The position numbers were made by a program, and so were the translations under genes. A DNA stretch of 38,761 nt. It comes from Caldisericum exile (GTDB taxonomy: Bacteria; Caldisericota; Caldisericia; Caldisericales; Caldisericaceae). The stretch lies in assembly GCA_002877955.1 (NCBI GenBank), contig PNIL01000055.1:1-38761 (forward strand). The letters are read 5' to 3'. This document shows positions 1 through 38,761 of this stretch, piece after piece. The first letter of the stretch is position 1; the number at the start of each line of letters is the position of its first letter. The notes beneath the pieces are model-generated. The model saw only the letters and a program-made list of their open reading frames with translations. It was not told where the DNA came from and did no database searches.

Positions 1-2
1 GA

Positions 3-165
3 GAAATCTCCTCCTTTGGGGTAGTTCGAAGGGGGACTTTTACCCCTTCGAGTAATAGAAATCTCCTCTTTTTGGGGTAGTTCGAAGGGGGACTTTTACC
101 CCTTCGAGTAATAGAAATCTCCTCCTTTTGGGGAAGTTTAAGGGGAAGACTTTCAAATTCCCATC
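3..165. repeat. Tandem 55/56-bp hairpin repeat, edge of array
   Basis: Two nearly identical units (3-57 and 58-113) are followed by a decayed third (114 to about 165). Each intact unit holds a perfect 9-bp inverted repeat, TCGAAGGGG/CCCCTTCGA, around an 8-nt loop (26-51 and 82-107). The units differ by about one base in a T-rich run. In the third copy the arm has decayed but a shorter GGGAA/TTCCC stem remains (143-147 with 158-162). The array reaches the window edge, so more copies may lie outside. The whole unit repeats, with no unique spacer, so this is a tandem or REP-like element and not CRISPR. Function is unknown; it lies downstream of the trmD operon, where strong hairpins could protect mRNA 3' ends or terminate transcription. 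Confidence 0.8.
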
Positions 166-381
166 TAATTTGAGCACTCTCTTTGAACTCTGCCCCAAAG
201 GATTCTTGACTTATGGTATTAAGTTAAAAAAGGCGTCATGCTTTTCCAATTTTTTAAAAGGTAATGCATCCTCTTAAAATATTTAAGAACTCTACGAAAA
301 ATAATTTGAAGTCTTAACATCGCTTGGAATAATACTGATATGATTTTAGAATTAAATCATCAATAAATAGGAATGATAGGA
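166..381. other. Intergenic, no gene seen
   Basis: About 215 bp between the hairpin repeats and the end of the SPOUT methyltransferase gene. It is AT-rich, with no convincing ORF or RNA gene. A weak inverted repeat (TGATTT/AAATCA, about 340-361) just downstream of the operon's last stop codon could be a poor terminator. rplS, which often ends this operon in other bacteria, is not here. Confidence 0.5.
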
Positions 382-972
382 TTAGTTTCCACTTAAAGAA
401 TCGTTAGAGGAACAAGATTTGTATGTATTTATAATTCTATCAAGAATAATTGAAGCAGCACTTCTTACTGAAAGATGGTTGAAATCTGTTATTCCAACAA
501 TTGGTGGAAAGAAACCATCAAAGTTTCGTTCAAATTCCTCTGGGATTCCCCACCCTGTACCAAAACAAACGAGAACAGGATGGTTGTTTTTTAACTCTCT
601 TGAAACAAACTCATATGTAACAAGCTTTTCTCTTTCTTTAGCTGATGTTCCAATGATTAAAGGTTTTTCTCCTTCTTTTCTTTCGATTTCCTTAATTACA
701 TCAAAGAGCGAATCTTTTACGTCCATAACTGAGATTGCATCTAATCTATTCGGATTGTATTCATATCCTACTGTCTGCCAGAAATGGACTATACGCGAGA
801 CAACTTTCTTCTGCTCTTCCATAGGTTGTACAACATAGAAAGTTTTTACCCCATAAGTCCGCGCCGCTCTTGACATATCATGTAAATCATGGATTACTAT
901 ACTTGTTGCAACAATTTCTTTGTTTTTGTTATAAGCAGGATAATGTAGAAGTGCCATATACAGTTTAATCAT
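382..972 (-). CDS. SPOUT-type RNA methyltransferase (TM1570-like)
   Basis: A 196-residue protein resembling the SAM-dependent RNA methyltransferase family found next to trmD in Thermotoga (TM1570, Methyltrn_RNA_4), recognised from sequence character and position. The C-terminal half has the pattern of a trefoil-knot SAM site: a strand ending VLVCFGTGWGIPEE, then a PIVGITDFNHLSVRSAAS segment where SPOUT enzymes place the knot and a catalytic-site loop. The start codon overlaps the trmD stop by 4 bp (ATGA) with an AGGAG Shine-Dalgarno, so it is translationally coupled to TrmD. The RNA target is unknown; neighbourhood suggests tRNA or rRNA. It is the last gene of the rpsP operon. Confidence 0.8.
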   Translation of the reverse strand: MIKLYMALLHYPAYNKNKEIVATSIVIHDLHDMSRAARTYGVKTFYVVQPMEEQKKVVSRIVHFWQTVGYEYNPNRLDAISVMDVKDSLFDVIKEIERKEGEKPLIIGTSAKEREKLVTYEFVSRELKNNHPVLVCFGTGWGIPEEFERNFDGFFPPIVGITDFNHLSVRSAASIILDRIINTYKSCSSNDSLSGN

Positions 973-1721
973 GTTAATCTCCTTATTAAATCTTCAATAT
1001 CATTAAAGATTTCTTTAAGAAGTTCTTTTTCTTCTTCAGAGAACGCACGTTTCAAAAGCAAATCAGGTCTTTTAAGTAAAGTTCTTCTGAGAGATTCCAT
1101 CTTTCTAAACTTTTCAATTTCCTTATGATTACCACTTCTTAAAACATCTGGGACAGTTTCTCCTCTAAAATCATACGGGCGAGTATATTGAGGATACTCA
1201 AGAAGATAATTTTCAAAACTCTCCTCGGATAATGATTCTTTATTATGAAGAAGTCCCTCAACAAGCCTAAGTGATGCGTCAAGAATTACAAGTGAAGCAA
1301 TTTCTCCTCCACTAAGGATATAATCGCCAATAGAAATCTCCATATCAATGTAATTCATAACCCTTTCATCAACACCTTCATAGTGAGTAGGTATAAAGAG
1401 TAATTTTTCTTTTGTTGAAATTTCTTTTGCAAGATCTTCACTAAACTTAATACCCTGTGGAGATGTGAGGATTTTAAACTGTTTGCCATAATTTTCTTCA
1501 ACAAATTCTATCCCCTTTACAATTGGTTCAACAAGCATAACCATGCCTGCTCCACCGCCATAGGGAGTGTCATCTGTCGATTTGTGCTTATCTTTAGTAA
1601 AATCTCTTAAATTATGAACGTAATATGATAGAACAAGTTTTTCTCTTGCAACCTTAAAGAGACCGAAATCCTTTGCACATTCAAAAAATTCAGGAAATAT
1701 TGTAAGAAAATGAACTTCCAT
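969..1721 (-). CDS. trmD: tRNA (guanine-37-N1)-methyltransferase TrmD
   Basis: TrmD methylates N1 of G37 next to the anticodon, which prevents +1 frameshifting. At 250 residues it has normal family length and covers both the N-terminal SPOUT knot and the C-terminal tRNA-binding domain. Visible family motifs are the N-terminal FPEFF, DDTPYGGGAGMVM, the SAM-site segment IGDYILSGGE and the downstream YTRPYDFRGETVPDVLRSGNH region. Its ATG lacks a good Shine-Dalgarno and is preceded by a terminator-like hairpin overlapping the ylqD stop, so expression may be set below that of rpsP. The 3' end overlaps the following methyltransferase start by 4 bp. Confidence 0.97.
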   Translation of the reverse strand: MEVHFLTIFPEFFECAKDFGLFKVAREKLVLSYYVHNLRDFTKDKHKSTDDTPYGGGAGMVMLVEPIVKGIEFVEENYGKQFKILTSPQGIKFSEDLAKEISTKEKLLFIPTHYEGVDERVMNYIDMEISIGDYILSGGEIASLVILDASLRLVEGLLHNKESLSEESFENYLLEYPQYTRPYDFRGETVPDVLRSGNHKEIEKFRKMESLRRTLLKRPDLLLKRAFSEEEKELLKEIFNDIEDLIRRLT

Positions 1722-1749
1722 AAAGTAAAAGAGGCACCCTTAGGTGCCT
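1722..1749 (-). terminator. Hairpin with U-tract between ylqD and trmD
   Basis: A 7-bp inverted repeat AGGCACC/GGTGCCT with a 4-nt loop (1732-1749) overlaps the ylqD stop codon. Read on the minus strand it is followed by CTTTTACTTT, which runs into the trmD ATG. This has the form of an intrinsic terminator or attenuator inside the operon. No alternative antiterminator structure was identified. Confidence 0.6.
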
Positions 1750-2159
1750 TCTTTAATCTCGATTACAACACCATCTTTTATAATAACTTCTACGCCTGCA
1801 ATCTTTTTAAACAAGTTGTCTCCAACATCAATATCGACTAAGCCTTCAATCACTGTATAAGGATAAATACTATCAATTGGAAGAGCATCGACTTCTTTGA
1901 GTTTTTCTCTCAAATCAGAAGCAATTGCCTCTTGGAGCATTCTTTCTTCTTCGATTCTTGCTTTTAAGCTTTCAACATAAGTTGGATTCTGGATACCAGC
2001 ACTTTCAATAACAAGGCGCGCAAGGGAAGACTTTAACTCACGCGCCTTGCTTTCTGCTGTTTCTAACTGCCTTGAAAGTTCTCTTTTAAAGTCTTCTTTA
2101 AATTTTTCAGTTACTATTACTTTAACTATTACATTTTGTTTAAGGTGAAGCACACTCAT
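1740..2159 (-). CDS. ylqD: YlqD-like coiled-coil protein
   Basis: This 139-residue protein resembles the YlqD family, which sits between the KH protein gene and rimM-trmD in Bacillus. The N-terminal part is beta-rich (VIVKVIVTEKFKEDF), residues about 25-90 are a highly charged helical coiled coil (RELSRQLETAESKARELKSSL and following), and the C-terminus is a short domain with GLVDIDVGDNLFKKIAGVEV and KDGVVIEI. It is not RimM: no RimM or PRC-barrel pattern is visible. Function is unknown; operon position suggests ribosome assembly or RNA metabolism. The ATG has an AGGAG Shine-Dalgarno 6 nt upstream. Identification is by recall of the family, not a search. Confidence 0.7.
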   Translation of the reverse strand: MSVLHLKQNVIVKVIVTEKFKEDFKRELSRQLETAESKARELKSSLARLVIESAGIQNPTYVESLKARIEEERMLQEAIASDLREKLKEVDALPIDSIYPYTVIEGLVDIDVGDNLFKKIAGVEVIIKDGVVIEIKEGT

Positions 2160-2175
2160 CGAGCACTCCTAAGGC

Positions 2176-2424
2176 TTATGCTCCTCTTGGCTTGGAATTG
2201 ATTTGAATGCTTGCTGCTTTTCCAATCTTAGAGGATGCTGCTTTTACAATTGTTCTAAGTGCGTTTGCAGTCTTTCCCTGCTTTCCAATAACTTTTCCAA
2301 TATCGGAATCTGCAACCTTTATTTCATAAATAACTGCAGTTTCACCTGCAACTTCCGTAACCTTAACTTCTTCTGGCTTGTCAACCAATGCCTTAACAAT
2401 AGTTTCAATAAGTTCTTTCATCAT
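2176..2424 (-). CDS. khpA: KH-domain RNA-binding protein KhpA
   Basis: An 82-residue single KH-domain protein (YlqC/KhpA family) that binds RNA. The hallmark GXXG loop is GKQG at residues 47-50, inside DIGKVIGKQGKTANALR. Its first ATG overlaps the rpsP stop (ATGA) and has an AGGAGG Shine-Dalgarno, so the two are coupled. The order rpsP-khpA is widely conserved. KhpA often works with KhpB, which is not encoded in this window. Confidence 0.95.
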   Translation of the reverse strand: MMKELIETIVKALVDKPEEVKVTEVAGETAVIYEIKVADSDIGKVIGKQGKTANALRTIVKAASSKIGKAASIQINSKPRGA

Positions 2425-2693
2425 TTACCTCCTTTGAGTTTTAGGTACTCTTCCCAAATTTTTGCGCGTTTAAGAAGATTAATAACGCTTTCAGTGGGCT
2501 GTGCGCCTTTTTTTAGCCAATCAAGAACCTTTTCCTTGTTAAACACAAGTTCTTCTGGTTCTACAACTGGATTCCAGTGCCCAATAATTTCAATCACTTT
2601 ACTATCAGTTGCAAAACGAGAGTCGGAAACTATAACCCTATAGAATGCTCGATGAGGTGCTCCAACTCTTGCAAGCTTAATTTTTGTAGCCAA
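2421..2693 (-). CDS. rpsP: 30S ribosomal protein S16
   Basis: S16 is a small-subunit assembly protein. The 90-residue product shows the typical N-terminus (KIKLARVGAPHRAFYRVIVSDSR) and the IGHWNPV and WLKKGAQPTESV segments. It starts with TTG: this codon lies 6 nt after a perfect AGGAGG and restores the family N-terminus, and no ATG is available. First gene of its operon, with a 31-nt leader predicted from the upstream promoter. Confidence 0.97.
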   Translation of the reverse strand: MATKIKLARVGAPHRAFYRVIVSDSRFATDSKVIEIIGHWNPVVEPEELVFNKEKVLDWLKKGAQPTESVINLLKRAKIWEEYLKLKGGK

Positions 2694-2731
2694 CTTTCGC
2701 CTCCTAAGTCAGTTTCATCTATAGCAAACTT

Positions 2732-2760
2732 ATTATAACAAAAATCAAATTTGTTTGCAA
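2732..2760 (-). promoter_or_regulatory. Sigma-A type promoter of the rpsP operon
   Basis: On the minus strand: -35 TTGCAA (2755-2760), a 17-bp spacer and a perfect -10 TATAAT (2732-2737), about 38 bp before the TTG start of rpsP, leaving room for the AGGAGG. Confidence 0.8.
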
Positions 2761-2761
2761 G

Positions 2762-3355
2762 TTAAAAATTTACTACTCTAATAGAAATCCTGTTATCCTT
2801 TTTAAGAAGCTCTGTAAAATCCAAAAGTAAGTCTTCGTCAATTTTTAAGACTAAAATACCTAAATCCTTAAATTCCCTTTTTAAAACTTCTGCTTGGAAC
2901 TTGTTTGAAACATAGTTAACATAATTAAACGAACTATATGGAAATACTATTTCAATAGTCTTTGTCGTTTTTTCTTCGACAATTTTAGCATTGTTAATCG
3001 CAAATTCTGCAGTTTTTCCATATGCTTCTATAAGCCCTGGAATCCCAAGTTTAACGCCACCAAAATAACGAGTCACTACAATACAAACATTGTATATATC
3101 AAAACGTCTAATAGCATTGAAGATTGGTAACCCAGCGGAACCACTTGGCTCACCATCATCAGAGTAATGGTATTCACCTGAAGTTAGTCTAAAAGCATGA
3201 GGATTATGATTTGCATCCTTATACTGCACCTTTAAGCTCTTTAAGAATTTTTCGGCTTCAGCTAAATTTGAAACATACTTAATAGTCCCAATGAATACCG
3301 ATCTTTTAATAACATTTTTTACAATAACATCGTCTCTTATCGTTTTGAATTTCAT
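2762..3355 (-). CDS. yigZ: YigZ/IMPACT family protein
   Basis: This 197-residue protein belongs to the YigZ/UPF0029 (IMPACT N-terminal) family, a ribosomal-protein-S5-like fold linked in eukaryotes to Gcn2 control; its bacterial role is not settled. Diagnostic sequence: NHNPHAFRL, then the signature DDGEPSGSAGLPI, then VVTRYFGGVKLGIPGLIEAYG. The C-terminal part (about 135-197) matches the usual ferredoxin-like YigZ C-terminal domain in size. Its ATG overlaps the stop of the DUF763 gene by 4 bp, so the two form an operon. Confidence 0.92.
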   Translation of the reverse strand: MKFKTIRDDVIVKNVIKRSVFIGTIKYVSNLAEAEKFLKSLKVQYKDANHNPHAFRLTSGEYHYSDDGEPSGSAGLPIFNAIRRFDIYNVCIVVTRYFGGVKLGIPGLIEAYGKTAEFAINNAKIVEEKTTKTIEIVFPYSSFNYVNYVSNKFQAEVLKREFKDLGILVLKIDEDLLLDFTELLKKDNRISIRVVNF

Positions 3356-4416
3356 ATAACAAGGCTTCTCAATTTTGAAAGAAGTCTCTCTTTCTCTAAT
3401 TCAGAAAGCTTAGCTTTTCTAATTGCAGTCTCAAATACCTGTATCGTTTTATCGTAAGTGTCCCTCATTACAGGGTAGGGATATCCATCTTTTCCACCGT
3501 GTGCAAATGAAAATGTTGCAGGATCTTTATAAGAAAGCGGAGAGCCAAAAAGTAAGTGCGAAGATAGCGCAAGTGCGCGCAAACTCTTTTCACCAAGCCC
3601 TTTAATGAGAAGTAATTCTTCAAAATCTTTGGGATTTAATTCAGAAACGTAAGAAAAAATTTTTGAGAGATGTTCCTTATCAAAATCATCTTCATAAATG
3701 GGATGATGGGCTGGAAATTTAATGCTTTTTATTTCTTTTGAAAGATTTTTGTCATTTGCAAGCTCTACCATCTTTTGTTGAGTTTCTTCTATTGTACTAT
3801 CGACAAGATTTAGGGGAGCTTCAAATTTTACAGTTATAACCCCTTTATGAGGATCTTTTACAAAACTTTTTAGTCCAAACGAATTCCAATGATATCTCCG
3901 AGCATAACGAGTTGTTTCCTTCATACCTTGTTGAATGATTGCCCAGTTACCATCTTTATCAAAAATAACAAAGTGATGATAAAGTTTATAGCCATCTTGT
4001 ATGCAGGATGAATCAATTTTAGCAACGAGACGGGAAGTTTTCTTCATTGAATTTGCAAGATCTAAAGAAATAAAACCATCCTCGAATATTCTATCAATTT
4101 GAGATGGTGTATCAAGTGCCCTTGCACCTTTACCGCCAGCAAAAAACAAACCTAAATTTTTACTTTCACTTGATAAACCAGAGATAATTGCACCTGTTGT
4201 TGTGGTAGTAAGGCCAGAACTATGCCAATCAAATCCAAGAAGACAACCAAAAGATTGAAACCATATTGGATCAGAGAGACGCTTTAAGTACTCTTCTATC
4301 CCAAAAAATTCAATAATTGCAAGGGAAAGATACCTTGCTAATTTTTCCATTCTTTTAAATAACCATGATGGTGCATCACCATTATGCAAAGGCAAATCAA
4401 AATAACCTTTCTTCAT
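3352..4416 (-). CDS. DUF763 domain protein
   Basis: A 354-residue protein of the DUF763 family, known mainly from archaea and thermophilic bacteria and without assigned function. Recognisable features are the N-terminal MKKGYFDLPLHNGDAPSWLF, the Thr-rich SSGLTTTTTGAI, KIDSSCIQDGYKLYHH, and near the C-terminus a helix-hairpin-helix-like LLIKGLGEKSLRAL, which would suit DNA or RNA binding. I chose the ATG at 4416 over an upstream TTG because the TTG lies inside the -10 hexamer. A TATAAT 8 nt before the ATG suggests a leaderless or nearly leaderless mRNA. It overlaps yigZ by 4 bp and is divergent from phoB. Confidence 0.85.
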   Translation of the reverse strand: MKKGYFDLPLHNGDAPSWLFKRMEKLARYLSLAIIEFFGIEEYLKRLSDPIWFQSFGCLLGFDWHSSGLTTTTTGAIISGLSSESKNLGLFFAGGKGARALDTPSQIDRIFEDGFISLDLANSMKKTSRLVAKIDSSCIQDGYKLYHHFVIFDKDGNWAIIQQGMKETTRYARRYHWNSFGLKSFVKDPHKGVITVKFEAPLNLVDSTIEETQQKMVELANDKNLSKEIKSIKFPAHHPIYEDDFDKEHLSKIFSYVSELNPKDFEELLLIKGLGEKSLRALALSSHLLFGSPLSYKDPATFSFAHGGKDGYPYPVMRDTYDKTIQVFETAIRKAKLSELEKERLLSKLRSLVI

Positions 4417-4471
4417 ACAACTCAATTATATACTCTTTGTAAAAAATCCTTATTTTACATATAATAAAACT
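4417..4471. promoter_or_regulatory. Divergent promoters, DUF763 gene and phoB
   Basis: This short divergent interval carries two -10 boxes. For phoB (+): TTGTAA (4437-4442), 17-bp spacer, TATAAT (4460-4465), then exactly 6 nt to the ATG, so transcription would start at the ATG. For the DUF763 gene (-): TATAAT then 8 nt to its ATG. Neither gene has a Shine-Dalgarno, so both look leaderless. Confidence 0.65.
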
Positions 4472-5140
4472 ATGAAGAGGATAGCGATTATTGATGACGA
4501 AAAGGACATCGTAGATCTTGCCTCCTTTTATGTGGAAAGAGAGGGGTTTAAGGTCGACAAGTATTACACAGGAGATAGTTTTCTTAATGCAATTGGTTCG
4601 AAAAAGTACGATTGTATTGTATTGGACTTGATGCTCCCGAATGTTGATGGGCTTACGATTCTCAAAACACTTAAATCAAGGGAAGATACAAAAGACATTC
4701 CTGTTATTATCCTTACTGCAAAAAACTCTGAAGGTGATATGGTTCTTGGACTTGAAATGGGTGCAAACGATTATATTCCAAAACCATTTTCACCAAGGGT
4801 ACTTGCAGCAAAAGTTAAGGCTTTTGTAAGGGAAGGCAAAAAAACTGTTATTCAGGCAGGAGATATTACTCTTGATGTTGCAAACTACCTTGTCTATTGC
4901 AAGGATAAACCTGTAAAACTTACACCTACGGAATTTAGACTCCTAAAGATTCTTATTGAAGGAAAAGGAAAGGTTTTCACAAGAGAGGAACTCCTAAATG
5001 AAGCGTTCCTCCATACGGTTTCTCCCACAGAGCGTGCTGTTGATGTGCATATTAAAAGCATTAGAGACAAACTTCATGATTGCGGTAAATACATCGCAAC
5101 TGTAAGGGGGGTTGGCTACAAATTCCAGCTCGAAGAATAA
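4472..5140 (+). CDS. phoB: OmpR-family response regulator PhoB/PhoP
   Basis: A 222-residue two-domain regulator. The receiver (about 1-118) has the acidic pair D8/D9, phospho-acceptor D52 in VLDLMLP and the conserved Lys in YIPKPF. The winged-helix domain (about 125-222) has LTPTEFRLLKILIEGKGKVFTREEL and ends in the typical RGVGYKF. Followed by a histidine kinase and the complete pst operon, so it most probably governs the response to phosphate limitation. The phased TTTAAC repeats upstream of pstS are its likely target. The ATG has no Shine-Dalgarno and sits 6 nt after a TATAAT. Confidence 0.93.
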   Translation: MKRIAIIDDEKDIVDLASFYVEREGFKVDKYYTGDSFLNAIGSKKYDCIVLDLMLPNVDGLTILKTLKSREDTKDIPVIILTAKNSEGDMVLGLEMGANDYIPKPFSPRVLAAKVKAFVREGKKTVIQAGDITLDVANYLVYCKDKPVKLTPTEFRLLKILIEGKGKVFTREELLNEAFLHTVSPTERAVDVHIKSIRDKLHDCGKYIATVRGVGYKFQLEE

Positions 5141-5223
5141 ACCTATATTTACTAACAGCAATAGCTATTATAACAATTTCAACAGTTTTATTATCTTTTA
5201 GGTTTTTCCTAAGATTTATTATT

Positions 5224-6426
5224 GTGTTCCTTTCGTTAGCTATTGTAATATTAATCTTTTATCTCTTTAATGAGCTAAACGATTTAAAAAACCTGGAACA
5301 ACTTCTAAAATTAACTCTTGATGGAAATGAGATTAAAGGTGTAGAAAAATCACTTCTAATTTTTGATGAAATTAGAGAAAACACACTTTTGCTTAACAAA
5401 TCGTATATTTCAAAATTAAAAGAGTTAAATGATTTGCAAACTATTTGCAATGAACTCTCCAAAAAAATTGACGAAGCAATAATTATCATAAATTCTCAAG
5501 GAGAAATTATCTTTAAAAACCCTCAGTCTGATAGCATTATTAAGCTTAAAGATAAGAAAATTTACTATGAAGCCATAAGAAATAGTGAAATGATATCGTT
5601 AATTAGTAATGCTTTAGAATCCGAAAAAGAAATTAAAAAGCAAATCGAAATAAATGGAACACTGTATGACATTTCAGCATTCCCTATCATAATAAAAGAG
5701 ACCCCGCATTTACTTCTAATAATCAAAAAATTGGATGACTTTAAAGTAGAAACACTTCTAAAAACACAATTTTTGGAAGCAGTTTCTCATGAAATGAAAA
5801 CGCCACTTTCCTCAATCCTCGGGACAGTTGAAATACTTGAAAATGAAGGCTTTATAAAGAAAAAGGGTGAAAAATTCTTGCAAATTCTCAAAGAAAACAC
5901 TGAAAGACTTAAAAAACTTACAGAAAGAATTCTTAAACTAAGTGAAATTGAATCGGGAAGAAATAGTCTTAAGGAAATTGTTGATTTTTCAAAACTATCT
6001 AATGAAGTTATAAAAAAATTTGAAAATCATTTTAAGGAAAAAGGTCTTGAATTTTCGTATAACATAGAACTAAATTCAACAATAAGAGGTAATTACTTTC
6101 TTTTAGAGGATGTACTAATAAATCTCCTTGAAAATGCTTTGAAGTATACAGAAAAGGGCAAAGTAATGCTAAATGTTTTTAGTGACGACAAATTTATATA
6201 TGTTGTAATAGAAGATACAGGAAAAGGTATTAAAGAAGAAAATGTTGATAAAATATTTGAACCATTCTATAGAGAAGACTCTTCAAGAAATGAAATAGTA
6301 AAGGGTACCGGGCTTGGATTAACAATTACTAAAAGAATAGTGCAGATGCACTCAGGAGAAATTAAGGTAGAAAGTAAATTAGGCGCAGGTACTAAATTTA
6401 CCTTGAAATTCCCAAAAATTATTTAA
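5224..6426 (+). CDS. phoR: Phosphate sensor histidine kinase PhoR
   Basis: Membrane sensor kinase partner of PhoB. From the GTG given here: one hydrophobic segment (2-15), a coiled linker, a PAS-like region (about 82-170), HisKA with phospho-acceptor H189 in AVSHEMKTP, N-box ENALKYTEKG (303-312), G1 DTGKGI (331-336) and G2 GTGLGL (361-366). The start is doubtful. The frame stays open upstream back to about 5089 and encodes a further hydrophobic segment (LYLLTAIAIITISTVLL, then FRFFLRF), giving a transmembrane hairpin typical of PhoR. No ATG, GTG or TTG exists there; an ATA at 5137 overlaps the phoB stop. The GTG is thus the first conventional codon, not necessarily the real start. Confidence 0.88.
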   Translation: MFLSLAIVILIFYLFNELNDLKNLEQLLKLTLDGNEIKGVEKSLLIFDEIRENTLLLNKSYISKLKELNDLQTICNELSKKIDEAIIIINSQGEIIFKNPQSDSIIKLKDKKIYYEAIRNSEMISLISNALESEKEIKKQIEINGTLYDISAFPIIIKETPHLLLIIKKLDDFKVETLLKTQFLEAVSHEMKTPLSSILGTVEILENEGFIKKKGEKFLQILKENTERLKKLTERILKLSEIESGRNSLKEIVDFSKLSNEVIKKFENHFKEKGLEFSYNIELNSTIRGNYFLLEDVLINLLENALKYTEKGKVMLNVFSDDKFIYVVIEDTGKGIKEENVDKIFEPFYREDSSRNEIVKGTGLGLTITKRIVQMHSGEIKVESKLGAGTKFTLKFPKII

Positions 6427-6459
6427 CTTTATTTAACCATATTTTAACTGAATTTTAAC
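6422..6459 (+). promoter_or_regulatory. Candidate Pho box: four phased TTTAAC repeats
   Basis: Direct repeats of TTTAAC begin at 6422, 6432, 6443 and 6454, a period of 10-11 bp (one helical turn), immediately upstream of the pstS promoter. The first overlaps the phoR stop codon. This matches the Bacillus PhoP site in sequence (TTAACA-like) and phasing, making it the probable PhoB/PhoP operator. Confidence 0.8.
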
Positions 6460-6474
6460 CAAAAACTCTTTTAT

Positions 6475-6502
6475 TTGAAATTATACACCTCTATTATATA
6501 AT
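6475..6502 (+). promoter_or_regulatory. pstS promoter
   Basis: TTGAAA (6475-6480), 16-bp spacer, TATAAT (6497-6502). The start site would fall near 6509, at the edge of the GGAGGTGAGGG ribosome-binding site, so the leader is very short. A TATACA at 6482-6487 is an alternative -10 if PhoB replaces the -35 contact. Confidence 0.6.
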
Positions 6503-6515
6503 TGGAGGTGAGGGC

Positions 6516-7376
6516 ATGAATAATAAAAGGAAATTCTTAGCGTATCTTTTGGTAGGTATCATGGTATTTTCAGTTGTCTTTATCTTTACGGGATGCAAAC
6601 AAGCTTCTCAGAAGGAAGCGGCACAAGAAGCTAAAATCACTATGAATGGATCAACAACTGTATTCCCAATCGCCCAAAGAGCAGCTGAAGTGTATATGAA
6701 CAAGCACCCTAATGTGAAAATTTCAGTTGAAGGAACAGGTTCAGGAAATGGAATTGCCGCACTTATTGATGGCACGACAGATATTGCAAACGCTTCAAGA
6801 GAAATAAAGCCAGAAGAAATTGAAAAAGCAAAGGCAAAGGGAGTAAATCCCTACGAAACAAAAATTGCACTCGATGCAATTGCTATTATTGTAAACCCTG
6901 CGAATCCTATTACAAATCTTACAAAACAACAGGTGATTGACATTTTTACTGGAAAAATTACAAACTGGAAAGATTTAGGTTGGAAGGATACCCCAATCGT
7001 TGTAGTATCAAGAGATACATCTTCAGGTACATACGGAACATTTATGGAACTTGTAATGCCTCATGGTGCTCAGATTACAGATAAAGCAACATTCCAATCA
7101 TCAAGTCAAGCATTGAAAAACACGGTTGCAACAACAGAAGGAGCAATAGGTTATGTTGGTTTAGGTTATTTAGATTCTCAAGTTAAGGCCGTAGCATACG
7201 AAGGTATAATGCCTTCTAAAGAAACTGTAGTTAATCATACATACAAATTGTCTCGATTCCTTTATATGTATACAAATGGCGAACCTAAAGGTGAAGTAAA
7301 GAATTTTATAGATTTTGTTTTGTCACCTGAAGGACAGGATATTGTAGAGAGCGTTGGATTTATTAGAATAAAGTAG
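6516..7376 (+). CDS. pstS: Phosphate-binding lipoprotein PstS
   Basis: Extracytoplasmic phosphate receptor of the Pst ABC transporter. The N-terminus is a lipoprotein signal: NNKRK, a hydrophobic stretch and a lipobox FTGC with acylated C27. The phosphate-binding motifs are NGSTTVFPIAQ, GTGSGNGIAAL, DIANASREI and SRDTSSGTYGTF. At 286 residues it is a compact PstS. It opens the pstSCAB-phoU operon; pstC starts one base after its stop codon. Confidence 0.97.
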   Translation: MNNKRKFLAYLLVGIMVFSVVFIFTGCKQASQKEAAQEAKITMNGSTTVFPIAQRAAEVYMNKHPNVKISVEGTGSGNGIAALIDGTTDIANASREIKPEEIEKAKAKGVNPYETKIALDAIAIIVNPANPITNLTKQQVIDIFTGKITNWKDLGWKDTPIVVVSRDTSSGTYGTFMELVMPHGAQITDKATFQSSSQALKNTVATTEGAIGYVGLGYLDSQVKAVAYEGIMPSKETVVNHTYKLSRFLYMYTNGEPKGEVKNFIDFVLSPEGQDIVESVGFIRIK

Positions 7377-7377
7377 C

Positions 7378-8247
7378 ATGAAAAGAAACTTAATAGAGTA
7401 CTTACTACCAATATTTGGTTACATTGCGATTCTGATAGTTGGAGGTATCATAGTAGTTATTTCAATAGAAGGAATGCCACTTCTTTCAAAGTACTCTATT
7501 ATTGAACTTATAACTTGTAAAGAGTGGAGACCGACATCAACACCTCCACTCTTTGGCTTTTTACCTTCAATCATTTCAACGTTTTTTATTGCCTTTTTCT
7601 CGATGCTCTTTGCAATTCCTTTATCACTTGGAACTGCAATATATTTATCAAAATTAGCCTCACCGAAATTAAGAAGTATTCTGAAACCAACAATTGAACT
7701 TCTTGCAAATATCCCTTCTGTTATATATGGAGTTTTTGCCCTTCTTTTTTTGGCACCATTAATAAAAAAGTTATTTAATCTTCCAATAGGATTAAACGGC
7801 TTAAACGCAAGCATTATACTTGCCATAATGTCTATCCCCACCATAACTACTCTTTCAGAAGATGCAATTTCCATGGTCCCTAAAGAGCATGAGCTTGCAT
7901 CATATGCACTTGGTGCGTCTAACCTTGAAACAATCTTCGGAATCACGCTACCAAGTTCTTTAGAAGGAATATTTGCATCTATAATTGCAGGATTTGGCAG
8001 GGCAATTGGCGAAACTATGGCCGTTCTTATAGCATCCGGAAATTCCATAAGAATTCCTCGCTCAATTTTAGAACCAATGAGGCCAATAACAGCAACAATT
8101 GCACTTGAAATGGCAGAAACTCCCGTAGGTTCAGACCATTACCGGGCTTTGTTTTTACTTGCATTGATACTACTTTTCTTAGTTCTTTCCTTTAACTTAC
8201 TAAGCAGATACCTAAAATCACTTTATAGGCGAAAACTATATGGATAA
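7378..8247 (+). CDS. pstC: Phosphate ABC transporter permease PstC
   Basis: This inner-membrane permease of 289 residues has about six hydrophobic helices, starting at LLPIFGYIAILIVGGIIVV. The cytoplasmic coupling (EAA) loop reads HELASYALGASNLETIFGI, followed by GFGRAIGETMAVL, as usual for PstC. It pairs with PstA to form the channel. Its gene overlaps the pstA start by 8 bp, indicating translational coupling. Confidence 0.95.
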   Translation: MKRNLIEYLLPIFGYIAILIVGGIIVVISIEGMPLLSKYSIIELITCKEWRPTSTPPLFGFLPSIISTFFIAFFSMLFAIPLSLGTAIYLSKLASPKLRSILKPTIELLANIPSVIYGVFALLFLAPLIKKLFNLPIGLNGLNASIILAIMSIPTITTLSEDAISMVPKEHELASYALGASNLETIFGITLPSSLEGIFASIIAGFGRAIGETMAVLIASGNSIRIPRSILEPMRPITATIALEMAETPVGSDHYRALFLLALILLFLVLSFNLLSRYLKSLYRRKLYG

Positions 8248-9091
8248 AACTAAAAAAGAATTCATTTTCTTTACAATCTTTAGATTCTTTGCGTTCGTTT
8301 CGGTATTAATAGTTTTAACACTTCTTTTCTATATTTTCTCGAGAGGATTAAAAGTCATTTCTCTCAATTTTATAATTGATTATCCAAGAAATGGTTTTAC
8401 AGAAGGTGGAATATTACCTTCTATAGTTGGTAGTATTTATCTTTTGGGACTTGCAAGTCTTTTTGCTGTACCCATTGGAGTTTTAGGTGGAATATACCTT
8501 TCAGAATACACAAAGGAAAATACACTAACGAATGCTATAAGACTTTCTATCGATACACTTTCTGGCATACCCTCAATCATTTTTGGCCTTTTTGGTCTTG
8601 CAGTATTTTCAAAGATGTTGGGATTTAAAATATCTCTTCTTTCTGGCAGTTTAACGCTTTCAATTCTAATGCTTCCCACAATCTTTTCAGCAACAATCGA
8701 AAGCCTAAAGCTTGTCCCCAAAGACTTTAGAGATGCATCATTTGCACTTGGTGCAACAAAATGGCAAACAACATTTGAAATTGTTTTAAAAACTGCTATG
8801 CCAAATATTATAACAGGAGTACTTTTAAGCATAGGAAGAGCAATTGGTGAGACAGCACCAATATTGTTTACTGGAGCAACCTTTTACACAAGAGGTCTCC
8901 CTACAAGTATTTTTGAACCAGTAATGGCGCTTCCCTATACAATTTACGGACTCCTTACAGAAGGAACATTCCCACAAAAACAAGTACCGATTGCCTTTGG
9001 TGCTTCAATTGTCCTAATATTGATTGTTTTTATTATTACACTTCCAGGTATAATAATAAGGAATAAATACAGGAGCAATAAAAAATGGTAA
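8240..9091 (+). CDS. pstA: Phosphate ABC transporter permease PstA
   Basis: The second permease subunit, 283 residues, with about six membrane helices. The coupling loop is [19 protein letters not shown], followed by [16 protein letters not shown]; the GRAIGETAP signature distinguishes PstA from PstC. The ATG lies inside the end of pstC, and the gene overlaps the pstB start by 7 bp. Confidence 0.95.
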
Positions 9092-9837
9092 AAATTGCTG
9101 TGAGACACTTAAATGCATACACAAAAAAGCAAAAAATTCTTAAAGACATAACTCTTGACATTTATGAAAACGCAGTTACTGCAATAATAGGACCCTCTGG
9201 ATGTGGAAAATCAACATTTCTTAGAAGTCTCAATAGGATGAATGACTTTTTTGAGGATATAACCATAGAAGGAGAGGTCCTGTTGGATAACAAGAACATC
9301 TACGATAAAGATATGAATGTTTTTGAACTAAGAAAAAATGTTGGCATGGTTTTCCAGAGACCAAACCCATTTCCAAAGTCAATCTTTGAAAATATAGCAT
9401 ATGGACTCAAAATTCATGGTGAAAAAGACAAAAAAGTCATCGAAGAAAAAGTTATTTGGGCTCTCAAAGAAGCAAATTTATACGAAGAGGTAAAAGACAA
9501 ACTAGGTGATTCTGCTTTTAGTTTATCTGGAGGACAACAGCAGAGACTTTGTATTGCAAGAGCAATTGCAATAGAACCAAAGGTGCTTTTAATGGATGAA
9601 CCAGCTTCTGCTTTAGATCCAATTTCAACAATTCAACTTGAACGGTTAATAGAAAAATTGAAAAAAGAATTCACTATTGTAATTGTAACACATAATATTC
9701 AGCAAGCAGGAAGAATTTCTGATTATACAGCTTTTTTCTACATGGGTGAATTAGTAGAATATGACAAAACAGAGAAGATATTTACAACTCCAAAGAAAAA
9801 ACTCACAGAAGATTATCTTGAAGGAAGATTTGGATGA
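9085..9837 (+). CDS. pstB: Phosphate ABC transporter ATPase PstB
   Basis: Cytoplasmic ATPase that powers phosphate import, 250 residues. Walker A is GPSGCGKST (36-44), the Q-loop segment is [12 protein letters not shown] (the PNPFP run is typical of PstB), the ABC signature is LSGGQQQR (147-154) and Walker B is VLLMDEP with DEPASALDP. The switch His is in [10 protein letters not shown]. All catalytic elements are present. Confidence 0.97.
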
Positions 9838-9845
9838 GGTGAAAA

Positions 9846-10514
9846 ATGTTAGAAGATAGATTAAAAGTTTTAACTGAAAAAGTCTTAAAAATGTCTTCCA
9901 TTGCAGAAGAAATGGTTAAATTATCAGTTAAATCAATAGTAGAAAAGAAAATGGAATTAGCAGAAAAGGTTATAAATGAGCTTGAACCTCAGGTCAATGA
10001 ACTTGAAATTGAGATTGATGATCTTGCAATTGAAACACTTGCGCTCTATTCACCACAAGCAAAGAATCTAAGAAAAATTGCAATGATTATCAAAATGGTA
10101 AAAGACCTTGAAAGAGTTGGAGATCTTTCTGTTAATATCGCAGAATTTGGTAGAGAATTAATTCCGCAACCAGATGTAAAACCATATATTGATCTACCGA
10201 GGATGACTGAAACTGCTTTACAAATGTTAGACGATGCAATTACTGCATTTGTTAATGAAGATAGCAAATTGGGAAGAGAAATTTGCGTGCGTGACGATAT
10301 TGTAGACCAATTAAATGATCAGATTATAAGAGAGTTAATCACTTATATGTTAAGCGATCCAAGAACAATTAACAGAGCAATACTTATAATAAGAGTTTCT
10401 GAAAATGTCGAGCGTATTGCAGATCAGGCAACTAATATTGGTGAATATGTTGTTTATATTGGTGAAGGAAAAGTAATAAAACACCATCATTTTGAAAAAG
10501 AAGAAAACAATTAA
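9846..10514 (+). CDS. phoU: Phosphate signalling protein PhoU
   Basis: PhoU links Pst transport to PhoR, keeping the kinase off when phosphate is plentiful. The 222-residue protein is wholly helical with two similar halves, each with a metal-binding-type E/D-rich motif: KDLERVGDLSVNIAEF in the first and SENVERIADQATNIGEYV in the second. The ATG follows a GAGGTGAAAA Shine-Dalgarno 8 nt after pstB. Its stop codon overlaps the stop of the convergent phospholipase-like gene, leaving no space for a separate terminator. Confidence 0.96.
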   Translation: MLEDRLKVLTEKVLKMSSIAEEMVKLSVKSIVEKKMELAEKVINELEPQVNELEIEIDDLAIETLALYSPQAKNLRKIAMIIKMVKDLERVGDLSVNIAEFGRELIPQPDVKPYIDLPRMTETALQMLDDAITAFVNEDSKLGREICVRDDIVDQLNDQIIRELITYMLSDPRTINRAILIIRVSENVERIADQATNIGEYVVYIGEGKVIKHHHFEKEENN

Positions 10515-11476
10515 AGGTTAAGCTTTATTTTTGCGTATTCGAGAAGAAGCCTCGAAAAACCATTGAAGTATTTTAAAGAATAAAGTAAGGCTTCATTGTA
10601 TTGGGTTTGTATTTTTCTATCAAGTTTAACAATTTTATCATCTGTAAGCTTAAATTTGGCGTTTTTACTATTTACATCATCATGAAACAACTTTGTTTCA
10701 AGAAACCACAAAATTTTTACTCTTTCTCTATTAAGTGATGCTGCATAATTTCCAAGCTCAGTAAGAGAATTCACATTTCCCACATCAATGGGCAAGTAAT
10801 TTTCTTCAAGAGTTTTCACAAAATCTGGATTTCCTATATTTACCATATAGCCTTGGTAATCCTCAAGTGCATAATGGTGATTTGAACACATTATAGTAAG
10901 TCCTTGAACGCCACTAAATATATTTTTTAAAATAATTGACGTGGGTCCTGGAGTTCCATGATAAGGTTGGGTTAAGTCCTCCATATAATGAAGTGCTCTT
11001 GCAAGGAATCTAAATGTCCAATAAAGATCATTTTTTGATTTCGCGATCTCCGCCATGTGAAACCAAAATTCAATCTGATTCGGTGCAGCTCCAATTGTAA
11101 TTGGTCCCATTTTGTAATACATATGCCTATAACCCTGAGGACCACCTGTAAGAATTTGAAGTTTGGAAAGTTTCATGTTTTCATCAAGTCCCCAATCAGG
11201 CTCATCTGCATATGTTGTAAGTATTGTTATTGCATCAGTTTTATCCCCAATGCTACCTTCAAGATACTTAATTTGAAAATCTGGATTTATTGGTTGTGTC
11301 TCGTATTCTTTGTAGGTATATGGTGTAATTTTAATGCTACTATACTTTTTAAGCCAGTAAATATTTGAGACAACATAAGAGAGTGTTAATCCATGAGAAT
11401 TCCAACCAAAAACAGAAGCAAAAGGTAAGAGTACAAAAATCAACACCAAGACAACTAATTTTTTAATATTTTTCAT
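10511..11476 (-). CDS. Secreted zinc-dependent phospholipase C-like protein
   Basis: A 321-residue exported protein. A signal peptide (1-24, hydrophobic VVLVLIFVLLPFASVFG) would cleave just before W25-N-S-H; a mature N-terminal Trp is the first zinc ligand in bacterial zinc phospholipases C. Other ligand-type motifs in family order are DEPDWG, YRHMYY, ARALHYMEDLTQPYH (the H-x3-D-x-x-x-P-x-H core) and HHYALEDY (H-x3-E). It likely hydrolyses phospholipids or other phosphodiesters outside the membrane. The gene has an excellent AGGAGGAGG site and follows the peptidase gene by 30 bp, so they are probably co-transcribed. Convergent overlap with phoU hints at, but does not prove, a role in phosphorus scavenging. 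Substrate is unknown. Confidence 0.78.
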   Translation of the reverse strand: MKNIKKLVVLVLIFVLLPFASVFGWNSHGLTLSYVVSNIYWLKKYSSIKITPYTYKEYETQPINPDFQIKYLEGSIGDKTDAITILTTYADEPDWGLDENMKLSKLQILTGGPQGYRHMYYKMGPITIGAAPNQIEFWFHMAEIAKSKNDLYWTFRFLARALHYMEDLTQPYHGTPGPTSIILKNIFSGVQGLTIMCSNHHYALEDYQGYMVNIGNPDFVKTLEENYLPIDVGNVNSLTELGNYAASLNRERVKILWFLETKLFHDDVNSKNAKFKLTDDKIVKLDRKIQTQYNEALLYSLKYFNGFSRLLLEYAKIKLNL

Positions 11477-11506
11477 TCCTCCTCCTTTAAGTCTTCTACT
11501 ACTGCT

Positions 11507-12352
11507 CTAAAAACCTCCAACAACTGTATCTTGGCCATCTTTCATATATGCAAAAAACATTCCTTTGGTATTAAAGGAGTATCCTATATTGCCATTTTTA
11601 TCAAGCGCTATTAGACCTCCGTGGCCGTTAATTCCACTTAAATCATCTATGCATTTTTTAACAGCATCACTAATAGAGTAGTTAGGGTAATACAACGAAA
11701 TTCTAAAACTTAAAATAACTTTCATTATATCCTCACCAATGCCAGTTGAAACTGCGCCAAACTCAGAATTCGCATAAAATCCTGAGCCAACTATTGGGGA
11801 ATCACCAACACGACCTACATGTTTTTTAGGCGTACCACCTGTTGAAACAGCAGAAACAATTTTATTTCCATCTAAAACCACCGCTCCTACTGTATCACCG
11901 TATGTACCTTCAAAAATTTTTATAATGCGATCCGTATAAAAATAGTATGGTGGAACAAATTCAAGACCGTTTTCTAAGGCAAACTTTTCTGCTCCATCTC
12001 CTATAAGAATGTTATGGTGTGATTTTTCCATTACAAGACGCGCAAGTTCAATGGGATTTTTTAGCCTTTTAATACCTGCAACAGCACCAATTGAAAGTGT
12101 AGATCCATCCATAATTCCTGCATCCATTTCTACAAAACCTTCCTCATTGAGATATGAGCCTCTCCCTGCATCAAAAAGCGGATGATCCTCAAGCATTTTT
12201 ACTACTCTAACTGCTACTTCAACTGCATTAAGACCGCTTTTTAATAAATCAAATCCATAGTTTGCAACCTTTTTAACAAAATCAACCCTTTCGGGTATTT
12301 CTTCTGTTCTTTTTGCATCACCTGCACCACCATGTACAATTATTGCCCTCAT
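11507..12352 (-). CDS. iaaA: Isoaspartyl peptidase / L-asparaginase, Ntn-hydrolase
   Basis: A plant-type asparaginase/isoaspartyl dipeptidase of 281 residues, which removes beta-aspartyl residues from degraded proteins or hydrolyses asparagine. Motifs: HGGAG (7-11), LFDAGRGSYLNEEGFVEMDAGIMDG, and the autocleavage site GDTVGAVV with nucleophile T154. GGTPKKHVGRVGDSPIVGSGFYA supplies the substrate-binding Arg and Asp, and GHGG lies near the end. The ATG at 12352 follows GGAGG; an in-frame TTG further upstream lies within the Shine-Dalgarno region and is not used here. It fits a lifestyle based on protein and amino-acid breakdown, and repair of heat-damaged Asp/Asn. Confidence 0.93.
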   Translation of the reverse strand: MRAIIVHGGAGDAKRTEEIPERVDFVKKVANYGFDLLKSGLNAVEVAVRVVKMLEDHPLFDAGRGSYLNEEGFVEMDAGIMDGSTLSIGAVAGIKRLKNPIELARLVMEKSHHNILIGDGAEKFALENGLEFVPPYYFYTDRIIKIFEGTYGDTVGAVVLDGNKIVSAVSTGGTPKKHVGRVGDSPIVGSGFYANSEFGAVSTGIGEDIMKVILSFRISLYYPNYSISDAVKKCIDDLSGINGHGGLIALDKNGNIGYSFNTKGMFFAYMKDGQDTVVGGF

Positions 12353-12380
12353 TTTGCCTCCTTTCAATTCATGCCTTTAA

Positions 12381-12431
12381 ATTATACGAAGATAAGCTTT
12401 ATTTTGAAAACATTACTGTTTAAGTTATAAT
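12381..12431. promoter_or_regulatory. Divergent promoters, peptidase and PP-loop genes
   Basis: Plus strand: TTGAAA (12404-12409), 16-bp spacer, TATAAT (12426-12431), upstream of the PP-loop gene. Minus strand: TATAAT (12381-12386) with a -35-like TTCAAA overlapping the plus-strand -35. The two -35 elements share the same bases, so the promoters may compete for polymerase. Confidence 0.6.
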
Positions 12432-12461
12432 TGCATGCAAGTAAAATTTGGAGTTTATTAA

Positions 12462-13382
12462 ATGGCAAAAGCCTTAGTTTTATTTTCCGGTGGAATTGAT
12501 TCACAACTTGCTTGCCTCATATTAATGAAGCAAGGAATAGAAGTTGTGCCTATATTCTTTGAAACTTACTTTTTTAAGGGAGAAAAGGTAAAAAGATTTG
12601 CCGAAGAAATTGGGCTTAAATTAAGGATTGAAGATATATCAGAAGAACACCTTAAAATTGTACAAAATCCACCACATGGGTACGGAAAAAACATGAACCC
12701 ATGCATAGACTGTCATATGCTTATGATAAAAAAAGCAAAAGAAATAATGGAAAAAGAAGGTTTCGACTTTATAGCAACAGGCGAGGTTCTTGATGAAAGA
12801 CCTTTTTCCCAAAGAAGAACAGTTTTTGAAGAAATGGAGAAAACACTTGGTCTTGAAGGAAAAATCGTTAGACCCTTATCTCAAAAACTTCTTAAAGTTT
12901 CAGAACCTGAGTTAAAGGGAATAATCAAAAGAGAAGAAATGCTCGATATCCGAGGACAATCAAGAAAAATTCAACTTAAACTTGTAAAAGAATTTGGACT
13001 TAAGGAATATAAAACCCCTGCATCAGGTTGCATATTGACCGATCCTGAATATGCTAAAAGGCTGAAAATGCTAAAAAATATTAACCCAAATTTTGATGGA
13101 AATGATTCAGAGATTCTAAGAAATGGAAGAGTTTTATTTGAAGGTAAGACTATCTTCGTTGTCGGAAGAAACGAAATTGAAAATAAACGGCTTGAAAGTC
13201 TGAGAAAGCCTAATGATGTTATGCTTGTGCCAGATTTTCCTGGTCCAAGTGTGCTTATAAGAGGTTTTGACAATAAAATTGACGAGGAAATAATTAATAA
13301 AGGAAAAGAGCTCTTACTAAATTACTCAAAAAAACAAAATAAAGATCCTCTCAATTCCATTAAAGAAATTACGGGGGCATAA
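12462..13382 (+). CDS. PP-loop ATPase, tRNA thiolation-like
   Basis: A 306-residue protein with an N-terminal ATP-pyrophosphatase loop SGGIDS (residues 9-14) and a CIDCH motif at about 81-85, resembling the N-terminal part of MnmA/ThiI-type tRNA sulfurtransferases. A later Cys (TPASGCILTD) could be the second catalytic cysteine. The C-terminal third (VGRNEIENKRLESLRKPNDV, then DFPGPSVLIRG) looks like an added domain reminiscent of NFACT-R/DUF814 sequences. It would activate a base with ATP and insert sulfur, but the substrate cannot be read from the sequence. Leader includes a GGAG 8 nt before the ATG. The 3' end overlaps a bidirectional terminator hairpin. Confidence 0.72.
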   Translation: MAKALVLFSGGIDSQLACLILMKQGIEVVPIFFETYFFKGEKVKRFAEEIGLKLRIEDISEEHLKIVQNPPHGYGKNMNPCIDCHMLMIKKAKEIMEKEGFDFIATGEVLDERPFSQRRTVFEEMEKTLGLEGKIVRPLSQKLLKVSEPELKGIIKREEMLDIRGQSRKIQLKLVKEFGLKEYKTPASGCILTDPEYAKRLKMLKNINPNFDGNDSEILRNGRVLFEGKTIFVVGRNEIENKRLESLRKPNDVMLVPDFPGPSVLIRGFDNKIDEEIINKGKELLLNYSKKQNKDPLNSIKEITGA

Positions 13383-13393
13383 AACCCCCGTAA
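13369..13393. terminator. Bidirectional terminator hairpin
   Basis: Perfect 9-bp stem TTACGGGGG/CCCCCGTAA with a 7-nt loop, overlapping the stop codon of the PP-loop gene and lying between two convergent genes. T-rich sequence follows in both directions (AATTTCTTT on the minus side; a T-run about 15 nt away on the plus side). Confidence 0.75.
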
Positions 13394-13413
13394 ATCGCTC
13401 ATAAGCTAATTTT

Positions 13414-14721
13414 TTATTTTCCTTTTGTTACAGTTTCGATCGCCTTATCAAGAACATCAAGACCTTCTTTTAGCTGTTCTTCAGTTATCACAAGTGGTAT
13501 TAATAATCTTATTATATTCTTGTGTAAACCTGCACCTGCAAGAACGACACCGTTTTTGAGTGCCTCTTGTATAACAGCTTGGCAAGTCTCAGCATCAGGT
13601 TCCCATGTGTCATGATCCTTAATAAATTCAATTGCTTGCATAGCACCAACACCACGAACTTCCTTCACAGCTGGATACTTTTTCTGGAATTCTTCAAACC
13701 TTTCTCTTATGATTTTCCCCAGATGAACTGCCCTATCAAGAAGTTTTTCTCTTTCTATCATCTTTATCACTTCAATGCCAGCAACGCATGCAACAGGGTT
13801 TCCACCAAAAGTTGAACCAATAGAACCTTTAGGTAATGAATCAAAAATCTTTTTATTTCCAACAACAGCAGAAAGCGGAAAACCTGCGGCAATTGACTTA
13901 CCAAGTGATATCAAATCAGGCACAACACCCCAATTTTCAACTGCAAAGAACTTTCCAGTTCTTCCATAACCACTCTGAACTTCATCAGCAACAAAAAGAA
14001 TGCCGTATTTTTCAGTTACCCTCCTTATCTCCTCAAGAAGACCAGGTTGTGGAATATTAAAACCACCTTCTCCTTGTATTGGTTCAATGACAACTGCTGC
14101 AACATCGTCGGGAGCAACAGTATCAAGAAGAAGTCTCTCAAAATCCTTCGGAGTATATTTATTTCTGTGGACATTCGGTCTCGGAATTCTATAAACATCA
14201 GGTGCTGATCCAAAAATATATTTATATGGCATTGGTCTATGGGTCATTGTCATAGTAAGAAGAGTTCTTCCATGGAAGGCCCCGTCAAAAACTACAACTG
14301 CTCTCCTCTTTGTATAACCTCTTGCGATTTTTACGGCATTCTCCACAGCTTCTGCTCCAGAATTAAAAAAAGCAACCGCTTTTTCATAATTACCTGGGGC
14401 ACGTTCCGCAATCATTTTTGCAAGTTCAGCATATGGTTCATAAGGAATTGAAGTAAAATCTGTGTGAATGTAGTTTTCTACTTGTTTTTGAACTGCTTCA
14501 ATAATTGGCTTTGGTGAGTACCCAACAACAAGACAACCCCAACCACCTGTAAAATCAAGGAATCTGTTTCCATCTACATCTTCTACAACTGCACCTTCAC
14601 CTCTTGCAATAAAAAAAGGCGCAAGCGGTTCAAGAGGTGAAGCTACATAGCTTTCTTTTTTCTTCTGAATTTCTCTGCTCTTTGGCCCGGGAATTTCAGT
14701 CTTTATAAGAATGCTTCCCAT
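13414..14721 (-). CDS. gabT: Class III PLP aminotransferase (GabT-like)
   Basis: A 435-residue PLP-dependent fold-type I aminotransferase, closest in style to 4-aminobutyrate/ornithine aminotransferases. Motifs: NSGAEAVENAVKIAR (PLP phosphate and ring binding), FDGAFHGRT, VIEPIQGEGG, VADEVQSGYGRTGKFFA with the PLP-pyridine Asp, and the Schiff-base lysine K275 in SLGKSIAAG. TFGGNPVAC closes the active site. Some thermophile members are really amino-acid racemases or broad-range omega-aminotransferases, so the substrate is open. It has its own strong promoter and an AGGAGG 7 nt before the ATG. It fits amino-acid catabolism together with the nearby APC permease. Confidence 0.9.
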   Translation of the reverse strand: MGSILIKTEIPGPKSREIQKKKESYVASPLEPLAPFFIARGEGAVVEDVDGNRFLDFTGGWGCLVVGYSPKPIIEAVQKQVENYIHTDFTSIPYEPYAELAKMIAERAPGNYEKAVAFFNSGAEAVENAVKIARGYTKRRAVVVFDGAFHGRTLLTMTMTHRPMPYKYIFGSAPDVYRIPRPNVHRNKYTPKDFERLLLDTVAPDDVAAVVIEPIQGEGGFNIPQPGLLEEIRRVTEKYGILFVADEVQSGYGRTGKFFAVENWGVVPDLISLGKSIAAGFPLSAVVGNKKIFDSLPKGSIGSTFGGNPVACVAGIEVIKMIEREKLLDRAVHLGKIIRERFEEFQKKYPAVKEVRGVGAMQAIEFIKDHDTWEPDAETCQAVIQEALKNGVVLAGAGLHKNIIRLLIPLVITEEQLKEGLDVLDKAIETVTKGK

Positions 14722-14745
14722 TATAAAACCTCCTTTCGTTAACCT

Positions 14746-14774
14746 ATAATATCAGATTTTACATATTAAGTCAA
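14746..14774 (-). promoter_or_regulatory. Promoter of the aminotransferase gene
   Basis: Minus strand: TTGACT (14769-14774), 17-bp spacer, TATTAT (14746-14751), with the ATG at 14721 after an AAAGGAGG site. Confidence 0.78.
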
Positions 14775-14784
14775 GTAAATTAAT

Positions 14785-14823
14785 TTTTCTTAAAAAAAGA
14801 AAAAAGGAGGGCTTTAAGCCCTC
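14785..14823 (-). terminator. Intrinsic terminator of the small membrane protein gene
   Basis: Minus-strand stem GAGGGC/GCCCTC (14807-14823) with a 5-nt loop, followed by a long U-tract (CTTTTTTCTTTTTTT). A textbook rho-independent terminator just downstream of the gene ending at 14851. Confidence 0.88.
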
Positions 14824-14850
14824 ACTGGAAAACCTTATTTTTCCTGTTTC

Positions 14851-15180
14851 TTATTCTTCGTTTTTTTCACTGCCATCATCAACAAAATCTTCAAGTTCAA
14901 CATACTCATAGTCTTCGTCACCTTTAAGCGTAAATACAAATGGAATACCAAATAAGGCAGTAAGTGCAATAATTTCAAGAATTACTCTTCCAAAATCTAC
15001 TGTTACTGCTTCGAAATTACTGCTAACCGCTCTTACAGCCCAAATTGGTGCATAACCAACTGAGTTTATAAGAACTGTTCCTTGTGCGACAGCTTGATTT
15101 ATCCTCCAAGGCACTATGATTGTAATAAGTGCTAGAAAGAAAAAGTAAACTGCTAAAACAATTTTCGATGCTTTAGTCAT
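14851..15180 (-). CDS. Small two-helix membrane protein, unknown function
   Basis: A 109-residue protein I do not recognise. It has two hydrophobic segments (about 8-25, VLAVYFFFLALITIIVPW, and about 68-85, VILEIIALTALFGIPFVF) with an extracytoplasmic-looking loop between them, and a very acidic C-terminal tail (EDYEYVELEDFVDD). The ATG at 15180 follows GGAGG; an upstream TTG is disfavoured. It has its own terminator and is divergent from the APC permease gene, so it could be an accessory subunit, but nothing in the sequence shows this. Confidence 0.75.
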   Translation of the reverse strand: MTKASKIVLAVYFFFLALITIIVPWRINQAVAQGTVLINSVGYAPIWAVRAVSSNFEAVTVDFGRVILEIIALTALFGIPFVFTLKGDEDYEYVELEDFVDDGSEKNEE

Positions 15181-15245
15181 TTTAACCTCCAAAATTAATA
15201 TGTTTCATTTTACCACAAAAAGAAAAAAATCTATATTAAAATCTA

Positions 15246-15273
15246 TTGACTTCAAATTCAAAATTCGTATAAT
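15246..15273 (+). promoter_or_regulatory. Promoter of the APC permease operon
   Basis: TTGACT (15246-15251), 16-bp spacer, TATAAT (15268-15273); followed by a GGGGG-containing ribosome-binding region before the ATG at 15301. Confidence 0.8.
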
Positions 15274-15300
15274 TTTTAAAATTTAAGAAAGGGGGAAATT

Positions 15301-16896
15301 ATGGACGAAGAGTCGGTAGTGTTTACAAGAAAGGCGTCAGGACTTGTAAGGGAATTAAACTGGTGGGATGTATTATTGTTCACTATTGCTGGACCTGCAG
15401 CATCGGGCATGACCTATTACACAGTAAAGGTACCTGGGCTTTATCCTGGTGGTAATATGACTTTGGCATTTTTAATTGGGCTTCTTGTCTGGCTTCCGCC
15501 TGTTCTCGTTCTTGCAATTCTTTCCGCTTCATTCCCAAGAAGTGGTTCTTTGTATGTTGTAATTTCAAGAGTTCTACATCCTATACTTGGCTTTATACCT
15601 AATTGGTCTTATGTAGTTGGAGGCGGTGCTTCCCTTGCAGTTGGATTCTTAAACTATCTTGGGCTTATTCCACTTGCATCAAGCATTCAGATTGCTGGCA
15701 TTGTCTCCAAAAATGCATCACTTGTGGCTTTAGGTGAAGGACTTGCAGACCCCTGGACAAGACTCTGGATTGCTTTGGGAATTACTGTTATTATGTGGAT
15801 ACTTGAACTACTTGGCATAGACAAACTCAAGTGGGTATTACGTGCAATCATTTATATCCCACTTGTAATAACTGGAATTGCGATAGTAATATTTTTTGTA
15901 AAAAGTGGAGAGCCTTCTTTCAATGTAATTTTTGGCGCAAATTCATACCAAGCAGTTCACGACCTTGCAACCAAATTAAACATAAAAGATTCATATCTTG
16001 CACCTGGACAGGCACTGCAAGGAATGCTACTTTCTGTTTTATGGGCTTATACTGCAGTTGAAGCTGTTTCTTATGTTGGATCAGAAGTAAAAACACCGAG
16101 ACTTTCTTATATGAGAGGAATGGTATTGGGACTTATTGCAGTTGGAATCCTCTATGTTTTAAATGCAGTTGCTGTATATCACTCTTTTGGGTACAACTTT
16201 ATAACTGAATATAGCTGGCTTTATTACAATCACTTTGATGAATTAAAAACTGTTTTAGGAACAACTCCTCCTGCTCCATCAATTCCATTCTATGCTGCAA
16301 TTATCGGCAAGAACACAATATTTTCAATAATTTTAGGTATAGGATACTTCCTTTGGTATATCAATACTTCAATGATTATATGGATGGCAGGCGTTAGAGG
16401 CATTTTCGCAATGGCATTTGATAGAATGCTCCCCCTAAAACTTACAGAGATTGGACGTCTCGGTTCGCCAACTTGGGCAAACCACCTTGTTGGAATTGTT
16501 GCAATAATTGGAGTTTTTATCGGTTTAGGAGATTCATTAGGTACTAAACTATCTTCTGCAATGCTTGCTCTTGAAGATTACACTTGCCTGATATTTATCT
16601 GGCCTTTAGGACTTGCGGCAATGTTTTTGCCATTTGCTCGTCCAGATCTATACGAAAAATCAACTTTCCAGTACAAGTTTGGAAAGATACCAATTATTAC
16701 AATCCTTGGTGCAATTACATTCGGTATAGGTTGGTGGATGATTCTAAACGTAACAACAGAACAAAATACCCTCGCAATGATAATAACAACGCTTCTAATA
16801 CTTATAGGTCTTTTGTTTGTTGTGTATATGTGGCACAAAAATAGAGAAGAAGGCGTTGATCCTAACAAAATATTCAAAGAGATTCCACCTGCATAA
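15301..16896 (+). CDS. APC-family amino acid permease
   Basis: A 531-residue polytopic membrane protein with about 12 hydrophobic helices. The first helix region, ELNWWDVLLFTIAGPAASG, matches the substrate-binding TM1 of APC transporters, and SYVGSEVKTPRLSYMRGM is the conserved loop after TM6. It probably imports amino acids or amines by secondary transport; specificity is unknown. Large loops with FNVIFGANSYQAVHDLATKLNI and a 60-residue segment between TM7 and TM8 are longer than in typical members. Transcribed with the metallophosphoesterase and nucleotidyltransferase-like genes, separated from them by a stem-loop. Confidence 0.9.
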   Translation: MDEESVVFTRKASGLVRELNWWDVLLFTIAGPAASGMTYYTVKVPGLYPGGNMTLAFLIGLLVWLPPVLVLAILSASFPRSGSLYVVISRVLHPILGFIPNWSYVVGGGASLAVGFLNYLGLIPLASSIQIAGIVSKNASLVALGEGLADPWTRLWIALGITVIMWILELLGIDKLKWVLRAIIYIPLVITGIAIVIFFVKSGEPSFNVIFGANSYQAVHDLATKLNIKDSYLAPGQALQGMLLSVLWAYTAVEAVSYVGSEVKTPRLSYMRGMVLGLIAVGILYVLNAVAVYHSFGYNFITEYSWLYYNHFDELKTVLGTTPPAPSIPFYAAIIGKNTIFSIILGIGYFLWYINTSMIIWMAGVRGIFAMAFDRMLPLKLTEIGRLGSPTWANHLVGIVAIIGVFIGLGDSLGTKLSSAMLALEDYTCLIFIWPLGLAAMFLPFARPDLYEKSTFQYKFGKIPIITILGAITFGIGWWMILNVTTEQNTLAMIITTLLILIGLLFVVYMWHKNREEGVDPNKIFKEIPPA

Positions 16897-16907
16897 TAAT
16901 ATTTTTG

Positions 16908-16937
16908 TTAAGGGGAGAGAGACCTCTCCCCCCTTAA
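16908..16937 (+). terminator. Stem-loop between permease and phosphoesterase genes
   Basis: GGGGAGAG/CTCTCCCC with a 4-nt AGAC loop, extendable by TTAA pairs past a 2-nt CC bulge. The following sequence is A/T-rich but without a clean T-run, so it may be a weak terminator or an mRNA 3'-end stabiliser allowing read-through to the next gene. Confidence 0.55.
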
Positions 16938-16958
16938 AATTAATTTAGGGAGGCAAAA

Positions 16959-17906
16959 ATGAAAGTGTTCTTTGCTGTAGATGTACATGGAGCAACAACT
17001 GTATGGAGAAAATGGATTTCTGCAGTTTCAATATATGAGGCAAATGTATTGATTCTTTCAGGTGATCTTACAGGAAAGGTTTTAGTTCCTTTAATTCTCC
17101 AGGATGATGGTTCATACAAGGCAAGCTATTTTGGAAATACATGGATTCTTAAAAGTGAAGAAGAAACAAAAAGTTTTGAAGAAAAACTATCAAACGCTGG
17201 CGCATATTATAGGAGAGTATCTAAAGATGAACTTCAGGAACTAAAAAATGATCCCGATAAAGTTAAAAAAGTTATGGAAGAAGAAATGGTTAAAAGAATG
17301 AGAGAATGGTTAAACCTCTTGACCGAAAAAGTTGATACAAAGAAAATTCTTACCATTGTTATGCCAGGAAATGACGACGAGTTTGTAATAGATCCAGTTA
17401 TAAAAGAATTTGAAAATAAGGGAATCATTTATCCCCTTGACAAAATTTTTGAAATTGAAGGACATGAGGTTTTGAGTTTTGAATATGTAAATCCAACTCC
17501 ATGGGACACTCCTCGTGAAAGAGACGATAAGGAAATCCAAAAAATGCTTGAAGAAAAAATTGCAAAATTAAAAGATCCCAAAAACGCAATTTTCAATATT
17601 CACGCACCACCTTACAATACTGCAATTGATCTTGCACCAAAATTGGATAAAAACTTAAGGCTTGTTGGTGGCCTTGATGGCGTAAAGTTTGTTCATGTCG
17701 GCTCAAAGGGTGTTAGAGCGGTTATTGAAAAATATCAACCTATACTCGGCTTACATGGGCATATTCATGAATCCTCAGGGTTCGAAAAAATCGGAAAAAC
17801 TCTATGTTTAAACCCTGGCTCCGAGTATGGCGAAGGCTTACTGAGGGGATACATAATAGATATCACAAAAGATGGTATTGTAAATTACTTTAAAATTCAG
17901 GGTTAG
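16959..17906 (+). CDS. Calcineurin-like metallophosphoesterase
   Basis: A 315-residue cytoplasmic metallophosphoesterase with all five metal-binding blocks in order: DVHG (8-11), SGDLTGK, MPGNDDEF, NIHAPPYN and GLHGHIHES. These assemble a two-metal centre that cleaves phosphomonoesters or diesters. A charged insertion (about 60-125, rich in E and K) separates blocks two and three. The C-terminus (GSEYGEGLLRGYIIDI) is like that of family members predicted to act on nucleotides. Shine-Dalgarno GGGAGG lies ahead of the ATG. The next gene follows by 9 bp and may act with it. Confidence 0.85.
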   Translation: MKVFFAVDVHGATTVWRKWISAVSIYEANVLILSGDLTGKVLVPLILQDDGSYKASYFGNTWILKSEEETKSFEEKLSNAGAYYRRVSKDELQELKNDPDKVKKVMEEEMVKRMREWLNLLTEKVDTKKILTIVMPGNDDEFVIDPVIKEFENKGIIYPLDKIFEIEGHEVLSFEYVNPTPWDTPRERDDKEIQKMLEEKIAKLKDPKNAIFNIHAPPYNTAIDLAPKLDKNLRLVGGLDGVKFVHVGSKGVRAVIEKYQPILGLHGHIHESSGFEKIGKTLCLNPGSEYGEGLLRGYIIDITKDGIVNYFKIQG

Positions 17907-17915
17907 AGGTGGAAA

Positions 17916-18746
17916 ATGGGTGAAAAATTTGTGAATATGAGTGAAAGCGATTTTGTAAATCTTGCAAAAGAAATTATTGAAAAGGCAAAGGAAAACAATG
18001 TTGTCTTAAGAGTATTGGGCGCTCTTGCAGTTTATATGCACACAGAAGACCCATATATAAGAAATCTTTTTTATGCCCTCGAAAGACTTGGTGCAGGAAA
18101 ACCACTTTTTACAGATCTTGATACAGTTGCTTATTCAAGACAGCAACCGCTTGTTAAGAAGTTTTTTGAAAATACTCTAAAATTTAAACCTAACATTTAT
18201 GTAAATACCCTTTTTGCATACAAGAGAAATATTTTTGAACACCCAGAAGGACTGTTTGCCGTGGATGTTTTCTACGATAGGCTTGAATTTTCGCATAATG
18301 TTGAGTTCGGAAATGCTCCAGGGAGGGGACGTCTCGAAATTGATTTCCCAACAATTAGCTTAACTGATATCGTACTTGAAAAACTTCAAATTCATAAAAT
18401 AAACAAAAAGGACATTGTTGACCTTATTATTCTTTTCTTACAGCACAATGTAGAGGAAGAACAAAAGGAACAAACAATTGATGCTTCATATATCGGAAAG
18501 GTTTTATCAGACGACTGGGGATTCTACTACGATGCCAATGCAAACCTCGATAAAGTTATAGAATTTTCTAAGGCATTTCAAAACGAAGGTAAGATAACAA
18601 AAAACGACTTCGATAATATAAACTCTAAGATAAAAATACTCAGGGAAGTAATTGAAAAAACCCCTAAAACAAGAAATTTCCAAAACAGAGCAAAAAAGGG
18701 AACATCGATTCCCTGGTATAGAGATGTAGAAGAGGTTGAAAGATAA
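17916..18746 (+). CDS. Nucleotidyltransferase-fold protein, unknown role
   Basis: A 276-residue protein without signal or membrane segments. The pattern suggests a nucleotidyltransferase fold of the AbiEii/DUF1814 or MNT type: LRVLGALAVYMH near the N-terminus, an acidic FTDLDTVAYSR motif, a third acidic strand FAVDVFYD, then LTDIVLEKLQIHKINKKDIVDLI, which mirrors the KxxKDxxDL helix of AbiEii-like enzymes. The G-[GS] that normally starts the motif is GA here, so activity is uncertain. The basic C-terminal tail (FQNRAKKGTSIPWYRDVEE) is unusual. It sits 9 bp after the metallophosphoesterase gene; a nucleotidylation/removal pair is an inference only. Confidence 0.55.
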   Translation: MGEKFVNMSESDFVNLAKEIIEKAKENNVVLRVLGALAVYMHTEDPYIRNLFYALERLGAGKPLFTDLDTVAYSRQQPLVKKFFENTLKFKPNIYVNTLFAYKRNIFEHPEGLFAVDVFYDRLEFSHNVEFGNAPGRGRLEIDFPTISLTDIVLEKLQIHKINKKDIVDLIILFLQHNVEEEQKEQTIDASYIGKVLSDDWGFYYDANANLDKVIEFSKAFQNEGKITKNDFDNINSKIKILREVIEKTPKTRNFQNRAKKGTSIPWYRDVEEVER

Positions 18747-18760
18747 AAACTTTATTTAGT

Positions 18761-19417
18761 TTATTCTTCTGAAAAATAAGTCCAATTTTCAAAAGTTTTG
18801 GGTAAATTCTCTAAGAATTTTTCAAGCTCTCTTGGTGTTTTTTGTGGATCTGGTTTCACAATGCAGTAAATTGTGTTATTTTCAAAATTTAAAGAAACCT
18901 GACCTACACGTTTTAAATCAAAGGAATTTTCCAGGAGTTTTAATAAATTTAATACATCGCTTTTCTCTTTGTAAAGTGCAATAAACTCAGCGTCATTAAC
19001 TTTTAAATTCTCCTTATTTAGGTCTTTCTCTTCTTTTATCTTTGCCCCAAACCTATGAAACATTCTCCTTATAAGATGAGCATCTCTTCTTACTCTAAAT
19101 TTAGGAGACACAACAATGTAAAGTCTATCTCCGCCACGCATAACATAAGAAAAAGGCAACCATAAAAAACTTTGACGAGGTAGCATTGTAAGTGTCAAAT
19201 CAACATCTCTTATAAATTTATTTTGGAGTTGATATCTTGCCTTGAAACCAACTGTCCCACCTAAGTAGATGTAATCCTTATCTTTTGGTTTAAGAACATT
19301 CTCAAAACCCCTAATATAGTGAACCATTAGCATTGCATTAAGCTTTCTTCCCTTGTAAAACTGAAGCGCAAGAACGCCACCAAAAACAAGAAATATAATA
19401 ACCAGAGTTGAGCTCAT
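18761..19417 (-). CDS. Membrane-anchored protein of unknown function
   Basis: Not recognised. At 218 residues it has one N-terminal hydrophobic helix (TLVIIFLVFGGVLALQF), then a soluble part with two strand-rich repeats: YIYLGGTVGFKARYQL and VDLTLTMLPRQSFLWLPFSY, then RGGDRLYIVV. The topology is probably N-out with a cytoplasmic domain. The ATG at 19417 is preceded by AGGAGG with 5-nt spacing. It is the last gene of the cstA operon, 9 bp after the ArsA-like ATPase, so it may be part of a membrane complex with it. Confidence 0.7.
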   Translation of the reverse strand: MSSTLVIIFLVFGGVLALQFYKGRKLNAMLMVHYIRGFENVLKPKDKDYIYLGGTVGFKARYQLQNKFIRDVDLTLTMLPRQSFLWLPFSYVMRGGDRLYIVVSPKFRVRRDAHLIRRMFHRFGAKIKEEKDLNKENLKVNDAEFIALYKEKSDVLNLLKLLENSFDLKRVGQVSLNFENNTIYCIVKPDPQKTPRELEKFLENLPKTFENWTYFSEE

Positions 19418-19426
19418 CAAAACCTC

Positions 19427-20380
19427 CTAATTTGAAATGTAATTTTGATACAATTGATAAAGCGCTTCAATACCTCTTGGAGATGATCTCAGAAGTGGTA
19501 TTTTCTTAATTTCAATATTTGAAAATTCTTTTTTCATTTCTTCAAGAACTCTCTTCTGCTCTTCTATTTTGCCTAAAAGCTCTGGTGGCGGATTTTCTAT
19601 TTCTAAATACTTATTAAGATATATACTCGAAAGCCTTATATTATTTTCACGAAGCGCTCCTCTAATTCTTTTAGATTCTTCAAATGCTAATTCTTCTGCC
19701 ATTGTAACAATACTTACATAATTATCTAAAGATGAAAATCTTTCAGTAAGCTTTATCATATCGCTCTTATAGGAAAACAATTCCTGCATCACTGGATCCT
19801 CTTTTTCATTAGAGGGAATTTTAACTTCCTCACCATTAATTACATCTTTAATAGGTCCCTTAACATTTTCGACCATCTGCCTTTTTGTAAGAATCCTCCT
19901 TCGCATTTCAATAAGACTATTTGTCCAAATAACAGATATCCTCGGCATTGCAAAGACTCTTAATGTTATTCCTGTTGGAGGAGTATCAAAAACAATGGCA
20001 TCATAATCCAATTGAAGAAACTCTTTTATTGCTTCAAGGGTAACATACTCTTCAATTCCAGGAGAATTTTTAAGAATATCAAAGTATCTATCAATGTTAA
20101 GAACTGACAAATACCTATATGTGTTTTTCATTTTTTCAGACATAAGAGATAAATAATCTACTATTTTTTTATCTATGTTAACTTCCGTCGCATCAAGAAA
20201 ATCAGATACTTTTACAATCTTCCCAAATACATCCATATTAAGTGCGTCACCAAGATTATGAGCAGGGTCAAGCGAAACAATAAGGGTCTTAATTCTCTTT
20301 TTTGCAAGTCCTACCGCATAAGCAGAAGAAATTGATGTTTTGCCAACACCACCTTTGCCAACAAAAAAATAAGTTTTCAT
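19427..20380 (-). CDS. ArsA/Get3-family ATPase
   Basis: A 317-residue deviant-Walker-A ATPase of the SIMIBI class. P-loop GKGGVGKTS (8-16) with the signature first Lys, SLDPAHNLGDAL (A-loop/switch I type) and switch II FDTPPTGITLRVFAMP, close to the DTAPTGHTLR of ArsA and Get3. It has a single ATPase domain, no cysteines and so neither the arsenite-binding cysteines of ArsA nor the zinc CxxC of Get3. It should therefore not be called an arsenite pump. The likely role is ATP-driven handling of a membrane protein or control of a transporter; its neighbours are cstA, a small protein and a membrane-anchored protein. The start is ATG with AAGGAG. Confidence 0.85.
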   Translation of the reverse strand: MKTYFFVGKGGVGKTSISSAYAVGLAKKRIKTLIVSLDPAHNLGDALNMDVFGKIVKVSDFLDATEVNIDKKIVDYLSLMSEKMKNTYRYLSVLNIDRYFDILKNSPGIEEYVTLEAIKEFLQLDYDAIVFDTPPTGITLRVFAMPRISVIWTNSLIEMRRRILTKRQMVENVKGPIKDVINGEEVKIPSNEKEDPVMQELFSYKSDMIKLTERFSSLDNYVSIVTMAEELAFEESKRIRGALRENNIRLSSIYLNKYLEIENPPPELLGKIEEQKRVLEEMKKEFSNIEIKKIPLLRSSPRGIEALYQLYQNYISN

Positions 20381-20390
20381 TTCGATCTCC

Positions 20391-20669
20391 TTAATCTATG
20401 TCAAAATGTGAGAGTGTATTTGCAAATACATCATCAAGCTCTGAGCTCTTTTTTACCATTATCTGAATTTCCCTTTCCATATAAGGAAGAATACGTAAAA
20501 TTACACCTGTTGGAGGGGAAGGTAGTCCAGAAAACATACTCATAGTAATGAGCGCAAAAACATTCTCTTCTTCCCTTAATTCATGTTCTATGAGGGAGAG
20601 CGCGCTCTCCCTCATAGCAGTATCAATTCCCTTAAAGAAAAGTTTGAGAGCCTCAAGAATTTTTTTCAT
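20391..20669 (-). CDS. Small conserved-looking protein in cstA/ArsA-like operon
   Basis: A 92-residue helical protein. The central part, HELREEENVFALITMSM, then FSGLPSPPTGVILRILPYMERE, looks like the core of small proteins I remember as the cory-CC-star group, although the terminal Cys-Cys of that family is absent. That match is from memory and unverified. It lies 2 bp after cstA and 10 bp before the ArsA-like ATPase, so it is probably a small partner of one of them. A perfect 30-bp palindrome lies in the reading frame, encoding residues around MRESALSLI. Confidence 0.6.
   Translation of the reverse strand: MKKILEALKLFFKGIDTAMRESALSLIEHELREEENVFALITMSMFSGLPSPPTGVILRILPYMEREIQIMVKKSSELDDVFANTLSHFDID
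20588..20617. repeat. Perfect 30-bp palindrome inside the small gene
   Basis: CTATGAGGGAGAGCG is followed without any spacer by its exact reverse complement. The flanking bases do not pair, so the symmetry is exactly 30 bp. It is within a coding region, where such symmetry is unlikely by chance. Confidence 0.9.
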
Positions 20670-20671
20670 TT

Positions 20672-22477
20672 CTATTTTGCTTTGCCTGTCTCCATCAAAG
20701 GCTTATACTCTTTATTGTAGGTTCTAAAGAAACCAACAAGTAAATACACTGCAAGTACAATCTCAATTACAACAAACGCACCAAGTATAGGTCTTATTGC
20801 AGCTGCTTGAGCTGGAACAACCTTGATAAGATACCAAATAAGTGCTACAAAAACGGTTAACCAGAGGAACATTGCAGGTATCAAAACAAGAAGAAGTGTT
20901 CCCCCTGATACTTTTTGTACTCTCTTAACCCAATTTGCACCAGTAAGAAGTGCAATGGAAGCAAGCATTTGGTTTGTTCCCGCAAAGCCTGCCCAAAGAG
21001 CAGTATAAGCATTTCCACCATATCTAATTAAGAAGAAGCCAAGTGCTGCAGCAATTATAGAAGCGACCCATCTATTGTGTAAAAAGTCATGAAGACCTTT
21101 GGAAACATCTTTTAGGGGCTCAACTAATTCCTGGAAGGCGTATCTTGCAAGTCTGTTTGTTGTATCAAGTGTCGTAAGGACAAAGGCAGAAAGCCAAAGT
21201 CCTCCTAATACAATTCCAACTCTTGCAGGAACTCCATATGCAGCTTTAAGAAGTTCACCAAAGGACTTTGTGAAAAGTCCCCCAGCACCACCTACTATAG
21301 CTTTTCCACTTGCATCCTTAAGGTTAATTATTAGGTTTCCATATTGTGCCATATAGGAAGGATTGGAAAGTTGCATTGCATCAATTCCAGGCTTTGCTTG
21401 AGCTATTACATCTTTAAACCCCTGAATAATGCCTAAACCAAAGGCTCCAATTGAAGTAATAACAAGAGTAGAGACCATCCCTTCCATAAACATGGCACCA
21501 TATCCTACAAAAAGACCTGAAAGTTCGTTATCAAGCTGTTTTGATGAAGTACCAGATCCTACAATTGAGTGGAAACCAGAGAGAGCACCGCACGCAATAA
21601 CAAGAGGAATTGTAGGCCAGAAAGGAGAGGGAACTGTTGGTGAAACAACATTTGCAGAGAAACTTGTAAATGCAGGCCAATTGAAAGGCTTGAATACAAT
21701 CAGTGCAGCAATCATTCCAATTATTACCCCGCCCCAAAGTATATAAGAATTGAGGTAATCTCTAGGCTGAAGTAAGAACCAAACAGGAAGAGATGCAGCA
21801 AGAACAATGTAAATCAATTGACCCCAGTAAAGTGCATCAAGTGAAACTTTCCAGGGAAACACAAACCCAAGATAAATTGCAAGTATTGTTAGTACAACTC
21901 CTATTGCAGAAGATAGCCAGAAGGGTAACTTTGTCTTATAAAGCAATTGACCTTCAATAAGTGCTGCAACCATAAATAAAAGTGATGCAGTTAAAATCTC
22001 GGGAGTGCTGTTTGCAAGAGGACCAAATACTCCCATAAATGCTGCGATAACAAGAATCATTGCAAAATAGACATAAAGCTCAAATACATACTTTATGTCC
22101 TTACCCATTAGCTCTCCTGCAACCCATTGAATAGATTTTCCATCATAACGGACAGAAGCCATTAATGCAAGATAATCATGAACAGAACCAATAAACAAGT
22201 TTCCAAACCATACCCAGAGCAATGCAGGAAGCCAACCCCACACAACTGCAATTGCTGGTCCTACAATTGGTCCCGCACCTGCAATTGAGGCAAAGTGGTG
22301 TCCAAAAAGAACAAACTTATTCGCAGGAACATAGTCCACATTGTCCCTTAATCTTACAGCGGGTGTCTCTTTGTTAGGATCTGCCTTTACTACATTTTTT
22401 TCAAGGCTCTTGCCATAGGTAAAGTAGAAGAAGAGATAAAAAATTGCACCTACTAATACAATAATACCAGTATACAT
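20672..22477 (-). CDS. cstA: Carbon starvation protein CstA family transporter
   Basis: A 601-residue membrane protein with many (about 15 or more) hydrophobic helices. Family signatures: PANKFVLFGHHFASIAGAGP near residue 50, WVWFGNLFIGSVHDY, a GFHSIVGSGTSSKQ segment and TTLDTTNRLARYAFQEL. E. coli relatives CstA and BtsT carry peptides and pyruvate; either is possible here. The gene has a very strong AAAGGAGGTGA site and is the first of four genes in an operon. It lies immediately downstream of a LytS/LytTR two-component system, as BtsT-like transporters are often paired with BtsSR. Confidence 0.96.
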   Translation of the reverse strand: MYTGIIVLVGAIFYLFFYFTYGKSLEKNVVKADPNKETPAVRLRDNVDYVPANKFVLFGHHFASIAGAGPIVGPAIAVVWGWLPALLWVWFGNLFIGSVHDYLALMASVRYDGKSIQWVAGELMGKDIKYVFELYVYFAMILVIAAFMGVFGPLANSTPEILTASLLFMVAALIEGQLLYKTKLPFWLSSAIGVVLTILAIYLGFVFPWKVSLDALYWGQLIYIVLAASLPVWFLLQPRDYLNSYILWGGVIIGMIAALIVFKPFNWPAFTSFSANVVSPTVPSPFWPTIPLVIACGALSGFHSIVGSGTSSKQLDNELSGLFVGYGAMFMEGMVSTLVITSIGAFGLGIIQGFKDVIAQAKPGIDAMQLSNPSYMAQYGNLIINLKDASGKAIVGGAGGLFTKSFGELLKAAYGVPARVGIVLGGLWLSAFVLTTLDTTNRLARYAFQELVEPLKDVSKGLHDFLHNRWVASIIAAALGFFLIRYGGNAYTALWAGFAGTNQMLASIALLTGANWVKRVQKVSGGTLLLVLIPAMFLWLTVFVALIWYLIKVVPAQAAAIRPILGAFVVIEIVLAVYLLVGFFRTYNKEYKPLMETGKAK

Positions 22478-22536
22478 AACTCACCTCCTTTAAATTTTTT
22501 AAAGTTTCTTGAGGCTCTCATACATACCCTCAATAT

Positions 22537-22563
22537 ATTTTAACACGAAATTTAACAAGTCAA
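22537..22563 (-). promoter_or_regulatory. Candidate cstA promoter
   Basis: Minus strand: TTGACT (22558-22563), a short 15-bp spacer and TAAAAT (22537-22542) with an upstream TG, giving an extended -10 (TGTTAAAAT). The start site would lie about 50 nt before the ATG. Confidence 0.5.
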
Positions 22564-22600
22564 CAAAAATCAAGTGAAAGTAAAAAATTGACTAATAAAA

Positions 22601-22620
22601 GTTAAAAAATTGAAGTTAAA
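22601..22620 (-). promoter_or_regulatory. TTTAACTT direct repeats upstream of cstA
   Basis: Two copies of TTTAACTT-like sequence 14 bp apart (22620-22613 and 22606-22599 on the minus strand), about 125-140 bp before cstA. They could be an operator for the LytTR regulator encoded just upstream, though the 14-bp period is shorter than the roughly 21-bp period of known LytTR sites. Confidence 0.3.
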
Positions 22621-22624
22621 TTTC

Positions 22625-23338
22625 TTAAAATTTAAAGATTTCTCTAAACTCACTTTGTCGATGCGGTGAAAGTGGAAGTCTATCTCCATTATCCATTTCT
22701 ATAAGATACCTTCCCTTAAACCAAGGAATAATTTTAGAGATTTTAGATAAATTAATGAGATACTCTTTATTTATTCTAAAAAAACCAAAAGTAGAAAACC
22801 TATTTTCTGCACCTTGAAGATTGAGTCCCTTAACAGGCATCTCCTCTTTTCCTTTTTTAATGTATAGTTTGCCCCCTTCAGTAAAGAAATACGATATATC
22901 GCCTAACCTCACAAGCAAAAGTTCGTCCTTTAAATTACACACAACAAAATTCTCTTTTTTGTTTTCTTTTTGAGAAAGCACATTTTTAATCTTTACAATT
23001 GTTTTAAAAAATCTACCTTCATCAATTGGCTTTAGAATATAGTCAATTGCACCAACATCAAAGGCATCTACTGCGAATTCAGAATAGGCAGTTACAAAAA
23101 TAATCAGAGGAAAATCTTTAAACTCTTTTATCTGATTTGCAAGTTTTACACCAGAAATGCCACCTAAATTTATATCAAGAAAAATAACCTCTACTGCATT
23201 TTGAGATACAAAATTAAATGCTGTAACTGCATCTTCAAATTCACCCAAAATTTTCACTTCGGGAAATTTTTGAAGAAGTCTTTTTAACTCTTCCCTTGCA
23301 GGTTCTTCGTCATCGACGATAATCGCTCTAATATCCAA
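22625..23338 (-). CDS. LytTR-family response regulator (BtsR-like)
   Basis: A 237-residue regulator: receiver (1-118) with VDDEEPAREEL, phospho-acceptor D55 in IFLDINLGG and the conserved Lys in YILKPIDE; LytTR DNA-binding domain (about 132-237) with the family pattern GDISYFFTEGGKLYI and FFRINKEYLINLSKI. It starts with TTG (23338), 9 nt after GGAGG; this restores MDIRAIIVDDE and no ATG is available. The start lies 55 bp inside the kinase gene, so the two are translationally coupled. The next gene downstream is cstA, its probable target. Confidence 0.9.
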   Translation of the reverse strand: MDIRAIIVDDEEPAREELKRLLQKFPEVKILGEFEDAVTAFNFVSQNAVEVIFLDINLGGISGVKLANQIKEFKDFPLIIFVTAYSEFAVDAFDVGAIDYILKPIDEGRFFKTIVKIKNVLSQKENKKENFVVCNLKDELLLVRLGDISYFFTEGGKLYIKKGKEEMPVKGLNLQGAENRFSTFGFFRINKEYLINLSKISKIIPWFKGRYLIEMDNGDRLPLSPHRQSEFREIFKF

Positions 23339-25044
23339 TTTGGAGTGCCTCCTTTTGGTATCCCAATTATAACTTTAGTTCCTTCATTAATTCTACTTTT
23401 AATCTTAAACATTGCATTACTACCAAAAAGATTTAAAACCCTATCTCTCACATTTTTAAGTCCAAAAGATTTTTTATTTTCAGAACTATTAAATATAGTT
23501 TTAAGAGTTTCTTCGCTTATACCTTTCCCATTGTCTTCTACAACAAGATAAACATAATCCCCCCTTCTGTAAGCTATGATTTTTATAGTAATATTCCTTT
23601 TAGTTAAAGAAAACCCATGCTTTACGGCATTTTCAACAATTGGCTGCAAAATCAATGCTGGAATCTTTATATCGTAAAGGCTTGAATCAATATTAAATTC
23701 ATAATTTAGGCGCTCTTTGAACCTTTCTTTTTCGATCTCAAGATATGCCTTCACAAGACTAATTTCTTCGTCCAATGTGGAAAGTGTCTCTTCGGCTTCA
23801 ATTGTCTTCCTCAATATAAATGAGAGTTTTTTAACCAATTCCCCACCTTTTTCAGGGTCGGTTCTTGCAATATAACTTATAGTATTCAGACTGTTAAAAA
23901 GAAAATGTGGGTTAATTCTTGATTGGAGCGCCTTAAGTTGAAAAAGGGTCTTCATCTTTTTTTCAGTCTCAAGCTTATTTAGTTCAACCTGTAAAGAAAG
24001 GATATTAGCTAATCCTTTTGCCATTTCAACATCAAATAGTGTCATCGTATTGCGTTCTTTTCTATAAAGTTTAAGGGCACCAAATACATTTCCCTCTGAA
24101 TCTTTTAAGGGAACAACGATGCCTGACATAAGGGGACAATCTTTTACGGAACAACCTATGTCAAATTCATTCTTCATAAGAATTATCTTTCCGCTACTCA
24201 ATGCTTTCTTTGTTGATATTGTTAAAATAGGAGAAAGCGGCTTGTGGTGATAAGAACCAATTCCACGGAAAGCAAGAATTTTTTCTGTATCAGTTATTCC
24301 AACTGCATCAAGGTTAGTATTTTCAAGTATAACTTTAACTGTTTCATCAGCAGTTTCAGGTGTAAGCCCTTTACTTAGGATTGGCAAAGTTTTTTCGGTA
24401 ATCTTAAGAACCTTTTCCGCAGTTATTGCCGAAACGATTTCTTTTTCCATAAAGGACACTTTTATTACAAGCAAAAACAACCCAACACCCACTGCATTTG
24501 CTGAAATCATTGGTCCTGAAACAGTTTTAATGAGAGTAAGCGCCTTGTTAAAGGGAGGAGATATGAGAAGCACAAGCAACATATGAAAACTTTCTGCTAA
24601 GATAGCGAATGTAAATCCTAAGAGAGGGGAAAAATATTTTCCTTTTTTTCTTGTATAAAGTAATCCTGCAAAAATACCATTTAATATCGTCGCAAGTGCA
24701 CAAGAATTTGCCGTAAAGCCACCAAGATAAGCCCTATGCATACCCCCCATAATTCCTGCAATAAGACCAACAATAGGACCTCCAAAAAGCCCACCGGTGA
24801 TTGCACCTACATCTCTAATATTTGCAATCGCATCGTTAGTTTGGACGCCAAGAAGCGTTCCCAACATTGAAATAAAACCAAAGAACAAACCAAGGTATAT
24901 TTGTTTTTTTACAGAGGATTCGAGATTGAATAGAGCTCTTGCAATTGGAGTTTGGGTAAGAATAAATGCAACAGTTATTATAACTGTAAGTGACTGAAAT
25001 AACCATACATACAAAGAAAATTTACTCAAATACAAATTAATCAT
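23284..25044 (-). CDS. LytS/BtsS-type sensor histidine kinase
   Basis: A 586-residue membrane kinase. The N-terminal 5TM-LYT sensor domain (about 1-185) is recognisable from GAITGGLFGGPIVGLIAG and GGMHRAYLGGFTANSC. A GAF-like domain (about 215-345) contains CSVKDCPLMSGIVVPLKD. The catalytic part has the LytS-class phospho-acceptor SRINPHFLFNSLN, VENAVKHGF and DNGKGI. In E. coli BtsS senses pyruvate through this architecture; the ligand here is unknown. I chose ATG 25044 over an upstream TTG: TATAAT lies 6 nt ahead of the ATG and there is no Shine-Dalgarno, implying a leaderless mRNA. The C-terminus overlaps the regulator gene. Confidence 0.9.
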   Translation of the reverse strand: MINLYLSKFSLYVWLFQSLTVIITVAFILTQTPIARALFNLESSVKKQIYLGLFFGFISMLGTLLGVQTNDAIANIRDVGAITGGLFGGPIVGLIAGIMGGMHRAYLGGFTANSCALATILNGIFAGLLYTRKKGKYFSPLLGFTFAILAESFHMLLVLLISPPFNKALTLIKTVSGPMISANAVGVGLFLLVIKVSFMEKEIVSAITAEKVLKITEKTLPILSKGLTPETADETVKVILENTNLDAVGITDTEKILAFRGIGSYHHKPLSPILTISTKKALSSGKIILMKNEFDIGCSVKDCPLMSGIVVPLKDSEGNVFGALKLYRKERNTMTLFDVEMAKGLANILSLQVELNKLETEKKMKTLFQLKALQSRINPHFLFNSLNTISYIARTDPEKGGELVKKLSFILRKTIEAEETLSTLDEEISLVKAYLEIEKERFKERLNYEFNIDSSLYDIKIPALILQPIVENAVKHGFSLTKRNITIKIIAYRRGDYVYLVVEDNGKGISEETLKTIFNSSENKKSFGLKNVRDRVLNLFGSNAMFKIKSRINEGTKVIIGIPKGGTPNWILERLSSMTKNLQGKS

Positions 25045-25078
25045 CAATAAATTATACAAAAAATACTATAATGTTATA
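25045..25078. promoter_or_regulatory. Divergent leaderless-type promoters
   Basis: Only 34 bp separate two divergent ATGs. Plus strand: TATAAT 25067-25072, then 6 nt to the MBL gene ATG. Minus strand: TATAAT 25051-25056, then 6 nt to the kinase ATG. No Shine-Dalgarno on either side; -35 elements are poor. Confidence 0.65.
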
Positions 25079-25723
25079 ATGGAAAAAATAAAAGTAAAAG
25101 GAATTGAGATTTTAAAATTCGTGTTTAATCCTCTTTCCACAAACTGCTACCTTATAAATGCAAATGGTTATTCTATTGTTGTTGATCCCTCAAATATGAG
25201 TGACTATGAGACAGAGGAACTCGTCCATGAAATTAGAAATCCAAATTTATATATTTTCAATACACATGGTCATTTTGACCACATAGTGGGTAATGGTATT
25301 TTAAAAAAGTTTTATGCTAATTCTAAAATAGTTATCCATAAAAACGACTCAGAAATGCTTTTAGATCCAAATAAAAATAAATCTTACATAGCAGGAATCG
25401 AAATAATTTCGCCTCCACCAGATATTGAAATCGAGGAAGAAACTGAGTACTTAATATGTGGAATAAATCTAAAAATCATACATACACCCGGCCATACGAA
25501 AGGAAGTATATCGATTATCGGTGATAATTTTGTTTTTACAGGAGACACATTATTGCAAGAAACTGTGGGAATTGCAAAAGATTATCAAAACGCCTTTAAC
25601 GAACTCATTGATTCAATAAAAAATAAATTGCTTATTTTAAACGACGAATTTATCGTCTTGCCCGGACACGGAGAAATAACAAAAATCGGTGATGAGAGAG
25701 CTTTTAATCCATTTTTAAATTAA
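25079..25723 (+). CDS. Metallo-beta-lactamase fold hydrolase
   Basis: A 214-residue MBL-fold enzyme of the glyoxalase II-like type. The metal-binding motif is THGHFDH (H63, H65, D67, H68), with further ligands in HTPGHTKGS, FTGDTLL and LPGHGE. It likely hydrolyses a thioester or similar ester. The ATG has no Shine-Dalgarno and sits 6 nt after TATAAT, so the transcript looks leaderless. It is followed by glmM after 37 bp. Confidence 0.88.
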   Translation: MEKIKVKGIEILKFVFNPLSTNCYLINANGYSIVVDPSNMSDYETEELVHEIRNPNLYIFNTHGHFDHIVGNGILKKFYANSKIVIHKNDSEMLLDPNKNKSYIAGIEIISPPPDIEIEEETEYLICGINLKIIHTPGHTKGSISIIGDNFVFTGDTLLQETVGIAKDYQNAFNELIDSIKNKLLILNDEFIVLPGHGEITKIGDERAFNPFLN

Positions 25724-25760
25724 CTTTGCAAAATCAGAAAATTCCATAAAATATTTACGT

Positions 25761-27068
25761 ATGAGAAAAATATTTGGAACAGATGGAGCAAGAGGCATTG
25801 CAAATATAGAAATTACACCTGAAATTTCTTTAAGAATAGGTGTTGCAATAGGGAAACTCTTTTACGGAAATGGACCAATTCTTATTGGTGAAGATACAAG
25901 GCTGTCATCAGAAATGTTAAGGCTTGCTCTTGCAACAGGTATTATAAGTGCTTCAACAGATGTAACAATCGGCTTTATTATGCCAACACCTGCGGTATCT
26001 TTGCTTTTACGAATTATGAAAAATTTCTCAGCAGGGTGTGTCGTTTCGGCATCACACAATCCTATTGAATTTAACGGAATCAAGATATTTGACAAAAATG
26101 GGTTTAAACTGAGCGATGAGAATGAAGAGTATATTGAAGAACTTATGGAAAGTAACATCGAAAGAAGCCCTGTAAACATTGGCAGAGTTTTTTACGACGA
26201 AAATATAAGAGATTTTTATGTTGACTATATAGCAGGTAGATTTCCTTTAAATCTTTCAAATTTGAAGATTGCGCTTGATTTAGCAAATGGATCTACATAC
26301 TACACAACTCCTCAAACTCTAAAAAAACTCACCGCACAAATTTTCCCAATTAACGATAAACCTGATGGACACCGAATTAATGTAGAATGTGGTTCAACCC
26401 ATCCACAGGTAATTTCAAGACATACAGTAAATAGTGGAGCTCACATTGGCATCTCACACGATGGTGACGGCGATAGAGTAATACTTTCTGATGAAACAGG
26501 AAGAATTGTAGATGGCGATGATATAATGGTTATACTTGGAAGACACTTCAAAAAGAAAGGACTTCTTAAAAATAATACAATTGTTGGAACTGTTATGACA
26601 AACCTTGCTATAGAAAATATTTTGAAAAGCGAAGGTATAAATTTCAAGAGAGCTCCCGTTGGCGACAGATATGTACTACAAGAGATGCTAAAATCAGGAG
26701 CAATTCTTGGAGGAGAACAATCAGGGCATATTATAAACTTGCTTGAGAGTGTTACAGGAGATGGCTTAATTACAGCACTAAGTGTGCTAGAAGTTATGGT
26801 AGAGGAACAAAAACCTCTATCAAAATTAGTTGAAGGGCTTGAAAGGTTCCCTCAAATATTAGTTAATGCAAAAGTAAAAGACAAAGATGTCATAAACGAT
26901 GAAAAATTCAAACAATTCGTAAGAGAAATGGAAAAGGAGTTAAAGACTGGAAGAATTATAATAAGATCTTCAGGAACCGAGCCTGTAATACGTATAATGG
27001 TTGAAGGTGATAACGAGATAAAAATTAGAGATATAGCAAATAGAATAAAAGAATATTTGGAGGTTTGA
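25761..27068 (+). CDS. glmM: Phosphoglucosamine mutase GlmM
   Basis: Converts glucosamine-6-phosphate to glucosamine-1-phosphate for UDP-GlcNAc and peptidoglycan synthesis. At 435 residues it has the alpha-D-phosphohexomutase layout: FGTDGARG (5-12), catalytic phospho-serine S98 in SASHNP, the metal-binding DGDGDRV loop, GGEQSGH and the C-terminal phosphate-binding RSSGTEPVIRI. There is no Shine-Dalgarno upstream; an AT-rich -10-like TAAAAT lies 8 nt before the ATG, suggesting leaderless initiation from an internal promoter. The glmS ATG begins two bases after the stop codon. Confidence 0.97.
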   Translation: MRKIFGTDGARGIANIEITPEISLRIGVAIGKLFYGNGPILIGEDTRLSSEMLRLALATGIISASTDVTIGFIMPTPAVSLLLRIMKNFSAGCVVSASHNPIEFNGIKIFDKNGFKLSDENEEYIEELMESNIERSPVNIGRVFYDENIRDFYVDYIAGRFPLNLSNLKIALDLANGSTYYTTPQTLKKLTAQIFPINDKPDGHRINVECGSTHPQVISRHTVNSGAHIGISHDGDGDRVILSDETGRIVDGDDIMVILGRHFKKKGLLKNNTIVGTVMTNLAIENILKSEGINFKRAPVGDRYVLQEMLKSGAILGGEQSGHIINLLESVTGDGLITALSVLEVMVEEQKPLSKLVEGLERFPQILVNAKVKDKDVINDEKFKQFVREMEKELKTGRIIIRSSGTEPVIRIMVEGDNEIKIRDIANRIKEYLEV

Positions 27069-27069
27069 A

Positions 27070-28890
27070 ATGTGCGGAATAGTTGGTTATATTGGAGATA
27101 AAGATGCATTACCAATTCTCATTGATGGACTTAAAAGACTTGAATACAGAGGATATGACTCAGCAGGAGTTGCCATTCTGGGAGATGATCTTCATGTTGT
27201 TAAAACGGCAGGACGCATTAAAGACCTTGAGGAAAGGCTTAAAGGAACAGAACTTAAAGGACATCTTGGCATTGCACACACAAGATGGGCGACCCACGGT
27301 ATACCAAATGATGTAAACGCCCACCCTCACTTTAGCGAAAGCAAAAATATAGTTGTAATTCACAATGGAATAATTGAAAATTATCTTGAATTAAAAAAAA
27401 TGCTTATAAAAGAAGGAAAAACTTTCAGAACTGAAACTGACACAGAAGTAATAGCATATCTCATTGAAGAGTTTTATGAAGGAGATCTCCTAAAAGCAGT
27501 TCAAAAAGCTATATCTATGTTGGAAGGCTCTTATGCACTTGCAATCCTAAGTAAAGAAGAAAAAGATCACTTTGTTGCGGTAAGGAAGGATAGTCCTCTT
27601 GTAGGGGGTCTTGGAAAAGGGGAAAATTTCATCGCATCAGATATTCCCGCAGTCCTTCCATACACAAAAGATATAGTTATATTTGAAAATGGAGATATAG
27701 TAGATGTCTTTAAAGACAAAACTATTATTTATGATAAGAATCTCAACATCATTGAAAGAACAGTTCATAAAATTGACTGGGACATAAGTGATGCTCAAAA
27801 AGGTGGTTTTAAACACTTTATGCTTAAGGAGATTTTCGAAGAGCCTGATGTGATCGTTGAAGCAATGAGAGGACGTGTTAAAAATGGAAAGATTGAGGTT
27901 TCAGAGTTAGATTTTGATAAGGATTACTTAAAGAATGTTAATCAAGTTTATTTTGTTGCATGTGGTACTGCATATCATGCAGGACTTGTTGGAAAGTATC
28001 TTGTTGAAAAATATCTTGGAATTCCCTCGCAAGCAGAGGTTGCATCTGAATTCCGATACAGAAATCCAGTTATCGATGAAAGAACTCTCGTGTTTGTCGT
28101 AAGTCAATCGGGAGAAACCGCTGATACTCTTGCGGGATTAAGACTTGCAAAAGAAAAGAAGGCAAAAACAATAGGAATAGTCAATGTTGTAGGAAGCTCC
28201 GTTGCAAGAGAAGTTGACAAAGTTGTTTACATCCAGGCAGGACCTGAAATTGCTGTGGCTTCAACAAAAGCCTATGTTGCACAGGTTGAAGTTATTACTC
28301 TAACAATTTTATACTTAGCAAAACTTATTGGAAAACTTGATGAATACAACGAGAAATTGTTTGTTGAAGAATTCCAAAAATTAGAAGGTTTTGCGAGAGA
28401 AATTTTAGATAACAAAGAGGAAATTGCAACCTTTGTTTCAACGACAAAAAACATCGAGGAGACCTTCTTTATAGGAAGAAACCTTGACTTTGCGTTGTCT
28501 TTGGAGGGAGCACTTAAACTTAAAGAAATCGCCTATGTACATGCAGAAGGATATCCAGCAGGAGAACTGAAGCATGGACCCCTTGCGCTTATCACTCCAA
28601 ACTCGCTTACCATTGCAGTTAACACTTATTCTCCCTTGTTAGATAAAACCATAAGTAATATTAAAGAGGTCAAAGCAAGAGGTGGAAAGGTGCTTGCAGT
28701 TGCAAAAAGAAACAACGAAAGAATAAAAGATGTTGCAGATTCTGTCTTTTATGTTCCGAATGTTTTAGATGACCTAACGCCAATTATTACTGTTATTCCA
28801 TTACAACTTTTTGCATATTACATGGCAGATGCAAGAGGCCTTGATATAGATAAGCCAAGAAACTTAGCAAAGTCGGTAACAGTCGAATAA
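27070..28890 (+). CDS. glmS: Glucosamine-fructose-6-phosphate aminotransferase GlmS
   Basis: Makes glucosamine-6-phosphate from fructose-6-phosphate and glutamine, the step before GlmM. The start MCGIVGYIGD gives C2 as the glutaminase nucleophile after Met removal. The glutaminase domain (1-240) includes HTRWATHG and HNGIIENY. Two SIS domains follow, with SQSGETADT and STKAY, and the sequence ends in the standard KSVTVE. At 606 residues it is full length. The ribosome-binding site GGAGG lies in the end of glmM. There is no room for a glmS ribozyme, so control must differ from that in Bacillus. Confidence 0.98.
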   Translation: MCGIVGYIGDKDALPILIDGLKRLEYRGYDSAGVAILGDDLHVVKTAGRIKDLEERLKGTELKGHLGIAHTRWATHGIPNDVNAHPHFSESKNIVVIHNGIIENYLELKKMLIKEGKTFRTETDTEVIAYLIEEFYEGDLLKAVQKAISMLEGSYALAILSKEEKDHFVAVRKDSPLVGGLGKGENFIASDIPAVLPYTKDIVIFENGDIVDVFKDKTIIYDKNLNIIERTVHKIDWDISDAQKGGFKHFMLKEIFEEPDVIVEAMRGRVKNGKIEVSELDFDKDYLKNVNQVYFVACGTAYHAGLVGKYLVEKYLGIPSQAEVASEFRYRNPVIDERTLVFVVSQSGETADTLAGLRLAKEKKAKTIGIVNVVGSSVAREVDKVVYIQAGPEIAVASTKAYVAQVEVITLTILYLAKLIGKLDEYNEKLFVEEFQKLEGFAREILDNKEEIATFVSTTKNIEETFFIGRNLDFALSLEGALKLKEIAYVHAEGYPAGELKHGPLALITPNSLTIAVNTYSPLLDKTISNIKEVKARGGKVLAVAKRNNERIKDVADSVFYVPNVLDDLTPIITVIPLQLFAYYMADARGLDIDKPRNLAKSVTVE

Positions 28891-28919
28891 ATAAAAACCA
28901 AAAAATTCTACATAAACCC

Positions 28920-28947
28920 TTGACAATAATTTAAAAATCTGTATCAT
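28920..28947 (+). promoter_or_regulatory. Promoter of the tRNA-Ala/leuS operon
   Basis: TTGACA (28920-28925, consensus), 16-bp spacer, TATCAT (28942-28947). The start site would be close to the first base of the tRNA at 28958. Confidence 0.72.
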
Positions 28948-28957
28948 TGTGTATAGT

Positions 28958-29033
28958 GGGGCTATAGCTCAGTTGGTAGAGCGCCTCCTTGGCGTGGAGG
29001 AGGTCAGGGGTTCGACTCCCCTTAGCTCCACCA
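28958..29033 (+). tRNA. tRNA-Ala (anticodon GGC)
   Basis: A 76-nt tRNA with encoded CCA. The acceptor stem GGGGCTA/TAGCTCC contains the G3:U70 wobble pair that is the alanine identity element. The D-arm (GCTC/GAGC), the anticodon stem CCTCC/GGAGG with loop TTGGCGT (anticodon GGC, reading GCC/GCU), and a T-arm closed by CAGGGG/CCCCTT around TTCGACT are all intact. Only 26 nt separate it from leuS, with no terminator, so they are probably transcribed together. Confidence 0.97.
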
Positions 29034-29059
29034 ATTTTTTTAACACTACGAGGTGTTAG

Positions 29060-31519
29060 ATGGAAAAAGAATATAACCCAAAAGAATTTGAAGAAAAATG
29101 GTACAAGTATTGGGAAGAAAATAAACTATTCAAAGCAGAAGACTTCTCAAAGAAGCCGAAGTTTTACATATTGGTAATGTTTCCATACCCTTCAGGATCA
29201 GGTTTACATGTAGGACATTGCAGAAATTACATACCTGCAGATACCTATGCAAGATATAAACGAATGCAGGGCTTCAACGTTTTACACCCTATTGGATATG
29301 ATGCATTTGGGCTTCCAGCAGAAAATTACGCAATAGAACATGGTGTGCATCCAAAAGAATCAACTTACAAAAATATCGAAAATTTTAGAAGGCAATTAAA
29401 AATGCTTGGTCTTTCATATGACTGGGATAGAGAATTTGCAACATCAGATCCCGAATATTACAAGTGGACGGAATGGTTTTTTGAGTTACTCTTTAAGCGT
29501 GGACTTGCATATCAGGATAGAAGCTTCCAATGGTGGTGTCCTCATTGTAAAACGGTTCTTGCAAATGAACAAATCATAGATGGGAAGTGTTGGCGTTGTG
29601 GAACACCAGTTGTAAAAAAGGAACTCAAAGAGTGGTTCTTTAGAATTACACAATACGCAGACAAACTTCTTGAAGGTCTCGATAGAATTGATTGGCCTGA
29701 ACGCATTAAATCAATGCAAAAGAACTGGATCGGTCGTTCAGAAGGAGCAGAGATTATATTTAAAGGAATTGGTCCTGACGGAACAGAATATGACCTTCCT
29801 GTATTTACAACAAGAATTGATACGATTTTTGGTGTAACATTTCTCGCAATTGCACCAGAACATCCACTTGTAATGAAATTAACAAGAGAAGACAAAGTAG
29901 AGGAAGTTAAAAAATATATCGAAGAGGCTCTTAGAAAATTCGAAACAGAGAGACTTTCGACAGAAAAAGAGAAAACCGGAGTTTTTACAGGTTGTTTTGC
30001 ACGAAATCCTTTTACAAATGAACTTGTTCCAATTTATGTTGGCGACTATGTGGTTTATTCATACGGGACAGGTGCTGTAATGGGTGTTCCCGCACACGAC
30101 GAAAGAGATTTCCAGTTTGCAAAAAAGCATAATCTTCCAATAAAAGTTGTAATCTCAAAAGACGGCAATCCTGTTGAAACCCTTGAAGAAGCATTCACAG
30201 AAGATGGAATCTTAATAAATTCAAACGGTTTTTCAGGCTTAAAGTCAGATGAAGCAAGAAAGCAACTTACAAAATATGCAGAAGAAAGCGGATTCGGAAA
30301 AGGTGTTGTAAGATATAAAATAAGGGATTGGCTTATATCAAGGCAAAGATATTGGGGAGCACCAATTCCAATCATTCATTGTCCCGAGCATGGAGCAGTT
30401 CCTGTACCCGAAGAGGAATTGCCAGTTCTCCTTCCAGATGAAGTTGATTTTACACCACGCGATACAGGTGAATCTCCTCTTGCAAATAACCCTGATTTTG
30501 TAAATACCACATGTCCTTTATGCGGCAAACCTTCCAAAAGAGAGACTGATACGCAAGATGGGTTTGCTTGCTCTTCGTGGTATTTTTTAAGATATGCAGA
30601 TCCACATAACGACAAAGCACCATTTGATAAAGAAAAGATAAAATATTGGCTACCTGTTGATCTTTATATTGGCGGAGCAGAACATGCAGTTATGCACCTC
30701 TTATACTCACGCTTCTACACTAAAGTAATGTATGATGCAGGCCTTATAGATTTTGACGAACCATTTAAAAAATTGCTCAATCAAGGAATGATTCTCGGAG
30801 CAGATCATCAAAAGATGAGTAAATCAAGAGGAAATGTAGTAAATCCAGATGATGTGATAAAAGAGTATGGAGCAGACACTCTAAGAGCATATATACTCTT
30901 CATTGGACCTCTTGATACAGATGCACCCTGGAGTACCGAGGGTATAAATGGCGTTAATAGATTTATAAAAAGAATGTGGAATCTATTTATTCAGTTAGAA
31001 AATAAATCCATAGGGAAAGAAAAACCTATAGAAAAAGAAATAGAGCTAATGACTGATAAGATGATCGTTAAAATTACAGAGCAAGTAGAGAAATTTAAGT
31101 TTAACACGATGATAAGTAGTTTTATGGAGTGGCTCAATTTCCTTTCAAAAATTATGCAAGAAGACCCGGAAGTAATGGAAACTAAGGCATTTAGAGAATC
31201 AGTTCTCACTTTCCTAACCATGATTGCACCTGCAACACCATTTGTATCAGAGGAACTCTATCATAGATTAGGAGAAACTGGAAGCATTCATACAAAAGAA
31301 TGGCCAAAACCAAAGGGAATTTATAAAGAAGAATATGTAACAATTATAGTTCAGGTAAACGGAAAACTGAGAGATAAGATAGAGGTAGAAGCAGGAAGCG
31401 AACTTGAAGATGTACTTGATTTAGTTAAAAAATCTGATAAAATAGCAAGGTTAGGTATTGATTTTGATAAAGCAAAATACATTTTTGTAAAGGATAAATT
31501 AATAAATATTGTTGCTTAG
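29060..31519 (+). CDS. leuS: Leucyl-tRNA synthetase
   Basis: Charges tRNA-Leu. At 819 residues it has the class I layout: HVGH (50-53) for the HIGH motif, zinc-type CPHC and CWRC, a CP1 editing domain (about 220-400) with TTRIDTIFGVTF and the threonine-rich discrimination region, a second CPLC zinc knuckle in NTTCPLCGKP, and KMSKS (585-589) in DHQKMSKSRGN. It has a GAGGTG site ahead of the ATG. No T-box leader is possible, since the tRNA gene ends 26 nt upstream. It leads the rpmF-rnc-ftsY-ylxM-ffh gene group. Confidence 0.98.
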   Translation: MEKEYNPKEFEEKWYKYWEENKLFKAEDFSKKPKFYILVMFPYPSGSGLHVGHCRNYIPADTYARYKRMQGFNVLHPIGYDAFGLPAENYAIEHGVHPKESTYKNIENFRRQLKMLGLSYDWDREFATSDPEYYKWTEWFFELLFKRGLAYQDRSFQWWCPHCKTVLANEQIIDGKCWRCGTPVVKKELKEWFFRITQYADKLLEGLDRIDWPERIKSMQKNWIGRSEGAEIIFKGIGPDGTEYDLPVFTTRIDTIFGVTFLAIAPEHPLVMKLTREDKVEEVKKYIEEALRKFETERLSTEKEKTGVFTGCFARNPFTNELVPIYVGDYVVYSYGTGAVMGVPAHDERDFQFAKKHNLPIKVVISKDGNPVETLEEAFTEDGILINSNGFSGLKSDEARKQLTKYAEESGFGKGVVRYKIRDWLISRQRYWGAPIPIIHCPEHGAVPVPEEELPVLLPDEVDFTPRDTGESPLANNPDFVNTTCPLCGKPSKRETDTQDGFACSSWYFLRYADPHNDKAPFDKEKIKYWLPVDLYIGGAEHAVMHLLYSRFYTKVMYDAGLIDFDEPFKKLLNQGMILGADHQKMSKSRGNVVNPDDVIKEYGADTLRAYILFIGPLDTDAPWSTEGINGVNRFIKRMWNLFIQLENKSIGKEKPIEKEIELMTDKMIVKITEQVEKFKFNTMISSFMEWLNFLSKIMQEDPEVMETKAFRESVLTFLTMIAPATPFVSEELYHRLGETGSIHTKEWPKPKGIYKEEYVTIIVQVNGKLRDKIEVEAGSELEDVLDLVKKSDKIARLGIDFDKAKYIFVKDKLINIVA

Positions 31520-31528
31520 GAGGATAAA

Positions 31529-31717
31529 ATGGCGCAACCTAAAAAGAAAACAACGCACTCAAGAAGCAGAATGAGAAAGATTAAAGAGAAACTCGATTCC
31601 TTAAACCTTGTTGAGTGTCCTCATTGCCACAACCTTATTCCACCTCACAAAGTATGTCCTTACTGCGGATATTACGAAGGAAAAGAGGTAGTTAAGGTAG
31701 AGACAAAGGAAAAATAA
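31529..31717 (+). CDS. rpmF: 50S ribosomal protein L32 (zinc-binding form)
   Basis: A 62-residue ribosomal protein. AQPKKKTTHSRSRMRK is the L32 N-terminus, and two CxxC pairs (CPHC and CPYC, about 32-47) bind zinc, so it is the C+ paralogue. AGGAGG lies 4 nt before the ATG. It lies 9 bp after leuS and 17 bp before rnc. Confidence 0.97.
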   Translation: MAQPKKKTTHSRSRMRKIKEKLDSLNLVECPHCHNLIPPHKVCPYCGYYEGKEVVKVETKEK

Positions 31718-31734
31718 TTCTTTAAAGATCTCTC

Positions 31735-32472
31735 ATGGCAGAGAAACCTTTAGAAAAGGCTTTTAAAGAACGAATTGATGCCTTGGAGAAGATTGTAGGA
31801 CGGAAGATTCCCAAGAGATGCAGAGAAACCTTTATAACTGCAGTTACTCACTCATCTTTTTCAGGAGAACACAAAAATTACCGTTCGAATGAAAGGCTTG
31901 AGTTTTTGGGAGATTCCGTCCTTTCGCTTTCAATCACTCATTATCTTCTCTGCACTTATAAGGATTTAACTGAAGGTGAATTGAGTAGAAAAAGGGCTTA
32001 TCTTGTTTCCGAAAAGAGCCTTTCAAAAAAAGCAGAGATTGTTGGAATTGGAGATTTAATGCTCTTTGGAAAGGGAGAAAATAAAAGTGGTGGTAAATTT
32101 AAAGGAGCAATTCTTGCAGATGCATTTGAGGCATTAACAGCTGCAATATTTCTGTGCTTCGGTTTCGAAGAAGCAGAAAAATTTATAACGAATGTTTTCA
32201 AAACAGAACTTGAGAATGCAGGTAGCATTGAAACTATTGACGCAAAAACAAAACTGCAAGAGAAAATTCAAAAGGTCATACATAAAGTCCCTGAATACAG
32301 AATTGTGAAAGAGGAAAAGATCGACGATACAAAATATTTTGTTGCGGAAGTAAGGCTCAACGGAAAAGTTTTAGGAGAAGGAAAAGGAAAAACTAAGAAA
32401 GAAGCAGAAGAAAAAGCTGCTGAGGTTGCACTTGAGAATGAATATATTCGAGAAATTGAAAAATCTGTTTAG
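31735..32472 (+). CDS. rnc: Ribonuclease III
   Basis: Cuts double-stranded RNA in rRNA maturation and mRNA turnover. 245 residues. The catalytic domain has the signature NERLEFLGDSVL with acidic metal ligands, and the second acidic motif is ADAFEALTAAIF. The C-terminal double-stranded RNA-binding domain (about 165-235) has DAKTKLQEKIQK and GKGKTKKEAEEKAAEVAL. The ribosome-binding site is poor, so translation may be coupled to rpmF. The last 35 bp overlap ftsY. Confidence 0.96.
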   Translation: MAEKPLEKAFKERIDALEKIVGRKIPKRCRETFITAVTHSSFSGEHKNYRSNERLEFLGDSVLSLSITHYLLCTYKDLTEGELSRKRAYLVSEKSLSKKAEIVGIGDLMLFGKGENKSGGKFKGAILADAFEALTAAIFLCFGFEEAEKFITNVFKTELENAGSIETIDAKTKLQEKIQKVIHKVPEYRIVKEEKIDDTKYFVAEVRLNGKVLGEGKGKTKKEAEEKAAEVALENEYIREIEKSV

Positions 32473-33271
32473 CAAAAAGGATTTAGCAACAGAAGAAATT
32501 GAAGAATTTCTTATTTCAAAAAATTTCGGAATAAAGTTCACAGAAGAGTTTATAGAAAAGCTTAAGGAAAGCAAAATTGACTATTTGGAGCTTTTTGAAA
32601 AACTAATTAGAGAAACATTCAACAGTGTTGATACAAAAGTTAATACGGATGGGCCAAAGCCTGTGATTTTTGTCTTTGCTGGATCAAATGGATCTGGCAA
32701 AACAACAAGTATTGCAAAAATAGCAAATTACCACAAAAAGAGAGGATTTAAAAATATTTTACTTATCGCAGGTGACACCTTTAGATCTGGTGCAACGGAA
32801 CAGCTCTCAATATGGGCAGAACGTATTGACGTTGATATAGTTAAAGGGCAATCAGGTCAAGACCCTGCAAGCGTTGTATTTGATGGACTTTCAAAAGAAG
32901 GCATCTATGATCTAATTCTTGTTGATACCTCAGGAAGAGTCGAAACAAATGAAAACCTACTTAGAGAATTAACAAAAATAGAGAAGGTTATACTTAATAA
33001 AAAAGGACATATAAATGAGGTTTTTCTTGTACTTGATAGTCTCACAGGCTTGAATGCATTTAATCAAATGGAAGCATTCGTAAAAGCAATAAATGTTACA
33101 GGCATTATACTCACTAAATTCGACTCAAATAGTGCACCAGGAGTCGTTGTTCCAATTGTTCAAACCTATAAAATCCCAGTTAAATTCATTGGAACAGGTG
33201 AGGGAATTGAAGATTTAGAAGAATTTTCTGTCGATACTTACATACACAAACTAACGGGAGGTACTAAATGA
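32438..33271 (+). CDS. ftsY: SRP receptor FtsY
   Basis: Membrane receptor GTPase for the signal recognition particle. At 277 residues it consists of the NG domain only, without the acidic A domain found in E. coli. Motifs: G1 GSNGSGKTTS, DTFRSGATEQL (where DTFRAAA is usual), G3 DTSGR and G4 TKFD. The G4 loop reads TKFDSNSAPG, unlike the usual TKLDGTAKGG. I chose ATG 32438; the frame is open 12 bp further to a TTG. It lies inside the end of rnc and overlaps ylxM by 4 bp (ATGA). Confidence 0.93.
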   Translation: MNIFEKLKNLFSKKDLATEEIEEFLISKNFGIKFTEEFIEKLKESKIDYLELFEKLIRETFNSVDTKVNTDGPKPVIFVFAGSNGSGKTTSIAKIANYHKKRGFKNILLIAGDTFRSGATEQLSIWAERIDVDIVKGQSGQDPASVVFDGLSKEGIYDLILVDTSGRVETNENLLRELTKIEKVILNKKGHINEVFLVLDSLTGLNAFNQMEAFVKAINVTGIILTKFDSNSAPGVVVPIVQTYKIPVKFIGTGEGIEDLEEFSVDTYIHKLTGGTK

Positions 33272-33636
33272 AAAACATAACGCCAAGAGAAAAGAAACTT
33301 ATAAAAAAAGCAAGAGTAAAAGAATTACTGGAAGTTTATTCAAATTTACTCACGGATAAAGAAAGAAAGATTCTCACACTTTATACTGACCCAGCCTTAA
33401 GTGGAGCTGCCATTGCAAAGAAGTTAAAAGTTTCAAGGCAGGCAATTCATGATCACATAAGACGTGGCATCAACAAAATGGAAAGATGTGAAACAAAATC
33501 AAAATTATTAGAAAAAAGAAGAAGAAAAATGAAAATATTCCTTGAAATTGAGGGCATCCTTTCCAAAAAAGAACTCTCAAAAGAGGATGTGCAAACTTTG
33601 AATAAACTATTTGAACAATTAAAAGACTTGGATTAG
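33268..33636 (+). CDS. ylxM: YlxM-family HTH protein
   Basis: A 122-residue protein of the UPF0122/YlxM family, which is encoded beside ffh and ftsY in Gram-positive bacteria and modulates SRP in streptococci. It has a sigma-70 region-4-like helix-turn-helix at about 25-70: LLTDKERKILTLYTDPALSG, then AAIAKKLKVSRQAIHDHIRRG. Its ATG overlaps the ftsY stop, and the following gene is ffh, so all three are translated together. Confidence 0.92.
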   Translation: MKNITPREKKLIKKARVKELLEVYSNLLTDKERKILTLYTDPALSGAAIAKKLKVSRQAIHDHIRRGINKMERCETKSKLLEKRRRKMKIFLEIEGILSKKELSKEDVQTLNKLFEQLKDLD

Positions 33637-33646
33637 GAGGCATACC

Positions 33647-34957
33647 ATTTTTGAATCTTTAAAGGAAAGCATAAACACAGTCCTTAAAAAGCTACGTTCA
33701 AAAGGCCATTTAAGTGAAGCAGATATAAAAGCAGCTATTAAAGAAATTAGACTTGCACTACTTGAAGCAGATGTTAATTATAAGCTTGTAAAAGAAATTA
33801 CCGAGAAAGTTGAAACTGAGGCAAAGTCCTCAAAAGTGCTAGAGAGTTTCACTCCCGCTGAACAAATTTTGTCAATTTTATATTCAGTCCTTGTAGACTA
33901 CGTTGGACACTCAGAAAAGCTAAAACTTCATGGAGGTAAAAACTTCATTATACTTGTAGGTTTACAGGGAAACGGTAAAACTACCACAGCTGCCAAACTT
34001 GGATATTATCTAAAGAAGAAATTAAATTACAATCCAATTCTTGTGCCTTTTGATTTCAAACGTCCTGCAAGTTTCGATCAACTTATTCAACTTGGAAAAT
34101 CAAATGACATTGCTTATCTTGATTTAAGAAATGAAGAAAATATGAGAATTGCTCTATCTAAAATTGATTCATATATGGAAAAAAATGGTTTTAATGTCGC
34201 TATCATAGATACTGCTGGGAGAAAAGAGATCGACACCCCTCTTATGGAAGAATTGAAGTTAATAAACAACTATTTTGAGGATCCAGAGACACTCATGGTA
34301 ATGGATGTTACCTTGGGACAAACCTCATTGGATATAGTAAAGGGCTTTAAAGAATATCTCAAGATAACAGGGGGCATATTTACAAAATTTGATTCATCTG
34401 CTAAAGGTGGTAGTGTTTTATCCTTTAAATATGTAACGGGGAGCCCTGTAAAGTTTGTTGGAACCGGAGAAAAAATTCAAGATCTTGAACCATTTGACGG
34501 CGATGCTCTTATTTCAAGATTGGTTGGAAGAGGAGATTTAAAAGGACTCTTTGAAAAGGCACAAGAGGCAATTTCTCTTGAAGAGAGTGAAAAAATAGCA
34601 AAAGATTTCCAAAGTGGAAATTTTGACTTAAATGATTTAAAGATGCAACTTGAAAGTCTTCTTAAAATGGGAGGACTATCGAAAGTATTCTCAATGCTTC
34701 CAAATTTTTCAAATCTAAAGATTCCAAAAGAGTATATGGATGAAAAGGCATTGAGAAGGATGATTGCTATCATAAACGCAATGACAAAGGAAGAAAGAGC
34801 ACATCCAGAAATTATAAATGCATCAAGAAAAGAACGCATTGCTAAGGGCACTCATGTAAGCAAAGCAGAAGTAAATCAACTTCTCAAAAACTTTGAAAAT
34901 TTCAAAAAATTATCGAAAAACCTTAAGAATCTTGATATATCAAAATTTAGATTTTAA
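33647..34957 (+). CDS. ffh: Signal recognition particle protein Ffh, ATT start
   Basis: SRP54 homologue that binds signal peptides and 4.5S RNA. The full frame gives 436 residues, the normal length. The N-terminus FESLKESINTVLKKLRSKGH is in-frame from ATT at 33647, which lies 6 nt after a perfect AGGAGG. No ATG, GTG or TTG is available there, and the first GTG (33836) would delete the N domain. GTPase motifs: VGLQGNGKTTT, PFDFKRPASFDQL, DTAGR and G4 TKFDSSAKGGS (usually TKLDGDAKGG). The M domain has SRKERIAKG and ends LKNLDISKFRF with few methionines. The stop overlaps that of the convergent transporter gene. Confidence 0.88.
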   Translation: MFESLKESINTVLKKLRSKGHLSEADIKAAIKEIRLALLEADVNYKLVKEITEKVETEAKSSKVLESFTPAEQILSILYSVLVDYVGHSEKLKLHGGKNFIILVGLQGNGKTTTAAKLGYYLKKKLNYNPILVPFDFKRPASFDQLIQLGKSNDIAYLDLRNEENMRIALSKIDSYMEKNGFNVAIIDTAGRKEIDTPLMEELKLINNYFEDPETLMVMDVTLGQTSLDIVKGFKEYLKITGGIFTKFDSSAKGGSVLSFKYVTGSPVKFVGTGEKIQDLEPFDGDALISRLVGRGDLKGLFEKAQEAISLEESEKIAKDFQSGNFDLNDLKMQLESLLKMGGLSKVFSMLPNFSNLKIPKEYMDEKALRRMIAIINAMTKEERAHPEIINASRKERIAKGTHVSKAEVNQLLKNFENFKKLSKNLKNLDISKFRF

Positions 34958-35853
34958 TCCCCTTTTAAATTTACTCGATTTATAAAATAACTTGAAATAA
35001 GAATTAATATACCACCCAAAACTGCATATATTGTAAGTTTTTCTTTAAGAAGAAGTGTGCCGTAAAGCGTAGAAAAAAACGGAACAAGGTAGCCAACAAA
35101 AGAAGACTTTCCTGCACCAAACTTTGATATTGCGTAAAAGAAATATGTATATCCAATCCCATTGAGTACCACGCCAGCAAAAATAAGAGCAAAAATAGAC
35201 TGATAAGTGAAATCTGGCGCTGGAAGTTTAAAAATTGGAATTGCAACCAATGAAAACAAAAAACCAAATATCATCAAATAGAAAGATGATGTAAATGCAT
35301 CCATAAAGCTTGAAACCTTCTTAAGAAGAATAACCCCAATCGCATAAGAAATCGAAGCAAACGCTACAAGCAATAAATTCAGTATATTAATTGAAATCTT
35401 TGCTTTGATGAATTCGTTAAAGAAAATGAAAAATACACCTAAAAATCCAAACAGAAAATAAGGAACTAATTTGTAATTTAACTTTTCATTCGTAAATAAA
35501 ATTGAAAATATCAATGCAAAAATTGGCGAACTTGCCAATAATAAAGATGCAATATAGCTTGGAACAGTCCTTTCACCGAAAGATATAAGAATTTGGGGTA
35601 AAAATGTGTCAAAAAAGGCCGCACTCAAAACAAAAATTAATGCATTTTTTTCAAATATAATATTCCTCTTTAAAATGAACTTTAAGATTATAAAAATTGA
35701 TATTGCTCCAATAAGAAGTTTTAATGACACAAAAAGAATTGGATGAAAACTCTTTATGATGATTTTAATAAGTATATAATCTGACCCCCAGATAAGCGAA
35801 AGTGAAAGTATACTGAAAGTAAAATTATCTATGAGACTTTTAAGTTTTGCCAT
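34954..35853 (-). CDS. EamA/DMT-family transporter
   Basis: A 299-residue integral membrane protein with about ten helices in two EamA-like halves, typical of the drug/metabolite transporter superfamily. It starts near LSLIWGSDYILIKIIIKSF, and VGYLVPFFSTLYGTLLLKEKL in the second half is the recognisable EamA motif. Substrate is unknown. I chose ATG 35853 over a TTG 15 nt upstream: TATAAT ends 6 nt before the ATG and there is no Shine-Dalgarno. It lies downstream of the rRNA operon on the same strand, past the 5S terminator. Confidence 0.87.
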   Translation of the reverse strand: MAKLKSLIDNFTFSILSLSLIWGSDYILIKIIIKSFHPILFVSLKLLIGAISIFIILKFILKRNIIFEKNALIFVLSAAFFDTFLPQILISFGERTVPSYIASLLLASSPIFALIFSILFTNEKLNYKLVPYFLFGFLGVFFIFFNEFIKAKISINILNLLLVAFASISYAIGVILLKKVSSFMDAFTSSFYLMIFGFLFSLVAIPIFKLPAPDFTYQSIFALIFAGVVLNGIGYTYFFYAISKFGAGKSSFVGYLVPFFSTLYGTLLLKEKLTIYAVLGGILILISSYFINRVNLKGD

Positions 35854-35859
35854 TTGTAA

Positions 35860-35865
35860 ATTATA
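35860..35865 (-). promoter_or_regulatory. -10 box of the EamA gene, leaderless type
   Basis: Minus-strand TATAAT with exactly 6 nt to the ATG; -35 region is T-rich and poor, partly coinciding with the 5S terminator T-tract. Confidence 0.6.
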
Positions 35866-35880
35866 CACAGTTCAAAATGC

Positions 35881-35895
35881 AAAAAAAATAAAAAA
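35881..35895 (-). terminator. T-tract terminating the rRNA operon
   Basis: Directly after the 5S rRNA 3' end the minus strand reads TTTTTATTTTTTTT. With the GC-rich terminal helix of 5S just upstream this should act as an intrinsic terminator. Confidence 0.7.
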
Positions 35896-36015
<120 letters not shown>

Positions 36016-36048
36016 AAAAGGATTGTACCTTCAAAACTGCATGGGGTA

Positions 36049-38761
<2,713 letters not shown>

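Follow-up and report, generated by a model that had tools for sequence, protein, structure and literature searches.

Four genes of the window, i.e. the whole stretch of 38,761 nucleotides of Caldisericum exile DNA analysed here (contig PNIL01000055.1), carry a perfect TATAAT exactly six nucleotides before the ATG, and this raises the question whether such boxes direct the synthesis of mRNAs that begin with the start codon itself. In sigma-70-type promoters the usual start site lies six bases after the -10 box, and the A of the ATG would therefore be position +1. RNA polymerase starting at this A would give an mRNA without a 5' leader, whereas with a box at 5, 7 or 8 nt the leader would have from zero to about two bases. 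An mRNA with AUG at its first position is bound through the initiator tRNA on the ribosome, and the ribosome would here start on the 5'-terminal AUG, presumably by this mode of entry. The reading that we favour, with a probability of about 0.87, is that TATAAT-N6-ATG represents a sigma-70-type -10 box giving leaderless mRNA at a minority of the first genes, most other first genes and the operon-internal genes being probably led by a Shine-Dalgarno (SD) sequence.

The window contains five TATAAT-N6-ATG matches, compared to a mean of 0.72 and a maximum of 3 in 100 dinucleotide shuffles. Four of them are gene starts, which the first-pass annotation had located correctly; the gene families were assigned with Pfam. 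The box at 4460..4465 (+) precedes the ATG at 4472 of a phoB-type response regulator (4472..5140, +; Response_reg and Trans_reg_C), predicted to be leaderless, and a -35-like TTGTAA (4437..4442, +) lies 17 nt upstream of it; the arrangement TTGTAA-N17-TATAAT was also found in G009 and G012, two other genomes of the genus. The predicted leaderless LytS-type sensor kinase (23284..25044, -; 5TM-5TMR_LYT, His_kinase and HATPase_c) has its box at 25051..25056 (-) and its ATG at 25044, and is divergent from a metallo-beta-lactamase-fold (MBL) hydrolase (25079..25723, +; Lactamase_B), likewise predicted leaderless, with the box at 25067..25072 (+) and the ATG at 25079. The two start codons are 34 bp apart and the two boxes 10 bp apart (25042-25081). 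The fourth gene, a predicted leaderless EamA-type transporter (34954..35853, -), has its box at 35860..35865 (-) and its ATG at 35853; the 5S rRNA gene (35897-36013, -) ends 31 nt before this box and 44 nt before the start. The fifth match (34802-34816, -) is background, being antisense within the ORF 33836-34957, judged by eye to encode an SRP-GTPase, and in another frame than the overlapping minus-strand ORF 34477-34851.

Two further genes had been described as similar, and this proved right. A DUF763 gene (3352..4416, -), predicted to be leaderless or to have a 1-2 nt leader, shows TATAAT at 4425..4430 (-) and N8 to the ATG at 4416, and a glmM-type phosphoglucosamine mutase (25761..27068, +; PGM_PMM domains), a weaker candidate, shows TAAAAT at 25747..25752 (+) and N8 to the ATG at 25761; both the TATAAT-N8 and the TAAAAT-N8 are also present in G009. 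Among named organisms the glmM protein is closest to those of Caldisericota MAGs (Caldiserica, Caldisericaceae, Caldisericota or Caldisericum), at 56-61% identity, all other relatives reaching 45% or less. The divergent LytS/MBL pair, as judged by coordinates, occurs in 10 of 17 other genomes of the family.

The genome from which the window derives (858,782 bases, 55% complete) was found to contain 35 TATAAT-N6-ATG matches, compared to 10 for the reversed pattern. Spacing was analysed in a sample of 561 kb, formed by the window and 40 further stretches, which covers 65% of this genome and contains 27 of the 35 matches. Out of 496 ORFs, 449 were kept (those with 70 nt of sequence upstream and an ATG no further than 150 nt from their first start), comprising 243 internal starts, 156 first-gene-like starts and 50 excluded ones (32 lacking a neighbour and 18 with one at 40-79 nt). 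When the in-frame ATGs within the first 90 nt of the called ORFs were examined at spacings of 0-40 nt, perfect TATAAT showed a peak of 15 at 6 nt, with 7 at 8 nt and 0-6 elsewhere up to 40 nt, the mean over the other 40 spacings being 2.6. As controls, TATAAT at 6 nt was found before 3 later in-frame ATGs and 9 other ATGs, and 12 of the 27 TATAAT-N6-ATG matches lay away from candidate starts. The degenerate TANNNT raises the background to 3-11 per spacing up to 31 nt and leaves the peak at 6 nt in place, with 18/156 first-gene-like starts.

A scan for a peak at 6-7 nt had been suggested by the first-pass annotation, and in the window's genus such a peak is present. In G009 (420 kb, 135 first-gene-like starts) perfect TATAAT was found 6 times at 6 nt, 4 times at 7 nt and at most 3 times at any other spacing. 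The sample of G003 (400 kb), which belongs to another family of the phylum (f2), lacked a clear peak, its 91 first-gene-like starts having 4 boxes at 6 nt, 3 at 7 nt, 5 at 29 nt and 4 at 23 nt. Separated by start codon, the samples of the window's genome and of G009 together gave a peak at 6 nt for ATG (43) and a small rise at 5-6 nt for GTG (9 and 8), with no rise at any such spacing for TTG.

The layout had been claimed to mark first genes, and in a weaker form this claim stood in the sample of the window's genome, where the first ATG of each ORF was preceded by perfect TATAAT at 6 nt in 10 of 156 first-gene-like starts but in 1 of 243 internal ones (p = 0.0005), the assignment of starts and of first-gene status being that of simple ORF calls with a 40-nt rule for internal genes, so that glmM was classed as internal, and spurious ORFs in rRNA may count as neighbours, as in the case of EamA. 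The figures for TANAAT at 6 nt were 15/156 and 2/243, and those for perfect TATAAT in G009 were 6/135 and 1/181. First-gene enrichment is not clear in G003, where 4 of 91 first-gene-like starts and 4 of 179 internal starts had the box at 6 nt, a further 3 internal ones having it at 7 nt. The stronger form of the claim, a systematic rule by which all first genes are leaderless, was rejected. A near box, defined as TANAAT 5-8 nt before the start, occurs at only 26/156 first-gene-like starts in the sample of the window's genome, 18/135 in G009 and 11/91 in G003, i.e. at 12-17% and at 55 of 382 altogether. Within the window itself 17 starts are non-internal. A near box precedes 5 of these, and an SD match of four or more bases precedes 11 of the remaining 12, for example those of pstS (6516) and of the minus-strand genes starting at 12352, 14721 and 22477.

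The absence of SD sequences from the named genes was confirmed, as phoB, the LytS-type kinase, the MBL hydrolase, EamA, DUF763 and glmM each have at most three contiguous SD bases upstream. In the three samples pooled, SD matches of four or more bases were found at 6 of 55 near-box starts compared to 57 of 69 starts with a box at 11-24 nt, a depletion that is partly forced because a box at 5-8 nt fills the place of the SD sequence. The separate values for the window's genome, G009 and G003 were 2/26, 2/18 and 2/11 at near-box starts, 22/27, 19/22 and 16/20 at starts with a box at 11-24 nt, 71/103, 67/95 and 40/60 at other first-gene-like starts, and 192/243, 135/181 and 119/179 at internal starts. 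Interior methionines of the window's genome show such matches in 559 of 2000 cases (p = 0.025 against the 2/26 of near-box starts). An in-frame downstream start with five or more SD bases within 90 nt was present at 1 of 55 near-box starts and at 35 of 327 other first-gene-like starts. The anti-SD CCUCC of 16S rRNA is kept: GGNTCACCTCCTTT is present in 11 of 18 genomes of the family, with no match in the incomplete genome of the window. In the available part of PMC10783764, Caldiserica are placed under the anti-SD ACCUCCUU.

Conservation of the spacing was followed in G009, of which 820 kb were compared with the sample of the window's genome. With an identity threshold of 50% the comparison gave 230 reciprocal-best pairs; 10 were dropped for want of a shared start codon or for being too near an end. 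Among the remaining 220 pairs a near box was found in both members of 25, in the window's genome only in 1, in G009 only in 2 and in neither in 192. Of the 26 near boxes, 25 had a G009 counterpart whose spacing differed by no more than 1 nt, and in 21 cases it was identical. The proportion was 16 of 35 for boxes 12-24 nt away (p = 2e-5) and 18 of 37 for those 25-40 nt away; for perfect TATAAT the corresponding values of the three classes were 15/16, 7/16 and 9/20. The distance from box to start is thus held. In columns outside the box, 11 to 22 of the 25 near pairs were identical, the conservation of the box letters themselves arising partly from how the pairs were selected, and the 192 other pairs showed an identity of 0.61-0.73 outside the SD region. 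The 26 near-box starts include genes other than first genes, and where a box overlaps an upstream coding sequence, as some do (e.g. that before 7378), its conservation need not mean a promoter. A 5-base SD match was present at 2 of the 25 conserved near-box starts. Leaderless initiation of the named genes, as originally proposed, is supported by the spacing peak, the kept spacing and the absence of SD sequences, and remains a prediction from sequence.

These data bear on an improbable alternative, according to which the boxes are -10 elements of secondary promoters and the main transcripts start further upstream, being leadered and translated independently of SD through unstructured A/U-rich leaders. 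More TATAAT sequences do lie upstream at many spacings in this genome of 34% GC, and the DUF763 gene has boxes at both 8 and 35 nt. A distant main promoter, however, leaves unexplained why the two members of 25 out of 26 ortholog pairs differ in spacing by no more than 1 nt, and, with the LytS and MBL starts only 34 bp apart, any further-upstream promoter would fall inside the neighbouring gene.

The quality of the putative promoters argues in the same direction as the leaderless reading. A -35-like hexamer (at least four of the six bases of TTGACA, 16-18 nt away) accompanies 23 of the 55 near boxes, compared to a mean of 8.9 and a maximum of 17 in 500 shuffles; for leadered starts the values were 43/116 with a null of 18.5 and a maximum of 31. 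The extended -10 element TGn was present at 10/55 near-box and 27/116 leadered starts, these being raw counts without a null. The near boxes look like sigma-70-type promoters, predicted to yield leaderless or near-leaderless mRNAs. It is very improbable that the layout is reserved to a special regulon or an alternative sigma factor, a proposal that is itself compatible with leaderlessness and to which two-component regulators, two of the four window genes, lend some colour; the -10 and -35-like boxes are similar to the housekeeping consensus and the window genes have no evident common function. Least credible of all are chance matches in an AT-rich genome or misassigned start codons. Both TATAAT and ATG occur often, one window match, the fifth, is background, and 12 of the 27 matches in the sample lie off candidate starts; the observed counts nevertheless exceed those of shuffles, of the reversed pattern, of other spacings and of interior methionines, and relatives of phoB use the same start codon.

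The comparison with relatives gene by gene covers best matches only, more distant or partial ones being left out, and orthology is presumed, some matches lying near 50% identity. N6 was found upstream of phoB in the four genomes of the genus that have the gene, namely that of the window, G009, G011 and G012; the fifth, G010, gave no phoB match. TATAAT stands at 14, 15 and 14 nt in G008, G017 and G015, with a G-rich SD-like stretch between box and start, and in these genomes the ATG used aligns with the leaderless ATG. G007 has a distance of 11 nt and G006 one of 27 nt together with a G-rich stretch, while G014 and G020 have no TATAAT within 80 nt upstream of phoB and both have an SD-like sequence. 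The LytS gene shows N6 in the same four genomes, SD-like sites in G008, G017, G018, G022 and G007, TATAAT at 14 nt in G013, and neither box nor SD-like site in G006 and G016. For MBL, TATAAT stands 5-8 nt before an in-frame start in 11 of the best 15 matches, the window's own included (10 ATG and one GTG, that of G020; the starts of G018, G020, G021 and G022 were read by eye), and is absent in G006, G014, G015 and G016. EamA has three close matches, with N6 in the window's genome, N5 in G009 and N7 in G011. Altogether the near box is missing from 7/11 best matches of phoB, 8/12 of LytS and 4/15 of MBL.

These upstream regions show a constant layout within the genus, a wider occurrence across the family in the case of MBL, and other arrangements in its place elsewhere. 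For phoB and lytS the layout is that of one genus, and sister genera have other layouts, often SD-led. A possible but doubtful extension of the leaderless reading holds both that genera came to differ between leaderless and SD-led starts by short indels that fell after a fixed -10 box and before the start, and that the overlapping LytS/MBL promoters act as mutually exclusive switches. With starts 34 bp and boxes 10 bp apart, one polymerase should block the other.

The reach of the layout in the phylum was estimated from counts of TATAAT-Nx-ATG against the reversed control in 54 genomes of seven families (f1-f7, f1 being that of the window). The totals were 1273 vs 556 for N6, 1238 vs 824 for N7 and 778 vs 525 for N12. 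In f1 (18 genomes) the counts were 656 vs 278 for N6 and 318 vs 265 for N12. An excess specific to the spacing, N6 compared with N12, was also found in f4 (77/29 and 48/29), f6 (158/65 and 111/89) and f7 (52/10 and 16/9); it is weak in f3 (15 genomes; 38/15 and 38/21) and absent from f2 (5 genomes; 257/106 and 198/75) and from the single genome of f5 (35/53 and 49/37). Support outside the window's family is uneven, and the case for a reach beyond that family is weakened accordingly.

Leaderless genes at such a spacing are well known, and Caldisericota is a new taxonomic case, as predicted from sequence; the feature is real, its mechanism ordinary and the group new. The likeness to Deinococcus-Thermus drawn by the first-pass annotation is apt. 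In the available part of PMC12340547, which scans species across the bacterial domain, a -10 motif TANNNT, mostly TACACT, is reported for nearly one third of the genes of D. radiodurans, at about 6-7 bp in front of the ORF, other genes having an RBS motif, and leaderless mRNA is assumed. Unlike that system, the boxes found here are mostly TATAAT or TAAAAT, occur at 55 of 382 first-gene-like starts and have -35-like boxes above shuffles. The accessible text of Zheng et al. 2011 (PMC3160421) describes TA-led genes with a Pribnow-like signal about 10 bp upstream, TAtAAT in low-GC Firmicutes, holds that within an operon leaderlessness is possible for the proximal gene alone, and reports that orthologs exchange a TA for an SD signal, or the reverse, as phylogenetic distance grows; the present genes share the Pribnow-like signal, the proximal-gene bias and the changes of signal between orthologs. 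Caldisericota is not among the bacterial groups with leaderless genes given in that text, and a literature search under Caldisericum and Caldiserica returned no report of leaderless genes in the phylum. The same authors suggest that a leaderless start could restrict the translation of read-through transcripts, to which the EamA start, 44 nt past the 5S rRNA gene, can be related. Predicted leaderless initiation is hereby extended to a little-studied phylum, where gene finders expecting an SD sequence could misplace starts, and phoB, where one and the same start codon would lack a leader in a single genus and follow an SD sequence in others, may be useful for testing a change of initiation mode.

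Some minor features of the window were also observed. Upstream of pstS, near phoB, four TTTAAC units (at 6422, 6432, 6443 and 6454) lie 10-11 bp apart in 6422-6459 (+), an array that we take to resemble a Pho box. It includes two perfect TTAAC-N5-TTTAAC matches; with up to two mismatches this pattern has 29 matches in the whole window, not above shuffles (34). At 6497-6516 (+) pstS shows TATAAT followed directly by a strong SD (GGAGGTGAGGG) at a spacing of 13, and, if this TATAAT is the -10 box, a leader of no more than about 6-7 nt would result and the SD would lie partly upstream of +1. At the contig start (2-145) there are two 56-nt direct copies (15-126) and a partial further copy.

Follow-up and report, generated by a model that had tools for sequence, protein, structure and literature searches.

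Does the ffh gene of Caldisericum exile begin with ATT, and if so, is this weak codon a kept feature of the gene? The window, i.e., the whole stretch of DNA analysed here (38,761 nucleotides of contig PNIL01000055.1), raises this question at its ffh locus (Table 1). Ffh is the protein of the signal recognition particle (SRP), which delivers membrane proteins in the cell, and AUU is a very inefficient start codon. A first-pass annotation had claimed that a perfect AGGAGG is followed after 6 nt by an ATT in the frame of ffh, that no ATG, GTG or TTG occurs at the right position, and that starting at the first GTG would cost 63 residues. The window sequence bears out the first of these claims, and inspection of the frame agrees with the others: between the upstream TAA (33620) and the GTG (33836) the ffh frame of the window holds no ATG, GTG or TTG, and initiation at this GTG would remove exactly 63 residues.

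Table 1. Position of the features discussed in the text (window coordinates, or locus handles for coaBC).
Feature	Position	Strand	Remarks
ffh, SRP GTPase, 436 aa	33647-34957	+	ATT start; TAA stop included; matched by TIGR00959 and by solved structures
ATT start codon of ffh	33647-33649	+	Sits at the conserved Met position of Ffh
Shine-Dalgarno (SD) AGGAGG of ffh	33635-33640	+	6 nt (CATACC) to the ATT; pairs with the anti-SD of G003, a relative, at -10.2 kcal/mol
TAA, in-frame upstream limit of the ffh frame	33620-33622	+	
GTG, earliest in-frame canonical start	33836-33838	+	63 codons into ffh, inside the conserved N domain; not the real start
ylxM	33268-33636	+	YlxM profile E 1.4e-17, under its cut-off; TAG stop (33634-33636) overlaps the ffh SD
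ftsY, SRP receptor	32438-33271	+	TIGR00064 E 2.6e-76; inside the listed ORF 32426-33271; putative start ATG 32438
coaBC loci seemingly with an ATA/ATC start	L190, L191, L194, L196-L199, L203		

The position of the start was deduced from the homologous proteins. Residues 2-432 of the window Ffh match residues 4-437 of a solved Ffh structure (7o5b chain g) over the full length, and the TIGR00959 profile covers residues 2-424. In both alignments the N-terminus of the homologues (M-F-E/D) falls on the ATT codon. Since the matches run from residue 2 onwards, the N-terminus belongs at the ATT. The window protein contains PF00448, and the M domain (PF02978) was detected in the relative G003. With its conserved N-terminus at a non-NUG codon and no usable NUG in the window, ffh can be placed, on sequence grounds, among the genes with non-NUG starts. 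The window protein scores 431 bits with the TIGR00959 profile, under the cut-off of 473 bits, so that automatic naming may miss this gene; motifs such as PFDFKRPAS look diverged.

We searched 61 genomes for relatives of the locus. The family counts 18 genomes, and the ffh start region could be read in 14 of them, including the window's own; a contig end cuts the region in G012, and there was no ffh match in G001, G005 and G017. All 14 genes start with ATT (10) or ATC (4), each preceded by a strong SD. The ATT is found in the four genomes of the window's genus in which the region is available, and in G011, G006, G009, G007, G013 and G008. Within the family, the ATC is confined to the four genomes of genus g7. 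Outside the family, ffh starts with GTG in f2, with ATG in f3, with ATG, GTG or TTG in f7, and with ATG in further genomes. A search of viral contigs gave nothing, and a search of genome contigs gave distant relatives only. The relatives that keep ATT or ATC share 73-92% protein identity with the window Ffh within the genus and 51-57% within the family, and retention of the codon over such distances is more than expected by chance. The comparison of relatives, which the annotation had proposed as a check, supports its claim that ffh begins with ATT, and we regard this observation as confirmed. It also indicates that the weak start of ffh has been retained and does not stem from a sequencing error.

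The start codon is exceptionally conserved. We aligned the 14 ffh genes and scored the Ile columns in the ten genomes outside g7. Twelve columns encode Ile in all ten genomes, and the start is the sole one with a single codon throughout; later Ile codons in these genes are ATT (226), ATA (204) or ATC (102). Single-codon columns make up 5 of the 143 invariant columns in the ten genomes (M and W left out), a comparison that holds between columns of the same genes, as the genomes are not independent samples.

Several explanations would do without an ATH start, and we weighed them against these data. It is extremely improbable that an ATG was misread or misassembled, or that the gene is decayed. 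The window's assembly is indeed incomplete (55%, 64 contigs), but the same codon occurs in other assemblies, one of which consists of one contig (1,558,103 bases), and the ffh frame is intact and conserved. We therefore rejected a read error, given the conservation of the codon in relatives. Initiation at another site is improbable as well. In six of the 14 genomes (g5, g7) a TTG or CTG lies two codons 5' of the ATT/ATC and could serve as start, as could another non-canonical codon close to the SD. Yet the remaining eight genomes (g1, g3, g4, g6, g8), among them the window's genus, lack any NTG from the nearest in-frame stop to the ATT. The SD core of g5 and g7 is 2-3 nt from the TTG/CTG vs 8-9 nt from the ATT/ATC, which places the upstream codon poorly with respect to the SD, and the predicted SD pairing extends close to this codon. 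The protein is conserved from the ATT codon onwards, and the residues before it vary, except for those encoded by the SD. Because of the TTG/CTG two codons upstream, the ATH start is only probable in the six genomes of g5 and g7.

It is very improbable that Ffh is made as a fusion with YlxM, by frameshifting or stop bypass, and needs no start of its own. The two genes are close enough for this: the distance from the end of ylxM to the ATT/ATC is 10 or 14 nt in 13 of the 14 genomes. However, the frame offset between them differs among subclades (1 or 2), which argues against a conserved YlxM-Ffh fusion. Moreover, G004 retains the AGGAGG-6-ATT arrangement of ffh with no ylxM homologue found upstream, where about 250 bases (L008, 1250-1500) contain no obvious gene. 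Judging from this locus, ylxM is shown to be dispensable for keeping the ATT codon. We rejected the frameshift fusion on the basis of the offsets and of G004.

The elements that would serve initiation at this codon are ordinary, as judged in the relative G003. In the family, the ffh SD pairs with the anti-SD at -9.6 to -14.0 kcal/mol. The median over the start sites of G003 is -8.5 kcal/mol, and 41% of them pair at least as strongly as the ffh SD of the window. Thus, the SD of ffh is strong but not exceptional, and is ordinary for the genome. G003 encodes three tRNAs with a CAU anticodon, one of which bears the initiator G-C triplet, and the anti-SD of its 16S rRNA is normal (GGATCACCTCCTTT). 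This led us to reject a special initiator tRNA or an altered anti-SD in G003. IF3 (PF00707) is encoded in the window's genome and in 15 of the 17 other genomes of the family.

We surveyed ATH starts by comparing the whole of G003 with 1.08 Mb of G007 (892 aligned ORF pairs, some of them spurious). We retained genes whose conserved N-terminus, in G003 as well as in G007, lies ahead of every plausible NTG start, judging by eye the 69 pairs that were flagged. A scan of one genome alone for an SD with a missing NTG was too noisy, and antisense ORFs dominated the comparison of two genomes when it was left unfiltered. The only genes to stand out in both genomes were ffh, infC and coaBC, and a genome-wide shift to ATT starts was rejected on this account. 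For infC we surveyed 16 loci, eight of which were read on the wrong strand. In the readable members (L117, L119, L120, L123, L126, L130) an SD of the type GGAGGTGA precedes an ATT, and in G007 (L131) the start is ATA. The resemblance of ffh to infC put forward in the annotation therefore extends to this family, whose own infC combines a strong SD with ATT or ATA. For coaBC, eight of the 14 family members seem to have the start 7 nt after a GGAG (ATA in seven, ATC in G006), and the remaining six start with ATG or GTG. ATH starts thus appear to be a restricted habit of the family, and ffh, unlike coaBC, has one in every readable member. Since part of the family has ATA or ATC in coaBC for no known reason, weak starts may be tolerated and need not always be regulatory. 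The annotation had not anticipated the ATC of g7, the partial sharing of the trait by coaBC, or the persistence of the ATT in G004 with no ylxM homologue before it. Other candidates came from one genome. In G007, obg (contig C7, minus strand) perhaps starts with an ACG placed 6 nt after AGGAGG. A gene for an MJ0936-like phosphodiesterase (contig C1, minus strand) has a candidate ATT start in G007 vs an ATG in G003.

From conservation one learns that the weak codon has been retained, but nothing about its function. The further suggestion of the annotation, that inefficient initiation could tune the level of SRP, is plausible. We consider it probable that the ffh start is a conserved weak start that is discriminated by IF3 and limits the synthesis of Ffh. 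The ordinary initiator tRNA would start translation at the AUU (AUC in one genus), guided by the strong SD about six bases upstream. The codon would be retained by selection since its presumably reduced efficiency caps Ffh synthesis. IF3 destabilises initiation complexes on non-NUG codons, and the output of Ffh, like that of infC in these genomes, would most likely depend on its activity. The benefit might be to hold Ffh in proportion to SRP RNA, FtsY or ribosomes. IF3 represses the non-canonical starts of sigR (GTC, Streptomyces) and infC (PMC5472188), and AUU and AUA starts with an extended SD reduce protein output in Staphylococcus aureus (PMC13009471). Together these precedents suggest that the AUU caps Ffh synthesis and makes ffh sensitive to IF3; for ffh itself, we infer control by IF3 from the analogy. 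It is unlikely, by our assessment, that the AUU simply fixes a low level of Ffh suited to a small need, with IF3 activity hardly varying and no real regulation. A weak start alone does lower output (PMC13009471), and the need for SRP may be relaxed in the class, as sister families apparently lack it. The same effect could be had from a weaker SD or from a GTG/TTG start, but all members keep a strong SD with AUU or AUC; this makes a merely fixed level less likely.

The apparent absence of SRP concerns three other families of the class (f4, f5, f6), represented by 11 genomes (G020, G021, G024, G025, G028, G029, G032, G033, G036, G037, G039) with a completeness of 69-97%. In these genomes we found no SRP54-type GTPase above the family cut-off (Ffh or FtsY), no SRP M domain, and neither the small nor the large SRP RNA. 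SecY was found in all 11 and YidC in ten. Members of f1, f2 and f3 gave positive results in these searches (the large SRP RNA was sought in f1 alone). The whole SRP pathway appears to have been lost in f4-f6, and our limited searches of the literature found no paper on such a loss. In the window's own family, G005 (91% complete) has neither Ffh nor FtsY, with a weak match to the large SRP RNA (40.5 bits, under the cut-off), which suggests incompleteness or a recent loss. A broader reading is conceivable, although we hold it to be rather doubtful: SRP synthesis in this family would be wired to IF3 through the AUU, coupling the stringency of initiation to protein targeting, within a wider relaxation of SRP dependence in the class, where three other families apparently lack Ffh, FtsY and SRP RNA.

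These results matter for annotation and beyond. AUU starts are invisible to gene callers, and an automatic caller would here trim 63 residues from Ffh. To our knowledge, few natural genes have a firmly established AUU start, and a literature search for a non-canonical start of ffh found no report. With an AUU/AUC start on a core gene throughout a family, one can test whether weak starts hold a targeting factor in proportion to the translation apparatus. The suspected loss of SRP in sister families, if confirmed, would go against the notion that all cellular life has SRP; it would also be a natural equivalent of the bypass of SRP observed in Escherichia coli mutants.

Starts of this kind have precedents, among them infC, the gene of IF3. 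It starts with AUU in E. coli, with ATC in Streptomyces and with AUA in S. aureus. Like ffh it has a strong SD, an AUU-type start and no canonical start nearby, a layout that recurs in the family's own infC. The difference is that the product of infC regulates its own gene, whereas Ffh is no initiation factor, so that control of ffh would act in trans. Like ffh, sigR of Streptomyces is a gene with a non-canonical start that does not encode an initiation factor (PMC5472188). Yet the codon of sigR is GTC, the gene and phylum are different, and control by IF3 was shown experimentally. In the ccpN (AUA) and cvfC1 (AUU) genes of S. aureus, too, a strong and partly extended SD precedes a non-canonical start, and this arrangement is conserved between species; these genes differ from ffh in encoding a regulator and a small protein, and their starts were proven by Ribo-Ret and reporters (PMC13009471). 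In E. coli, the AUU start of pcnB limits the gene product (Binns and Masters 2002, as cited in PMC13009471), which is what we propose for ffh, but for another gene and with experimental demonstration. Finally, suppressors of SRP loss in E. coli fall in IF2, IF3 and RS3, and one SRP-lacking suppressor strain carries changes in IF2 and IF3 together (PMC7844537). This last strain makes it plausible that initiation and the requirement for SRP are functionally linked. These suppressors likewise tie the need for SRP to initiation, but they are laboratory mutations and not a natural circuit built on a start codon (PMC7844537). The kind is already known from infC, pcnB, sigR and ccpN; ffh is a new gene within it, noteworthy because the start is conserved on a core gene.
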